This document shows, one piece after another, positions 1 to 54,224 of a DNA stretch of 54,224 nt. Position 1 is the first letter of the stretch, and each line of letters opens with the position of its first letter. A program made the translations under genes and the position numbers. Where the stretch lies: NCBI GenBank assembly GCA_003140235.1, contig PLJN01000148.1, positions 1 to 54,224 on the forward strand. Reading direction: 5' to 3'. Origin of the DNA: Acidobacteriaceae bacterium. GTDB taxonomy: Bacteria; Acidobacteriota; Terriglobia; Terriglobales; Acidobacteriaceae. The notes below the pieces were generated by a model. It searched no databases. It saw nothing but the letters and a program-made list of their open reading frames with translations, and was not told the DNA's origin.

Positions 1-483
1 CGCGTGCCCGACCCGCGCGACGCTGAGGACATTCTGCAGGACGTCTTCTACAAGCTGGTAGAGGCGAACCGCCTGCTGATGCCGATCGAGCACGTCACGG
101 GCTGGCTGTTTCGCGTGGCGCGTAACCGGATCACCGACCTCTTCCGCAAGAAGAAGCCGGAGAGCTTCAGTGACACAGCGCTGGAAGACGACGAAGGCGG
201 CGAGCTGCTGCAGATCGAAGACCTGCTGCCTTCGCCCGATGCCGGACCGGACGCGCTCTACGTCCGCAACGTGCTTCTTGATGAACTGGAACTCGCGATC
301 GACGAACTGCCTGACGAGCAGCGCGAAGTGTTCGTCGCTCACGAACTGGAAGGACGCAGCTTCAAGGAGATGGCCGCCGAGACCGGCGTGAGCGTGAATA
401 CGCTGCTCTCGCGCAAGCGCTACGCGATGCTGCATCTGCGTGAACGTTTGCAAAGCATTTACGACGAATTTACGAAAACATGA
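1..483 (+). CDS. ECF-type RNA polymerase sigma factor, 5' end cut off by the window
   Basis: Sigma-70 family factor of the extracytoplasmic-function type, which would direct RNA polymerase to a small stress regulon. The frame is open from the first base and the visible part is shorter than usual for the family (about 170-200 residues), so the GTG at base 4 is probably internal. Counting from it, region 2 is seen at about residues 5-50 (DAEDILQDVFYKL, then WLFRVARNRITDLFRKK), an acidic linker at 60-85, and region 4 with its helix-turn-helix at about 97-150 (FKEMAAETGVSVNTLLSRKR). The next gene starts 10 bases after the stop and is probably co-transcribed. It is a small membrane protein and not a recognisable zinc-finger anti-sigma factor, so the signal that controls this sigma factor is not visible. 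Confidence 0.9.
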   Translation, partial: RVPDPRDAEDILQDVFYKLVEANRLLMPIEHVTGWLFRVARNRITDLFRKKKPESFSDTALEDDEGGELLQIEDLLPSPDAGPDALYVRNVLLDELELAIDELPDEQREVFVAHELEGRSFKEMAAETGVSVNTLLSRKRYAMLHLRERLQSIYDEFTKT

Positions 484-493
484 GGAACTGAAT

Positions 494-856
494 ATGAGCA
501 TGGGTAGAAAAAAGAGATTGTTTTGGATAGCTCCGGCGGCGATTCTGGGGATAGCAGTCTTTATCTTCATCGGCGGGGAAATCGTGATGCGCCTGTGGAA
601 TTGGCTGCTGCCGTCGCTCTTCGGCTGGCACAGGATTACCTTCTGGCAAGGCTTTGGAATGCTGGCGCTGTGCCGGATCCTCTTCGGCGGATCGGGATGG
701 CACCGTTCCGGCCGTTCCAATCTCCGCCGCCGCATTGACGAACGCCGGGCCGAGCGCTGGGAGAAGATGACCCCTGAAGAGCGGGAAAAATTCCGGCAAG
801 GCTGGCGCGGACGATGCGGCTTCGGCCCATCCAGCGCCGAAAGCAAGGAGCAATGA
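494..856 (+). CDS. Small membrane protein encoded directly after the ECF sigma factor
   Basis: 120-residue protein of unknown function. I chose the ATG at 494 because GAGGAA lies a few bases upstream; an upstream in-frame start would overlap the sigma gene. Residues 10-30 form a clear membrane segment and about 48-65 a second hydrophobic stretch. The rest is strongly basic and ends with MTPEEREKFRQGWRGR, a phrase reminiscent of the charged helices in CpxP/Spy-like and related small stress proteins, though no LTxxQ motif is present. The 10-base gap to the sigma gene suggests one operon, so it may sense the inducing condition or restrain the sigma factor at the membrane. That role is inference from position only. 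Confidence 0.65.
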   Translation: MSMGRKKRLFWIAPAAILGIAVFIFIGGEIVMRLWNWLLPSLFGWHRITFWQGFGMLALCRILFGGSGWHRSGRSNLRRRIDERRAERWEKMTPEEREKFRQGWRGRCGFGPSSAESKEQ

Positions 857-920
857 AGCCAGGTCGAGTCTGCGGGCGGCATGCACTGGCTGTTGCCGCC
901 TTTCTCTGGAGGAGCATTTT

Positions 921-1889
921 ATGAAAGCGATTGTGTGTACACACTACGGACCACCGGATCAGCTGCAGTTCACGGAAGTCACAAAACCTGTTCCCAAGGA
1001 CGATGAAGTCCTGATAAAAATTCACGCGGCTTCCGTCAATCCAGTGGACCGGTTCTTCCGGGGTACGCCACTCTTCATTCGCATGCTGACTGGTCTGCGC
1101 AAACCCAAGGACCCACGAGTAGGCGCGGATGTGTCCGGCCAGGTCGAAGCGGTTGGCAGGAACATGACCCAGTTCAAACCAGGCGATGAGGTTTTCGGCT
1201 TGTGCCGTGGGGCCTTTGCCGAGTATGGATGCGCTCGTGAAAATAAATTGGCGCTCAAGCCGGCCAACATATCGTTCGAGAACGCAGCCGCCGTACCGGT
1301 TGCGGCAATCACGGGCCTTCAGGGTCTCCGTGACAAGGGACAGATACAGCAAGGCCAAAAGGTCCTAGTGGATGGCGCGTCCGGGGGTGTGGGTACGTTC
1401 GCCGTCCAGATTGCCAAATCGTTCGGTGCTGAAGTCACCGCGGTGTGCAGCACGAAAAAGATGGATACGGCGCGATCATTGGGCGCCGACCATGTGATTG
1501 ACTATACGCGTGAGGATTTCACGCAGAGCGGGCAGCGTTACGATCTCATTTTCGCTGCGAACGCGCATCATTCGATTTTCGATTACCGCCGTGCGCTGAA
1601 GCCGAAAGGAATCTATGTCTTCGCCGGAGGCGGCTGGAACCCAATTCTCCAGTCGACGTTACTGGGGCCGTTACTGTCACTCCTGGGGACCAAGAAGATG
1701 CGTTTCGTTATGGCGAAGATAAACCAGAAAGATTTGATTGTTCTGAAGGATCTTATTGAAACCGGAAAAGTTGCACCCATCATAGACAGACGGTACTCGT
1801 TACGCGGCGTGGCGGAAGCTTTCCTCTATCTTGAGGAAGGGCATGCGCAAGGGAAAATCGTAATAACCGTTGAACATGGTGACGCCTGA
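921..1889 (+). CDS. Zinc-independent medium-chain dehydrogenase/reductase (quinone oxidoreductase type)
   Basis: 322 residues, a full-length MDR-family NAD(P)H-dependent oxidoreductase. The N-terminal GroES-like half is at about residues 1-125 and the Rossmann half follows, with the nucleotide-binding turn GASGGVG at 152-158. The catalytic and structural zinc ligands of true alcohol dehydrogenases are absent, which places it with quinone oxidoreductases and enoyl reductases. The substrate cannot be read from sequence. The start has a strong site (GGAGGAG, 7 bases before the ATG). It stands alone, 64 bases after the small membrane protein and convergent with the gene at 1959-2219. Confidence 0.9.
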   Translation: MKAIVCTHYGPPDQLQFTEVTKPVPKDDEVLIKIHAASVNPVDRFFRGTPLFIRMLTGLRKPKDPRVGADVSGQVEAVGRNMTQFKPGDEVFGLCRGAFAEYGCARENKLALKPANISFENAAAVPVAAITGLQGLRDKGQIQQGQKVLVDGASGGVGTFAVQIAKSFGAEVTAVCSTKKMDTARSLGADHVIDYTREDFTQSGQRYDLIFAANAHHSIFDYRRALKPKGIYVFAGGGWNPILQSTLLGPLLSLLGTKKMRFVMAKINQKDLIVLKDLIETGKVAPIIDRRYSLRGVAEAFLYLEEGHAQGKIVITVEHGDA

Positions 1890-1958
1890 GAGAGCGGGGA
1901 AAACAAGTGCGGCCACCCGCTGATCGGGCCTCCTGACTCCTTCCCCATGGAACCCAAA

Positions 1959-2219
1959 TCAGATTTCAGGAAAATGGATCTTCAGCCTATAGCAAACGTA
2001 GATAATCGCGATCGCTCCCAGTGTGGAGAAAATGAGGCCGGCAGGATGATACCGGTCATTTTTGGGGCGGAACAGCATATGGGTCACACAGCCGCCGATG
2101 ATCGATCCAATGATGCCTACCACGATCGTCCAGAAGAGCGTCATGTGTACGTGCATCACCGATTTCGCGATAACCCCCGAGATGAGCCCAATCAGAACGT
2201 ACCATATCAAGTGAAACAT
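1959..2219 (-). CDS. GlsB/YeaQ/YmgE family small membrane protein
   Basis: 86-residue, almost wholly hydrophobic protein with three predicted membrane segments (about residues 2-20, 28-48 and 62-78). The glycine-rich pattern (LIGLISGVIAK, VGIIGSIIGG) is that of the transglycosylase-associated/GlsB family, named after genes near stress operons. Biochemical function is not established for the family despite its older name. A GGAGG site lies 7 bases before the ATG. The gene is monocistronic: the next minus-strand gene upstream begins far away, and downstream it converges with the oxidoreductase. Confidence 0.8.
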   Translation of the reverse strand: MFHLIWYVLIGLISGVIAKSVMHVHMTLFWTIVVGIIGSIIGGCVTHMLFRPKNDRYHPAGLIFSTLGAIAIIYVCYRLKIHFPEI

Positions 2220-2279
2220 GCGTTTGCCTCCAGCCTTTGGCTTTAGAATTCTGCCTGCATTTTCTCTGTTAACGACAAC

Positions 2280-4640
2280 CTATTGCGGTGGCGGTTTCTC
2301 CTCCCGCTTTTTCTCGTCCTGCTGTTTTTGTTTCTCGCGGTCTTTCTCTGCCTGCGTCTGCTGCGGATTCGGTTGGTTTTTAGGCGGCGTTGGTTCCGCT
2401 TTGGCTGGTGGCGGAGGTTCGGACCCTGACCTGCGGTCAGTCGGTTGAGCGGACGGCGCCGGAGATTCGGACGGCTGTGCTCTGCGGTTGGCTGGCTCCG
2501 GAGACTTGTTGGGATTGTCGGGCGCTGTCGCCGGACGATTGTCACGTGATGGCGGCGGCTTGTTGGCCGGTTCGCCATTTACAGGATTGCCCTGTTTGTT
2601 AGGGGCTGCATTCCCAGGCTGGCTGTTCGCTGGTCGCCCGGAGTTATCCACGCCGGGACGATTCGGTGGCCCTTGCGAGTTGTTGGTACGGTCTTGCGCC
2701 GGCGGACGGTTATCACGCGGCGTCATTGGCTTGATGGCCGGTTCTTCCTTTGGAGGTGGAGGATTCTCCGGCTTGTTGATTGTGGTGTTCGCAGGCGGAC
2801 TATTCACCGGACGCCCCGGGTTCTCCTGGGCGGGACGGATTCCCGCGGGCGGATTCTGTTGCACCGTACCAGGACGGTCGCCACGCGCGGGCGTTGCTTG
2901 AGGCGGCGTGTTGGGCGGCGCATTCGCTGCAGGGACATTGGCGGGTTTGTTCGTGGGCAGGGGGCCAGGTTGTCCGATGGCCGGTTGTCCCGGCTGCCTT
3001 ACAGGCGGTCCGCTTGCGGGTTGTCCGGGCGTGGCAGCTACCGGAGGAGTTGTGTTCGGTGTGCCCGGTTTCCCCGGAGGCGCCTGCTTCACCATCGGGC
3101 GCGGGGCTTCAGCGGCCGGCGGACGCAAAGTCTCGACTTCATGTTTTACCAGCGGCTCTCCCGGATGAGCAGCGAGCGCCTGTTGCTGCCGGGCAAAAGG
3201 CACAGGCGGCGCAGGTGGAGGCGCTTTGGCTACAACAGTACGATTGATGACTGCCGCCGGCGGTTGCGCTACCCGAGTCGCACCCGCGCCGGAAGCTCCC
3301 AGAACGCTGTTCTTCGTCGGGGCCACTTCGGCGCGCGACGTCACAGGCGCTGCGGCGATTTGCTGTGCGTTTACAACCACGGCAACTTTGGCCACCGGAC
3401 GGCCTCCGGTAAAGGCGTCCTGCGGGACCGCAGTCACTCCGCCGCGCACGTTTTTGTTTGCGTACGTAATGTTTGTCGTGTTGTTGGTGACATGGCTGTT
3501 GTAGACATTGGTGACCATCGTGACACTGACAGTCGTGTTGCTGACGTTCACGCGGTCGACATAGGCGCGGCTGGTCCGATATCCGGGCACATAGACTTCG
3601 CGGGGACCGAGCGGGAACCATCCTACATTCGCGCCGAAACCACCGCCGCCTCGTGAATCCGACCTGCCACCAATAAACACCACCAGCGCGGGCGCATACA
3701 CGGGCCGGACTTCCCGCGGTCCAGGCACCCAGCCCCAGCTTCCGCCCACGGTTACCCAGCGTCCGTAGTGAAACGGCGCGTAACCCCACGGTGCATCATC
3801 CACCCAGGTCCAGCCCCACGGAGAAATCCACGCCCAATGGCCTTCGCGATACGGCGCCCAATCGGCGGAAACTCTAGTAGGAACCCAGACATTTCCGTAA
3901 TTGGGGTCCGCGCGCCAGGAACCGTAGTCGTCAAGGTCCTGATAGCCGACCACGTCGGCCGAAACGTAGCGGGCCGATTGCGACCGGTCATCATGACGGT
4001 CGCGGCCTTCGCCCCAGTTGTCAAAGTCGTCGTTGTTGCCCGCACCGTAAATATCCGCGTAGAGTCGGTCCGTGCCCGTGAACTTGCCGCTCTGCCCGGA
4101 ACGAACGGTATAGGTCTCGCCACCGCCGGTGGCTTCGCCTTCGCCGTTGCGCACCATCACGAATGTAGAGTTGCCATCTTCGCTGGCCTGAATGCGGTAC
4201 TGGCCGGCGCGCAAAATGGAAAACGCTTGGTTCGGCGTGTCCACTTCAAAAATTTCGTCGCGGTCAAGCCGCTGCACGCGAATGCTGAGAGATCCTTCCG
4301 TGAGTTCGATCTGCACAGTGCGATCGTCCAGGTTGAGGAACGAAAAGCCCGTGTTGCTGTCCAGCCGGATGGTCGCCGAGCCAGTATGCAATTCAGCACG
4401 CGCCCCGCGGTCCGTCCACAACCGGTCGCCGGTCGTGAGAGGGCGGTTGGGGACCGCGTCCACCCAATCCGGTTCGCCCGCAGGCTGGAAAGAAACGGCG
4501 CCTTGAATGTAGTTCAACCGTGCCACGCGGGCCGGTGGATCATCATCCTGAGCGGCGGCTTTTGGCGAAGCAAACGCAAGCAGCGCAACGGCGAACAGCG
4601 CGGTCATCCAACCCAGCCTGGTCTTTAGTTTTGTATTCAT
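2280..4640 (-). CDS. Secreted FecR-domain / YXWGXW (DUF6600-like) protein with long proline-rich tail
   Basis: 786 residues. A Sec signal peptide occupies about residues 1-30 (cleavage near AAA-QDD). A FecR-like beta domain covers about 38-160 (LNYIQGAVSFQPAGEPDW, then LTTGDRLWTDRGARAEL). Residues 225-310 carry the tryptophan-rich repeats of the YXWGXW/DUF6600 type (HWAWISPWGWTWVDDAPWGY). From about 470 to the end it is low-complexity, rich in Pro, Asn, Gln and Ala, ending in a charged E/K/Q run. Such proteins are common in acidobacteria and are presumably exported to the periplasm or surface; the tail could span peptidoglycan. No FecA/FecI partner is adjacent, so FecR-style signalling is not supported. 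Its start lacks a strong ribosome-binding site (purine run GAGAGAGAG only). Confidence 0.8.
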   Translation of the reverse strand: MNTKLKTRLGWMTALFAVALLAFASPKAAAQDDDPPARVARLNYIQGAVSFQPAGEPDWVDAVPNRPLTTGDRLWTDRGARAELHTGSATIRLDSNTGFSFLNLDDRTVQIELTEGSLSIRVQRLDRDEIFEVDTPNQAFSILRAGQYRIQASEDGNSTFVMVRNGEGEATGGGETYTVRSGQSGKFTGTDRLYADIYGAGNNDDFDNWGEGRDRHDDRSQSARYVSADVVGYQDLDDYGSWRADPNYGNVWVPTRVSADWAPYREGHWAWISPWGWTWVDDAPWGYAPFHYGRWVTVGGSWGWVPGPREVRPVYAPALVVFIGGRSDSRGGGGFGANVGWFPLGPREVYVPGYRTSRAYVDRVNVSNTTVSVTMVTNVYNSHVTNNTTNITYANKNVRGGVTAVPQDAFTGGRPVAKVAVVVNAQQIAAAPVTSRAEVAPTKNSVLGASGAGATRVAQPPAAVINRTVVAKAPPPAPPVPFARQQQALAAHPGEPLVKHEVETLRPPAAEAPRPMVKQAPPGKPGTPNTTPPVAATPGQPASGPPVRQPGQPAIGQPGPLPTNKPANVPAANAPPNTPPQATPARGDRPGTVQQNPPAGIRPAQENPGRPVNSPPANTTINKPENPPPPKEEPAIKPMTPRDNRPPAQDRTNNSQGPPNRPGVDNSGRPANSQPGNAAPNKQGNPVNGEPANKPPPSRDNRPATAPDNPNKSPEPANRRAQPSESPAPSAQPTDRRSGSEPPPPAKAEPTPPKNQPNPQQTQAEKDREKQKQQDEKKREEKPPPQ

Positions 4641-4845
4641 AGAGGTGGCTCTCTCTCTTCATTTTCTTCAATTATTGGAATCCGGTTCTCGGAAAACGGT
4701 TGTTCGGGCCTGCAAGTGCGCTTCACGGAGAATAAGTCAACGGTATCAACCGGGAGTTGGGCCGTCTGGTCAAAAGGGCTCATCTCAAAAGCCGAAGGAA
4801 CAAGAGCTCTCCGGGTATGCTAAAAATGGCAGTAAGCGTTCCCCG

Positions 4846-7200
4846 TCAGCGCGGCGGCGGCCGGTTTGCAACTTCGTGGAACTCGGTCAAAGAAGTGTCT
4901 GGCGATTGCAGCGCCGGGCCCTCCGGCTGCCCAGCCGGAACTTCAATCGCAGGGCCTTTCAGATAGGCGTTAATCCTGTCTTCCATGTCTGCTGGGAACT
5001 TGGGTGCGGGGCCTGTGAGCTTTTCCCGATACACGCTGAGCATGATTTGCCTGAATATCGGGAGTGCAACGCGGGCGCCACTTTCATTTGGACCGAGGGA
5101 GTGATTGTCATCAAAGCCTATGCGGACGGCGATGGTGATTCCGTCAGGACCAAAAGTGGATCCGACAAACAGCGCATCTTTGAAGTTATTGGTGGTCCCT
5201 GTTTTTCCCATTACGGCAATCGGAAAGCTGCTTGAGTCAAGAGAGTGGGCCGTACCACTGGGCATGCGCACCACACTGCGCAGCCCTTCCTGAATGAGCA
5301 AGAGCGCTCCATCATCCATAGACACTGCATAGTCATCGAGTTCGGTGGCAACCACCTCGCCCGAATTGCGGACAATCTGCCGGATGATGTGAGGGCGCGC
5401 CCGCCTGCCGGACGCTATGGTACGGTACGCATTCGCCAGTTCAAGTAAATTCACTTCGGAGGCGCCTAAGGCAGTCGTAGAGTACGGACGCAACGGTGTG
5501 TTGACACCCAGACTGCGTGCTGTTTGCAGGACACTCTCGATCCCCACCTGCTCGGTGAGCCAAATGGCGACCGCGTTTCTGGATTCCGCAAGCGCCTCGC
5601 GGAGAGGGATCATGCCTTTGAAACGACCGTCGTAGTTGGAGATCGATTTGGTATTTCGCCCGTCGGCAACACTGATGGGCTGGTCGGGAACGATGGTTTC
5701 GAGGGTGAACGGCCCTCGCTGAAAAGCAGCGAGATACACAAACGGCTTCATGGCCGATCCAGGCTGCCGCAGCGATTGCGTAGCGCGATTAAAATCGCCG
5801 TAAGAGGCGGCGCGCTGGTTATAGAACTGCCGGCCGCCCGTCTCAGCGAGAATGCTGCCATCGCTGTTTCTCAGGACCACGATCGACCCCTGAATCATTC
5901 CCTTGGCTTTCGGATGTCGCTTCTCATATGCCTCAAGGCCACGCTCCAGCGCCTGGCTGACAATGCGCTGTACCCGGGCATCCGCCGTGGCGTAAACCTG
6001 TATCCTTCCCTGAAAGAGGTCTTCAACGCTTACGCTTCCATGTCCGACCCGGAGTTCGTCTAGAGCGCTATCCACTACTGCCGGCGCCTGCAGTGCATTA
6101 TCTTTCCGCACTTCGTCAGGGTGTGCTGTCACCCACTGGATGGGGCGTTGTCCCGCTGCGTGGGCGGCGTCTTGAGATAAAAAACCGTGCTTCGCCATGA
6201 GCATCAGGATCTGGTTTCTGCGATGCAAATTTCTCGTTTCGTTTTTGGCGCAAGGCGCGTACGTGAGAGGGGATTTGGGAATCCCCGCCAATAGAGCGGC
6301 GTTGGCGGCATCGTCTATGGTGAAGGTGCTGAGGGGACGTCCAAAATAGTATTCGGCAGCAGTCGCAAATCCGTACTGCCCGTTTCCCATGTAGACGAAG
6401 CTGGCGTATCGCGCGAGGATTTCTTCCTTGGCCCGGCGTTTTGAGCCAAAACGCCTGGTCATCTCTTCTTCCACCCAAACCGCTAAGCGGATTTCTTCGA
6501 CTTTTCGGTCCAGCTTCTTTGCACTGCGCGCGCCGATCAGGTATGACAGCACGCCCGGCCGGAGCTGATTACTGTTTTCTTTTTCGGTAAGATCGCGCAA
6601 AAAATAGCCGCGCACGATCTGCTGCGTGATGGTCGACCCACCCTGCCGGAACATGACCAGGCTTTCAGCCTTGTCTTCACGTCCTATCCGTACCATACGG
6701 TTCAGGACGGTGCCGACCCTGACTTTTCCCACGACTCGAGGAATTGTGGAATAGTCCACTCCATTGTGGGAGAAAAAATTCTTGTCCTCAGCAGCGAGAA
6801 TTGCGTCACGAACAACGGCTGGGATTTCCTCATACCGCGTAATGCGCCGGTGCTCTTTTGACATCTCCGCCAACGGCTGGCCGTTGAGGTCATAGACATG
6901 ACCAATGCTTGCAAACTCAAATCCAGCGAACTGCTCAATGTCGGGCAGGTTGGTTCGATCAAAATAAATGTAGTGGAGTGCGAGTGTGAGGAAAACGACT
7001 GCCGTGACGGTTATACAAATCACGAACACAGAAACTGTGACGAGGAGCGTACGGACGGCAAGAGGGAGCCCGCGGAAATATTTCAGGAACGACCGCAAGC
7101 GCGCCCGCCAGATTCGCGGAGGCACAGCGAGAACGGTAAAGGCCCGCAGAAAGGGCCGCACGAACAACCGGGATAGAAGCATGCGTACTTGAAGATTCAT
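4846..7200 (-). CDS. Class A penicillin-binding protein (bifunctional transglycosylase/transpeptidase)
   Basis: 784 residues from the ATG at 7200, chosen because GAGGAA lies about 12 bases upstream; a longer frame starts at 7308 without any such site. It polymerises lipid II and cross-links peptidoglycan on the outer face of the inner membrane. Basic cytoplasmic N-terminus, membrane anchor at about 50-76, GT51 domain at about 100-360 with the catalytic glutamate in AEDKNFFSHNG (E138) and GGSTITQQ at 187-194. The transpeptidase domain has SAMK (482-485, nucleophile Ser482), SRN (540-542) and KTGT (666-669). The transglycosylase part carries extra sequence around 160-180 and 205-228 compared with typical PBP1A. 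The C-terminus is short and lacks an added domain. Confidence 0.93.
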   Translation of the reverse strand: MNLQVRMLLSRLFVRPFLRAFTVLAVPPRIWRARLRSFLKYFRGLPLAVRTLLVTVSVFVICITVTAVVFLTLALHYIYFDRTNLPDIEQFAGFEFASIGHVYDLNGQPLAEMSKEHRRITRYEEIPAVVRDAILAAEDKNFFSHNGVDYSTIPRVVGKVRVGTVLNRMVRIGREDKAESLVMFRQGGSTITQQIVRGYFLRDLTEKENSNQLRPGVLSYLIGARSAKKLDRKVEEIRLAVWVEEEMTRRFGSKRRAKEEILARYASFVYMGNGQYGFATAAEYYFGRPLSTFTIDDAANAALLAGIPKSPLTYAPCAKNETRNLHRRNQILMLMAKHGFLSQDAAHAAGQRPIQWVTAHPDEVRKDNALQAPAVVDSALDELRVGHGSVSVEDLFQGRIQVYATADARVQRIVSQALERGLEAYEKRHPKAKGMIQGSIVVLRNSDGSILAETGGRQFYNQRAASYGDFNRATQSLRQPGSAMKPFVYLAAFQRGPFTLETIVPDQPISVADGRNTKSISNYDGRFKGMIPLREALAESRNAVAIWLTEQVGIESVLQTARSLGVNTPLRPYSTTALGASEVNLLELANAYRTIASGRRARPHIIRQIVRNSGEVVATELDDYAVSMDDGALLLIQEGLRSVVRMPSGTAHSLDSSSFPIAVMGKTGTTNNFKDALFVGSTFGPDGITIAVRIGFDDNHSLGPNESGARVALPIFRQIMLSVYREKLTGPAPKFPADMEDRINAYLKGPAIEVPAGQPEGPALQSPDTSLTEFHEVANRPPPR

Positions 7201-7563
7201 GGTTGCGCGTGGTTCCTCGGCAAATGCCCTGCCGGGTGATCCAGATTGCCGTAAAATCTCAGGACTGTTTCTCGGGAACAACCCTGGGGTTGTGATTGGG
7301 AAGGCCATCGCACATTTCGCGAGACGGCTGGGTTTTCAAATACTTTACTGTCAGCTCAGAGCTTAGCAACTGGGAACGCTGCCTTCTGGTCAATAGCGCT
7401 CTACGTCAGCCAGAATCGCCCAGAACCAGCAGATTGCCATCTACCGCTGCGGCCTGTGTGACCAAATATCGGAATGTGTTCCTTTCCGCACAGAAACACT
7501 TTCTTCAGGTGGCTAAGATTTGGGCTGGGCCATTTGCTCTTGGTCCGAACTTAGGAGAAAACA
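7201..7563. other. Intergenic stretch between divergent PBP and metallothionein genes
   Basis: 363 bases with no supported gene. It must hold the promoters of the leftward PBP gene and the rightward metallothionein gene, but I see no convincing -35/-10 pair, operator palindrome or stable hairpin. The only clear element is the ribosome-binding site TTAGGAGAAAACA just before 7564. Confidence 0.5.
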
Positions 7564-7722
7564 ATGACCGCTACCAAACCCGAGAAATGTGCTCACCCAG
7601 TTTGTTCGTGCGAGACAACAGCGGACAAGTATTGCAGCCCCGAGTGCGAGGCAACAGCGAAAAACCTCGACATCGCGTGCGGATGCAAACACACAGAATG
7701 CAAAGGCAACAGCACGCACTAG
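7564..7722 (+). CDS. Bacterial metallothionein (SmtA/BmtA-like)
   Basis: 52-residue cysteine-rich protein. Eight cysteines (residues 9, 14, 16, 24, 28, 39, 41, 46) and histidines at 11, 43 and 52 follow the order of the prokaryotic metallothionein family: CAHPVCSC, then YCSPECEA, then CGCKHTECKG. Members bind Zn, Cd or Cu in a thiolate cluster in the cytoplasm. The AGGAG site 7 bases before the ATG supports translation. No SmtB/ArsR-type repressor is adjacent, so metal control is not shown. The next gene, a BON lipoprotein, starts 67 bases downstream and may share the transcript. Confidence 0.88.
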   Translation: MTATKPEKCAHPVCSCETTADKYCSPECEATAKNLDIACGCKHTECKGNSTH

Positions 7723-7789
7723 CCATCGCGAAATTACCACTTGAGAGTCCGCTTCGAATTCATCAAGAGAGAAACAGCAAGGGAGAAAC

Positions 7790-8335
7790 ATGAAAAAGCT
7801 TAGTTTGTCAGTAGTCGTACTCGCGTTGTTCGTCGTGGGGATTCTGGCCGGTTGCTCGGACACAGCGAAGTCACCCGACGTTGCCGACAGTATTCGCAAG
7901 TCGCTCGATCAAGCGGGCCTTAAGAACGTCTCCGTGAGTCAGGACCGCGACAAAGGCGTCGTGACCCTTGGCGGACAAGTCGCCAGTGACAACGACAAGT
8001 TCCAGGCCGAAACCGTTGCCAAATCCTACGCTGGCGGCCAGGTTGTTGCGAACCAGATTGCCGTGGTCCCCAAAGGCGCAGAAAAAGATGCCAAGGCGAT
8101 GAATTCCGATCTGGACCAGGGCATCGAAAAGAACCTGGACGCTGCGCTGATCCAAAACAGCATGCACGACAATGTGAGATACGCGGTGAAGAGCGGTGTC
8201 GTCACGCTGACGGGCGAAGTGAACTCGCAATCCAATCGCGACCGTGCCCAGGACGTGGCCACCAGAGTTCCCAACGTGCAGCAGGTCGTGAATGCTCTGC
8301 AGGTTAAGAACCAGAAAGCCAGTTCTTCGCAGTAA
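7790..8335 (+). CDS. Lipoprotein with two BON domains
   Basis: 181 residues. A lipoprotein signal peptide ends in the lipobox LAGC with the lipidated cysteine at 22. Two BON domains follow, at about residues 29-94 and 107-173; each has the hallmark G-V-V-T-L-x-G-x-V strand (GVVTLGGQV and GVVTLTGEV). OsmY and related BON proteins bind phospholipid and protect the envelope under osmotic or other stress, so the expected place is the periplasmic face of the outer membrane. AGGGAGA lies just before the ATG. The metallothionein immediately upstream suggests a common stress theme, but no regulator is seen. Confidence 0.88.
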   Translation: MKKLSLSVVVLALFVVGILAGCSDTAKSPDVADSIRKSLDQAGLKNVSVSQDRDKGVVTLGGQVASDNDKFQAETVAKSYAGGQVVANQIAVVPKGAEKDAKAMNSDLDQGIEKNLDAALIQNSMHDNVRYAVKSGVVTLTGEVNSQSNRDRAQDVATRVPNVQQVVNALQVKNQKASSSQ

Positions 8336-8351
8336 GAGTTGTGTCAGTGCC

Positions 8352-8396
8352 CTTGTCATTCTGCGCCCCCCAAAGCGGGGGTCTCAGAATGACAAG
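8352..8396. repeat. Perfect 12-bp inverted repeat with GC-rich inner stem after the BON gene
   Basis: CTTGTCATTCTG (8352-8363) is exactly mirrored by CAGAATGACAAG (8385-8396). A second stem inside pairs the C run at 8365-8371 with the G run at 8376-8381, giving a long hairpin 17 bases after the BON stop codon. No U run follows, so a classical intrinsic terminator is doubtful. A dispersed REP-like palindrome or an RNA-stabilising hairpin is equally possible. Confidence 0.75.
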
Positions 8397-8511
8397 TCTT
8401 TGCCAAGATTCACCATCGGTTACCTTCGTATAACCATCTCCTCCAAAACGCCCGTTTATGCAGGCCTACTAGTGTAATAATTTAGACAGCAAGTACTCTC
8501 GGTAGGCGCTG

Positions 8512-10821
8512 ATGTTAGAGAAGGACCAGTTCAAAATCCGTAGTCTCCGTTTTGCCCGCTCGTTGCAAACGGTCATCAAGATGGTGAACCTGTTTTCGGC
8601 GGGGCATACGAACTCGGTCCGCCCGCTGCAGCTTAGTTACGATTTGCTGAATGCCCTGGTGAAGGAGACCCGGTATCTCACTATCGGGTTCGTGGACCAG
8701 CGCGTGCTGCTCAACAACATTCTTACAACAGAGTCCACCATTCAGCCGCTTGAAAATGAGTTTTTGAAACGCGGCATTGGTGCGGTGACTTTTGACGCCG
8801 GTATCACGCTGGCGGCTTACAAGAATGTTGTGTCCGTGCTGGCCGCGAATCCCAAGGCGCTGGAGGATGTTGGCGGCTTGCTGCCTTTTATGGAGCAACG
8901 GCCGCTGGAGTTTGCGCGCATTTTTCCGGCGAACAAGAACCAAATACGCAACGACGACGGCGACACCCTGCTGGAGATGGGATCGGAAGAGTTCCTGATC
9001 TCCAAAGCCATGGCGGAACAACATCCCGGCTTTTCTCAGGGAATCGACACGGTGCTAAGCCGCGTGGAGCAGATGGGCGCGTTTGGTGTACCAGGGTCGG
9101 GTACGGGCACAGGTACAGGGACAGGCGGCGGGACTGGCACAGGACCTGCCGAGCCGAGAGTTGCCGGCAGTGGGAGACTGAGCGATATCCAGCAGGCCGT
9201 GGACGAGAGGTTTGAGGCCCTGCTGCAAAATCCTGACGAAGATCCCAAGAAGGCCTATGAGCAATTAGCCAGGTTCATCAAGGAGATTCGTCCAGACTAT
9301 GTTTTATCAACACTGGCGCCGAATCGCGGCCCTTCGTCCGTACCGATAGAGGCCCCCAAAGAAAAAGAAGAAGTGACGGCCGAGGTGTTTGAAGATGCCG
9401 CTCTGCGGTGGGCCGTACAGCGTCTTACTACCGGCCCCAGTGGCGAAGATGCCGTGATTGTGGAAGAACAGGTTTTTCGCGTCCTGATGCGCAGCTTGCA
9501 GACTACGCACACGGCCTCGCGTCTGGCGCACCGGTTGGCGGAGTTTGCGGTGGAATATGCGCTGCCCCGCCAGACCATGGAGCGCATGCAGCAGGAAATC
9601 CGCTGGATGACGCTTACCACCCAGCAAAGACTCCGCGAACTGCTGGGGAAGACGCACTTCACGATCGTCGAATTCCAGCGCTTGATTGAGCTTATGAAAG
9701 AACTCATCAACCGGGGGAAGATGGACGACGCACTGGCGCTGGGGAACAAGTACTTCGCCATTTTCCAGGACTATGGTGAGATCAGGATCGAAGAGATAGG
9801 CCGCATTCCCGATCTGTTGCGGACCCTGGGCGGAATCAGCGGCGAATTTCGGATCACCGCAGGCCAGTGCCTCACGGAAGCTGTTGGCTCGGACAAGTTA
9901 AACCAGGTAGTCCATGTCCAGGTGGTGAACGCTCTTTCCGTCCTGGCCAAGACCGCGGCGCTGTACGAGGACTTTGTGGTGACCCATGCCATTGGCGTTG
10001 CTCTGGAGCAGAGCGCGGCCCGAAAGCCTGACGCCCATCGCGCATGCTGCACGGCCACGCTCAATAATCTGGTGCCGGCATCCGCCGTGGACCGCATTCT
10101 GGAACTCTTGTCGGAGAAAAGGGGGGACAGCAATTGGACCAGGATGATTGCTGTCCTGCTCGGATGGTCGGGCGCCAGCGGTGTGGAACGGTTGTTTGCC
10201 AAGCTGGACGCCGAGCCTACCGCCGCTACACGGTTTGTTCTTATCCGTCTGCTGGCGCGAGTGGGAGCTGCCGGCCTTGGGCCTGCACGACAGCGTTTAG
10301 GCAATCCGGAATGGTATATAGCGCGTAACGCCTGCAAGATCCTCGGCGAACTTAAAGACCCCGAACTTCTGCAACAGATCGGGCCGGCCCTGACTCACCA
10401 CGATCCGCGGGTCCAGCAGGCGGCCATGAAAGTCCTGATGGAAAGCCGAATGGCGAGCAGTGCAGCCGTTGTGGCCCAGGCGCTGCCTGCGCTCGCGCCG
10501 TCCGTGCAGGAGGAAGCGCTGAACGACCTGAGCTTCCAGAGCGATCCCTTATGCCTGCCGCCTTTGGAAGCCTATCTCGATGTTCTCGACTCCACCGCGA
10601 GGACGCTGCCGAAGGTCATTCAGGCCATCACCGCGATTCCCGGAGACGCTGCGGCGGACGCGCTCGCCAGAATTGCCACTAACGCGAAGTTCGATACCCG
10701 CGTCCACATCGCGGCACGCGACGCCCTGGGACGCCGGCCCGGCCTGTACGCCCAGTGTCTGCTGCTGGAGTTGGAACACCATCCTCTTCAGCCGACTCGG
10801 TGGAAGATCAATCCCAAGTGA
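8512..10821 (+). CDS. Large HEAT-repeat protein with Gly-Thr linker
   Basis: 769 residues, cytoplasmic (no signal peptide or membrane segment). Residues 1-185 form a helical N-terminal domain I cannot name. A flexible linker at 194-211 alternates Gly and Thr. After it comes a long helical region, and from about 540 to 750 tandem HEAT/PBS-lyase-like alpha-alpha units (for example PEWYIARNACKILGELKDPE and HDPRVQQAAMKVLMES). Such repeats are protein-binding scaffolds. A TGTAATAAT stretch about 30 bases before the ATG resembles a -10 element; the ribosome-binding site is weak (GTAGG). It is likely a single-gene unit, convergent with the broken gene that ends at 10825. No specific function can be assigned. 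Confidence 0.85.
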   Translation: MLEKDQFKIRSLRFARSLQTVIKMVNLFSAGHTNSVRPLQLSYDLLNALVKETRYLTIGFVDQRVLLNNILTTESTIQPLENEFLKRGIGAVTFDAGITLAAYKNVVSVLAANPKALEDVGGLLPFMEQRPLEFARIFPANKNQIRNDDGDTLLEMGSEEFLISKAMAEQHPGFSQGIDTVLSRVEQMGAFGVPGSGTGTGTGTGGGTGTGPAEPRVAGSGRLSDIQQAVDERFEALLQNPDEDPKKAYEQLARFIKEIRPDYVLSTLAPNRGPSSVPIEAPKEKEEVTAEVFEDAALRWAVQRLTTGPSGEDAVIVEEQVFRVLMRSLQTTHTASRLAHRLAEFAVEYALPRQTMERMQQEIRWMTLTTQQRLRELLGKTHFTIVEFQRLIELMKELINRGKMDDALALGNKYFAIFQDYGEIRIEEIGRIPDLLRTLGGISGEFRITAGQCLTEAVGSDKLNQVVHVQVVNALSVLAKTAALYEDFVVTHAIGVALEQSAARKPDAHRACCTATLNNLVPASAVDRILELLSEKRGDSNWTRMIAVLLGWSGASGVERLFAKLDAEPTAATRFVLIRLLARVGAAGLGPARQRLGNPEWYIARNACKILGELKDPELLQQIGPALTHHDPRVQQAAMKVLMESRMASSAAVVAQALPALAPSVQEEALNDLSFQSDPLCLPPLEAYLDVLDSTARTLPKVIQAITAIPGDAAADALARIATNAKFDTRVHIAARDALGRRPGLYAQCLLLELEHHPLQPTRWKINPK

Positions 10822-10824
10822 TCG

Positions 10825-11225
10825 TTACTTGCTGATGCGCTTCAGGACCAAAGGCAGCGTCATGCCGCTCTGCTTCCAGTCGCCGGCGATTTCCGAGTTG
10901 TCTTTGTTGATCTTGCCGTCAAAAGTGCTTCTGATGCTTTCGATCGCAAAGTGGAGATCGAGGTCCTTGTAAATGATCGAGTCAATCGTTATTCCGGTGA
11001 CACCCTGGTCGGGGCTGTCCAGCAGGCCGGTCAATTTGCCGTCGGCTGCCTGAGAAATGTGCACGACCAGCCGCGCACTGCCGTTGCCGGTCTCGATCTT
11101 AGCGTTCCAATCGCCGACTGCTGCCGAGACTGGGCCGTGGTTGTGGCGCCAAGCGCCAATGTGAATGCGATCATGATGATCAGTACTGCATAAAATCCGT
11201 AGCGTGATGTTCTGAGATTGTTCAT
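10825..11225 (-). pseudogene. Small secreted protein gene with a frameshift after the signal peptide
   Basis: The gene starts at the ATG at 11225 behind a strong AGGAG site. The first frame gives MNNLRTSRYGFYAVLIIMIA and the rest of a signal peptide ending near TTTAQS. The sequence then makes sense only in another frame (SAAVGDWNAKIETGNG, then ARLVVHISQAADGKLTG), which continues to the stop at 10825-10827. The switch lies near 11125-11140, where one base appears to be missing relative to an intact gene. The mature part, a domain of roughly 100 residues of the G-x-W-N-G-x-L extracellular type, is otherwise undamaged, so this is either a recent mutation or a sequencing error. Function unknown. 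Confidence 0.65.
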
Positions 11226-11369
11226 GTCGAGGTTCTCCTCTTTTGACTTGTTGTGAATGCGGGGATTCGGGATTTTAAGACGACATTGTGCGGCAATACC
11301 GCGCTGCCGCAGCTTGCCGCTTGAGACTGAGTCGGACTCCATCTAAGGTCGGCATTGGAAGGAGGGCGC

Positions 11370-12101
11370 ATGCTCAAGGTTGTGGCCCTGGTGACGATCG
11401 TGGTGAAGTTCTTTGAGCCGGGCCCGTTGCGGAATGCAAGAAAGTCGCTTCACCTCGGCGGCCGCGTGCAACGGTTTTTTTCGCCGCAAACATACTCAGG
11501 GAATTGGAAGTGGAAGATTCCATCGGCGCTAGTGGCGTTCCGCATTGTGCTGGGGCCGGTACTAATACTGATCTGTCTGCAACCACGGAACGGTCTGCTG
11601 CTTGCCGGCGGTGTGGTGCTCGCACTTCTTTCGGACATCTTTGACGGCGTGCTCGCGCGGCGCTGGCACGTTGATAGTGCACGGCTTCGCGTGGCCGACA
11701 CTCTTGCCGATACGATTTTTTATTGCTGCATACTCGCAGTCATCCTGCTGCGCTTTCCGGATTTCCTGCAGCGGCATTGGTTGCTGCTCGTCATGTTGCT
11801 TCTCGCAGAAGCGGGCCAGCAGGCGTTCGCGTTCCTGAAATTCGGCCGCAACGCCAGCTATCATTCTTTACTTTCCAAGTTCTGGGGACTGCTTCTGGCG
11901 ACTGCGACCATTGCCTTACTCGGTTTCGGAGTAGACAACTGGCTGCTCGACGTTGCGATTGCCTGGGGCATTGTCTGCAACATGGAAGGACTGGCGATGT
12001 CATTGCTGTTGCCGGCATGGCGTCCTGACGTGCTGACTCTTGGCCACGCGCTGCGAATGCGGCGGACGCTGCAATCTCAAGGTGAATGCCTTGGCGTTTG
12101 A
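11370..12101 (+). CDS. CDP-alcohol phosphatidyltransferase family membrane protein
   Basis: 243 residues from the ATG at 11370, which has GGAGG 5 bases upstream; a TTG 15 bases earlier is less likely. The family transfers a phosphatidyl group from a CDP-linked donor to an alcohol in the inner membrane. The signature is at residues 89-114: D89-x2-D92-G93-x2-A96-R97-x8-L106-x3-D110-x3-D114. All four metal-binding aspartates are present, but the second conserved glycine is leucine (residue 106). About five to six membrane helices follow. The N-terminal 50 residues are basic and unusual. The substrate (glycerol phosphate, inositol phosphate or other) cannot be told. It ends 6 bases from the convergent hexosaminidase. 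Confidence 0.8.
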   Translation: MLKVVALVTIVVKFFEPGPLRNARKSLHLGGRVQRFFSPQTYSGNWKWKIPSALVAFRIVLGPVLILICLQPRNGLLLAGGVVLALLSDIFDGVLARRWHVDSARLRVADTLADTIFYCCILAVILLRFPDFLQRHWLLLVMLLLAEAGQQAFAFLKFGRNASYHSLLSKFWGLLLATATIALLGFGVDNWLLDVAIAWGIVCNMEGLAMSLLLPAWRPDVLTLGHALRMRRTLQSQGECLGV

Positions 12102-12107
12102 AACCGA

Positions 12108-14150
12108 TCACATCGGCGCAGTGGCTTCAACCAGCTTCCGGACGGAAGGAACAATCATGTTCAACATTTCGCTTTGCGGCTTTTCCGCCTGCTTCAGCAT
12201 GTTCAATTGAGAATCACGCCATGCTGCCGGGGCCCGTCCACCAGCTTTGAAGTAGTCGAGAGCTTGCAGTCCGGCGGCGGCGGCGGCGCTCAGATTTTGG
12301 GAGAGCGGAACGACTTCCTGTAAACGAGCATTGCCCTGCAACGTCGGCGCAAGCTGACGATCGTTGTCGCGCCACGCGGTGAGCTGGTCTTGCAAGGTGC
12401 GGGCGTCGCTGCCGGCCCGACTCTTCACAAATCCATCCACTAGTTCGGCGAAATGCCGTGCCGCGTCGCTCTCCGGGTGCAGAGCATCCACCAAACGGTC
12501 CAGCGGAGTGGTGCTTTCGTACTCATGTGTGCGCTGGCGCGCATAGCCTTTCACCGGTTCAAGGACATCGGTGAGCGCCTGCAAGGCCGGGCTGTCTTTT
12601 CCGCCGGCGAGCCGTCGCAGAGTCTGCCGATAGTACGCGTTGTGGGCCAGCCCAATCATGTCCAGGTACTTGCTCAAGATCTCCAGTCGCGTATACATCT
12701 GGCCCACGTCCCGGACTTCTTGCGGAGACCATAGGCGCTCGGCCACGGCTGCGGCACGAGGCCAGATTCTGTTGTCGGCATTGGCAGCGGTCATGAACTC
12801 GGCCCACATGCAGGCTTCGCCGCCCAGAATGCGCGCTTTCTCCTGCGGCCGCAGGCTGGCGGCTTCGTCGTCCATCGGGTCCGGCGAGTAGTGACGCGCA
12901 GCGGGATACATCAGATCAAGGTAATAACCGTGGGACAGCAGTCCCGCATATCCCTGGCGCGCGGCCTCGGCCAATGATTTCTGTCCACGCCAGGATTGGA
13001 CCACCGTATCGGTCGGCAGGTCGGGATGCAGTATCTCGTCCCAGCCCGTCATGATCTTGCCGTGCTTCTTCACGATTTCTTCGAGCCGTCCGTTGAAATA
13101 TGCCTGCAAGTCGCCATTGCTCTTAAAGCGGTGCTTGCGCATGAACGCCTGGATGCTGGCGTTCTTGTTCCATTGCTTGCCGTTGACTTCATCTCCGCCG
13201 ATATGGAAATACGCGTCGGGAAACAGTGCGGCCATTTCGCCAATGAAGCTGTCGAGAAACGTGTACGTTGTTTCGCGGCTGGGGTCCATCGCGGGATCAA
13301 ACACGCCCCACTTGCGCTCGATCTGGTAAGGGCCGGGACCGCTGGCCAGTTCGGGATACGCCGCAAACCAGCTCGTGGTGTGGCCGGGCATATCGAATTC
13401 CGGCACCACGCGGATGCCGCGATCGCGCGCATATTCAATTACATCGCGGATTTCGGCCTGAGTGTAGTACTTACCATCGGATGAAAATTGCTGCAGTTTA
13501 GAAAACTTTTTGCTTTCAACCCTTACGCCCTGATCGTCGGAAAGATGCCAGTGCAGCACATTGAATTTCACGGCTTCCATACCGTCGAGGTTACGCTTGA
13601 GGACTTCGACGGGAATGAAGTGGCGGGCAACATCAATCAGCAGGCCACGCCAGGGAAAGCGCGGACGGTCTTCGATGGTTACCGCGGGAACGGAGAAGCC
13701 ATCTTTATCCTGTTGCACCAGTTGCAGGAAAGTCTGCATGCCTCGCATCAGGCCAAGAGAATTAGGAGCATCCAACCGGACTTCGTTGGGAGTCACTTGC
13801 AGACGGTAGGACTCATCTTCGCCCAGAGTTACAGTTTCTTGAGCAGCCGCGCTGCAGTGAAGAATGAAATTGCCGTGAGGATCGTCAGATATTGGGGCCA
13901 CCGTGATGCCGGTGCGCTCCGACATGTGTTTTAGAAAGCGGAGGGCCGCGCGGGTCAGCCTTGGATCTTTGTGCCCGCTGAATCCCACGCTGAATGATTG
14001 GCTGATCAAGAACCTGCCAGGGCCAGGCTGGACCTTCGCAGGCATGGGCATCACCGTAAGCATGGGAATAATCTGCGCCGTTGCCGGCGCGATGAAAGCG
14101 AAGCACAAAGAAAAGAGCAACCAAGCGGTACGCGCGCGGGCGCTGTTCAT
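12108..14150 (-). CDS. Secreted beta-N-acetylhexosaminidase, glycoside hydrolase family 20
   Basis: 680 residues. Signal peptide about 1-26 (cleavage after ATA-Q). GH20b domain about 30-155, then the GH20 barrel about 160-500. The catalytic Asp-Glu pair of substrate-assisted hydrolysis is in HIGGDEVNGKQW (D320, E321); supporting motifs are WHLSDDQGVR and PEFDMPGHT. It removes terminal GlcNAc or GalNAc from chitin oligomers, glycans or cell-wall fragments in the periplasm or outside the cell. A C-terminal helical region (about 510-680) is typical of bacterial members. It starts 20 bases after the amidohydrolase stop, so the two are probably one transcript. Confidence 0.93.
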   Translation of the reverse strand: MNSARARTAWLLFSLCFAFIAPATAQIIPMLTVMPMPAKVQPGPGRFLISQSFSVGFSGHKDPRLTRAALRFLKHMSERTGITVAPISDDPHGNFILHCSAAAQETVTLGEDESYRLQVTPNEVRLDAPNSLGLMRGMQTFLQLVQQDKDGFSVPAVTIEDRPRFPWRGLLIDVARHFIPVEVLKRNLDGMEAVKFNVLHWHLSDDQGVRVESKKFSKLQQFSSDGKYYTQAEIRDVIEYARDRGIRVVPEFDMPGHTTSWFAAYPELASGPGPYQIERKWGVFDPAMDPSRETTYTFLDSFIGEMAALFPDAYFHIGGDEVNGKQWNKNASIQAFMRKHRFKSNGDLQAYFNGRLEEIVKKHGKIMTGWDEILHPDLPTDTVVQSWRGQKSLAEAARQGYAGLLSHGYYLDLMYPAARHYSPDPMDDEAASLRPQEKARILGGEACMWAEFMTAANADNRIWPRAAAVAERLWSPQEVRDVGQMYTRLEILSKYLDMIGLAHNAYYRQTLRRLAGGKDSPALQALTDVLEPVKGYARQRTHEYESTTPLDRLVDALHPESDAARHFAELVDGFVKSRAGSDARTLQDQLTAWRDNDRQLAPTLQGNARLQEVVPLSQNLSAAAAAGLQALDYFKAGGRAPAAWRDSQLNMLKQAEKPQSEMLNMIVPSVRKLVEATAPM

Positions 14151-14170
14151 TCGTTTCCCCGTCCTGGCTA

Positions 14171-15481
14171 TCAGTGTACCGCTGACTTGTAGATTTCCCC
14201 GCCCTTCATCACGAAGTCAATTTTCTGCAACAAGGTGATGTCGGCAAGCGGGTCGCCCTTCAGCGCCACGATGTCGGCATACTTGCCGGCGGAAATGCTG
14301 CCTACGTCATTCTGCATGCCCAGCATTTCAGCGGCGGTCGTGGTGGCCGAGCGCACGGCCTGAATCGGCGTCATGCCGTATTTGACCATGTAGGGAAACT
14401 CAACGGCGGGATTGATACCCCAGTCGAAGCCGCCAACGTCGGTTCCGAATGCGATCTTGACCCCTGCATTCAAAGCGCGATGAAAAGTTTCCTGGTGGAT
14501 CTTGAGCATCTCCAGCCAGACCTTTGCGCCTGCGGCAGCGCGGCCCTCGGCCACGTATTCGCCCACATAGATGGTGGGCACATAGTAAATTCCCTTTTGC
14601 ACCATGGTCTTGATGTCGGCGTCGGCAATGTAGTTTCCGTGCTCAATCGAGTCCACGCCGGCTTCCACCGAGTTGTGGACGCCATTCAGGGCCATCGCGT
14701 GCGACGCTACCTTGTGCCGCTGACGATGGGTTTCGTCCACGATGGCGCGCAATTCATCGAGAGTGAAGGTGGGTATGTCATCGAGCACGCCATCGGAACG
14801 CACAAAATAACTGCGGTCGGAATATACCTTGATCCAGTCAGCGCCATAGCTGATCTGCTCGCGCACGGCCTTGCGCGCGTTGTCCGGACCGTCGACCAGT
14901 TGGACGCCGTGTGGCACCGGCACGTCTGGAGCATAACCCTGCAAAGGATAAGCGCCGGTCACGTCCATGGCGCGGGTGGCCACACGCATTCTTGGTCCGG
15001 GAATAATGCCGTTGTTGATCGCTCTCTTCAGATCAACGTCCGCGTAGCCGGCGCCTTCGGTTTCCAGGTCGCGGATGGTGGTGAAGCCATACTCCAGCGC
15101 GCGGCGCACGGACCGCGTGCCCAGGATTGTGCGGTAAGCAACGGATTGCTTCAACAACTGTTCGTCATAGTCCGCGGCGGTAATGTCGCCTTGCAGCAGC
15201 GTGTGGGTATGGGTATCAATCAGGCCGGGGAGGCAGGTGTGGTCGGAAAGATCGATGACCTGGACCTGCGCACCTGCCGGCAGAGTTGAATTCTCAGCCA
15301 ACTCGCGGATGCGCTCGCCCTCGATGACAATCATCGCGTTGTGCTGCACCTGGCCGGTGCCGGGATGAATGAGCGCACCGCAGAGCAGCACTTTGACTTT
15401 TCCCGGCGCTGGCCTCTGATCTTGCCCTGCGGCCAGACCTGCCAATATGAGCAGTAAAGCGATCCCGAAGAAACGTTTCAT
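14171..15481 (-). CDS. Secreted metal-dependent amidohydrolase (imidazolonepropionase-like)
   Basis: 436 residues with a signal peptide (about 1-20, before QDQRP). Amidohydrolase-superfamily barrel: first metal-binding pair in IDTHTH (H91, H93), a lysine in DWIKVYSDRS that fits the carbamylated bridging position, histidines in VASHAM and DSIEHGNY, and the late aspartate in FGTDVGG. The family includes imidazolonepropionase-like enzymes and prolidase-type peptidases; exported members often act on acyl-amino acids or dipeptides. The substrate is not determinable here. A GGGGTGG site precedes the ATG. First gene of a two-gene unit with the GH20 enzyme, which suggests a scavenging role. Confidence 0.88.
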   Translation of the reverse strand: MKRFFGIALLLILAGLAAGQDQRPAPGKVKVLLCGALIHPGTGQVQHNAMIVIEGERIRELAENSTLPAGAQVQVIDLSDHTCLPGLIDTHTHTLLQGDITAADYDEQLLKQSVAYRTILGTRSVRRALEYGFTTIRDLETEGAGYADVDLKRAINNGIIPGPRMRVATRAMDVTGAYPLQGYAPDVPVPHGVQLVDGPDNARKAVREQISYGADWIKVYSDRSYFVRSDGVLDDIPTFTLDELRAIVDETHRQRHKVASHAMALNGVHNSVEAGVDSIEHGNYIADADIKTMVQKGIYYVPTIYVGEYVAEGRAAAGAKVWLEMLKIHQETFHRALNAGVKIAFGTDVGGFDWGINPAVEFPYMVKYGMTPIQAVRSATTTAAEMLGMQNDVGSISAGKYADIVALKGDPLADITLLQKIDFVMKGGEIYKSAVH

Positions 15482-15598
15482 GGTCCACCCCTTTTGATAA
15501 AGCTGCTAATCCTAGCAGAATGCGGGACTTTGCAGAACAGCAGCGTCTATTTCTGTGGTACTATGCGGCCCTTTAAGCAGCCAGGAGGACTTAGATCG

Positions 15599-16576
15599 AT
15601 GGATACAACTCTACGACCCATGTCCACTTCTCAGCTGCTGGACCGGACCTTTCATCTCTATAGAAATAACTTCCTCCTGTTTGCCGGCATCGCCGCCCTT
15701 CCGCCAGGGATGCTCCTGGTGGTGCAATTTATCGCACTGGTTCTGGGGCGTTTTGCCGGGCAACTGTTGGAGCGAGCCGGCATAGCTGTCGTCCTCGTTG
15801 CCGTACTCTCCGGAGTAGTATTTTTGGTGGTATACCTGCTCGGCTCTGCCCTGGCCACTGGGGCCACCGTGTACGCGGTGTCCTGCGCTCATCTGGGAAA
15901 TCCTGTGACTATTGTCGAGTCTTATCGGGCTGTTAGCTCCCTGACGCTGAGAATTATTGGCATCATACTCCTGATCTCTGTTATGGCCGGAGTCGTTCTG
16001 GTAGCGGCGTACGCGGTTTTTCTTGTCCCATTATTTCTCTTGAGAGGCGGTAATGCTCCCGTGGGAGGAATTGTGAGCTGCTGCCTCGGGTTTCCCTTAT
16101 TGATAGCCGGCTTTGTGCTGGCGTTTTATGTCTACTGCCGATTCTCTCTGGCCGTTCCCGCTTGCGTTGTCGAGAGTATCGGCGTCATCGCCTCGCTTCA
16201 GCGCAGCTCGTTTCTGTCCAAGAAAGCCCTTTGGCGCATTCTCCTGATTTATCTCCTGGCGGGAATTTTGGCGGCCGCGATTGGATTTGCGTTGTCCATT
16301 CCCAACTACATTGCCCTTGGTCTCCATAACCCCCCAACTCTGCCTTTTCAGATATGGGGGTTTGTTGCGGGCTTCCTTGCCAAAACGATTGCCGGACCCA
16401 TCGGCGCAATTGCGATAGCACTGGTCTATTACGACCAGCGCGTGCGCAAAGAAGCTTTTGATCTGCAACTGATGATGCAAGCGATGGGGGAGCCGGCGGC
16501 GCCGCCACCTATTATGCCGCCGCTACCTCCCCCGCCGGACACGCCTCCCACCGCGCCACCGGCCATTGGTCCATAA
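15599..16576 (+). CDS. Polytopic membrane protein, first of two tandem paralogs
   Basis: 325 residues from the ATG at 15599 (AGGAGG about 10 bases upstream; earlier in-frame starts lack a site). Opens with LRPMSTSQLLDRTFHLYRNN, then about six membrane helices, and ends with a conserved cytoplasmic phrase ALVYYDQRVRKEAFDLQLMM and a Pro-rich tail. The layout resembles the glycerophosphodiester-phosphodiesterase-type membrane domain family of unknown function. The next gene is clearly related along the whole length, so the pair arose by duplication. First gene of the long rightward cluster that includes MoxR and DUF58 genes. Function unknown; a membrane component of the same complex is a reasonable guess. 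Confidence 0.75.
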   Translation: MDTTLRPMSTSQLLDRTFHLYRNNFLLFAGIAALPPGMLLVVQFIALVLGRFAGQLLERAGIAVVLVAVLSGVVFLVVYLLGSALATGATVYAVSCAHLGNPVTIVESYRAVSSLTLRIIGIILLISVMAGVVLVAAYAVFLVPLFLLRGGNAPVGGIVSCCLGFPLLIAGFVLAFYVYCRFSLAVPACVVESIGVIASLQRSSFLSKKALWRILLIYLLAGILAAAIGFALSIPNYIALGLHNPPTLPFQIWGFVAGFLAKTIAGPIGAIAIALVYYDQRVRKEAFDLQLMMQAMGEPAAPPPIMPPLPPPPDTPPTAPPAIGP

Positions 16577-16651
16577 CCTAGCGATAGCAGGCGATGGTTT
16601 GTAGGCACATTGTTTTGTGCTACCATCCAACCGGCAAGAGGGTGCCTCGTT

Positions 16652-17620
16652 ATGGATTCAACTTTGCGGCCCCTGAGCACCTCGCAGCTCCTGGACCGTA
16701 CATTCTTTCTCTATCGCAAGAATTTTGTGCTGTTTGCCGGGGTGGGCGCGATCGCGCCCACTTTGCTTGTGCTCATGCAGTTTGGATTTGCTGCTCTGGG
16801 TTTTCCGCCCCAACCCGGACGCAGGGCCGTCTCGTCGCCCGAGATTGTGGTTGTGCTTGCACTGCTCTGGTTCATTTGCTACATACTGGTCATTGTCATT
16901 GGAAACGCAATAGCTGTCGGAGCCACTGTTCATGCGGTTTCCAAAGCGCACCTGGACGAGCCTGTGACCATCGTTGAGTCTTACAAGAAAGTCCTCTCCC
17001 GCTTTGGCACGGTCCTGGCGATCATTGTTCTGGTGTTGATTGGCCAGTCATTTATTGGTGGCGTAGGAGGAGGAATAGCCGGTGTCCTGGCGGCGGTCGT
17101 GATACCTACGCTGTCTGGCGGCAGCGGCGGAGCAGTTGCCGTGATGGTGATAGTCGTAGTTTTGGCGGTGTCGATCGCGATCTTCGGCCTACTTGCGGCC
17201 TTTTATTTTTATCTCAGGTTCTCACTCTCCGTGCCGGCTGCTCTCATCGAGGGAATAGGGCCGCTGCTGGCAATGAAGCGGAGTTTCTGGCTGGCCAAAG
17301 GCTCCATGTGGCGTATTTTCCTGCTGTACTTCCTCGCGTGGGTAGTGGCCTTCGGGCTGACGCTGGCCTTCGCCATTCCCGCACAGATTCTTGCGACATT
17401 TCTGGTCCTGAAAAAGTCGTTTCTGCTCGCGCTCATCCTTCAGCAAGTTGGATCGTTCGTTGCCGGTGTGCTTGCAGGCCCCATTGCGCCCATTGCCATT
17501 GCACTGGTGTACTATGATCAGCGTGTCCGCAAAGAAGCCTTTGACCTTCAGTTAATGATGCGAACTATTGATCAGGCGGCGCCCGTACAAGCGGCCACCG
17601 CTGCTCCTCCCATAGGATGA
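16652..17620 (+). CDS. Polytopic membrane protein, second of two tandem paralogs
   Basis: 322 residues from the ATG at 16652. It shares the start (LRPLSTSQLLDRTFFLYRKN) and the near-identical end (ALVYYDQRVRKEAFDLQLMM) of its upstream neighbour, with a more diverged hydrophobic middle of about six helices. The strongest conservation lies in the two cytoplasmic ends, which points to a shared partner there. Its last four bases (ATGA) are the start of the DUF4129 gene, a sign of translational coupling. The 75-base gap from the first paralog is the only sizeable space in this part of the cluster. Confidence 0.75.
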   Translation: MDSTLRPLSTSQLLDRTFFLYRKNFVLFAGVGAIAPTLLVLMQFGFAALGFPPQPGRRAVSSPEIVVVLALLWFICYILVIVIGNAIAVGATVHAVSKAHLDEPVTIVESYKKVLSRFGTVLAIIVLVLIGQSFIGGVGGGIAGVLAAVVIPTLSGGSGGAVAVMVIVVVLAVSIAIFGLLAAFYFYLRFSLSVPAALIEGIGPLLAMKRSFWLAKGSMWRIFLLYFLAWVVAFGLTLAFAIPAQILATFLVLKKSFLLALILQQVGSFVAGVLAGPIAPIAIALVYYDQRVRKEAFDLQLMMRTIDQAAPVQAATAAPPIG

Positions 17621-18579
17621 ACTACCGCCGAACGTGCCTGACCGCGTGTCTATTGCTGCCCGTGCTTTTCTGGGGCCGGCCGGTCCATGCCGCCACGGTT
17701 TCCGTTTCGGAATACCGTCAGCAGCTTCGCGACCTCGCCCAGAAAGTGGATTCACTCAAGGACCATCCGGAACGTGCGGGAAAAATCGAAGTGGATCTTC
17801 CCGACCACGTTTCCGTAAAGGTGGGCGCCGGCGAGTACTCCATAAGCTACCAGAGCTTGAAGCATGAATTAGCAGGGGTGACGACCGCCGACGCGCAAAA
17901 GAAACAGGCACTGATTCAGGAAATTCAGGACCATCTGAAGTATCTCGCCGATGAAGCTGCGGCCTTCGAGGGCCAGCCGCCAGACGTGGACCATGCTCGC
18001 GAACAGGTGAAGGAAATTCTTGCCCGTCGCGAATTCTCCAAAGTCGGCGGCCCGAGCGCTCTTGATCTTCTGCTGGCCAAGGTATTCCACTGGCTCGAGA
18101 GGGTCCTGACAAAACTTTTTTCGGTCCGCGGCACTAACTTCCCTGTGGCCCAAGCGCTCATTTACCTGCTGATTACGGTTGCGGTCGTGGTGCTGGCGAT
18201 ATGGACCATAAGACGCCTCATGCGGCCGGCAGGTATAGCCCCGCAGCGCGAGATCATTCCGTTTTCGCCATCGGCCAAGGGCTGGCGCGCATGGCTGGCC
18301 GAGGCCCGCGCTCTGGCGCAACAACAGGAATGGCGGGAGAGCGTCCACATGGCTTACTGGGCGGGCATTGCATTTCTCGAGGAGCGCGGATCGTGGAAGC
18401 CTGACCGTGCCCGGACCCCGCGGGAATATCTGCGGCTGCTGAATGCTCGTACGGCGGCATATCCCGCGCTGACGGCGCTCACCCGCAAGTTTGAAGTCAT
18501 TTGGTACGGCCATCGCGAGGCAAGCCATGCGGATTTCCAGGATGCGCTGGGTCAGCTTGAGAAATTGGGTTGCCGATGA
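17617..18579 (+). CDS. DUF4129 domain membrane protein
   Basis: 320 residues. Signal peptide or N-terminal anchor about 1-27, a periplasmic helical region about 28-165, one membrane helix about 173-192 (ALIYLLITVAVVVLAIW), and a cytoplasmic DUF4129 domain at about 225-320 marked by EWRESVHMAYWAGIAFLEER and the terminal phrase FEVIWYGHREAS. DUF4129 proteins are regularly found with MoxR ATPases, DUF58 and DUF4350 proteins, as here. Overlaps its upstream neighbour by 4 bases (ATGA) and its downstream neighbour by 4 bases, so it is coupled on both sides. Confidence 0.85.
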   Translation: MNYRRTCLTACLLLPVLFWGRPVHAATVSVSEYRQQLRDLAQKVDSLKDHPERAGKIEVDLPDHVSVKVGAGEYSISYQSLKHELAGVTTADAQKKQALIQEIQDHLKYLADEAAAFEGQPPDVDHAREQVKEILARREFSKVGGPSALDLLLAKVFHWLERVLTKLFSVRGTNFPVAQALIYLLITVAVVVLAIWTIRRLMRPAGIAPQREIIPFSPSAKGWRAWLAEARALAQQQEWRESVHMAYWAGIAFLEERGSWKPDRARTPREYLRLLNARTAAYPALTALTRKFEVIWYGHREASHADFQDALGQLEKLGCR

Positions 18580-19787
18580 AAATGGCCAAGAGCGATCGTC
18601 GCCTGATGCTGTGGGCCGCCGGGATATTGCTGCCGATCATCATCGCTCTGGCGCTGGTACCGCAGAACGAGGCGGAATCTCGCGTGCCCAGCACGTATTC
18701 TGCGCAGTCCCGGGGAGCCAAGGTGGCTTTTCTGCTGTTGCAGGAACAAGGATATGACGCGGAGCGATGGGAAAGGCCTCCAGGCGATTTGCCCAGCGAT
18801 CCGGCCAACTCCGTGCTGGTACTCGCGTACCCGTCGGACTATCCCACCAGCGAAGAGAAGGACGCCTTGCAGCGTTATCTGAATCTGGGCGGCAAGATAC
18901 TGGTGACTGGATCGAGCGCTGGGTCTTACTTGTCGGAAGTCCATTTGGAGGGTGAGCCACTGCAAGATCCGGAGTGGAAAGAGTTTGAGCCGAAGATACT
19001 CTCATCGCTGTCACGCGCGGGTAAGATCAAGTTGACGCCTGCGGCTTACTGGGATTCGCATTCTTTGAAGTACCTGGTCCACTATGCAAAAGACGACCGG
19101 CCGATCGTAGTCTCCTACAAAGTAGGACGCGGCGAAGTGATCTGGTGGGGTTCCAGCATACCGCTCACCAATGCCGGCATCAGTGAAGCGGGTAATCTTG
19201 GACTGCTCCTCAACTCACTCGGCAAGGCGCGCGAAGTCCACGTCTATTGGGACGAATATTTCCACGGCTATCGTCGCGAGCTATCCGATTACATGTGGGA
19301 GCCGCCTGTGGCGTGGGGTCTGGCGCAATGTGGCTTCATTGTTCTGGCGTTGCTGTTTACATACTCGCGGCGCAATGGCCCCATTCGCGCCTGGAACGAA
19401 CCCAAACGGCTGTCGCCGTTGGAGTTTGTCCATACTCTCGGAGGTCTGTATCTCCGGGCAAACGCGACCCAGGCTGCGCTGGAGGTCCCGTATGCCAGAT
19501 TCCGTTCCGCTGCGGTTCGGCAACTGGGATTAAAGCCCGATGTGCCTGCCGCCGACCTGGCCCGCGCCATCCGCGATCGTTTAGGGTACAAGGACAAAAT
19601 GCTGGAGGAGACGATGCGCCAAATTGAAGCCGCTCGCTATGGTCCGGACTTGACGGAAGGCCAGACGCTCGATCTGGTGCAGCAACTCAGCCGGCACGCG
19701 TACAATTTGAAATTCATTTCGCAAGAACGACAGGAGACCGTTTCTCATGCAGACAACGTCCCAGGTGCTCGCCCACGGCCGCACTGA
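18576..19787 (+). CDS. DUF4350 domain membrane protein
   Basis: 403 residues from the ATG at 18576, which overlaps the DUF4129 stop (ATGA). One membrane helix near the N-terminus (about 11-28), an extracytoplasmic alpha/beta DUF4350 domain (about 35-240; STYSAQSRGAKVAFLLLQE is the usual opening), a second helix at about 247-265 and a cytoplasmic helical tail. The domain resembles the GATase-like fold and has no evident catalytic triad. It is a standard member of MoxR-DUF58 clusters with unknown biochemical role. Its last 41 bases overlap the start of moxR. Confidence 0.83.
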   Translation: MKMAKSDRRLMLWAAGILLPIIIALALVPQNEAESRVPSTYSAQSRGAKVAFLLLQEQGYDAERWERPPGDLPSDPANSVLVLAYPSDYPTSEEKDALQRYLNLGGKILVTGSSAGSYLSEVHLEGEPLQDPEWKEFEPKILSSLSRAGKIKLTPAAYWDSHSLKYLVHYAKDDRPIVVSYKVGRGEVIWWGSSIPLTNAGISEAGNLGLLLNSLGKAREVHVYWDEYFHGYRRELSDYMWEPPVAWGLAQCGFIVLALLFTYSRRNGPIRAWNEPKRLSPLEFVHTLGGLYLRANATQAALEVPYARFRSAAVRQLGLKPDVPAADLARAIRDRLGYKDKMLEETMRQIEAARYGPDLTEGQTLDLVQQLSRHAYNLKFISQERQETVSHADNVPGARPRPH

Positions 19788-20694
19788 GCTGGCCAAAGTC
19801 ATCGTTGGCCAGGATGAGTTGATTACTCAGTGCCTGCTCACCATTCTTTGCCAGGGCCACGCTTTGCTGGAAGGAGTGCCGGGCATTGCCAAAACGCTGG
19901 TCATCAAGTGTTTCGCCCGGCTGTTCAATCTGGAATTCCGGCGCGTCCAATGTACGTCTGACCTGATGCCGGCGGACATTATCGGCAGCAACGTGCTCAA
20001 CCTTTCCACCAGCACGTTTTCCGTCCACAAAGGGCCGCTGTTCACGGACCTGCTGCTCGCCGATGAAGTCAACCGCATGCCTCCGCGCACGCAGGCGGCG
20101 CTGCTTGAATCCATGGAAGAACGCCAGATCACCATTGACGGGACCACCTACCCACTCACGAATTTCTTTACGGTCTTCGCCACGCAGAACCCGATTGAGT
20201 TCGAAGGCACGTACCCTTTGCCCGAAGCACAGCTCGATCGCTTTCTCCTCAAGATCAAGATCACGTACCCGGAAGCGGAGCAGGAGATTGCGATCCTGCA
20301 GCGTCACCATGAGGGTCTTGACGTCCACAATCTTGCAGCCGTCAATATTACGGCGCTAAGTCCGGAATTGCTGGCCCAGGCCCGCGCGGAAATAAAGAGT
20401 ATCCGAGTGGAGCCCGCGCTGTTCCACTACATGGTGGAACTGGTGCGCCGCACACGCGACTGGCCGTCGCTGGCGCTGGGCGCCAGCCCGCGCGCCGCGG
20501 TGAGTCTGATGATGGTGTCCAAAGGCTTTGCTGCGCTCGAAGATCGGGACTACATGATTCCCGACGATGTAAAGGCCGCCGCTCTTCCCGTATTGCGGCA
20601 CCGCGTGATGATGAAGCCGGAAGCCGAACTGGAAGGCCTGGAAAGCGATCAGGTATTGCGTGAGGTCGTTGCATCGGTTGCGGTGCCCAAGTAA
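19747..20694 (+). CDS. MoxR family AAA+ ATPase
   Basis: 315 residues. AAA+ chaperone-like ATPase: Walker A is GVPGIAKT (43-50, the Ala-Lys form usual in MoxR), Walker B is LLLADEVNR (102-110), and sensor 1 is in FATQNPIEFEGTYPLPEAQL. MoxR proteins act with von Willebrand-type or DUF58 proteins to mature or insert metal cofactors or to assemble envelope complexes. The start overlaps the previous gene by 41 bases and has AGGAGA 10 bases upstream; the stop overlaps the DUF58 start by one base (TAATG). This puts ATPase and DUF58 partner in strict translational coupling. Confidence 0.93.
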   Translation: MQTTSQVLAHGRTELAKVIVGQDELITQCLLTILCQGHALLEGVPGIAKTLVIKCFARLFNLEFRRVQCTSDLMPADIIGSNVLNLSTSTFSVHKGPLFTDLLLADEVNRMPPRTQAALLESMEERQITIDGTTYPLTNFFTVFATQNPIEFEGTYPLPEAQLDRFLLKIKITYPEAEQEIAILQRHHEGLDVHNLAAVNITALSPELLAQARAEIKSIRVEPALFHYMVELVRRTRDWPSLALGASPRAAVSLMMVSKGFAALEDRDYMIPDDVKAAALPVLRHRVMMKPEAELEGLESDQVLREVVASVAVPK

Positions 20695-22070
20695 TGAAAT
20701 CCACGCACCTAGCGCCCGCGCCTCTGAGCGCACAGGCCAGACGGTCCAAACGTCTTGGATTCGGCGTTGGCCGGCGGTTTTTTCTGGTCACCCTGCTGGG
20801 CGTCTTGTGGTCCATACCCGCATTCTGGGACTTGCGGTTTCTTCTGGTGATGGCGGCCTGGGACTTGTGCGCTGTCGTCGCGTGGATCATTGATTTCTCG
20901 CGGCTTCCGCGGCCAGAGCATCTTATGTTGCAACGGTCATGGGCCGGTCCTCCGTCTTTGAGCAATGAAGTCGAAGTATTTCTTGAACTTCAGAACAACG
21001 GCCCATCCGCGATCGACTGCCGAATCATAGACGATATGCCGGAGTCCCTGGTCAGCGTACCGCCGACAGTGCAAATTACGGCAGTAGCCCGGTCGTCGGC
21101 GCGAGGTTCCTACATTGTCCGTCCTCTGGAGCGCGGCAATGTTCAGCTGGGGCCTGCCTACCTGCGCTACCAGAGCGGCGCCGGTTTCGCCGAGCGCTGG
21201 GCGCGCGTTGATCTGGGCCAGACCATCCGCGTGTTCCCTGATCTGGAAGAAGCCAACCGGCACAACATCTACCTGAGTCGTGCCCGCCAGATCGAACTGG
21301 AGAAACGGCTGATTCGTCAGCGCGGAATGGGGCGGGAGTTTGAAAGTCTGCGCGAGTATCAGGAAGGCGACGAGTTCCGCAACATTTGCTGGACAGCCAC
21401 GGCCCGCCGCGGCAAGCACGTGACCAAGCTGTATCAGGTGGAACGAAGCCAGGCGGTCTGGCTGGTCATGGATGCCGGGCGCCTGCTGCGTGCGCGCGTG
21501 GGAGATCTGAGCAAGCTGGATCTTTCCGTCAACGCCGCGCTCTCGCTGGCGCAGATTGCTCTTTATTCCGGAGACCGCGTTGGCTTGCTGGTCTATGGCC
21601 GAAACATACAGCAACGCGTTGGACTCGGGCGCGGGATGGCCCATATGCGAGTCATCCTGGAAGCCCTGGCTTCAGCACATGAGGAAGTAGCGGAAGCGGA
21701 CCATCTCCACGCGGCGGCCGCTCTTATGCAACTGCAAAAGCAGCGGTCGCTGATCATCTGGATCACGGACCTGGCCGATACGTCCATGACTCCGGAAGTG
21801 ATTGAGAGTGCGTCACAAGTCCTGTCGAAACACCTTTTGCTGTTTGTGGCGATTGCCCAGATGGACCTGCAGGCGCTGGCGGAAAGTTATCCGAAGGATG
21901 CACGAGACATGTACGAAATGGTGGCAGCGCAGGAGATGGTCCATCGCCGCGAAACGCTCATTACCCGCGTTCGCAATCGCGGCGCGCTGGCCTTGGAAGT
22001 GAATCCGGACAGTCTTACGACCACAGTGGTGAACCAGTATTTGCGGATCAAAGAGCGAAGTATGATTTAG
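20694..22070 (+). CDS. DUF58 domain (VWA-like) membrane protein
   Basis: 458 residues. Two membrane helices near the N-terminus (about 24-64), a beta-rich extracytoplasmic or linker part, and the DUF58 signature REYQEGDEFRNICWTATARR at about 220-240 leading into a VWA-like fold (VWLVMDAGR carries the D-x-G strand). DUF58 proteins are the usual substrates or adaptors of MoxR ATPases. The stop TAG (22068-22070) shares bases with the stop TAA of the opposite-strand SpoIIM gene (22067-22069), so the two genes overlap tail to tail. Confidence 0.9.
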   Translation: MKSTHLAPAPLSAQARRSKRLGFGVGRRFFLVTLLGVLWSIPAFWDLRFLLVMAAWDLCAVVAWIIDFSRLPRPEHLMLQRSWAGPPSLSNEVEVFLELQNNGPSAIDCRIIDDMPESLVSVPPTVQITAVARSSARGSYIVRPLERGNVQLGPAYLRYQSGAGFAERWARVDLGQTIRVFPDLEEANRHNIYLSRARQIELEKRLIRQRGMGREFESLREYQEGDEFRNICWTATARRGKHVTKLYQVERSQAVWLVMDAGRLLRARVGDLSKLDLSVNAALSLAQIALYSGDRVGLLVYGRNIQQRVGLGRGMAHMRVILEALASAHEEVAEADHLHAAAALMQLQKQRSLIIWITDLADTSMTPEVIESASQVLSKHLLLFVAIAQMDLQALAESYPKDARDMYEMVAAQEMVHRRETLITRVRNRGALALEVNPDSLTTTVVNQYLRIKERSMI

Positions 22071-23026
22071 GCGGTTTGCTTTTCTTTGCCGCCAGAGAAA
22101 AGATATCCGAAGAAAACCACGGCAATCGCGCCAGCCAAAGCAAACTTGAGTCCTGGAGCCAGACCCGAGGGCGAAATAAAACCTTCAATCGTGCCGGCGA
22201 CAATCAGCACAGGCACCATTCCCAGAACCAGTCGGATTGCCTCCGCTCCGGCCCTGCCGAGCGAGTCGCGTCGGGAAAGCATCCCAGGAAACAGCAGTCC
22301 TTGGCCAATCCTGAGGCCAGCAGCGCCGGAGATAAAAATTGCCGGCAACTCCAGGACGCCGTGCGGCGCAACAAAACTCCATAAGGAAAGGCTCATTCCG
22401 TGCAGCCAGCACGCCGAGCCGATCACGCCCATCATTACGCCGTTGAACACCATCATGTAGATCGTCCCGAGCCCGGCGGTCAAGCCGTAGGCAAACGAGG
22501 CAATGCAGACGCTGATGTTGTTGGTCATGATCCCGCTGGCCGCCAGCGGCTTTACGCTGACAATGGAGTCAGTCCACATTTTATGATGTTCAATGGTGTC
22601 CATCATGCCAGGTCCCAGGAACAGATACATGAACCCCGGACGAGTGAGCGTTAGCAGCATTCCGGCAAGCCCTCCCGCCACAAAGAGCAGGGTAGCAATG
22701 GTAATCAGGTGCAGATTACGGCGGAACACCCGGGGATACTCGTGAAGGAAGAAGTCAAAGAACCCTCGGGCACTCGATTTCTGCCCGGAATAGATGGTAT
22801 TGTGGGCGCGGGCCAAAAGAAGGTTCAGAAAGCGGGCATAGCTTTTTCCGCTGGGATCTTCGCGAAGCGTGGAAAGATCGGCGGCTGCCTGACGATACAG
22901 CAGTCCCATTTCCTGCAGTTCAGATCGAGTAAGGGACTTAAGCCCTTGTTTCTTGCAGTGGGTCAGCAGGAAATCCAGGCGGGTCCAGTGGTCTTTTCGT
23001 TTTTCCAGCCAGTAAGTGGAGATCAT
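22067..23026 (-). CDS. SpoIIM-like (stage II sporulation protein M family) membrane protein
   Basis: 319 residues from the ATG at 23026. A cytoplasmic helical N-terminus (about 1-95, containing EMGLLYRQAAADLSTLRED) is followed by about five membrane helices with the family marker HGVLELPAIFISGAAGLRIG. SpoIIM homologs outside spore formers typically sit beside MoxR, DUF58 and RDD genes, as here, but in this window the gene runs antisense to them. Its stop overlaps the DUF58 stop and its start codon overlaps the RDD start codon (CATG, 23024-23027). No ribosome-binding site is evident; an alternative ATG at 23047 exists. Promoter and leader must lie inside the RDD coding sequence. Confidence 0.85.
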   Translation of the reverse strand: MISTYWLEKRKDHWTRLDFLLTHCKKQGLKSLTRSELQEMGLLYRQAAADLSTLREDPSGKSYARFLNLLLARAHNTIYSGQKSSARGFFDFFLHEYPRVFRRNLHLITIATLLFVAGGLAGMLLTLTRPGFMYLFLGPGMMDTIEHHKMWTDSIVSVKPLAASGIMTNNISVCIASFAYGLTAGLGTIYMMVFNGVMMGVIGSACWLHGMSLSLWSFVAPHGVLELPAIFISGAAGLRIGQGLLFPGMLSRRDSLGRAGAEAIRLVLGMVPVLIVAGTIEGFISPSGLAPGLKFALAGAIAVVFFGYLFSGGKEKQTA

Positions 23027-23789
23027 GGCAACTGACAAGCTTATCATCGACACCCCGGAGCAGGTACACCTGGAGTTTGTCCTGGCCGATATTGGCAGCC
23101 GCTTCATGGCTGCGCTGCTCGACTGGCTGATTCAGTTCGTGTTCTATCTGGTGCTGTTTCTGATTGCCTTGTTCGCGCTCAGCTTTTCCCCGGCCCGGGA
23201 GTTTTCGCAATATCCGGTTTGGCTCGAGGCCATCCTCATCTTCGTTATCTTTTGCATGTATTGGGGCTATTACGCCGCATTTGAAGTCTTCTGGAAAGGG
23301 CAGACCCCGGGCAAACGCTGGGCCGGCATACGGGTCATCAAAGACTCAGGCCGTCCCATCAATGCTTTCGAGGCCATTGCCCGCAATCTGGTCCGCATTG
23401 TGGATTACTTCCCCGGAATGTATGGCGTGGGCGTGGTCGTCATGCTCTTGAATTCCAAGAACCGCCGTCTGGGGGACTTTGTTGCAGGAACGCTGGTGGT
23501 GCAGGAGAGCTCTGCGCGCGAAGCCGAGCTGTTCTTTAATACCGCGAAAAACACGGACTTTTCGTTTCATCAGGCTGCCGGACTGACCCTGCAGGAAGTC
23601 GAGCTGATGGAGACTTTTCTGGCGCGGCGTCTGGACATTCCAGCCGACATACGCCAGCAAAACGCAGCGCGAATCAGTTATCGGATTGCTACCCGCCTGG
23701 GCATTCCCCGGGAATCGCGCCCTGCCGACAATGAAGACTTCCTCGAGTTAATGGTGAAGGAATTCAGAAACCGGGCCAAATACCGGTAA
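23025..23789 (+). CDS. RDD family membrane protein
   Basis: 254 residues from the ATG at 23025; a GTG at 23016 is an alternative. RDD domain: FVLADIGSRFMAALLDWLIQ, with Arg and Asp in the first membrane helix, then two to three more helices and the family phrase GQTPGKRWAGIRVI. A soluble tail of about 80 residues follows, with helices resembling those of RDD proteins in MoxR clusters. RDD proteins may be transporters or membrane subunits; the role is unproven. GGAG lies only 3 bases before the ATG, which is closer than usual. It shares the four bases CATG with the start of the divergent SpoIIM gene. Confidence 0.83.
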   Translation: MATDKLIIDTPEQVHLEFVLADIGSRFMAALLDWLIQFVFYLVLFLIALFALSFSPAREFSQYPVWLEAILIFVIFCMYWGYYAAFEVFWKGQTPGKRWAGIRVIKDSGRPINAFEAIARNLVRIVDYFPGMYGVGVVVMLLNSKNRRLGDFVAGTLVVQESSAREAELFFNTAKNTDFSFHQAAGLTLQEVELMETFLARRLDIPADIRQQNAARISYRIATRLGIPRESRPADNEDFLELMVKEFRNRAKYR

Positions 23790-24008
23790 AACGCGAAGGA
23801 TTGCGCCCGCAATCAGGCCGCTTTACGGATATAGTGGTATGTGGGGCAAATGCTGAGAATCAAGAGAGTAACCCCTCCGAAGACACGCAAGAGCGATTCC
23901 ATTAGTAACTTGGGCTAACCCGTTTCTCTGTGGTACGTTAGCGAGAATTGCCCACGGCTCAGATTCTCCCCGGCAGTTGAAAGGCCCCGGTTTTTATCGA
24001 CTTCATTT

Positions 24009-27000
24009 ATGGCACTTGGGTTTGGTTTCAACAAGGCAAAGGTACTAAGCGCGGCTGAGAAGTATGTCCAGCAGGGCAAGCTTCCCAACGCCATTGCCGA
24101 ATACGAAAAGGTCATCAAAGAGGACCCCAAGGACCTCACGGTCCTGAACACCATTGGGGACCTGTACGCCCGTGTGGGCCAGAATGATCAGGCCGTTGGA
24201 TATTTCCGAAAAGTCGGCGACCAGTACGCCCAGAATGGCTTTACCGTAAAGGCCATTGCCATTTACAAGAAGCTCACCAAACTCAGTCCCGGTGCATCCG
24301 ATTGCCTCACCAAGCTGGCGGAGCTCTACACCCAACAAGGCCTCTTCAACGACGCGCGCGCCCAATACATGCAAGTCGCCGACCAGCTTCTAAGGGCCGG
24401 TGACAATGGCCGCGCGGCCAAGGTCTTCCAAAAAATTCTGGAACTGGATCCGGAAAACACCACCACGCAATCCAAGCTGGCGGACCTTTACATCAAGCTG
24501 GGAAAAAAGGAAGACGCCCGCAACATCTATTACAGCGCCGCGGAGTCGCTGTACGCGCGCAAGTCGTTTGACGCCGCGGATGAAGCTCTGGCCCACGTTC
24601 TGTCTCTCGACCCGGGCAATGCCGGCGCCCTTTTGTTGCGCGGCATGATTGCCTCCGGCTCCGGCAAGTCCCAGGCCGCCGTGGAGTATCTGGAGCAGGT
24701 GGCGGACATTGATTCGCGACCCGACGCGCTACGCGCCCTGCTGCGCGCCAAGCTCGCGACCGGGAGCCTTGAGGGCGTGGAAGCCCTGGCGAACAAACTG
24801 CTGAATGTCCACAACGACATTTCCGGCATCAGCATTCTGGCGCAGTGGTTCCTGGCCAACCAGTATCTGGAGAACGGTCTCAAGCTCTATGACAAGTACG
24901 CCGACCGTTTTCTTTCCGGCGGGCGTTCCGTACTGAATGAAACGCTTTATCCCGTCATCAACCGCATACGAGACAACGCACCGGCCCTCATCATCATGTT
25001 GCGGATTCTGCAGAAGGCCGGCGAATCGTCTCACGTGACTGAAGTGATGGAATTGCTGGCGCATGCTTACGTGCAAGTCGGCCGCTTTGACGATGCGCGT
25101 GACTTGTACAAGCAACTGGCTGACCTGGAGCCGGAAAACCCGCTGCACAACCAGAACTTCAAACAGATGACGGCCCGCCTGGGCGACGACTCTCTGGCCC
25201 GGCCGCTGGATCCGCAGCAAGGCGAAAAGGCGTTCATGGTGGAGGAAATGGAGCAGGCCGCACCGGTCGTCCACCAGAACTATGATGACAGCGTTGAAAA
25301 AGCCATTGAAGCGGCGCTCACCGACTCGGAATTATTTATCTCCTACAACGTTCCCTCCAAAGCCATTGCCCCACTCGAAAGCGTTTTGGTGCTCGCCCCG
25401 CGCGACGCGCGCTTGAACCAGCGTCTGGCCACGCTCTATACCAAGGCCGAACGTTATGCCGACGGGGCCCGTGCGTGCCAGATACTCGCCGAGGTTTATC
25501 GCGAATTCGGGCACGACGAGGAAAGCGAGAAATATGCCGTGGCGGCGCGCGATTATGAAGCTCGCGCAGCCAGCCTGTCGGTTTCTGAAACGGCCAAAGC
25601 GCCGGACCCGCAGCAGGCTGCCCATAGCGCGGAACTGCAGCCGCCCGCGGAATTGCCGCCGCCCCCGGAGCCGGAGCCGCCCGTTCAGGAATTTGCTCTC
25701 GACGTTCCCAGCCATATTTCGCATGATTCTCCTCCTCCGCCTCCCGTAGTTTCTTCTGCCAGTACGGAAGAAACGGTGGCTTTGCCGCCGCCTGAGGTAC
25801 CCGCCCCCGGAACGCACGAGATTGATCTTTCCGGCGAATGGGATTTGCTCTCTGATGAAACGCCGGTGGCTGCTCCGCTTCCCGTGGACGCGGTCGCCGA
25901 ATCTTCTCCCGACGCTGACGTCGAGGTCATGGAAGACGCCGTGCCCGTGGCCTACGACAAAGAGGCGATTGCCGAGAAGGTGCAGGAATCCCAGTTCTAT
26001 ATTTCGCAGCGCATGTGGGAAGAGGCCAAGACTGCAATCCTGGACCTCAGCGAGATGGCGCCCAACTCGCCCGAGATTACGGAACTGATCAGCGCAGTGT
26101 CCGCAGGCCAATCCGGTTCGACTCCGGCCAAGCCCGACGCCAAGAAAGAAGAGTTTCCGGTTGTCGTTACGCCGCCGGTTGCGGAATCCATCCCCGAGCC
26201 GTCCCCGGTTGAGCCGAGCGCGCCACCCCTTGCTGCGGCAGAGCAGAAGCACGGCCATGACCTCGGCCATCAAGTCGTTATTCCTGAGATCGTCATTCTT
26301 GAAGTAGGCACTCCTGAAGTAGGCATTCCTGAAGTTGCCATTCCCAAAGACCTGGGCCATGAAGCGATAACACCAGCGATCGAGGTGCCGTCTCCAGCGA
26401 AACCAGCGCCCGTGCCGATTGCGGAAGCCAAGCCTGCTCCCGAACCGCCGGCGAAGATTGTGGAGCCGCCCGCGCAAGAAAAAACAGGGCAGGATTTCCT
26501 CAGCGACTTTGTACTCGACCTGGAAAATTCACTCACCGATTTTCCCGTCGTCCAGGCGCACTCTCAGACAAGCACGCGCCCCGCGGAACCAGTACCGGTC
26601 CAGCACGCCGCATCGAACAATGGCGAAATGCAGGACGCCGACTCAGCGTCTGTGCTGAGCGACATTCTTTCCGAGTTGCAGGACGACGAAGCGGAAGCTG
26701 CTGCCGCTGAAGAAGATCCCGACACGCATTACAACCTGGGGATTGCCTTCAAGGAAATGGGTCTGCTGGATGAAGCCATTGGAGAATTACAGAAAGTTTG
26801 TCACGCCGTAGACCGGGGCAGCGGTTTCACGCAGCCGATCCAGGCCTATACCTGGCTGGCGCAATGTCTGGTGGACAAAGGCGTGCCGGAAGCCGCGGTC
26901 CGCTGGTATGAAAAAGCGCTGCACTTGCCCGGACTCGACACCAACAGCCGATGTTCCATTTACTATGATATGGGTGCAGCTTTTGAAGCCTTCGGAGACA

Positions 27001-27092
27001 AGAAATCTGCGTTGACGAATTTCATGGAAGTATATGGATCGAACATTGATTTTCGGGACGTAGCCAGCCGGATCAAGTCCCTGAAATCGTGA
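24009..27092 (+). CDS. Large TPR protein with Pro/Glu-rich middle
   Basis: 1027 residues without signal peptide. Residues about 14-400 form tandem TPR helices (for example NAIAEYEKVIKEDPKDLTVL, AIAIYKKLTKLSPGASDCL). Residues about 515-880 are low-complexity, rich in Pro, Glu, Ala and Val, broken by short TPR-like pairs (VQESQFYISQRMWEEAKTAI). The last 125 residues are again TPR (DTHYNLGIAFKEMGLLDEAI). Cytoplasmic scaffold protein; close relatives occur in acidobacteria, deltaproteobacteria and relatives. It follows the RDD gene by 219 bases, so it may have its own promoter. No ribosome-binding site is seen. A GTG start for the next gene overlaps its stop. Confidence 0.85.
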   Translation: MALGFGFNKAKVLSAAEKYVQQGKLPNAIAEYEKVIKEDPKDLTVLNTIGDLYARVGQNDQAVGYFRKVGDQYAQNGFTVKAIAIYKKLTKLSPGASDCLTKLAELYTQQGLFNDARAQYMQVADQLLRAGDNGRAAKVFQKILELDPENTTTQSKLADLYIKLGKKEDARNIYYSAAESLYARKSFDAADEALAHVLSLDPGNAGALLLRGMIASGSGKSQAAVEYLEQVADIDSRPDALRALLRAKLATGSLEGVEALANKLLNVHNDISGISILAQWFLANQYLENGLKLYDKYADRFLSGGRSVLNETLYPVINRIRDNAPALIIMLRILQKAGESSHVTEVMELLAHAYVQVGRFDDARDLYKQLADLEPENPLHNQNFKQMTARLGDDSLARPLDPQQGEKAFMVEEMEQAAPVVHQNYDDSVEKAIEAALTDSELFISYNVPSKAIAPLESVLVLAPRDARLNQRLATLYTKAERYADGARACQILAEVYREFGHDEESEKYAVAARDYEARAASLSVSETAKAPDPQQAAHSAELQPPAELPPPPEPEPPVQEFALDVPSHISHDSPPPPPVVSSASTEETVALPPPEVPAPGTHEIDLSGEWDLLSDETPVAAPLPVDAVAESSPDADVEVMEDAVPVAYDKEAIAEKVQESQFYISQRMWEEAKTAILDLSEMAPNSPEITELISAVSAGQSGSTPAKPDAKKEEFPVVVTPPVAESIPEPSPVEPSAPPLAAAEQKHGHDLGHQVVIPEIVILEVGTPEVGIPEVAIPKDLGHEAITPAIEVPSPAKPAPVPIAEAKPAPEPPAKIVEPPAQEKTGQDFLSDFVLDLENSLTDFPVVQAHSQTSTRPAEPVPVQHAASNNGEMQDADSASVLSDILSELQDDEAEAAAAEEDPDTHYNLGIAFKEMGLLDEAIGELQKVCHAVDRGSGFTQPIQAYTWLAQCLVDKGVPEAAVRWYEKALHLPGLDTNSRCSIYYDMGAAFEAFGDKKSALTNFMEVYGSNIDFRDVASRIKSLKS
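26281..26345 (+). repeat. 15-bp in-frame tandem repeat inside the TPR gene
   Basis: About four to five copies of a 15-base unit close to CCTGAAGTAGGCATT encode a five-residue repeat (P-E-V-G-I and variants) within the disordered middle of the TPR protein. Copies differ by one to four bases. Being in frame, copy-number change would only lengthen or shorten the linker. Confidence 0.75.
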
Positions 27093-27439
27093 AATCCTCT
27101 ATTATTGAACCTGACATTCCCGACCCCTTGACCCCGACTCCTGACAATCCCGTGAATCCCCCTGTGCCGCCTCCCCCGGCGGGGAAGTCCGCGGAATTGC
27201 CCGTGTGGTTGCAACGTACTTTTCTGGTCGTTTATGTCCTGTTCTGTATTGAGTTGGGTCTGCTGCTGGTGGTGGTTCCCTGGACCCGTATATGGACCAA
27301 CAACGGCCTGCTCGTCGGCTCGCCTGCGCTTCGACATTTTCTGGAGCAAGGTTTTGTCCGCGGCGCCGTTTCTGGCCTGGGATTGGTTGACATCTGGCTC
27401 GGCGTACTGGAAGCTGTGCGCTATCGTGATCGCCGCTAA
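27089..27439 (+). CDS. Small membrane protein with proline-rich N-terminus
   Basis: 116 residues, GTG start overlapping the TPR stop by 4 bases (GTGA), so translationally coupled. Residues 8-35 are rich in Pro and Asp. Two membrane helices follow, about 47-67 (FLVVYVLFCIELGLLLVVV) and about 88-108 (GFVRGAVSGLGLVDIWLGVL), with a basic C-terminus. No domain is recognised. The coupling to the TPR gene suggests that it anchors or accompanies that scaffold at the membrane; this is inference. Confidence 0.7.
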   Translation: MKSSIIEPDIPDPLTPTPDNPVNPPVPPPPAGKSAELPVWLQRTFLVVYVLFCIELGLLLVVVPWTRIWTNNGLLVGSPALRHFLEQGFVRGAVSGLGLVDIWLGVLEAVRYRDRR

Positions 27440-27511
27440 AAGTGGCGGCGGGGACAACGAAGTTTTCATTTCCCGCCGCGCTTGTGTATCCTGACCTTTC
27501 AGTCGCTTGCC

Positions 27512-28465
27512 ATGCCAGACGATAAGAAAACTCCCGACGCTGCTTTCGAAAGCACAAGCCTTGAGCCCGCCGCGCTTGCGTATCTGAATCCCGATTTTCT
27601 GCACAGTCCGGATGGGCGCATCTTGCGCATCCTGGCCGAATACTCGGAGCCGCTCTCCCGTTTTCGCCGCGAAAAAATTCAGGACACCGTCGTGTTCTTT
27701 GGTTCCGCGCGCTGGGCCAGCGCGGTCACCGCGGAGCAGGCCCTCACGCAGCTCGAAAAACCTGTACCTGGCAACGCGGCCCCGCTGAACCAAGTCCAAC
27801 CCGCCGGCCAGAATCCAGACCCCTTGCAAGCCGCCCTCAAGCGGGCCCATGCCGCGGTGGAAATGGCCCGCTACTATGAAGATGCGCGAAAGCTGGCCCA
27901 CATGCTGACCGAGTGGACCATCACGCTGCCCGGCAAACGGCACCGTTTTGTGGTCACGTCCGGCGGCGGTCCGGGAATTATGGAGGCTGCCAATCGTGGC
28001 GCCAGAGAAGCCGGAGGGAAGACCATCGGCCTGAACATCCGGCTGCCTGCCGAACAATATCCCAACCCGTACATTACGCCGGAGCTGAACTTCGAATTTC
28101 ATTACTTCTTCATGCGCAAGTACTGGTTCGCCTATCTGGCGAAAGCACTGGTCGTCTTTCCCGGTGGCTTCGGCACGCTCGATGAATTTTTTGAGATCCT
28201 CACGCTGGCGCAGACGCACAAGCTGGCCAAGAAGATCCTGGTGATCGTGTACGGCAGGGAATACTGGACCCGCGTCCTGAACATGGAAGCGCTGTTGGAT
28301 GCCGGGGCCATTGCTCCGGAAGACCTCAACGCCTTCACCGTGGTGGATACGCCGGAAGAAGCGTTCCAGGCGTTGAAAGACGGACTTACGAAATACCATC
28401 TTGATCCTCGCGCGGCAAAGACGGCCACTGAGGAAGGGCCGGAGATCGCGAAGACTTTGCCGTAG
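27512..28465 (+). CDS. LOG family (TIGR00730-like) nucleotide 5'-monophosphate phosphoribohydrolase-type protein
   Basis: 317 residues from the ATG at 27512. Rossmann-like LOG fold with both signature motifs: SGGGPGIMEAANRGA (phosphate loop) and PGGFGTLDEFFEILT (catalytic PGGxGTxxE with the glutamate). LOG proteins release cytokinin-type bases or hydrolyse nucleoside monophosphates; old database names call them lysine decarboxylases. This is the longer bacterial subtype, with about 100 extra residues before the core including a variable insert (about 80-105). ThiE follows 11 bases later, so the two are likely co-transcribed. Confidence 0.87.
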   Translation: MPDDKKTPDAAFESTSLEPAALAYLNPDFLHSPDGRILRILAEYSEPLSRFRREKIQDTVVFFGSARWASAVTAEQALTQLEKPVPGNAAPLNQVQPAGQNPDPLQAALKRAHAAVEMARYYEDARKLAHMLTEWTITLPGKRHRFVVTSGGGPGIMEAANRGAREAGGKTIGLNIRLPAEQYPNPYITPELNFEFHYFFMRKYWFAYLAKALVVFPGGFGTLDEFFEILTLAQTHKLAKKILVIVYGREYWTRVLNMEALLDAGAIAPEDLNAFTVVDTPEEAFQALKDGLTKYHLDPRAAKTATEEGPEIAKTLP

Positions 28466-28476
28466 CCCCACTCCCG

Positions 28477-29124
28477 ATGTCATTGCTTCTCTGCTACATC
28501 ACCGACCGCTCGCAGTTTGCTGGTGACTCCGCGCAGCAGGAAGCGCGTTTGCTGGAAAAAATTACAGAGTGTGCCGCTACGGGTGTCGATTACATTCAAC
28601 TGCGCGAAAAAGACCTCAGCGGACGGGACCTCGAGAGACTTGCTGAACGCGCACTGAACGCTTTCCCCGGCGGCGCAAAGACAGGTCTGCTGATCAACTC
28701 GCGCGTGGACGTGGCGCTGGCTTGCGTGGCCCGCGGCGTGCACTTGCCGTCCCATGATATTTCCGTCCGTGACGCTCGCGCAGTGTTCCGCCGGGCCGGC
28801 GTAGCGCCTCCGATCATCAGTGTCTCGTGCCACACAACGGAGGAGGTCGCCCAGGCCGAGGCGGACGGCGCCGACTTTGTAGTGTTGGGGCCAGTCTTTG
28901 AGAAAGCCGGACAGCCAGGCAGCGAAGGCCTACAGTTGTTGAGCAGTGCCTGCCACATAAAACCAGCTAGTGGCGCCCCGGTACGTGTCCTGGCCTTAGG
29001 CGGAGTGACGCTGGAAAATGCTGAATCATGCATTCGCGCTGGGGCCCGTGGGATTGCGGCTATCCGGCTGTTTCAGCAGAACAACGCGTTCGACATGGTG
29101 GAGAAACTGCGGGCAATTCCGTAG
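28477..29124 (+). CDS. thiE: Thiamine phosphate synthase (ThiE family)
   Basis: 215 residues, TIM-barrel of the expected length. It joins the pyrimidine and thiazole halves of thiamine. Typical motifs: YIQLREKDL at 39-47 (pyrophosphate-binding region), INSR at 73-76, GVHLP at 87-91, VLGPVFEKAG at 137-145 (loop usually GPIFPT) and ALGGV at 173-177. The altered GPVFEK loop leaves some room for a TenI-like paralog lacking synthase activity. No other thiamine gene and no TPP riboswitch is nearby; only 11 bases separate it from the LOG gene. Confidence 0.75.
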   Translation: MSLLLCYITDRSQFAGDSAQQEARLLEKITECAATGVDYIQLREKDLSGRDLERLAERALNAFPGGAKTGLLINSRVDVALACVARGVHLPSHDISVRDARAVFRRAGVAPPIISVSCHTTEEVAQAEADGADFVVLGPVFEKAGQPGSEGLQLLSSACHIKPASGAPVRVLALGGVTLENAESCIRAGARGIAAIRLFQQNNAFDMVEKLRAIP

Positions 29125-29143
29125 CGTGTGGCCCGCAGTCCGG

Positions 29144-29500
29144 CTAGGATTTTTCTTTCCTGCGGTCCTTCGTCAGCCAGTGCAACAGTCCCGAAATGAC
29201 GGCCAGCAGGACCGCTCCCAAGATTGCCGCGGTCCATGTGGTGACCTCAAATCCCGGCGAGACCATTGCGGCCAGCTTCAGCATAAGAGCGTTGATGACA
29301 ATCATGAACAGTCCCAAGGTCAGGATGGTCAACGGGAAAGTCAGGATCTTTAACACGGTCCCCAATGTGGCGTTGACCAGGCCAATCACCAGCGCGGCAA
29401 TCAGCGCTGCTTTAAAGCCGGACACCTTGAACCCCGTCACGAAGTGGGCCACGACCAACAGGGATCCAGCGTTCACGAACCAGCGAATTAAAAGTCTCAT
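29144..29500 (-). CDS. Phage-holin-4-like small membrane protein
   Basis: 118 residues from the ATG at 29500 (GGAGA 8 bases upstream); a longer frame has no site. Four membrane helices and the family phrases AHFVTGFKVSGFKAALIAAL, LVNATLGTVLKILTFPLTIL and LTLGLFMIVINALML. The family is named after phage holins but is widespread in bacterial chromosomes with no lysis genes around it, as here. Function unknown. Convergent with thiE, 19 bases apart. Confidence 0.83.
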   Translation of the reverse strand: MRLLIRWFVNAGSLLVVAHFVTGFKVSGFKAALIAALVIGLVNATLGTVLKILTFPLTILTLGLFMIVINALMLKLAAMVSPGFEVTTWTAAILGAVLLAVISGLLHWLTKDRRKEKS

Positions 29501-29590
29501 TGGCTTTTCTCCAGGATTAGCCACAGACATCAACGAGCGTGATTACTCAGCAAGAGGTCTTGCGGGCCATAATAGTTGTTCTGCTCCCGC

Positions 29591-30616
29591 CTACTTGAAT
29601 ACGTTCTTCGGCATCATCACATGGACGCCCTTGTTGCCATCCACCAGTTCCGTGATGTCCACGTCGCCGGCCACGCTGGTCAGCATGTAGGCATCGTCGC
29701 GGGTCATGTGCTTTTCAGTGACAAGAAAATCAATCATCTGCCGGACGGCGAGCCGCGTAGCTTCGCTTAGGTCGTCGTCAAAGCCCATGCTGATGTAGTG
29801 CGTCGGAGTTTCAGCGCGTGGATACTTGACCTTCAAGTCCTTGCGCACGATGAATTGCAGTGTGCCCACCAACGAAGTTTCCATCGCCGTGATGTCCACT
29901 TCACCGTTGCCCTGGCCGGCATGGCCGTCGCCGATTTCGAAAAGCGCTCCTTTGGCATGAACGGGCAGGTAGAGAATGGTTCCGGCAACCAGCTCTTTGT
30001 TGTCCATGTTGCCCGCGTGGATGCCCGGCGGTGCGCTGTTGATCTTTCCGTAGCCTTCCGGGGGTGCCACGCCCATGCTGCCAAAGAACGGATGCAGCGG
30101 GATTTCAATCCCCGGCCCGAAGCTGGCCATCATGCGCTTGCGGTCCAGAGGAATGATTTTGACACGCGCGTAAGGGAAGTCGTTAGTCAGAAACCCGGCG
30201 CCAAAACGGAATCCGTTGTAGGCGTAGGGAATGGCCAGATCAATCTTTTGAATGCGGATTTCGAGCGTGTCTCCCGGTTCCGCGTCTTCAATGTACACCG
30301 GGCCATTCAAAATATGACCGCCGGGTCCTCTACTGGTAATGGGGACTTCTTTGAAAACATCGCGCAGACTCTGCTGCACGTCAGCGGGAGGCACTCCCGC
30401 TTTTTCCAAGCCCGTGGGACTGCTGGTGAGCAGAGTTTCAAACACCACTGTATCGCCCGAGTGGATACTCAGCACCGGTTTGGCAGCGGCATCGTAATAA
30501 CCCCAGGCCACGGTTGAAGGCGTGGCTTTGAGCGTGTAAGTCTGCGGCCCGGATTGACCTTGGGCCAGGGCCGCGGCCACACATAACATCACACTGACCA
30601 GAATGAGCTTGCGCAT
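29591..30616 (-). CDS. Secreted acetamidase/formamidase family protein
   Basis: 341 residues with a signal peptide (about 1-20). FmdA/AmdA fold: GHILNGPVYIEDAEPGDTLE early, HAGNMDNKELVAGTILYLPV in the middle and the hallmark GDGHAGQGNGEV. Cytoplasmic members hydrolyse formamide or acetamide to ammonia and acid, using a metal site; the exported forms in acidobacteria have no assigned substrate. It precedes the M1-type peptidase gene's end by 75 bases on the same strand, so it could be read through from that gene, but its own promoter may lie upstream. Confidence 0.87.
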   Translation of the reverse strand: MRKLILVSVMLCVAAALAQGQSGPQTYTLKATPSTVAWGYYDAAAKPVLSIHSGDTVVFETLLTSSPTGLEKAGVPPADVQQSLRDVFKEVPITSRGPGGHILNGPVYIEDAEPGDTLEIRIQKIDLAIPYAYNGFRFGAGFLTNDFPYARVKIIPLDRKRMMASFGPGIEIPLHPFFGSMGVAPPEGYGKINSAPPGIHAGNMDNKELVAGTILYLPVHAKGALFEIGDGHAGQGNGEVDITAMETSLVGTLQFIVRKDLKVKYPRAETPTHYISMGFDDDLSEATRLAVRQMIDFLVTEKHMTRDDAYMLTSVAGDVDITELVDGNKGVHVMMPKNVFK

Positions 30617-30691
30617 GTTCCTCCCCTAAATCGAACCAAAGCATCCTGACACAACGGGCACAATGCAGCAAGCCACAATCAGCTTTGCCGC

Positions 30692-33136
30692 CTAGCGACG
30701 CAGCAATGTTTCCTGAGGATCCAGAAGTAAATTTTTTGTTCCGGCTGGAGCAGGCAGAGTGAACTCTGTTTCTTCTTCATCCACGAAAACAAAAGCCAGA
30801 AAACGGGACGAACCATCGGTCTGAACGGAAAACACCGGGACAGCGGTAACCAGGTCGCGGGCTGCGTGCTGTTCCCGTATCAGCCCGGTGACTCTCAGCC
30901 CGGACTTTACGGGCGTCATCTTGACTTTATCCAGACTGAATTGTGGAATGGACGTGCCGTTGACCCAGCTATCAAAGAACCAGTCCAAGGACTTCTTTTT
31001 TTCATAGTGCAGCGACGGAGGCAGTACCTGTTCAAACGCGTGTTGTAAGTCGAGCGCGGAAATTTTGTGGTTGGTTGATTTCGTCAGAAGTTCCTTCAGG
31101 GCAGCATAGAAGAGAGCATCATTCTTGCCGCCGCCGGCTTGGCGCAGCATGCTGCGTATGGTGTGGAGCAGCCATGTGCCGCGGCCGTACAGCACCGGCT
31201 CGAAAGCCTTGGGGAATTTCGACGAGACCAGCCGGTATCCCAGTGTGACTGGTCCGGCATCGCCCACGATTCCGTTCGGCGTTTCCCTAAGTAGCTCGGT
31301 GCGGTAGTGTTCCAGCGCCACTTTCATGGTTTTTGGATCTTCCTGCTCGAGCATCAGCAGGGCAGTGTAGTTGGCCAGCGCTTCAATGATCCATTCGTCG
31401 TGATACGAGCCGGCGTTCACCGCATCGCCCCACCACTGGTGGGCGGCTTCATGCGTGAGCATCAGACGGCGCAGCAGCAATTCGAGAAATGGGTCCTGCA
31501 CGCCCAGGGCGCGCCGTTCCCGCGGGTCGAGGTAGGCCATGCTGGAAAGATAGATAAGCCCCGGCCACGACTGGCTGATCAGGGCGGGGAGCTGCGTGAC
31601 TTCCAGGTGAGAGTACGGGAACGGTTCCAGTTCATGAGAAATAAAATTCACGGTGGCGGCGGTGTCATCGGCAATGCGCTGTACTTGCGCGGCCGGATTA
31701 GGATGAAGCCCGGCCGTCGCTTCCTTGCTGGCGAGCATCTTTTCCACCGTCCGGGCGCCGTAGACATGAATCGAGACGTTGCCGGCGGACGAACCAGCAG
31801 CTTCAAACTTTCCCAGATTGAATCCGGCGTAGGTAATGGGTTTCTCGGTAACGAACCGGCTGACCTGCTGCCCTTCGACGGTTTCACTGGAAACCTGTTT
31901 GCCGGTCGCCACCACTGTCCATCCGGCTGGATATTCGAAAGTCATGTCGAAATGCGCGAACCATGGACCGAGATTGGGATACCACGTGCCGCGATCGCCC
32001 ACAATAATCAGATCGCCTCCGGCATCGGCCATCACCGGACCTGAGTACCGGAAGGCCAGCCGCAAGGGTGTGCCTTTCTGCGTCGCGCTGGCCAGGACCA
32101 CGGCAATCAGATCATTGCCGCGGCGGGCGAGGTCGCTGCCGTCAATGGCGTCATTCTGGATAAAGTCCGCGGGCTGACCGTTCACGCGGACTTCGGTCAG
32201 CTTCAAGTAGCGGGAGAGTTCAAAGATGATCGTGCGCTGTCCGGTAATGCGCGGCGTCAGCGTGACCTCTGCTTCGGCGGAAAGGTCGGTGGGCGGCGAC
32301 AATTTATTCCGCAGCTTGTAATCCGACACGTCAAATTCAGGCCGTGCCGGCCTTTTCTCCACAGCCTGGCGGACAGAGCGCATAGGAAACGCGTTCCAGG
32401 AATCGTAAAACACGCCATCATTGGACGTGGCAGTCTGGGCCACGCTGATTTGCTCCGGCGCGTGGGTGTCAAAGACCACGTCGAAGATTCCCAGCGTCAC
32501 TCCCGCCAGGCGCAGGCGCAGAAAAGTTGACGCTGCCTCCTCCTTGGCCGTGATGGCTTGCAGCAGTTGCAGGCTGTCACTGCGGGCCAGCCGGCTCATG
32601 GAGTCTTTCCATTTGTCGATGAACTCCTGCGGGTTTTCCGTGGGACGAAATCCCGCGCGCAGTTCTTCCACCAGCTTGTCGTCGAAAAAGCGCAGATAAG
32701 CTACGGTAAAGGTCTGATCGAGCACCCCGGCGCCAGTAAAGAGCGCCAGCGAACTGCGCTCCGCCCGGTTCGGAGGGATCAGCAGGATGTGGCCTTCACC
32801 TTCAAAAAACGCTCCGGTGATGTGCCCGTCCACTGCCTGGATCAGCCCGATGGTCCCGTCCGTGAGGACAATGTGCAGGTCTTCGCGATCAATTGAGAGT
32901 TCGCGCACATGGTGAACGTCCGCGACGTTCAAAACAGGATTGAGAAACTGGCGATACGTGGCAACGGCATCGGACGCAGGCGGAGCGGCCGGGTTTGCGT
33001 CCGCCATCGCGGACTGCGCGGCCAAACCGGGCGCGCCCAGTGCGAAGCCGGCAAGCAGCATGGTTACCATCGTGGAACAGGCCAGCTTCCAGGAGCGGGG
33101 ATAGTTGCTACAATTTTTAGGCGTGCGCCTGATCAT
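30692..33136 (-). CDS. M1-like zinc metallopeptidase, secreted
   Basis: 814 residues if it starts at the ATG at 33136; ATGs at 33070 and 33061 are alternatives and no start has a good ribosome-binding site. Signal peptide region ends near GLAAQ. Gluzincin zinc site HEAAHQWWGD with the third ligand in WIIEALANY 19 residues after the second histidine (H562, E563, H566, E585). The usual exopeptidase GAMEN motif is replaced by QSWPGLIYLSS, so aminopeptidase activity is uncertain. The N-terminal 300 residues are not typical of family M1. The 5' end overlaps or nearly touches the divergent gene at 33123. Confidence 0.8.
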   Translation of the reverse strand: MIRRTPKNCSNYPRSWKLACSTMVTMLLAGFALGAPGLAAQSAMADANPAAPPASDAVATYRQFLNPVLNVADVHHVRELSIDREDLHIVLTDGTIGLIQAVDGHITGAFFEGEGHILLIPPNRAERSSLALFTGAGVLDQTFTVAYLRFFDDKLVEELRAGFRPTENPQEFIDKWKDSMSRLARSDSLQLLQAITAKEEAASTFLRLRLAGVTLGIFDVVFDTHAPEQISVAQTATSNDGVFYDSWNAFPMRSVRQAVEKRPARPEFDVSDYKLRNKLSPPTDLSAEAEVTLTPRITGQRTIIFELSRYLKLTEVRVNGQPADFIQNDAIDGSDLARRGNDLIAVVLASATQKGTPLRLAFRYSGPVMADAGGDLIIVGDRGTWYPNLGPWFAHFDMTFEYPAGWTVVATGKQVSSETVEGQQVSRFVTEKPITYAGFNLGKFEAAGSSAGNVSIHVYGARTVEKMLASKEATAGLHPNPAAQVQRIADDTAATVNFISHELEPFPYSHLEVTQLPALISQSWPGLIYLSSMAYLDPRERRALGVQDPFLELLLRRLMLTHEAAHQWWGDAVNAGSYHDEWIIEALANYTALLMLEQEDPKTMKVALEHYRTELLRETPNGIVGDAGPVTLGYRLVSSKFPKAFEPVLYGRGTWLLHTIRSMLRQAGGGKNDALFYAALKELLTKSTNHKISALDLQHAFEQVLPPSLHYEKKKSLDWFFDSWVNGTSIPQFSLDKVKMTPVKSGLRVTGLIREQHAARDLVTAVPVFSVQTDGSSRFLAFVFVDEEETEFTLPAPAGTKNLLLDPQETLLRR
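33109..33114 (+). promoter_or_regulatory. Possible -10 element giving a leaderless transcript
   Basis: TACAAT at 33109-33114 would place transcription start near 33121, two bases before the GTG at 33123, leaving no leader. This fits the lack of a Shine-Dalgarno site before that GTG. No good -35 hexamer is seen at the matching distance, so the call is weak. Confidence 0.3.
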
Positions 33137-34529
33137 CACATTTTTCTGCTTTATCGTCTTTCTCTTGAGTGCTGCCTGTTCCACCTGGGCTGACACCATC
33201 CAGCTGAAGAACGGGCAAAGTATCGTCGCCGATTCCACGCGGGAAGTGAACGGACAAGTGGAATATACCATCGGCGAGAACACCTACGCGATTCCCCAGT
33301 CGCTGGTGCTGAGGATTGACCGCGGTCCCGGCGTGCTGCCTGCGCCATCGGCAATCACTGACATTCCCCCGGCCCGCGAGCAAATGAAGGCCGGCCCCGA
33401 CCTGGTTTCGCGCGTCATCCACAACGGACAGATCGACCCGGGAGCGTTGCGGTCCATCGAAAGCGAAGGCGTGGCGGAAAAGTCAGCCGCCGCCAATCTG
33501 ATTGCCGCCAACTTTGAAGAAGAACACAAAAACCTGGACGCGTCCGCCCGCTACCTGCAGGTTGCGCTCACCTACATGCCGAGCCATACCATTCTGCTAG
33601 AAAACTACGCCGCGGTCCTGCTGCAACTCGGGCGCCCCGGCGAGGCCCTGCCCTACGCCCAGCAGGCCACGCAGTCCAACCCGCAGTCCGCGGAAGCGTT
33701 CGCCGTGCTCGGCTATGCCTATTACAAAAACGATCGCAATCGCGACGCCATTGCCGCCTGGAAAAAATCACTGCAACTCCGCCCCAGCGACCGTGTCCAG
33801 GAGCTGCTGTCCCACGTAGAAAGAGAATCCAAAGCGGAAGCCGAGTTCCGGCAGCAGGCCAGCGACCACTTTGTGTTGCGTTACGAAGGCTCGCAAGCCC
33901 AGGAGGGCCTGCGGAATCAGGTGCTCGCGGTGCTGGAAACGCAATACAACGTTCTGCGCAACGACTTGGGCGCCGCGCCCCGGGACATTTATGTGTCCTT
34001 GTACACGGGCCAGGCGTTTTTCGACGTGACGCAGGCGCCAGCATGGTCCGCCGCACTGAATGACGGCAAGATCCGCATTCCCGTTTCGGGAATGACCCAG
34101 GTCACGCCGGAACTGGCCCGCGTACTGCGCCACGAGCTCACGCATTCCTTTGTGGCCCAGATCGTCCACGGCCACGCACCCCAGTGGCTCGACGAAGGTC
34201 TGGCCCAACTCGAAGAAGGCCGCACCACAGCCTCAGTGGGCGCGCGCCTGACCGCGCTGTACGCTTCCGGAAACCAGGTGCCGCTCAACCGCCTGGAGGG
34301 ATTGTTTGCCAGCTTCAGCGCCCCGGAAGCCCAGGTCGCCTACGCCGAAGCCCTCGCCGCCGCTGAGTATATCCGCAGCCGCTACGGTATGCCCGACGTG
34401 GCACGGATTCTGCAGCGCATTGGGCAAGGCGAGTCGGTGGAAACGGCCCTGCGCAATACGATTCATGTCGGTTATGCGCAGTTGGAAGTGGAGATTACGA
34501 ATTACCTTAAGCGGCTTTACGGACCGTAG
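33123..34529 (+). CDS. Exported TPR protein with peptidase-MA-like metalloprotease domain
   Basis: 468 residues from the GTG at 33123 (a TTG at 33105 adds six). Signal sequence (LIITFFCFIVFLLSAACSTWA), a short beta segment about 22-60, two to three TPR units at about 130-215, then a gluzincin-like domain with HELTHSFVAQ as the HExxH zinc motif and the downstream glutamate in WLDEGLAQLEEG. This combination is the peptidase-MA-like family, often found in acidobacteria and planctomycetes. Probable periplasmic protease; substrate unknown. Divergent from the M1-like peptidase, with the two 5' ends overlapping or within about 50 bases. Confidence 0.8.
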   Translation: MRLIITFFCFIVFLLSAACSTWADTIQLKNGQSIVADSTREVNGQVEYTIGENTYAIPQSLVLRIDRGPGVLPAPSAITDIPPAREQMKAGPDLVSRVIHNGQIDPGALRSIESEGVAEKSAAANLIAANFEEEHKNLDASARYLQVALTYMPSHTILLENYAAVLLQLGRPGEALPYAQQATQSNPQSAEAFAVLGYAYYKNDRNRDAIAAWKKSLQLRPSDRVQELLSHVERESKAEAEFRQQASDHFVLRYEGSQAQEGLRNQVLAVLETQYNVLRNDLGAAPRDIYVSLYTGQAFFDVTQAPAWSAALNDGKIRIPVSGMTQVTPELARVLRHELTHSFVAQIVHGHAPQWLDEGLAQLEEGRTTASVGARLTALYASGNQVPLNRLEGLFASFSAPEAQVAYAEALAAAEYIRSRYGMPDVARILQRIGQGESVETALRNTIHVGYAQLEVEITNYLKRLYGP

Positions 34530-34544
34530 TCTGTCCGGTGGTTT

Positions 34545-35138
34545 TTACCGCACATCCAACTGCTCACATTGAATCCGCAAGTCGTCAACCGTAAAGTACT
34601 CGCCATATTTCCTATAGTCCCGCACTCGTTGAAGGATCTCATCGTTGTCTTTGAGATTCAGGTGTTGCGCAATATATTTTGTTACATCGTCCACACTGTC
34701 CTTGCTGTTCTTACAGTTGATGGATCTGAAAATCTTCATTTTTCCGTCCTCCAGGACAGCCACGTGACTGAGAGAAAAAGGTATGTATCTGCCTGCGAAA
34801 TGATAGATGTGTTTGTCCAGAAGATTGATGCAGCCACTCGATGGAGTGCTGCGATTTGAGAGGTCCATCAAATCAAATATGAAGAAGTTGCGTGGTTTTT
34901 CAGTGCCAGCATAAAAGCCGTCGGCCTCATACTTTTTGAACCCAGGGGCAGACTTGTTAAGTATGTTTGCGAGCTGGAGGAGTATCGCTTGTCATTCGTA
35001 TCGGGAATCCGAATTAGGCGGACAGTGTTCCAATGTGCTTTGAGTCGAGATTCCCGCATTTGGGGAGCTTTGGTTGATTTGATAGGACACCAGGGGCATG
35101 ATGCCCACGAGCGCCGTTGCTGCCCATGTAAGTCTCAT
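34545..35138 (-). pseudogene. Secreted protein gene interrupted by an in-frame TGA
   Basis: A strong AGGAGG site precedes an ATG at 35138. Translation gives a signal-anchor (MRLTWAATALVGIMPLVSYQ) and 48 residues ending SDSRYE, then TGA at 34994-34992. The same frame continues without other stops for 149 codons to 34545 (QAILLQLANILNKSAPGF, then YEADGFYAGTEKPRNFFIFD, ending IQCEQLDVR), with normal protein-like composition. An internal ATG at 34871 would give only the last 108 residues. One base change (CGA or TGG to TGA) explains it. Selenocysteine is unlikely because no stem-loop context or related enzyme is apparent. The product has no recognisable family. Confidence 0.6.
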
Positions 35139-35197
35139 TGCCGTTTACGCCTCCTTCCTACACTCGCACCCTGGCCAAGGGCTGACTGCTTCCCAAG

Positions 35198-36793
35198 CTA
35201 CGGAAGCAGCTTCAGGTCCAGAGAAATCCTGTCCCCCGCCGAGACGTCGATTTTCTCGGTAACGCTGCTGTACAGCGCCAACGTCTCCGCCGACCACGAT
35301 TCACCTGTGCTCCCGATCGTACGAGCGAGAAGCCTGTATTTCCCGGGCGCGACTCCGTGCAGGGTGTAGCTGCCATCGGCGCCGGAAGTGGTGGAACCGG
35401 CCAGGTCAGGGTAGGGACCATCAAAGACCAGGGCAACTCGCATGTTCGCAACTGGGCCTTTCGCATCGCGAACCACTCCGGAAATTTCCGCGCCATCTTT
35501 GCTTAGCTCAACCGTCAGCAGTCCCTGGCCCGGATTGCTCCGCAAATCCAGAATGCCATCGGGAAAGTCTGTTCCCTCCAGGCGAATGGATCTCACATAA
35601 AAGTTCTTCGGCAAGTTGTCCATCCCTACGCGGTAGCGGCCGGGATAGACGCCTGTAACTTTGAAACTGCCGTCGTCAAAGTCAATCTCCGCGTCCGGAG
35701 TGCTACGTGGGGATGGACCCAACAAACTAAGGTCGATGCTGAGGGATTTTTGGTCCCAATCTTTTTCTTTCCATGGAGCGCCGTCTTCGATCTGCAACTG
35801 GCCTCGCACCTCAAAGGGCAGCGAAAGCACCAGGTCAATGTTCTTGATGTCGGAATTAACCAGGTTAATCTCCACGGGAGCGCTAAGCATTTCACGGCCC
35901 AACTTCGAATCTACCCCCTGGGCAAACACGAGATAGTTTCCCGGAGGTACGCGCGAAATCGTAAACGTTCGGTCAGGGTTGACGGGGAAACTGTGCGGCG
36001 CCGGTCCGCCCACCAGTTCCACCGCAAAGGCACGATCGTCCTTGGAAGGGCCGGACACGGTGCCTGTCACGGACAAAACCGGCGACGTTACCGGCTTGAT
36101 TTCGATTCCGCTCGTCTCCTGCCCGGGCCGCACCTGCACCGGCGCAGCGGAATTCGGGCTGGAGGAATTCGGATAGTATGTTGGGGCATAATTGATCTCG
36201 CTCGTGCCATCGCTGCGGACTTCGGGCACCAGCGGTAGCGGAGACGGCACGGCTTTCACCAGATACCGGCCCTCCTGCAGCCCGCCAATGCGAAATTCTC
36301 CGCGATCATCGGTCTGCGCCCGGTAAGGCTGTCCTCCGCCCACGGCTTCCACGTCGATGTTCTCCATGGGAGAACCGCTTGTGTCCAACACACGTCCGGA
36401 GATGACTGCGTCTGGAACTAGGCGCAGGACGTAGTCCTTGACCTGCTCGCCGGGCTTGAGTTCGAGCTGTTTAACGATGTCTCCATGACTGGTCAGCGTT
36501 CCGAAGCCGCGGCGCTCGGCAAAAACCTGGTACGTCCCAGGAACGATCGTGGTAATGGAAAAACGGCCATCAACAGTACTGATAGCACCATACTTGCTGC
36601 GTTTCTGCTGGGTGTAGCTGTCGAGGGTTATGTGAGCGTGGGCCAGAGGCTCGCCCGTCAGGCTGTTCCTGACAATGCCGGAAATGCTGGCTGGCTTGTC
36701 GTCCGCGGGAGGTTTGGTTTGCGAGCGCCCAACCACGCACGCCAGCAGGACGGCCAGAAGGAAATGCAGCCGGAACCTATTTTGATGGTTCAT
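35198..36793 (-). CDS. Secreted carboxypeptidase-regulatory-like (Ig-like beta) domain protein
   Basis: 531 residues, signal peptide about 1-25. At least three to four CarboxypepD_reg-like beta domains: SISGIVRNSLTGEPLAHAHI (about 36-55), VISGRVLDTSGSPMENIDVE, and AEISGVVRDAKGPVANMRVA near the C-terminus, each followed by a G-x-Y-x-L/V strand. Such modules are non-catalytic and appear in acidobacterial surface and TonB-related proteins. It starts inside the previous gene (17-base overlap), with GAGAGGA located within that gene's end, and shares its layout, so the pair is a tandem duplication in one operon. Confidence 0.83.
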   Translation of the reverse strand: MNHQNRFRLHFLLAVLLACVVGRSQTKPPADDKPASISGIVRNSLTGEPLAHAHITLDSYTQQKRSKYGAISTVDGRFSITTIVPGTYQVFAERRGFGTLTSHGDIVKQLELKPGEQVKDYVLRLVPDAVISGRVLDTSGSPMENIDVEAVGGGQPYRAQTDDRGEFRIGGLQEGRYLVKAVPSPLPLVPEVRSDGTSEINYAPTYYPNSSSPNSAAPVQVRPGQETSGIEIKPVTSPVLSVTGTVSGPSKDDRAFAVELVGGPAPHSFPVNPDRTFTISRVPPGNYLVFAQGVDSKLGREMLSAPVEINLVNSDIKNIDLVLSLPFEVRGQLQIEDGAPWKEKDWDQKSLSIDLSLLGPSPRSTPDAEIDFDDGSFKVTGVYPGRYRVGMDNLPKNFYVRSIRLEGTDFPDGILDLRSNPGQGLLTVELSKDGAEISGVVRDAKGPVANMRVALVFDGPYPDLAGSTTSGADGSYTLHGVAPGKYRLLARTIGSTGESWSAETLALYSSVTEKIDVSAGDRISLDLKLLP

Positions 36794-38507
36794 TTTCGTC
36801 CTCTCCCGCCAGTTTCAGGCTTCTGACGGCCTTGTCGCCTTCCCTGATCTCAACAATCTCGCCGTGAGTTCGGGCACGCTGGATCACGTTTTCGATATCG
36901 CTATAGGCCTCAAGAGCCGAAACGGCCAACAGGCGATACTTTCCGGGCGCCAGCCCTTTGAAGCTGTAAGCGCCGTCAGGGGTGACCTCGCTCCATTGCC
37001 ATTCTCGAGAACTTACGACTGCTTCGACTCCTTCCCGGTTTGGCAAGAGAAGCACGCGCGTGAACATGGCGGTCAACGGTTCCTTGCCGCTTTCCACGCG
37101 ACCGGAAATCTGGCCGCCGTTGTTGCTCACGATGATCTTCAGGCTCGCGCCCGACCCGCCCGTGAGATCGACAATGTTGCCGGCAAAGGCGGTTCCCTTG
37201 ATTTCGACGGACTTGATGTATCCGTTTTCCGGCAGCGGTTCGACCTGCACACGATAGTGGTCCGCGAATACGTTCCTGATTCTGAATCCTCCGTCCGCCG
37301 TTGGCTCGGATGTGCCCTCGTTATTGCCGGCAAGCGAAATTCCGGGCGCTCCGATTCCCCCTGCTTCGCTTACGGACACAAGTTTGACGGTCAGGTTCTC
37401 GGCCGGCCCTTCGCCCTGCAGTTGAACTATACCGGTGACTTCGAATCCCAGCGCAAGCGTTAGATTGACACCTTCGATACTGGAATCGGTGAGCGTGACC
37501 TCCGCAACCTGGCTTTGCCATTTCTGTTCACCCATCGTGCAAGTGGCGTAAATCTGGTAAAACCCGGCGCCCAGGTGTCCGTACAAAAACTTGCCGTCCA
37601 GCTTCATCCCCTCAGCGACACCGCGTCCCTCCGACCTACTTTCATTGTTGTAGGAGCGGTCGCTGCCCTGCCGCAAAACGAGCGTCATGTTTAGAGCGCC
37701 TTCTGGAATACCCATCACCTCGCCACCGATATTGAGCACCGGAGTTCGCGCGAGCCGGATTTCCAGGCCGGCCACCTCCAACCCAGGTTTGGCCTCTACC
37801 AGAGTGGCCGTGTTTTTGTCCGTGACACCCGGATAATAGGTCTCAATGTAGCTGCTTTCGGCGGTGCCATCGGTGCGAATTTCCGGAATTCCGCTTACCC
37901 GCATGCCGGTTCCCGTCTTGATGTAATACTTGCCGGGCGCCAGCGCCACGCGAAAATATCCGCGGTCGTCCGTCGCAACCGATCGGGGAAACTGGTCCAT
38001 GAGCGTTTGCGGCGTCAGGGCAATTGCCGTGACCTGAATGCCCATGGCCGCATCGCCGTATTCATCCCGGACAACGCCGGAGATAATGGAACGCGGCGCC
38101 ATCGCCAGGATGAGATCCGCCGGCTTCACGCCCGGCTTTACTTCCAGCAGACTGTTGGCGGTCGCACTCTTCCTGCCATCGGCAACCCTGATGAAACCGC
38201 TGCGCTCCAGCAGAATGAGATAGTTTGCCGGCGGTAATCCCGCAATCGCGAAACGTCCCGCCGCATCGCTCATCGCGCCATAAAGAGCGGTTGGCGTTCG
38301 TTCCTGTCCAATAGCCACCAGTCCGACATGAACACCGGCAAGTGGTTTCCGGGTCAACGAATTCACGACCGTGCCGGCAACGCTGGCAGCATCACTCGCT
38401 TGCACCGCGGAAGAGGGAGGGCGCTCCTGCGCTGCAGGCGTGTCCGGAGACTGGGCCAGCGCACACATACAGAATGCGCATGGAATAAGAATGCCAAGCA
38501 ACTTCAT
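36777..38507 (-). CDS. Secreted carboxypeptidase-regulatory-like (Ig-like beta) domain protein, upstream paralog
   Basis: 576 residues, signal peptide about 1-19 (cleavage near ALAQ). Same architecture as the downstream gene: SVAGTVVNSLTRKPLAGVHV, IISGVVRDEYGDAAMGIQV and GQISGRVESGKEPLTAMFTR mark successive beta-sandwich repeats, with AGLPPANYLILLERSGFIR-type closing strands. No enzymatic residues. Possibly a surface or periplasmic scaffold. It is first in the pair; no Shine-Dalgarno site precedes the ATG, in contrast to its paralog. The broken gene at 34545-35138 may be the third member of the transcript. Confidence 0.83.
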   Translation of the reverse strand: MKLLGILIPCAFCMCALAQSPDTPAAQERPPSSAVQASDAASVAGTVVNSLTRKPLAGVHVGLVAIGQERTPTALYGAMSDAAGRFAIAGLPPANYLILLERSGFIRVADGRKSATANSLLEVKPGVKPADLILAMAPRSIISGVVRDEYGDAAMGIQVTAIALTPQTLMDQFPRSVATDDRGYFRVALAPGKYYIKTGTGMRVSGIPEIRTDGTAESSYIETYYPGVTDKNTATLVEAKPGLEVAGLEIRLARTPVLNIGGEVMGIPEGALNMTLVLRQGSDRSYNNESRSEGRGVAEGMKLDGKFLYGHLGAGFYQIYATCTMGEQKWQSQVAEVTLTDSSIEGVNLTLALGFEVTGIVQLQGEGPAENLTVKLVSVSEAGGIGAPGISLAGNNEGTSEPTADGGFRIRNVFADHYRVQVEPLPENGYIKSVEIKGTAFAGNIVDLTGGSGASLKIIVSNNGGQISGRVESGKEPLTAMFTRVLLLPNREGVEAVVSSREWQWSEVTPDGAYSFKGLAPGKYRLLAVSALEAYSDIENVIQRARTHGEIVEIREGDKAVRSLKLAGEDENEPSK

Positions 38508-38655
38508 AAATGATGAGACAAGCCATCATTGTCTTATTCGCGGCGGCTGAATGCAATGGAAGCAGTGGCCAGAACCGAAACCGGAATTGGCGGTCCCGCA
38601 AATGATTGCTGGATCGAAGGTATTGGTATAGGTCAGGCATGTAAAATACATCTCC

Positions 38656-39684
38656 ATGAATCGCTTGCTCTCCCTGGCGGCCCTTTGTCTTTGTTCCGCG
38701 CTGGCCTTCGCACAATCGACCAGTGGCCTGGATGATCTTGCGAAGAAAGCCGAGGCTGGCAATGCTGAGGCCCAGTTCCAGCTCGGGCGCATGTACGAAG
38801 AGGGCAAATCCGTCCAGCAAGACCTGGAACTGGCGGCGGCCTGGTACAAGAAAGCCGCGGAACGGGGCTATGCGCCGGCGCAGAATGATCTCGGAGTCAT
38901 GTACCGCAACGGCAGTGGTGTGTTCCGGAACAAAGAAGAAGCCGTGCGATGGTTTATGCAAGCCGCACAGCAATGCGATGCTCACGGCGCTTATAACCTG
39001 GGCATTGCGTATTACAACGGCGATGGCGTGGTTTCCGATTCTGGCATGGCGTACGCATGGCTGCTGGTGGCGAAACAATGCGGCAACACGGACGTGCAAT
39101 CAGCCATGGACGTTATCACCACGGAGATCAAGGACCGGCAGCGGCAGAATGGAGAATCAAGGTTCATCCAGTCCCTGCGGCAGATGCCGGGATTCAAGCC
39201 GGAAATCGATCCGCTGCTGAACCAAATGGCGGCGAACGATCCTCCACTCGCGTACGATATTTGTGTTGCTTATGCGGCGCCGGAGGTGGCATGGCGTGAT
39301 GCAGCAAAAGCGCAAACGTGGTGCCAGCGGGCCGTCGCCGGGCACTATAACTCGGGAGCTTACATGGTCCTGGGAAGCCTGGCTGAACAGCGAGGTGATT
39401 TTGCGGAAGCGTTCAAGCTGTACCAGGAATTGGCAAGGTCTGAGCCGCCTTGGGTCGCAGGCCGGCTGGGGAGTCTCTATCTGGCGGGCAAGGGAGTCAG
39501 GCAAGATCCGGCTGCTGCTTATTTCTGGTTCTATTTGGCGGTCGACAAGTATTTCCTGAAAAAGCTACAACCTCAGTTGGATCTCGCCGCGCAACAGATT
39601 TCGGAAAAGGACAGAAAAAGACAGGAAACGAAAGCTGTAGAGTGGCTCCGAGACCGTTCGCGAGGGTTCCCGACTCCGCACTAA
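38656..39684 (+). CDS. Secreted Sel1-repeat protein
   Basis: 342 residues with a signal peptide (about 1-20, ending FAQ). Four or more Sel1-like repeats lie at about 27-150 (AEAQFQLGRMYEEGKSVQQD, APAQNDLGVMYRNGSGVFRN, AHGAYNLGIAYYNGDGVVSD) and further, more diverged ones at 225-300 (NSGAYMVLGSLAEQRGDFAE, LGSLYLAGKGVRQD). Sel1 repeats bind other proteins; exported ones often take part in envelope signalling or secretion. No ribosome-binding site is present; a TAAAAT stretch 8 bases before the ATG could be a -10 element of a leaderless message. Single gene, divergent from the carboxypeptidase-regulatory-like pair. Confidence 0.85.
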   Translation: MNRLLSLAALCLCSALAFAQSTSGLDDLAKKAEAGNAEAQFQLGRMYEEGKSVQQDLELAAAWYKKAAERGYAPAQNDLGVMYRNGSGVFRNKEEAVRWFMQAAQQCDAHGAYNLGIAYYNGDGVVSDSGMAYAWLLVAKQCGNTDVQSAMDVITTEIKDRQRQNGESRFIQSLRQMPGFKPEIDPLLNQMAANDPPLAYDICVAYAAPEVAWRDAAKAQTWCQRAVAGHYNSGAYMVLGSLAEQRGDFAEAFKLYQELARSEPPWVAGRLGSLYLAGKGVRQDPAAAYFWFYLAVDKYFLKKLQPQLDLAAQQISEKDRKRQETKAVEWLRDRSRGFPTPH

Positions 39685-39878
39685 GGGCCTGGAAAGACTT
39701 GCATGGTCCTTGCGGTTCCCCCCTGGGGGATCAAATTCCTGGCGATGTGGAGAGACGAAACCGGCTCTCTTGCCCATGACTGCGTCATTCGCGTCCTTTG
39801 CGATCAGCTGCTTCGAATCGGGTTTCAACCCAGCCAAAAGACCATCATGTAAGCCATTGAAAACGTGAACAATTTAGC

Positions 39879-39894
39879 CGTTGACCGTTGACGG
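39879..39894. repeat. Heptamer tandem repeat CCGTTGA
   Basis: Two exact copies of CCGTTGA followed by a partial third (CGG). A similar A/T-rich heptamer (AATTTAG, 39871-39877) precedes in phase. No inverted partner was found nearby. Confidence 0.6.
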
Positions 39895-39935
39895 TTTCCG
39901 TAGTCTCGCGATACCATCCGCATCCGAAGAAGGCC

Positions 39936-39963
39936 AGTACTTAGTGGTTAGTTTTTAGTATTT
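39936..39963. repeat. Heptamer tandem repeat AGTNNTT, four units
   Basis: AGTACTT, AGTGGTT, AGTTTTT and AGTATTT follow one another without a gap. The unit is constant at AGT..TT and varies only at positions 4 and 5. The same unit recurs about 2.8 kb away in the etfA/etf-QO gap. Confidence 0.75.
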
Positions 39964-40147
39964 GGCAGAATCCAAAGCTAATGTGCCCGGTCTAAACTGT
40001 CAGGGATGCCCCCGGCCGCACACGTCGTGGTTGGAGTGACATTCTGCGGCAATCCGAGGGCGACGTGCTTTGCCGCTTGTGCGTCCAGACAAACCCACTT
40101 AATGTGGCCTCATGGATCAGCATTTGCTGTTCGATCCAGGAGGCAAT

Positions 40148-40912
40148 ATGCGGCGTATTTTACTGGCCATGTGTTTTGTGGGGTCGATCGTTCAGGCGCA
40201 GGATGTGCCGGTCGCTCCATCTCAATCCCCGGCGATAATCCAGCCCGAATCGCCAAAGCAAGCTGCGACTCAGTCAGGAGCGGAACCCGGGCCAGTCATT
40301 GTTGTTCCATCTGGACCGCAACTGCTTCTGCGGGATGGCAGTCCTGTTAAGTCTTTGTCGGCTGTGCCGGCTTTGGTGGTGACGAGCTACGAGCGTCACC
40401 GTCAGATGCGCCGCGATCGGGACGAGGAGTTTGTGGTGTTGCTCTGCAAGCCGTACGGCAGGTGGAAGACGTGTCCGCTTTGGACCCCGGGCGGCACGGA
40501 CGGTGTGGTGCCAGTTTCACTGGAACTGAAAGACGTTGACGGACTCGCACTTCGCTACCGTGAAGGCAAAGATTACGTCAGCCATCCGGACGGGTCGCCT
40601 GTGCACACGGCCAGAGGGCTGGACGTTTTTCGCTTCACAGTCCGCCCGGATAAAGATGCCCGTTTGGGCGCAACCACGCTGGAAGGCAGGCTCACGTATC
40701 AGAGAATTCAGGACGGAAAACTTTCGGCGCCGGAAACAATCGATGTAACCATTCCCGTGATGGTGGTGAAGCACGATACAGAGGTCGTGGAGAGCCACTG
40801 GTCGATTGAGTCGCCGAAACACAACCCGCTTGCGCCGCTCGGAAACGCGGTGCTCTACGTGATCGCGGCGCCTATCTTGCTGCCATTCCTCATCTTGCAG
40901 CATTCACTCTAA
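40148..40912 (+). CDS. Exported protein of unknown function with C-terminal membrane helix
   Basis: 254 residues from the ATG at 40148, which has AGGAGG 4 bases upstream. Signal peptide about 1-17 (ending VQAQ), a Pro/Ser-rich stretch to about 60, a predominantly beta middle region and a C-terminal hydrophobic helix (about 233-252, AVLYVIAAPILLPFLIL). No family recognised. The protein is probably anchored in the inner membrane by its C-terminus with the bulk in the periplasm. Monocistronic, convergent with the ETF:quinone oxidoreductase gene. Confidence 0.7.
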   Translation: MRRILLAMCFVGSIVQAQDVPVAPSQSPAIIQPESPKQAATQSGAEPGPVIVVPSGPQLLLRDGSPVKSLSAVPALVVTSYERHRQMRRDRDEEFVVLLCKPYGRWKTCPLWTPGGTDGVVPVSLELKDVDGLALRYREGKDYVSHPDGSPVHTARGLDVFRFTVRPDKDARLGATTLEGRLTYQRIQDGKLSAPETIDVTIPVMVVKHDTEVVESHWSIESPKHNPLAPLGNAVLYVIAAPILLPFLILQHSL

Positions 40913-40934
40913 CTGCGATTAGCCGGGAAAAACA

Positions 40935-41005
40935 TGAGCCGCGAATTTACGCGAATGATCGCGAATCAAACCGGAACCCGTGTTCTTCGCGTCATTCGCG
41001 GCTCA
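40935..41005. repeat. Inverted repeat with 10-base CGCGAAT units between convergent genes
   Basis: TGAGCCGCGAAT (40935-40946) is exactly mirrored by ATTCGCGGCTCA (40994-41005). The left arm continues as a tandem array: CGCGAAT+TTA, CGCGAAT+GAT, CGCGAAT+CAA. The right arm also contains CGCGTCATTCGCG, so alternative pairings are possible. It sits 22 bases after one stop codon and between two genes that converge, which fits a two-way terminator or 3'-end stabiliser. Confidence 0.8.
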
Positions 41006-41033
41006 GAGATTCTTCGGGCCATAGGGTTCCCTC

Positions 41034-41048
41034 TCCCGCTTTGCGGGA
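41034..41048. terminator. Small GC-rich hairpin downstream of the ETF:quinone oxidoreductase gene
   Basis: TCCCGC-TTT-GCGGGA forms a perfect 6-bp stem with a 3-base loop, 12 bases past the stop of the leftward gene. No U run follows on either strand, so termination by this hairpin alone is uncertain. Confidence 0.35.
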
Positions 41049-41060
41049 TCGGGATGTGAA

Positions 41061-42785
41061 CTACATGCCGTCGTAATTCGGACCACCGCCGCCCTCGGGC
41101 GGAACCCAGGTGATGATTTCGTAGGGGTCCATGATGTCGCAGGTTTTACAGTGGACGCAGTTGGAAGGATTCAGGTGGATCACTTTGCCTTTGGGCGCGT
41201 CTGCGGATTCTTCCATCTCGTAAACGTTCGCTGGGCAGAAATTCTGACACGGGTTGCCGAACTCTGTAACGCAGCGCATGTTGCAGATGTTGGTGTCGGC
41301 AATCACCAGATGTGACGGTTGGTCTTCTTCATGCTTGGTGCCGGAGTGATAGAGGTCGGTCAGTTTGTCGAAGGTCAGCTTGCCGTCGCCTTTGGCTTTG
41401 CCCAGGATTGCGGCGCGGTCGCCACCGTCTGCGGCCAGTTCGTCGAGATGCTTCATCCGAGTGTGGCCGGCTTTGGTGGGATAGACCTCATGCAAGCCGC
41501 GACCGCCGGTCATCTGCTGTAGCGCGGAGTGGAACAGTCCGGAGAGCAAGCCGTGTTCAAATCCCTGATGGAAGTTGCGGGCTTCCCAGAGTTCGTCTTT
41601 GATCCAGCTGGCGTCGACCTTGTGTTTGAAGTCGTGGAGCTTTGCCGCGCTGAAGTTGTTCTCGACCAGCGCTTCAAACGCAGTTTCCGCCGCGAGCATG
41701 CCGCTTTTGATAGCCAGATGAATGCCTTTGAGCCGCTGCGAGTTGAGAAACCCCGCTGAGTCACCGGTGATCATCCAGCCATTGCCGGCAACCGGAGGAA
41801 TGGAAAACCATCCGCCATAGGGAACAGTCTTGGCGCCGTAGCGAATCATCTTTCCGCCGTGAAGGAAGTGGGCGATCAGTGGATGCGTCTTCCACGTCTG
41901 CAACACACGCTGCGGATCAGTGCGCGGGTCGGCGTAATCTAGGCTGATGACGTAACCGAGCGAGACCAGGTTGTCGCGCGAGCCGTACATCCAGGAGCCG
42001 CCGTACTCTTTGGTGGTCAGCGGCCAGCCGAGCGAGAGAATGACTTCGCCTTTCTTGATCCGGCCGGAAGGAACTTCCCACAGCTCTTTCACGCCAATGC
42101 CATAGACCTGCGGATTGCAGTCCTTGTCCAGATTGAAACGGCGAACGAGTTGCTTGGTGAGCGATCCGCGAGCGCCTTCCGCGAGAACCGTGACTTTGGA
42201 CTTTAGGTCATACCCGGGCTCGAAGTTGGATTTCTTCTGGCCTTGCTTGTCCACGCCTTTGTCGTCGGTGCGGACACCGATGACGCGGTCACCGGCGTTA
42301 TCCAACAACAATTCCGATCCGGCAAAACCGGTGAAGACGGTGATGCCGGCCTGTTCGACTTTTTCTCCCAGCCACTTCATGAAACGGTTGATGGAGATGA
42401 TGCAATTGCCGTGGTCCTGCATGGGAGGCGGCATGGCCGGAGCCTGGTAGTACTTCTTTTCCGTCAGGAAATAAAAACTCTCGTGTTCGACCTGGGCTTC
42501 AATAGGAGCTTCGTCGCGCCAACTGGGAAGCAGTTCGTCCATGGAGCGGGGATCAAGCACCGCGCCGGAAAGATTATGCTGGCCGATCTCGCGCGCTTTT
42601 TCGAGAACGTAAATGTTCTCTTTGCTGAGCGGCGCGTCCGGATGGCGGCGATTATGTTTGTCAATCAGCTGCGAAAGACGCAACGCACACGCCATGCCCG
42701 CAGGCCCGCCGCCGACAATAGTGACGTCAGCTTCCATCTGCGGACGCTCGACGCCTTCGATTGGTTTACGGAAGAAGATAGTCAT
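41061..42785 (-). CDS. Electron transfer flavoprotein:ubiquinone oxidoreductase
   Basis: 574 residues, full length for the family. Passes electrons from reduced ETF to the quinone pool at the membrane. FAD-binding Rossmann motif TIVGGGPAGMACALRLSQ near residue 23; membrane-associated quinone-binding region in the middle; C-terminal ferredoxin-like part with the [4Fe-4S] cysteines in CVHCKTC (543, 546, 549) plus an upstream cysteine in the FCPANVYE region. It follows etfB-etfA on the same strand after a 103-base gap, so all three are likely one functional unit. The bases directly before the ATG belong to the heptamer repeat and contain no Shine-Dalgarno site. Confidence 0.95.
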   Translation of the reverse strand: MTIFFRKPIEGVERPQMEADVTIVGGGPAGMACALRLSQLIDKHNRRHPDAPLSKENIYVLEKAREIGQHNLSGAVLDPRSMDELLPSWRDEAPIEAQVEHESFYFLTEKKYYQAPAMPPPMQDHGNCIISINRFMKWLGEKVEQAGITVFTGFAGSELLLDNAGDRVIGVRTDDKGVDKQGQKKSNFEPGYDLKSKVTVLAEGARGSLTKQLVRRFNLDKDCNPQVYGIGVKELWEVPSGRIKKGEVILSLGWPLTTKEYGGSWMYGSRDNLVSLGYVISLDYADPRTDPQRVLQTWKTHPLIAHFLHGGKMIRYGAKTVPYGGWFSIPPVAGNGWMITGDSAGFLNSQRLKGIHLAIKSGMLAAETAFEALVENNFSAAKLHDFKHKVDASWIKDELWEARNFHQGFEHGLLSGLFHSALQQMTGGRGLHEVYPTKAGHTRMKHLDELAADGGDRAAILGKAKGDGKLTFDKLTDLYHSGTKHEEDQPSHLVIADTNICNMRCVTEFGNPCQNFCPANVYEMEESADAPKGKVIHLNPSNCVHCKTCDIMDPYEIITWVPPEGGGGPNYDGM

Positions 42786-42786
42786 T

Positions 42787-42893
42787 AGTACTTAGTATTT
42801 AGTACTTAGCGAGCTGTTCGTCGCCATCACTAAGTCAAAAATAGCACGCGGGAACGCGCCCTGCTAAATACTAACTACTAATTACTAACTACT
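42787..42893. repeat. Inverted heptamer-repeat element in the etfA/etf-QO gap
   Basis: Left arm 42787-42810 is AGTACTT, AGTATTT, AGTACTT, AGC. Right arm 42863-42893 is CTAAATA, CTAACTA, CTAATTA, CTAACTA (the complement unit). Over 24 bases the arms pair at 21 positions, and the three mismatches all fall at the same place of the heptamer, 7 bases apart. The left arm starts 2 bases from the ATG of etf-QO; the right arm contains the TAG stop of etfA (42889-42891). The loop is about 50 bases. Confidence 0.85.
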
Positions 42894-43881
42894 GTGCTTT
42901 TGCCTTCTTCACTTCTTCTGTCAGCGCAGGAACAATGTCGAACAGATTGCCGACCACGCCGAAATCGGCGATTTCAAAAATTGGCGCTTCGGCGTCTTTA
43001 TTAATCGCGATGATGCTTTTCGCGCCTTTCATGCCGACAATGTGTTGGATGGCGCCACTGATGCCGATGGCCAGATACAGCTTGGGAGCGACCGTTTGTC
43101 CCGAACTGCCGATCTGGCGATCCATGGGCAGCCAGCCGGAATCGCATATAGGACGCGATGCGGCGAGCTCGCCGCCGAGCGCGTCCGCCAGAGCTTTGGC
43201 GATTTCGATGTTTTTCTGTTCTTTGATGCCGCGACCGACGGAAACAATGATTTCAGCCTGTGTAAGATCCACTGCCTGCTTGGCTTCTTTGAATGGCTCT
43301 TCGGGCTGTGTGCGGATGGCATTGTCGGCAATCTGCGCGGTCACTGTTTCAACCGGAGCAGCGGACGCGCCGGCTTCGGCTTTGTCTCCGCGGAATGCGC
43401 CGGCCTGAAACGTGACAAAATGTGGCGGATCGCAAGCGAATGAAACGTCCGCGGCGAATTTGCCCTGGAACATCTGCCGCGTGAAGAGCAGCTTGTCACC
43501 GTCTTTGTGAAAGCCAACAGCGTCGCTGATGAGCGTCCGCTTGAGCGCAGAGGCGAGTTGCGGCGCAAAATCGCGCACCTGGTAGGTGTGCGGCATCAGC
43601 ACCAGCTTGGGCTGTTGCGCTTCAATGAATTGCTTCAGCGCGGCCACAGTGCCATCGGGCGTGTAGCTGGCCAGCTTGGGCGATTCAATGGCATGTACTT
43701 TGGCGAGCTTCTTGCCCGCGACTTCCGCGGCAACGCCGGCAATGCCGTAGCCAAAAACCGCGGCTTCGATGGTCCAGCCGGCTTCGGCCGCAATAGCTTG
43801 CGCCGCGGTGACCGTCTCCCAGGAGACGCGATTCAGTTTGCCTTCACGTTGTTCAGCAATAACCAGAATTGTGTTTGCCAT
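42889..43881 (-). CDS. etfA: Electron transfer flavoprotein alpha subunit
   Basis: 330 residues. Binds FAD and, with EtfB, collects electrons from acyl-CoA and other dehydrogenases. C-terminal FAD domain is clear: GSSGQTVAPKLYLAIGISGA and IQHIVGMKGAKSIIAINKD, then DFGVVGNLFDIVPAL. N-terminal domain about 1-190. It starts 15 bases after etfB ends. The etfB-etfA-etfQO order on one strand indicates a complete route for fatty-acid, amino-acid or sarcosine-type oxidation into the respiratory chain, although no acyl-CoA dehydrogenase is in the window. Confidence 0.95.
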   Translation of the reverse strand: MANTILVIAEQREGKLNRVSWETVTAAQAIAAEAGWTIEAAVFGYGIAGVAAEVAGKKLAKVHAIESPKLASYTPDGTVAALKQFIEAQQPKLVLMPHTYQVRDFAPQLASALKRTLISDAVGFHKDGDKLLFTRQMFQGKFAADVSFACDPPHFVTFQAGAFRGDKAEAGASAAPVETVTAQIADNAIRTQPEEPFKEAKQAVDLTQAEIIVSVGRGIKEQKNIEIAKALADALGGELAASRPICDSGWLPMDRQIGSSGQTVAPKLYLAIGISGAIQHIVGMKGAKSIIAINKDAEAPIFEIADFGVVGNLFDIVPALTEEVKKAKAQ

Positions 43882-43896
43882 TGTTTATTTCTTCAC

Positions 43897-44667
43897 TCAG
43901 AGTACGCGAACTTCGTTACGCAGTTTTTCCACCAGCTTCTTGGCGACTTCCGCGGCGGAGCCTTCCAGCATTTCCGTCTTCTTACTCTTTTGCGGAACGT
44001 AGAGTTTCTCGATCTTCTGCATGTTCTCGCCGAGAACTGACTTCACTTCGTCGAGCGCCACTTTGCGCAGCGGCTTATTCTTGGCCTGCTTGATGCCCAG
44101 CAGCGTGGCGTAACGCAGTTTGTTGATGCCCGATTGGATCGTCAGCACCGCGGGCACTGGCATGGCCACGTGCTGGAAGAAGCCTGATTCCAGCTCGCGC
44201 TTTACCTTGATGCCACCATCGGTTTTTTGGATTTCCATGATGATGGTGGCATGCGGCCACCCCAGCAGTTCGGCCATGATGACGCCCGTCTGCGCGTAGC
44301 CGTAGTCGTCGGATTGCAGGCCGGTGAAGATCAGGTCGAATTTGTCTTCTTTGATTACGGTGACAAATGCCCGGGCAATGTTGGCGGCGTCCATGCCGAC
44401 GAAGCCGTTGTCTTCGAGATGAATCGCACTGTCCGCGCCCTTGGCCAGAGCTTCACGCAGCACGGTTTGAGCACGCGCCGGACCAGCGGTAATCACGACC
44501 ACTTCTCCGCCGTGCTTTTCTTTCTGACGCAGCGCTTCTTCCAGTGCGTACGCGTCCGGTTCGTTGACCTCGTAGGAAACATCTTCGCGGATCCACGTAC
44601 CGCTCTCGTTGAGCTTCAGCGGAGCATCTTTTTGTGGGACCTGCTTCATGCAGACCAGAATTTTCAT
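43897..44667 (-). CDS. etfB: Electron transfer flavoprotein beta subunit
   Basis: 256 residues from the ATG at 44667; an upstream in-frame codon would add 15 residues with no clear site. Starts MKILVCMKQVPQKD, the usual opening. The family AMP-binding and recognition-loop region is seen in ITAGPARAQTVLREALAKGA and FTGLQSDDYGYAQTGVIMAE. Binds AMP and pairs with EtfA. First gene of the etf unit. The region upstream holds 8-base and 10-base repeats and presumably the operon promoter, which I cannot locate. Confidence 0.95.
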   Translation of the reverse strand: MKILVCMKQVPQKDAPLKLNESGTWIREDVSYEVNEPDAYALEEALRQKEKHGGEVVVITAGPARAQTVLREALAKGADSAIHLEDNGFVGMDAANIARAFVTVIKEDKFDLIFTGLQSDDYGYAQTGVIMAELLGWPHATIIMEIQKTDGGIKVKRELESGFFQHVAMPVPAVLTIQSGINKLRYATLLGIKQAKNKPLRKVALDEVKSVLGENMQKIEKLYVPQKSKKTEMLEGSAAEVAKKLVEKLRNEVRVL

Positions 44668-44751
44668 AAGAGAGTATTCCTGTGCGCTGGTTCGTGTAAC
44701 GCCCAAACGCACTCTTGGGGAACTGGTAAGTATAAATGAGACGGAAGGGGA

Positions 44752-44783
44752 TTTGGTAATTGGGTCAGATCGTAGTTGGGTAA
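44752..44783. repeat. Octamer repeat TTGGGTAA upstream of etfB
   Basis: Four in-phase octamers: TTTGGTAA, TTGGGTCA, GATCGTAG (degenerate), TTGGGTAA. The unit matches the complement of the octamer at 45195-45226 (TTACCCNN), about 430 bases away. No local inverted partner within this gap. Confidence 0.6.
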
Positions 44784-44795
44784 TGAGACCTCTGG

Positions 44796-44825
44796 ATCAG
44801 CGTTGTTCAGCGTGAATCAGCGGCA
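44796..44825. repeat. 10-base repeat: constant WTCAGCG plus three variable bases
   Basis: Three exact-phase units: ATCAGCG+TTG, TTCAGCG+TGA, ATCAGCG+GCA. Constant 7-mer and variable 3-mer match the layout of the right arm of the element between kbl and tdh. It ends 7 bases from the stop codon of the leftward zinc-ribbon gene. Confidence 0.75.
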
Positions 44826-44831
44826 ATTGTT

Positions 44832-45110
44832 TTAATCCAGAAACGCCACGGACTGCACGCCCGCGACTTCAAAGCGCTTGCGGCAACGCATGTTCTTGCA
44901 CATGACCATGTCGTCGCGGCGCAGCATGTAAGACTGGGCTTTGGCAAACTTGGCGCGATCGCGATCGTCGGCGCGTCCGCCGGGCAGTTGTTTCTTCTTG
45001 GTGCGGACCAGCCAGGAAAGCTCATACTCGCCGGCCTGCCGACAATGAGGGCACGTGAGAGAATGGGGCTTCTTGGCGTCTTTTTCGTCGTAAAAATCGC
45101 GCTCATCCAT
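44832..45110 (-). CDS. Small zinc-ribbon-like protein of unknown function
   Basis: 92 residues. Two metal-ligand-like pairs, CPHC (residues 20-23) and CKNMRC (71-76), separated by a charged middle, suggest a single zinc ribbon. The C-terminal end (FEVAGVQSVAFLD) is beta-like. No known domain beyond that. Ribosome-binding site is weak. It stands alone between repeat elements on both sides, 164 bases from etfB. Plausible roles (RNA or nucleic-acid contact) are inference. Confidence 0.65.
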   Translation of the reverse strand: MDERDFYDEKDAKKPHSLTCPHCRQAGEYELSWLVRTKKKQLPGGRADDRDRAKFAKAQSYMLRRDDMVMCKNMRCRKRFEVAGVQSVAFLD

Positions 45111-45134
45111 AAATCCAAATATAAACCAAAAAAG

Positions 45135-45226
45135 ATTGGTTCATTGGGGAATTTGGTAAATTGGGAATGAAAACACTCGTTTGGGGCGCCAAAATTACCC
45201 AGTTACCAATTTACCCGGTTACCCGA
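45135..45226. repeat. Inverted octamer-repeat element
   Basis: Left arm 45135-45166: ATTGGTTC, ATTGGGGA, ATTTGGTA, AATTGGGA. Right arm 45195-45226: TTACCCAG, TTACCAAT, TTACCCGG, TTACCCGA. Units are 8 bases long and the arms are roughly complementary, with a 28-base loop. In the right arm TTACC is constant and the last three bases vary. It begins 24 bases upstream of the leftward gene's start and ends 18 bases before the small basic gene at 45245. Confidence 0.8.
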
Positions 45227-45244
45227 TTTCTCTAAACTGGGAAC

Positions 45245-45412
45245 GTGCCGAAAAAGAAGAAGCTGAAGAAGTTCCGAGCGACCGCCGCGGTCAAGTCCAT
45301 TGCGCGTGCGGTCCTGGGTACGCCTCCGCCTGTAAAGCGACGGGAGAATAAGAAGCTGACCAAGAAGGAAAAACACAAAGCTACTCTCGGGAAACTGCTG
45401 GACACGGTGTAG
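45245..45412 (+). CDS. Small basic Lys/Arg-rich protein
   Basis: 55 residues with a GTG start (PKKKKLKKFRATAAVKSIAR, then KRRENKKLTKKEKHKATLGK). About one third of the residues are Lys or Arg, which suggests a nucleic-acid-binding or ribosome-associated protein. The ribosome-binding site is weak (GGGAAC). The coding pattern (third-base choice, clean end) supports it as real, but it could be a spurious frame. pyrR follows 79 bases later. No family recognised. Confidence 0.5.
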   Translation: MPKKKKLKKFRATAAVKSIARAVLGTPPPVKRRENKKLTKKEKHKATLGKLLDTV

Positions 45413-45491
45413 CCGCGAGCTTTGATTCATCATGCCCGTGAGGGATTCGCCTTGGCGCGGGGCCTCTCGATCAGCTATCATGCGTGGGATT

Positions 45492-46073
45492 ATGAAAGCT
45501 GAATCCGCACCCCGCCTCCCCAACCTGCGCGAAAAAGGACGCATTATGTCCGCCTCGGAAGTGGAACGCACACTGGTCCGGCTCGCGCACCAGATCATGG
45601 AAAAGAACAACGGCGTGGACGACCTGGTGCTGGTCGGACTCAAGCGGCGCGGCGTTCCACTGGCCGACCGGCTGGGCAAGCTGATTACCCAGATTGAAAA
45701 GAAACCTGTGGCCATCGGCACCCTGGACATCACTCTCTATCGCGACGATCTCTCCACCGTCGGCGCCAATCCAGTGATCCAAAAAACCACACCGCTGGGA
45801 GTGGAGATTGGCAACAAAAACGTGATCCTCGTGGACGACGTTCTATACACAGGGCGCACCGTTCGCGCCGCCATGGACGCCCTATTCGACCATGGCCGCC
45901 CGCGCCGCGTGCAACTCTGCGTACTCATTGATCGCGGACATCGCGAGCTGCCCATTGAAGCCGCGTTTGTGGGCCGCACCATCCAGACCACCGCGAATGA
46001 GATTGTGGAAGTCCGCGTCACCGAGATTGATAACGAAGAGCAAGTCGTGCTGGTGGAGCGTGCCAGTAGCTAG
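45492..46073 (+). CDS. pyrR: PyrR-type bifunctional pyrimidine regulator / uracil phosphoribosyltransferase
   Basis: 193 residues from the ATG at 45492. PRTase fold with the PRPP loop VILVDDVLYTGRT at 111-123, the usual SASEVERTLVRLAHQI opening and GLKRRGVPLADRL. In Gram-positive bacteria PyrR binds pyr mRNA; in others it may serve mainly as uracil phosphoribosyltransferase. No anti-antiterminator or PyrR-binding loop is visible in the 79 bases upstream. pyrB begins one base after its stop, so the two are co-translated. Confidence 0.92.
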   Translation: MKAESAPRLPNLREKGRIMSASEVERTLVRLAHQIMEKNNGVDDLVLVGLKRRGVPLADRLGKLITQIEKKPVAIGTLDITLYRDDLSTVGANPVIQKTTPLGVEIGNKNVILVDDVLYTGRTVRAAMDALFDHGRPRRVQLCVLIDRGHRELPIEAAFVGRTIQTTANEIVEVRVTEIDNEEQVVLVERASS

Positions 46074-46074
46074 G

Positions 46075-46980
46075 ATGCCGCGCACTCGGTCCCTCCTCGA
46101 CCTGGAACATCTCAGCAGAGACGACATTACTTTTATTCTCAAGCTGGCGCGCACCATGCATACCCGAGCGCCGCGTCCCCGGCTCAAAGGCAAACGGATC
46201 GCGCTGCTTTTCTACGAGGCTTCCACGCGCACGCGAGTGTCGTTTGAATTTGCCGCCAAGCTCCTGGGCACCCATACTTCGATCATCAGCGCGACTGCTT
46301 CGAGCGTGGAAAAAGGCGAGTCGCTGGTAGACACCGGCAAAACGCTGCAAGCTCTCGGAGCCGACTGCATCGTGGTCAGGCATCCTTCATCCGGCGCGCC
46401 GTACGTTCTGGCGCGCAATCTGCGCGTTCCCATCATCAACGCCGGTGACGGCATGCACGAACATCCGTCACAAGGCCTGCTTGATGCGTACACCATATTG
46501 CGCCACAAGAAGTCTTTGAAGGGCCTGAAGGTCACCATGATCGGCGACATCCAGCACAGCCGTGTTGCGCGCTCGAACATCCATCTGCTGTCCAAATTCG
46601 GCGCGCAAGTCGTGCTCTGCGGACCAGCCGAATTGCTGCCGGAAACGGCGCTCACGCTAGCTCCGGGTCTGAAGATCGTCCGGCACATCGAAGAAGCGGT
46701 CCGCAAGAGTGACGTAGTCATGATGCTGCGCGTGCAAAAAGAACGCCTCGCCGGTCTCAATCTGGATTCGGAGAAGTATCACATCCAGTACCAGCTCACG
46801 CTCGATCGCCTGAAGCTGGCCAAGAGTGATGCCATTGTCATGCACCCAGGGCCGATGGTCCGCGGCATGGAAATTCAAACCGAGGTCGCGGATTCACCCC
46901 AGGCCGTGATCGAAGAACAAGTGCACAATGGAGTCTACGTACGCATGGCGGTGATGTCGGTGTGCATGGGGGTGGCGTGA
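46075..46980 (+). CDS. pyrB: Aspartate carbamoyltransferase, catalytic subunit
   Basis: 301 residues, normal length. Second step of pyrimidine synthesis: carbamoyl phosphate plus aspartate to carbamoyl-aspartate. Carbamoyl-phosphate site STRTR at 50-54, the HPSQGLLDAYTI loop, and aspartate-binding HPGPMVRGMEI near the C-terminus are intact. No pyrI regulatory chain gene is nearby, so the enzyme is probably the unregulated or PyrC-associated type. Tight spacing to pyrR; pyrC follows after a 133-base gap filled by a large inverted repeat. Confidence 0.95.
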   Translation: MPRTRSLLDLEHLSRDDITFILKLARTMHTRAPRPRLKGKRIALLFYEASTRTRVSFEFAAKLLGTHTSIISATASSVEKGESLVDTGKTLQALGADCIVVRHPSSGAPYVLARNLRVPIINAGDGMHEHPSQGLLDAYTILRHKKSLKGLKVTMIGDIQHSRVARSNIHLLSKFGAQVVLCGPAELLPETALTLAPGLKIVRHIEEAVRKSDVVMMLRVQKERLAGLNLDSEKYHIQYQLTLDRLKLAKSDAIVMHPGPMVRGMEIQTEVADSPQAVIEEQVHNGVYVRMAVMSVCMGVA

Positions 46981-46983
46981 AGA

Positions 46984-47083
46984 AGCAATTGGCAATTAGC
47001 AATTGGCAATCAGCCGGACGTTCGGGAAACCAACGGTGTTGCCAGACTTTTGGCTATTCGCCAATTGCTAATTGCCAATTGCT
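46984..47083. repeat. 24-bp perfect inverted repeat built of heptamers, between pyrB and pyrC
   Basis: 46984-47007 is the exact reverse complement of 47060-47083. Each arm is itself a period-7 tandem array: CAATTGG, CAATTAG, CAATTGG, CAATCAG in the left arm. Loop 52 bases. It starts 3 bases after the pyrB stop, and pyrC starts 30 bases after the right arm with no Shine-Dalgarno site. The hairpin would be stable despite being A/T-rich and would separate pyrC from pyrRB on the mRNA. Confidence 0.92.
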
Positions 47084-47113
47084 GAAATCTGCGCTGCGCG
47101 ACAATTTCAACCA

Positions 47114-48409
47114 ATGAAAAAACAGAGCCTGACAATACGTGGCGGACATGTCATCGACCCCGCCGAGAAACTCGACGGGCCGTACGACATCCTGCTCAAA
47201 GACGGACTGGTCGCTGAGGTCGCTGCGCGGGGCAAGCTTCGCGGCAAGGGCGATGACACGTTTGATGCTCGCGGGTTGATCGTGGCGCCCGGCTTCATTG
47301 ATATCCACGTTCATCTGCGCGAGCCCGGGCAGACGGTGAAAGAAACCATAGCCACCGGGACGGCTGCCGCCGCTGCGGGCGGCTTTACTTCCGTCTGCGC
47401 GATGCCTAATACCAATCCCGTGAATGATCTGCCGGCCATCACTCGCTGGATGCAGGACCCGGAACGCGGAGCGCGCGTCAACGTCTTTCCGATTGCCGCC
47501 GCCACCGTCGGAAGCATGGGCGAACAGCTCACTGATTACACCATGCTCAAGCGCGCCGGGGCAGTGGCCGTGACCGACGATGGCAAACCGATTCTGCCCG
47601 ACAAGATCATGCGTGAAGCCCTGCTGGCCGCGGCCCGTGTGGGTCTGCCGGTGATTCAGCATGCGGAAGACACGCGCATGACGAAAGGCGCCGCGATGCA
47701 TCAAGGGCCAACGGCGTTTCGTCTGGGCCTACGCGGCTGGCCGGCGGAAGCCGAGTCTTCACTGGTGGAGCGCGACATCCGACTGGCGGCCGAGACCAAG
47801 GGCCACTACCACGTCGCGCATTTGTCCGCTGCGGCGGCGCTGAAGGCCGTGCGTCGGGCCAAGCGCGAGCACGTGCACGTAACCTGCGAAGTCACTCCGC
47901 ATCACTTCGCGCTGATTGATGAAGACGTTGGCGAGTACAACACCAATTTCAAAATGAATCCGCCACTGCGCTCGCGCGAAGACCGTGACGCTCTGCTCGC
48001 CAGCCTGGCTGACGGCACCGTGGATTGCGTAGCCACCGACCACGCGCCGCATCCTCAGAACGAGAAAAATGCCGAGTTCGATCAGGCGCCTTTTGGCATT
48101 ACCGGGCTCGAAACGGCGCTGGGACTGTGCGTCTCCATTCTTCATGTGCAAGAGAATATTCCCATGCGGCGGATTATCGAGTTGTTGTCAACGAATCCAG
48201 CCCGCGTAATGGGACTGGCGCATCGCGGTACGCTCGCGGTTGGCTCTTACGCCGACGTAACTATTTTTGATCCGAACAAGAAATGGTCCTACCGCGCTGT
48301 GGAGTCGTTCTCCAAATCTAAAAACTCGCCATTTGATGGCTGGAAGCTGCAAGGGGAAGTTGTGGCTACGGTGGTCGGTGGTCACATGGTCTTCCACAGC
48401 CTTTCCTGA
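47114..48409 (+). CDS. pyrC: Dihydroorotase
   Basis: 431 residues from the ATG at 47114, type I (long) dihydroorotase. Closes carbamoyl-aspartate to dihydroorotate. Zinc ligands HVH (H65, H67) in FIDIHVHLREPGQ, substrate loop MPNTNPV, later histidines in VIQHAED and YHVAHLSAA, and the catalytic Asp in CVATDHAPH. Follows pyrB on the same strand and would form the usual PyrB-PyrC pair. Start is unusual: no ribosome-binding site within 25 bases. Its stop lies 1 base from the convergent gene. Confidence 0.95.
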   Translation: MKKQSLTIRGGHVIDPAEKLDGPYDILLKDGLVAEVAARGKLRGKGDDTFDARGLIVAPGFIDIHVHLREPGQTVKETIATGTAAAAAGGFTSVCAMPNTNPVNDLPAITRWMQDPERGARVNVFPIAAATVGSMGEQLTDYTMLKRAGAVAVTDDGKPILPDKIMREALLAAARVGLPVIQHAEDTRMTKGAAMHQGPTAFRLGLRGWPAEAESSLVERDIRLAAETKGHYHVAHLSAAAALKAVRRAKREHVHVTCEVTPHHFALIDEDVGEYNTNFKMNPPLRSREDRDALLASLADGTVDCVATDHAPHPQNEKNAEFDQAPFGITGLETALGLCVSILHVQENIPMRRIIELLSTNPARVMGLAHRGTLAVGSYADVTIFDPNKKWSYRAVESFSKSKNSPFDGWKLQGEVVATVVGGHMVFHSLS

Positions 48410-48410
48410 G

Positions 48411-49376
48411 CTACTTTTTCGGCGCGATGTTGAAGTTCGAAAAATCAAGCCAGACGGATTTCGCAAACTCTTTGGCAAAAATCTTGTACGCCCCATAGCA
48501 ACGGACCGAAGCAGCTGCCAACCCCAACGCAAGTACCAGCAAAAGGAAATTAGGATGATAGATTGGTGCCGACACTTTTACATTTGCCATCCAGCGGGCT
48601 GCCAGCAACCCAGATAACAACGCCACCGCACCAAGACACGCGGAGAGCAAACGGACACGCAAGTTTGACTTAGGCTTGGCTCCGCCGGGTGCTACGGCCT
48701 TCTTCTCTGCAGCCGGCGGAAGAGAAAACGCAAGCGTGAACACCAGAAAGATCAAAAGCAGTACCATCGTGCCGTCCAGCGCCAGCACGTTTTTCCAAAC
48801 TTCGGAAACCGACCCGGCCTTGACCAGCGCCGAGCCTCCCCAGCCCAGATAAAAGAGACATCCCGCAGCCAGAGCCACAGAAATGCCCCGCATGAGCGCG
48901 TATAAACCCTCAAATTGCTCCACATAAGACTTTTTGCTGTTCTGGATCAACGTGCTTCGCGCCTGGGAAAAAGCAGCGTTTCTCAGCCGAGAAACGCTAT
49001 TCAGTTCTTCTTCCGTGAGATCCTTGAGATCGTCTCCTGCTCTCACCTCCAATTTAAAGAGTGATTTGCACAGCTTGCCAATCATTGTTTTTGTCTCGGC
49101 GACAAAGGTCCCATCTTGATGGTCAAGTAACACAGCGGAAGGGTATCTTTGCTTGCCGAATGTGTCCCTGATGGTGGACGCAATCAAATTGGAAGCCAGG
49201 GTCTGGATAAGCATGCCAACTATGTAAGCCAGCATCAGGGCCAGAATTGCGGAGGAAATGTCCGTGGCCGGCCACTTGTGGAACGCCACACCAAAAGGCA
49301 TCCACACTAGCCCACCTAGTACGAACCCAGGCAAAACATACCCGTAGATGTCGTAGAAATTGAATTTTTCGATCAT
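48411..49376 (-). CDS. Membrane protein of unknown function (about five helices)
   Basis: 321 residues from the ATG at 49376 (GAGGAA site). Opens IEKFNFYDIYGYVLPGFVLG, a stretch shared by uncharacterised membrane proteins often linked to defence or signalling loci. Two helices at about 13-65, a long cytoplasmic helical region (about 70-165) and three more helices at about 170-310. It starts 7 bases after the DHH phosphoesterase gene on the same strand and is likely co-transcribed with it. A membrane partner for a nucleotide-handling enzyme is a possible reading but not shown. Confidence 0.65.
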   Translation of the reverse strand: MIEKFNFYDIYGYVLPGFVLGGLVWMPFGVAFHKWPATDISSAILALMLAYIVGMLIQTLASNLIASTIRDTFGKQRYPSAVLLDHQDGTFVAETKTMIGKLCKSLFKLEVRAGDDLKDLTEEELNSVSRLRNAAFSQARSTLIQNSKKSYVEQFEGLYALMRGISVALAAGCLFYLGWGGSALVKAGSVSEVWKNVLALDGTMVLLLIFLVFTLAFSLPPAAEKKAVAPGGAKPKSNLRVRLLSACLGAVALLSGLLAARWMANVKVSAPIYHPNFLLLVLALGLAAASVRCYGAYKIFAKEFAKSVWLDFSNFNIAPKK

Positions 49377-49383
49377 GGTTTCC

Positions 49384-50364
49384 TCACTGTGGTCTGCCAG
49401 TAGTCTGCCGCAATTCCTGCAATAGTTTGTCACGCGCAACGCGCGCCGTGGCGATATCGTCTTTGCCCAGAATCACGGAACCTACCCGTTGGTGCCCACC
49501 GCCGCCGAATTGTCGCATAAACTCCCCTAAATTGACACTCTCAAAATTGCGCCACGGGTTCCGCATGGCCGTTACCGTGATAGCATCTTTGGAATGGAGG
49601 ATAGCGATCGAATAGTCGGCTTGAGGGAAGAAATAATACGGAGAATAACGATTGACCAACGAACCTTCAGTGTTAACTTCAGAGATAACAACGCCATGCT
49701 CCAGCCGAGCGGCCACTCGCATGCGCTCTAAGCCGAGCTTCTTAAGCTCACTGGCTTGGGCCGACCTTTGTTGTACCGCCGCCGCCGCCGCCGTCTCAGC
49801 CAGCGATGCTTGGCACAACTTACGTACAAGGAAATTGCAATATTCACGGTCCGCAGCAATGGCCAGACTTGAACTGATGATCATGGCCGGATGCTCACTG
49901 GAAATTGCCTCCTGCACCGAGTCGTAGCCCGCGGAGTCAATCTTCTCCGCCCAGTGTACCATCTCTTCCAGACGTGAGGCGCCGTGGAGCGCCAGACCCA
50001 CTACTTCTCGCCACAAGAGAGAAGCACAGGATCCGCTTTGCCGGTCGTAGATACGGCTGGGGCCTTGGCGCTCCTCGAAATCCGCCTTTGCTTCGTCGGT
50101 TAGGAAGGTGGTGGAATGATGGTCGGCCCAGAATCCGGCCTGCGGATGATACAAAAAATCAACCACCGCACTGCGCCCGGGCAAAGGTGTGGCCAGCCAG
50201 CGGTCCTTGAGTTCGTAGTTCACCGGCTCAAGGGTCTTGAATCGCCAGCCACGGGTCTTCTCCAGAAAAAGAATTGCCAAGACACCTGAAATCACCCCGT
50301 CAAAACAGGGGAAATGCAGGTAGAGCGAAGCGCGCTTGTTGCAGAAAAAAATTGACCAGGGCAA
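49384..50364 (-). CDS. DHH superfamily phosphoesterase
   Basis: 326 residues from the TTG at 50364 (AGAGGA 6 bases upstream); another TTG at 50379 is possible. The DHH core motif is FWADHHST (81-83 = DHH) and the C-terminal DHHA1 domain ends in FGGGGHQRVGS (about 290-300). The first metal motif is changed (HFPCFDGVISG instead of the usual D-x-D), so the metal site may be incomplete. DHH enzymes include nanoRNases, cyclic di-nucleotide phosphodiesterases and RecJ. The membrane protein gene 7 bases downstream is its probable partner. TTG start is rare in this window. Confidence 0.75.
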   Translation of the reverse strand: MPWSIFFCNKRASLYLHFPCFDGVISGVLAILFLEKTRGWRFKTLEPVNYELKDRWLATPLPGRSAVVDFLYHPQAGFWADHHSTTFLTDEAKADFEERQGPSRIYDRQSGSCASLLWREVVGLALHGASRLEEMVHWAEKIDSAGYDSVQEAISSEHPAMIISSSLAIAADREYCNFLVRKLCQASLAETAAAAAVQQRSAQASELKKLGLERMRVAARLEHGVVISEVNTEGSLVNRYSPYYFFPQADYSIAILHSKDAITVTAMRNPWRNFESVNLGEFMRQFGGGGHQRVGSVILGKDDIATARVARDKLLQELRQTTGRPQ

Positions 50365-50466
50365 TGTGTGTCCTCTCAAACCAGCAAGGATAGCTGGCTT
50401 TATGAATTGGTCAACCGGAAATTGTTGAATTGAGTGTAGGGGTCCCTCGCTCCGGTCGGGGCAAAA

Positions 50467-51681
50467 TCAAGACAGAATCCCCATCCGCTTCCCAACGTTC
50501 TTCAGCACCTCAAGCGCCTTACTCAACTGGTCGTGCGTGTGGGTTGCCGTCATGATCGTCCGCAGGCGGGCTTTGCCTTCCGCCACTGTCGGAAACGCGA
50601 TACCGGGCACGAAGACGCCTGCGTTGAACAGTTCGCGGCTGAACTCCATGGCCAGCCGGCCTTCGCCCACGATGATGGGAGTAATCGGCGACTCGCTCAC
50701 CGGAGTAGTCACCCCGCCGATGTTGAAGCCCAGCGCGCCCAGTTCTTTTTTAAAGAAGTGCGTGTTCTCCCAGAGTTTTTCGATCAGTTCCGGCTCCTGC
50801 TCGAGCACATCAAAAGCGGCAATGCAGGTTGCCGCAACCGACGGCGGATGCGACGTGGAAAACAGGAACGGTCGCGCGCGGTGATAGAGGAAATCAATCA
50901 GGTCTTTGGAGCCGCACACGTACCCGCCCAGCGCGCCGATGGCTTTGGAGAGTGTGCCGACTTGAATGTCGACGCGTCCATGCATTTTAAAATGATCAAC
51001 CGTACCGCGGCCGTTGCTGCCGAGCACGCCGGAGGAGTGGGCGTCGTCAATCATCATGATCGCGCCGTATTTGTCCGCGAGATCGCAGAGCGCGGGCAGT
51101 GGGCCAATATCGCCGTCCATGGAGAAAACACCGTCGGTGATGATCAGCTTGTGGCCGGGCTGGCTGGCTACGGACTGCAACAGCTCTTCGGCATGAGCAA
51201 CGTCTTTATGGCGAAAGACTTTGATCGTTGCCCGGGAGAGCCGCGCGCCGTCAATGATGCTGGCATGATTCAGCTCGTCCGAGATGATGAAGTCTTCTTT
51301 TCCCAGAATCGCGGACACCGTGCCGGCATTCGCGGCAAAGCCTGACTGAAACACTACCGCGGCTTCGGTATGTTTGAAGCGCGCAATCTTTTCTTCGAGC
51401 TCCATGTGGATGGTCATGGTGCCACTCACCGTGCGCACCGCACCCGAGCCGACGCCGTATTTTTTGATCGCCGCCAGCGCCGCTTCGCGCAGCTTGGGAT
51501 GAGTGGTCAGACCGAGATAATTATTCGACGCCAGATTAATGACGCGCTTGCCATCGACCGTGCATTCTGGCGCCTGAGCATCTTCGACTACGCGCAGGTT
51601 GAAGTGCGTGCCCTTCTGCCTGAGCTGGTTCATTTGATCGGTGAGGTAGGAGAGCTGGGAGCGCGTGGTGGTGGTCGCCAT
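50467..51681 (-). CDS. kbl: Glycine C-acetyltransferase (2-amino-3-ketobutyrate CoA ligase)
   Basis: 404 residues. PLP enzyme that cleaves 2-amino-3-ketobutyrate with CoA to glycine and acetyl-CoA, the second step of threonine breakdown. Schiff-base lysine in VGTLSKAIG (K246), cofactor-binding IDDAHSSGVLG (D212, H215) and SNNYLGL near the N-terminus are intact. It follows tdh on the same strand after a 192-base gap that is mostly inverted repeat. Related enzymes (serine palmitoyltransferase, AONS) are less likely because of the tdh neighbour. Confidence 0.93.
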   Translation of the reverse strand: MATTTTRSQLSYLTDQMNQLRQKGTHFNLRVVEDAQAPECTVDGKRVINLASNNYLGLTTHPKLREAALAAIKKYGVGSGAVRTVSGTMTIHMELEEKIARFKHTEAAVVFQSGFAANAGTVSAILGKEDFIISDELNHASIIDGARLSRATIKVFRHKDVAHAEELLQSVASQPGHKLIITDGVFSMDGDIGPLPALCDLADKYGAIMMIDDAHSSGVLGSNGRGTVDHFKMHGRVDIQVGTLSKAIGALGGYVCGSKDLIDFLYHRARPFLFSTSHPPSVAATCIAAFDVLEQEPELIEKLWENTHFFKKELGALGFNIGGVTTPVSESPITPIIVGEGRLAMEFSRELFNAGVFVPGIAFPTVAEGKARLRTIMTATHTHDQLSKALEVLKNVGKRMGILS

Positions 51682-51713
51682 GAAATCGAGGTCCTTCCGT
51701 GAACGAAACTATT

Positions 51714-51877
51714 TTAGCCGCAGATTTTCGCAGATGAACGCAGATAAGAATAATGGGTCTCGAATGAACGCGAATCAACACGAATGTCAAAGCAGTTTTT
51801 AAAAGATTCGCGTACTTTCGCGTTGATTCGCGGCTAAAGCTCTTGATCAGCGTTCATCAGCGAAAATCTGCGGCTAA
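51714..51877. repeat. Nested pair of inverted repeats built of 10-base units, between tdh and kbl
   Basis: Outer arms: 51714-51731 is exactly mirrored by 51860-51877 (18 bp), and pairing continues inward with single mismatches. The left arm is CGCAGAT+TTT, CGCAGAT+GAA, CGCAGAT+AAG. The right arm is ATCAGCG+TTC, ATCAGCG+AAA, ATCTGCG+GCT. Inner arms: 51769-51784 pairs with 51817-51832 (15 of 16), built of CGCGAAT units and mirrored by ATTCGCG+TAC, TTTCGCG+TTG, ATTCGCG+GCT. The outer right arm includes the TAG stop of tdh (51874-51876). Confidence 0.92.
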
Positions 51878-52935
51878 CTTCCTGCCGGTATCCCGTTCGG
51901 ATACAGCAAAATCTTACTCGCTTCACCGCTCTTTAGCCGGTCCATGCATTTATTGAAATCCGTCATGGCCATGCGGTCGGTGATGACCGGGTCCAGATCG
52001 AGCTTATGGGCTTTGAGCAGGGCGTTCATCTGGTACCAGGTCTTGTACATCAGGCGTCCGTTGATGCCTTGAACAATGGCGCCTTTGAAAATAATGTCGT
52101 CGGCCAGGTTCAGCTCCATTGGCTTAGAAGGAATACCCAGCAACGAAGCTCTGCCGCCGAGCCGCAGAATCTTAAAGCCCAGGCGGATGGCATCGGGATG
52201 GCCGGACATTTCCAGCACAACGTCCACGCCGGTCCCTTCTGTCACCTGCATCACTTTTTCGTAGACGTTGTCGTGCGTGGGGTCGAGAACATAATCGGCC
52301 TTCATTTCTTTCGCCAGCTTGCGCCGGTGGTCGTTGGTCTCCAGAGCAAAGACCCCACTCGCTCCGCAGGCGCGGGCCACGGCAATGGCAAATAGCCCGA
52401 TCGGTCCACAGCCGATAATGGCCACGGTCTTGGCGGCAATCTCGCCGGCCAGCACGGTATGCACAGCGTTGCCCAGAGGATCGAGCACGCTGGCGTAATC
52501 GGCGGGAATGGCGGGATCAATCTTCCATATATTCGATTCCGGAATCTTTACGTATTCGGCGAAAGCGCCGTCGGCGTCCACGCCGATGATCTTGACGTGC
52601 TGGCAGATGTGGCCCTCGCCCGTACGGCACTGGTAGCACTTGCCACAGGCCACATGCATTTCCGCCGAAACAAAATCGCCTTCTTTGACTGTGGTGACAT
52701 TCTTGCCAATGGCCACCACGTCTCCGCAAAACTCGTGGCCAGGGATCAGCGGCGGCTTGATGCGGTTCTGCGCCCACTGGTCCCAGTTGTAAATATGCAG
52801 ATCGGTGCCGCAGACGGAGGCCACTTTCACTTTTACCAGCACGTCGTCCGGGCCAATTTGTGGGACCGGCACTTGGCGCAACTCAGCTCCCGGCGCAGCC
52901 TCCGGTTTTACGACAGCTAGCATGGTTTCAGGCAT
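51874..52935 (-). CDS. tdh: L-threonine 3-dehydrogenase
   Basis: 353 residues, zinc-dependent MDR family. Oxidises threonine to 2-amino-3-ketobutyrate with NAD. Catalytic zinc ligands C42 (VCGTDLHIYNWDQWAQ), H67 and E68 (PGHEFCGDV); structural zinc Cys at 97, 100, 103, 111; NAD-binding GCGPIGLFAIAVA near 170. Length and motifs fit TDH well. First gene of tdh-kbl. No regulator seen in the 100 bases upstream. Confidence 0.95.
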   Translation of the reverse strand: MPETMLAVVKPEAAPGAELRQVPVPQIGPDDVLVKVKVASVCGTDLHIYNWDQWAQNRIKPPLIPGHEFCGDVVAIGKNVTTVKEGDFVSAEMHVACGKCYQCRTGEGHICQHVKIIGVDADGAFAEYVKIPESNIWKIDPAIPADYASVLDPLGNAVHTVLAGEIAAKTVAIIGCGPIGLFAIAVARACGASGVFALETNDHRRKLAKEMKADYVLDPTHDNVYEKVMQVTEGTGVDVVLEMSGHPDAIRLGFKILRLGGRASLLGIPSKPMELNLADDIIFKGAIVQGINGRLMYKTWYQMNALLKAHKLDLDPVITDRMAMTDFNKCMDRLKSGEASKILLYPNGIPAGS

Positions 52936-53035
52936 CAGGTTCCTAGTGAGTGCGGATGATGAAAAGGCAAACTATTCATTTTAACAAATGCAGGCGCATC
53001 TCCCCGGCGCCCGTTGATTCGTGGCGGCGGCTCTC

Positions 53036-53365
53036 CTACTTGTAGTGAATCATGTAAAGGATTTGCCCGGAGGTCTTGGAAAGCTTTACTTCCGCTGTGC
53101 CGCCGTCGCAAGCGGGAGCCCCGCAGTGCAGAGTCCCGGCAACGGTCCATACATCGGCTTGAAGCACCGCCTTGAACGGACGCTCGGAAGCGATTTGTTT
53201 TTCGCCATAAACCGGGACCAATATGGCTTCTGCAATTTTCACCGCAGTTTCTGCGGTGGGTACATAACCGTCCTTGGGCTGAAAAGAGGGTGCTCGACCC
53301 GTCTGTGAAGAAGCGGAACTCAGTATTATTCCAAACATTACGACGGCGAATAGCGTGGCTTTCAT
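53036..53365 (-). CDS. Secreted NTF2-fold / YbbC-YhhH-like small protein
   Basis: 109 residues from the ATG at 53365 (AGAGG 8 bases upstream); a GTG three codons earlier is possible. Signal peptide about 1-21. The mature part (GYVPTAETAVKIAEAILVPV, then DVWTVAGTLH, ending SGQILYMIHYK) matches the NTF2-fold immunity type seen in polymorphic toxin systems. No toxin gene is adjacent, so an immunity role here is unproven; a free-standing periplasmic protein is equally likely. Confidence 0.65.
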   Translation of the reverse strand: MKATLFAVVMFGIILSSASSQTGRAPSFQPKDGYVPTAETAVKIAEAILVPVYGEKQIASERPFKAVLQADVWTVAGTLHCGAPACDGGTAEVKLSKTSGQILYMIHYK

Positions 53366-53479
53366 GCCAGACACCTCTTAAATTATTCTAGTTTCCCAAT
53401 CGTTTTGAGTTTAGCAAGAATGAAGAAGCGCTAAAGTCCCCACCGGGTTATGATGTCGAACTCAGAGGAGAAAACATTT

Positions 53480-54073
53480 ATGGCCAAGAAAGATCCTCGT
53501 ATAGACGCCTACATCGGCAAAGCCGCCGGTTTTGCCAAACCAATTCTGAAGCACTTGCGCGCCCTGGTCCACGCAGGCTGTCCGGACGTGGAAGAGACCA
53601 TGAAATGGAGCTTCCCGCACTTTGACTATAACGGCATCATGTGCAGTATGGCCGCGTTTAAGCAGCATTGCGCTTTCGGATTCTGGAAAGGCGCGCTCAT
53701 TGCTTCCACCAAGCCCGAGGCCATGGGCCAGTTCGGACGCATCACCAGCCTCAACGACCTGCCTAAAGACAGCGTGATCATCGGCTATGTGAAGGAAGCG
53801 GTGCGATTGAATGGCGAGGGAGTCAAGCTGCCGCCCCGGCCCAAGCGGCGCAAAGAAGCCTTGCGAATCCCTGCTGAACTTAAGATGGCGCTCAAGAAGG
53901 TTTCCGCTGCCAAAACCAAGTTTGCCGAGTTTAGTCCCAGCCAGCAGCGCGAATATGCGGAGTGGATCACTGAGGCCAAGACGAAAGAAACCCGCGCCAA
54001 GCGGCTTGCTACGGCTGTTACCTGGATCAAAGACGGGAAGCCTAGAAATTGGAAGTACATGAAGTCGTCGTGA
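53480..54073 (+). CDS. YdeI/OmpD-associated (DUF1801 plus OmdA) family protein
   Basis: 197 residues from the ATG at 53480 (AGAGGAG upstream). DUF1801 domain at about 10-115 (VEETMKWSFPHFDYNGIMCS, FGFWKGALIAS) and a C-terminal OmdA helical part (FSPSQQREYAEWITEAKTKE, then AVTWIKDGK). Cytoplasmic. E. coli YdeI is tied to peptide and acid stress through unclear means; no direct function is known. Single gene, divergent from the NTF2-like gene, followed by the start of a 10-base-type repeat. Confidence 0.83.
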   Translation: MAKKDPRIDAYIGKAAGFAKPILKHLRALVHAGCPDVEETMKWSFPHFDYNGIMCSMAAFKQHCAFGFWKGALIASTKPEAMGQFGRITSLNDLPKDSVIIGYVKEAVRLNGEGVKLPPRPKRRKEALRIPAELKMALKKVSAAKTKFAEFSPSQQREYAEWITEAKTKETRAKRLATAVTWIKDGKPRNWKYMKSS

Positions 54074-54096
54074 TCTTTCCGGCTGGAAAACCTTAC

Positions 54097-54224
54097 CGCT
54101 GACGCTGATAACGCTGATTGAGGCGGGCGTTGGTGCGTCGCGAAAACTCTTGGTCTTTAATTCCCGAGCGGCATCATAGCAGATGCCTGCCAGAGGGATG
54201 CACAATCATTCACAAAAATCAGCG
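54097..54224. repeat. CGCTGAT repeat element running to the window edge
   Basis: CGCTGA, CGCTGAT, CGCTGAT lie at 54097-54118. At the right end of the window AATCAGCG (54217-54224) is the exact complement of CGCTGATT, suggesting the opening of the opposite arm, cut by the edge. It starts 23 bases after the stop codon of the YdeI-like gene. Spacing of the units (6 and 9 bases) is less regular than in the other elements. I see no gene in the loop. Confidence 0.6.

Follow-up and report, generated by a model that had tools for sequence, protein, structure and literature searches.

Phased arrays of short repeat units, with periods of 7, 8 and 9-10 nt, occupy eight sites in the last part (39.88-54.22 kb) of the window, by which we mean the whole 54,224-nt stretch of Acidobacteriaceae DNA that was analysed. 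By TRF, pattern search and direct reading we see both the eight array-bearing gaps that an earlier note on this DNA had claimed and the inverted second arm at five of them (40936-41005, 42773-42893, 45134-45229, 46984-47083 and 51714-51877); a sixth site, starting at 54087, runs off the contig, which ends within its right arm. The four unit patterns given in the note have real periods, but they reduce to three types: AGTNNTT and CAATTNG fit one class (RGYNNTY, here S23p-type), CGCNNAT plus three bases is the CRCNRAK core (here GxxExxY-type), and TTACCNNN belongs to a third, 8-nt class. The description of a structural class with locus-specific sequence and a shared architecture, rather than a single dispersed repeat, stands in the same way, except that there are several types and not one class. 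Units vary from locus to locus, and no shared REP/BIME-like tag of the GTAG/CGTC type was apparent by reading.

The S23p-type sites comprise a solo arm on the forward strand at 39936..39966, found by pattern search (AGTACTT AGTGGTT AGTTTTT AGTATTT GGC), and two gene-less elements. The element at 42773..42893 (dialect AGT..T; inverted-repeat score 21, period 7, z 7.8) fills the etfA-etfQO gap, these gene names coming from Pfam, and that at 46984..47083 (dialect AGC..T; score 25, period 7, fold -56.6 kcal/mol) lies in the pyrB-pyrC gap. Pattern search and reading identified a gene-less GxxExxY-type element at 40936..41005, whose left arm has three CGCGAAT cores and whose right arm has CGCGAAT and CGCGAAG. 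As there, phased CRCNRAK cores occupy inverted arms at 51714..51877 in the tdh-kbl gap, a gene-less element with CGCAGAT/CGCTGAT cores (score 35, period 10) inside which direct reading and pattern search revealed a second GxxExxY-type element with CGCGAAT cores and a degraded left end (51763..51837); the whole reads as one element nested within another. A further GxxExxY-type left arm with CGCTGAT cores lies on the forward strand at 54087..54119 (pattern search and reading), its possible right arm starting near 54217. The 8-nt class is represented by a forward-strand solo arm at 44750..44785 (GATTTGGTAATTGGG..., pattern search and reading) and a gene-less element at 45134..45229, detected by TRF, pattern search and fold and missed by the ungapped inverted-repeat scan, with GGTAA/TTGGG in the left arm and TTACCNNN in the right. 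A single arm of 2.7 copies of the 7-nt unit CCGTTGA (39878..39896, TRF and direct reading) is weakly typed. One further GxxExxY-pattern match occurs at 39787-39802, and the first 39.7 kb of the window hold a single isolated S23p-pattern match and none of the other patterns. The window elements lie between protein genes, not in 23S rRNA, and enclose no called gene, neither S23p nor GxxExxY, the calls coming from a simple home-made caller that missed some short genes. Both they and the relatives' loci described below can form a stem from their inverted terminal repeats, and strong sense-strand RNA folds are predicted at all five paired sites; comparison of the window with Rfam 15 RNA families gave no match above the gathering threshold.

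Array statistics come from 695,897 bp, some 14%, of the organism's own genome. TRF arrays occur at 1.155 per kb in 120 kb of gaps and at 0.316 per kb in coding DNA, and two dinucleotide shuffles of the gaps gave 0.075 and 0.108 per kb; the arrays exceed chance. Across 179 kb of gap regions, inverted repeats with an internal period (z>=4) number 18, against none after one shuffle, and all inverted repeats 55 against 5. Shuffled gaps thus do not reach the real density of arrays or periodic inverted repeats, the outcome by which the note would have been refuted. Its statement that arrays do not occur in coding sequence goes too far: coding DNA has arrays of all periods, at roughly one quarter of the rate in gaps, and the arms of the 42773-42893 element enter both neighbouring genes and contain the stop codon of etfA and the start codon of etfQO. 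Sites mostly adjoin stop codons, as the note had it, with a stop-side distance of at most 28 nt in 17/19. Of the 18 periodic inverted repeats, C20, within a called gene, is not in the tally of orientation and distance, and one more lies at a contig end. By neighbour orientation, gaps with TRF arrays are 26 co-directional, 10 divergent, 1 convergent and 6 at an edge, divergent gaps not being scarce. The pattern AGTNNTTAGTNNTTAGT matches 28 times in the whole genome, some matches overlapping, and its reversed control not at all. The genome yielded one S23p and three GxxExxY gene matches beside 140 and 212 array matches, respectively, the latter counts including overlaps. The one S23p gene found (C139) sits between AGT arrays, and this assembly, 89% complete, has no resident protein for several of the gene-less dialects.

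The earlier note missed that every type goes with a protein family, the gene for which lies between the arms in other genomes. In relatives, loci of the genus among them, inverted micro-repeat arms enclose a gene of the S23p/23S-rRNA-IVS family (PF05635, a four-helix bundle), and at 94 such loci from many phyla, read in a register seeded with RGY..T, the arms consist of 7-nt RGYNNTY units, most commonly four or five per arm; the step at other S23p loci is 6-9 nt. When the windows take in the end of the gene, phased runs are present in 85 of the 94 left flanks and 79 of the 94 right ones (7/147 in the control), and on these counts an arm asymmetry, with the upstream flank more periodic, was dropped. 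Of 40 listed IVP matches, 28 were used, fragments and rows without a locus being excluded. Among the best 80 of 579 relatives, a 7-nt lag upstream of S23p was found in 61/80, against 2/147 at 750-900 bp, and an inverted-repeat score of at least 13 in 55/80, and in 14/15 loci of the other S23p set. A phased run at lags 6-9 flanks the gene on both sides at all 20 S23p loci drawn from five genomes with several copies, under a lax threshold that 10/38 control windows also pass. S23p genes with tandem 7-nt arms are present on Nostocales plasmids, and arms flank both sides of four of five S23p loci in IMG/VR; phage records gave no match to one S23p query. The protein matches structure 2gsc, and S23p matched no nuclease family.

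The GxxExxY gene (PF13366) is likewise enclosed by inverted micro-repeat arms in relatives. CRCNRAK cores, spaced 8-10 nt and mostly three per arm, occur in the flanks of 46/56 and 45/56 loci (control 5/106), a sample built from 27/33 listed matches, again excluding fragments and rows without a locus, and 29 added loci of the phylum, among the matches listed. The flanks of these 29 had not been viewed before the pattern was written, and cores were present in 23/29 and 25/29. Inverted-repeat scores of at least 13 were found at 18/27 and, among the matches listed, 23/29 GxxExxY loci, and at 13/13 loci of the 8-nt subfamily, in which the period is looser; the mispaired-flank control for this score was not low (3/54, 7/58, 7/30, 23/160 and 6/26), in part because loci have units in common. 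The order ispD-GxxExxY-ispF is found in six species whose GxxExxY proteins form one clade, with CGC cores in three and CAC cores in three. At this ispF locus dN/dS was unsaturated for 3/10 pairs, and L109 was excluded on account of a stop within the stretch matched. The GxxExxY copies of G105 were considered as recent small-element insertions and rejected, since 17/19 stretches have near-identical repeats, up to 1.4 kb long, in common with others, a different phenomenon.

The dialect of the units agrees between the arms of S23p loci. With the unit register seeded by RGY..T and non-RGY units dropped before counting, left equals right at position 3 in 67/67 (chance 0.55) and at position 7 in 0.90 (chance 0.40). 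Dialects are clustered on the S23p tree, with fewer changes than in the comparison (13 vs 21.8 and 9 vs 28.4), which could result from common descent alone. Under the same register, the free letters show no excess of matches between arms, unit by unit, over shuffling (55 loci, p 0.35); the majority letters at these positions agree above chance (position 4, 0.75 vs 0.38; position 5, 0.48 vs 0.26), and the arms therefore have a common composition even there. Units at lag 1 have an identity of 0.258 at the NN positions and units at lag 4 one of 0.297, and there is therefore no signal of local duplication. Genes and arrays also co-occur across 149 genomes of the phylum (p 4e-18 and 5e-9), with the S23p test having a high reversed control (3136 vs 6653) that increases with gene presence. 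The median number of GxxExxY-type arrays is 63 with the gene and 1 without it, and some gene-lacking genomes are still array-rich, eight with at least 10 GxxExxY-type and four with at least 10 S23p-type arrays.

Both flanking genes were found in orthologous regions for tdh-kbl in 9/30, etfA-etfQO in 19/30 and pyrB-pyrC in 7/8, and these operon gaps in relatives are empty or occupied by different element types. Five etf gaps hold an S23p gene, and 5/19 are nearly empty (-2 to 23 bp). Between co-directional neighbours the orientation is sense in 82 cases and antisense in 7. No clear target-site duplication was found at 42 GxxExxY and 63 S23p gene-bearing elements of relatives: direct-repeat lengths at the ends were close to control, with 7-nt repeats at 2 and 1, respectively, against 0.5 and 0.2 expected. 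None of the 20 S23p loci from multi-copy genomes had near-identical copies with different flanks, and therefore no recent movement was seen among them. A Calothrix brevissima plasmid pair was rejected as an independent insertion, the S23p gene lying within a larger shared gene order.

We consider it likely that the window arrays belong to a group of small repeat-armed elements resembling the 23S rRNA IVS, either as members without a gene or as solo arms, with the S23p and GxxExxY proteins putatively reading their own arms. Conventional DNA transposons with MITEs would also place inverted ends around a cargo gene, the arms being terminal inverted repeats for a transposase, either the GxxExxY nuclease (its Pfam name is PDDEXK_3) or an unseen one, that moved gene-less copies in trans. 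The number of array matches far beyond that of genes and the nearly empty etf gaps fit such movement, but the near-control direct repeats, the absence of a nuclease match for S23p, the strong sense bias and the retention of a GxxExxY element at one site across six species speak against it, and we regard it as unlikely. It is a realistic if minor possibility that the arms are RNA hairpins acting as transcript-end or RNase III processing signals, with selection for pairing keeping them complementary. The sense-strand folds at the five paired sites, the short stop-side distances and the shared majority letters are all consistent with this, and RNase III cuts the Coxiella IVS in its stem, according to PMC4990558. 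Set against it are free letters unmatched beyond shuffling, a unit consensus and dialect conserved beyond complementarity, and the occurrence of solo arms (39936-39966 and 44750-44785). Given the predicted folds, 3'-end or processing roles of the elements are possible.

The note's suggestion of template switching, taken together with replication slippage as protein-free scarring of permissive gaps, would explain tandem and inverted geometry and the enrichment of arrays in gaps. It is disfavoured and extremely unlikely, as unit identity does not fall with distance, free letters are unmatched between arms, one consensus recurs across phyla, and two gene families are linked to the arrays at both locus and genome level. 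Sites for a host global regulator such as IHF/HU have been proposed for the paired tandem sites of Geobacter metallireducens (classes 1-4), whose architecture, as described in the accessible part of PMC2700814, is nearly identical: 7- or 8-mers repeated in tandem form inverted pairs, variably spaced, that adjoin genes or lie between them. Those sites, compared here by description only, are presented in that part without a link to S23p or GxxExxY. In the genomes analysed here, the repeat class follows the enclosed small gene and one genome has several dialects, for which a general nucleoid protein would give no explanation, and this reading is very unlikely.

Neither of the two common bacterial gene families, S23p and GxxExxY, has, to our knowledge, an established role. 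The STRR heptamers of heterocystous cyanobacteria are degenerate tandem 7-mers in gaps, as are our 7-nt arms, and are not known to have inverted pairing or a gene link, and REP/BIME sequences with RAYT are small intergenic inverted elements, from which the present ones differ in units that vary by locus, internal phase and other proteins between the arms. The 23S rRNA IVS and the G. metallireducens sites are precedents. According to PMC4990558, S23p has no known function, the Coxiella burnetii IVS has a 28-bp stem, an S23p gene inside and tandem GACAGAT heptamers upstream of the gene, and a ring-shaped pentamer is described for a Xanthomonas homologue. Inverted terminal repeats, an S23p gene inside (at relatives' loci and C139), tandem heptamers and location in a host transcript are common to that IVS and our elements. 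Unlike it as there described, the present elements lie between protein genes, have phased arrays in both arms and many dialects, are often gene-less, and share their plan with a second, unrelated gene family. The TAACTGA repeats of Beggiatoaceae, Cyanobacteria and Bacteroidetes (PMC4679880) are intergenic and 7 nt long, and their tandem reverse complement AGTTATC fits RGYNNTY; that paper describes them as directly repeated close to start codons and suggests that they may be sites for a translational regulator, and its text contains neither S23 nor four helix. Their possible identity with S23p arms is a lead. The literature search found no paper linking S23p or GxxExxY genes to micro-repeat arms; PMC8934634 mentions GxxExxY genes near reverse transcriptases.

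Under the repeat-armed element reading, a complete element would be an inverted arm pair around one short gene, usually sense-oriented between host operon genes, with the same plan used by two unrelated proteins, S23p with RGYNNTY and GxxExxY with CRCNRAK. Recognition of each arm, unit by unit, by its own protein is putative. A ring-shaped S23p pentamer would bind four or five phased units, each subunit contacting one of them. Its target would be single-stranded RNA or DNA, because units 7 nt apart do not stay on the same side of the B-DNA helix. Host transcription would carry the element along, and copies without a gene would have arisen by deletion or as passengers moved in trans. More tentatively, though still plausibly, these may be a widespread kind of element with a protein-read repeat code, in which two proteins each have their own inverted micro-array pair with a set step, a typical unit number and a coevolving dialect, travelling as a sense-oriented RNA or single-strand passenger, and many bacterial heptamer and octamer repeats may be its gene-less remains. 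Intergenic 7-10-nt arrays have so far been reported piecemeal as regulator sites. Tying the spelling of the repeat to a protein family would turn them into a testable recognition problem, in which the unit code predicts step, number and dialect specificity.

Direct reading of 39.5-54.2 kb of the window, together with tandem repeat finder (TRF), placed phased micro-repeat arrays at eight sites, as an earlier note had claimed, and bore out its inverted partner at five of these, a sixth being truncated where the contig stops. Within 695,897 bp sampled from the 4.9-Mb genome (window included), with genes called computationally, TRF arrays were denser in gaps (1.155/kb) than in coding DNA (0.316/kb), and the gap density compared with 0.075 and 0.108/kb after two dinucleotide shuffles, which puts the arrays beyond chance. 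Gap arrays peaked at periods 7-10, and inverted repeats with an internal period of 7-10 numbered 18 in the gap regions of this sample and 0 after one shuffle. Unit spellings are diverse, among them AGCAATT, AGTNNTT, GATCGGGT, ATTGCCAGA, CGCGAAT and CACAAAGGA. A distinct palindrome family with little internal period, CATCCCGAA...GAGGGATCCCTAT-like, is also dispersed in this genome (stretches L019:4953-5035, L013:604-739 and L005:2980-3116), and a short Lys/Arg-rich open frame (MPKKKKLKKFRA...; window about 45244-45412), not scored as a gene by a simple gene caller, immediately follows the 8-nt element.

The starting lead for a link between arms and genes was the pyrB-pyrC gap across genus relatives, which holds gene-less AGCAATT-type arms in the window and in genome G004, a GxxExxY gene (PF13366) enclosed by period-10 arms in four other relatives, and neither arms nor gene in one more; a further relative lacked a usable pyrB. 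PF13366 and PF05635 (the 23S rRNA intervening sequence protein, S23p) were searched in nine genus genomes and flanks compared at 27 GxxExxY and 28 S23p loci; most of these genes are enclosed by inverted micro-repeat arms, L089 and L091 being among the few GxxExxY loci with weak arm matches only. The sole S23p gene found in the window's own genome (contig C139, 5381-5647) is enclosed by AGTNNTT arrays at 5240-5256 (+) and 5692-5708 (-), located independently of the gene search.

The best 80 of 579 S23p loci, all from named records, span at least 10 phylum-level groups going by record titles, including Acidobacteria, Nitrospirae, Nitrospinota, Chloroflexi, Cyanobacteria, Poribacteria, Bacteroidetes, Proteobacteria, Planctomycetes and Actinobacteria. 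In this set a lag-7 signal was present upstream at 61/80, downstream at 31/79 and in 2/147 controls, lags 7 and 14 alone being elevated; with genus loci added and the test window shifted over the gene end, phased runs occurred on the left of 85 and the right of 79 of 94 loci, with 7/147 in controls. The inward unit, its register seeded with RGY..T, is RGYNNTY, with G at position 2 in 96% and position 5 almost free, and arms most commonly have 4 or 5 units. Among RGY-fitting units, to which the dialect counts are confined, 97% of the units within an element share one letter at position 3; the arms agree there in 67/67 elements (chance 0.55) and at position 7 in 90% (chance 0.40). Majority letters also agree above chance at positions 4 (0.75 vs 0.38) and 5 (0.48 vs 0.26); unit by unit, the arm match at positions 4-5 was no better than within-arm unit shuffling (p 0.35 over 55 loci). 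Identity between units showed no decay with distance. On the S23p tree, built from few columns and with many weak forks, dialect takes 13 changes at position 3 (21.8 shuffled) and 9 at position 7 (28.4 shuffled), 0/2000 shuffles being as low in either case, and common descent could contribute to this clustering. Twenty additional S23p loci from five genomes have arms that differ in spelling, with periods of 6-9, and were positive on both sides in 20/20 by a lax test that 10/38 control windows also passed, and a second S23p subfamily of the genus, with 7-, 8- or 9-nt units, has an inverted repeat in 13/13 loci. Several arrays are stacked around single S23p genes at loci L304 and L382, a hint of repeated insertion into one spot. 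Five S23p genes (L391-L395) lie on cyanobacterial plasmids, one adjoining a TrbI/VirB10 gene; by reading, four of the five have tandem arms, two of these four being near-identical Calothrix plasmids.

At least two phased CRCNRAK cores lie to the left of 46/56 and to the right of 45/56 GxxExxY loci, compared with 5/106 control windows, and at 29 phylum loci left unprinted until the pattern was written they were found on the left of 23 and the right of 25. Three cores are usual (68/91 arms) at a step of 8-10 nt, and because this step varies a plain lag test is weak for the class. At the variable core positions the two arms share their letters in 90-100% of the 42 elements that have both (chance 41-69%). 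The ispD-ispF joint, identified by Pfam IspD and YgbB at L107 and by flank match to L107 at the other five loci, holds a GxxExxY element in six genus species. Their proteins form one clade (support 94/98), with dN/dS of 0.07-0.15 in the three unsaturated of ten pairs; one copy, L109, has a stop within the matched stretch. Where cores can be recognised, three of the six species spell them CGC and three CAC, the latter a sub-clade (87/88), and this split is a concerted change, driven either by homogenisation or by selection acting via the protein. In genome G105, with 28 GxxExxY matches in 4.5 Mb, GxxExxY fragments (L347-L361, L364, L365) lie inside repeats, nearly identical and as long as 1.4 kb, that are dispersed through this complete genome. 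The contig end interrupts an apparent right arm of a GxxExxY-type element at 54217-54224 of the window, and such repeats may therefore break assemblies.

Across 149 genomes of the phylum, related and hence non-independent as samples for the p values, three-core GxxExxY arrays had a median of 63 in the 55 with PF13366 vs 1 in the 94 without (p 4e-18), at least 10 arrays occurring in 48/55 vs 8/94. S23p arrays had a median of 5 in the 75 genomes with PF05635 vs 0 in the 74 without (p 5e-9), with at least 10 in 32/75 vs 4/74. Reversed-pattern controls totalled 331 vs 5492 real for GxxExxY and 3136 vs 6653 real for S23p; both were somewhat raised where the gene is present, that for S23p strongly (mean 41 vs 0.8), which makes the S23p test the weaker of the two.

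Among 19 usable genomes the etfA-etfQO gap is nearly empty in 5 (-2 to 23 bp), holds micro-repeat elements in 8 (by reading) and has other sequence in 6; five of these eight gaps contain a Pfam-confirmed S23p gene, four sense and one antisense. Since some of these gaps are nearly empty and others hold elements, insertion into a once-tight operon joint is well supported, and one joint takes different element types. At L294 this gap has other short open frames in place of a repeat-armed element, and the joint seems to accept inserts of several sorts. No clear target duplication was seen at the ends of gene-bearing elements of relatives. A position could be assigned to 16 of 17 gap elements: co-directional genes flank 11, convergent genes 4 and divergent genes 1, against a background over all gaps of at least 60 bp of 184, 42 and 81, respectively; gaps with TRF arrays showed no divergent shortage (26 co-directional, 1 convergent, 10 divergent, 6 edge). 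For these elements, 17/19 stop-side distances were at most 28 nt. With neighbours defined by longest open frame (133 loci scored), 82 element genes between co-directional neighbours ran sense and 7 antisense, a bias that suggests expression from host transcripts.

The arms go with the protein class, and their dialect, their step and the usual number of units are conserved; we infer that the protein reads the arm units. S23p matches structure 2gsc (XCC0516, five chains), which is taken to be the toroidal homopentamer that a section of PMC4990558 describes for Xanthomonas campestris S23p. The 7-nt step favours single-stranded RNA or DNA over one face of B-DNA, and single-stranded arms of either kind would be the S23p target. 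A pentamer and 4-5 units per arm lead to a one-unit-per-subunit model, in which each subunit would take one arm unit in the manner of TRAP. GxxExxY is PDDEXK_3 by Pfam name, and arms with three cores spaced close to the helical repeat would fit duplex DNA. Gene-less copies, the window's included, would be derivatives.

The Coxiella IVS, according to a section of PMC4990558, already combines an S23p gene with tandem heptamers and inverted ends. The paired tandem sites of Geobacter metallireducens share this geometry but, in the portion of PMC2700814 that describes them, are linked to neither an S23p nor a GxxExxY gene. A literature search did not find an intergenic, cross-phylum link of S23p and GxxExxY genes with coded micro-repeat arms and, going by that search, what is new here is that both gene families are tied to such arms, intergenically and across phyla.
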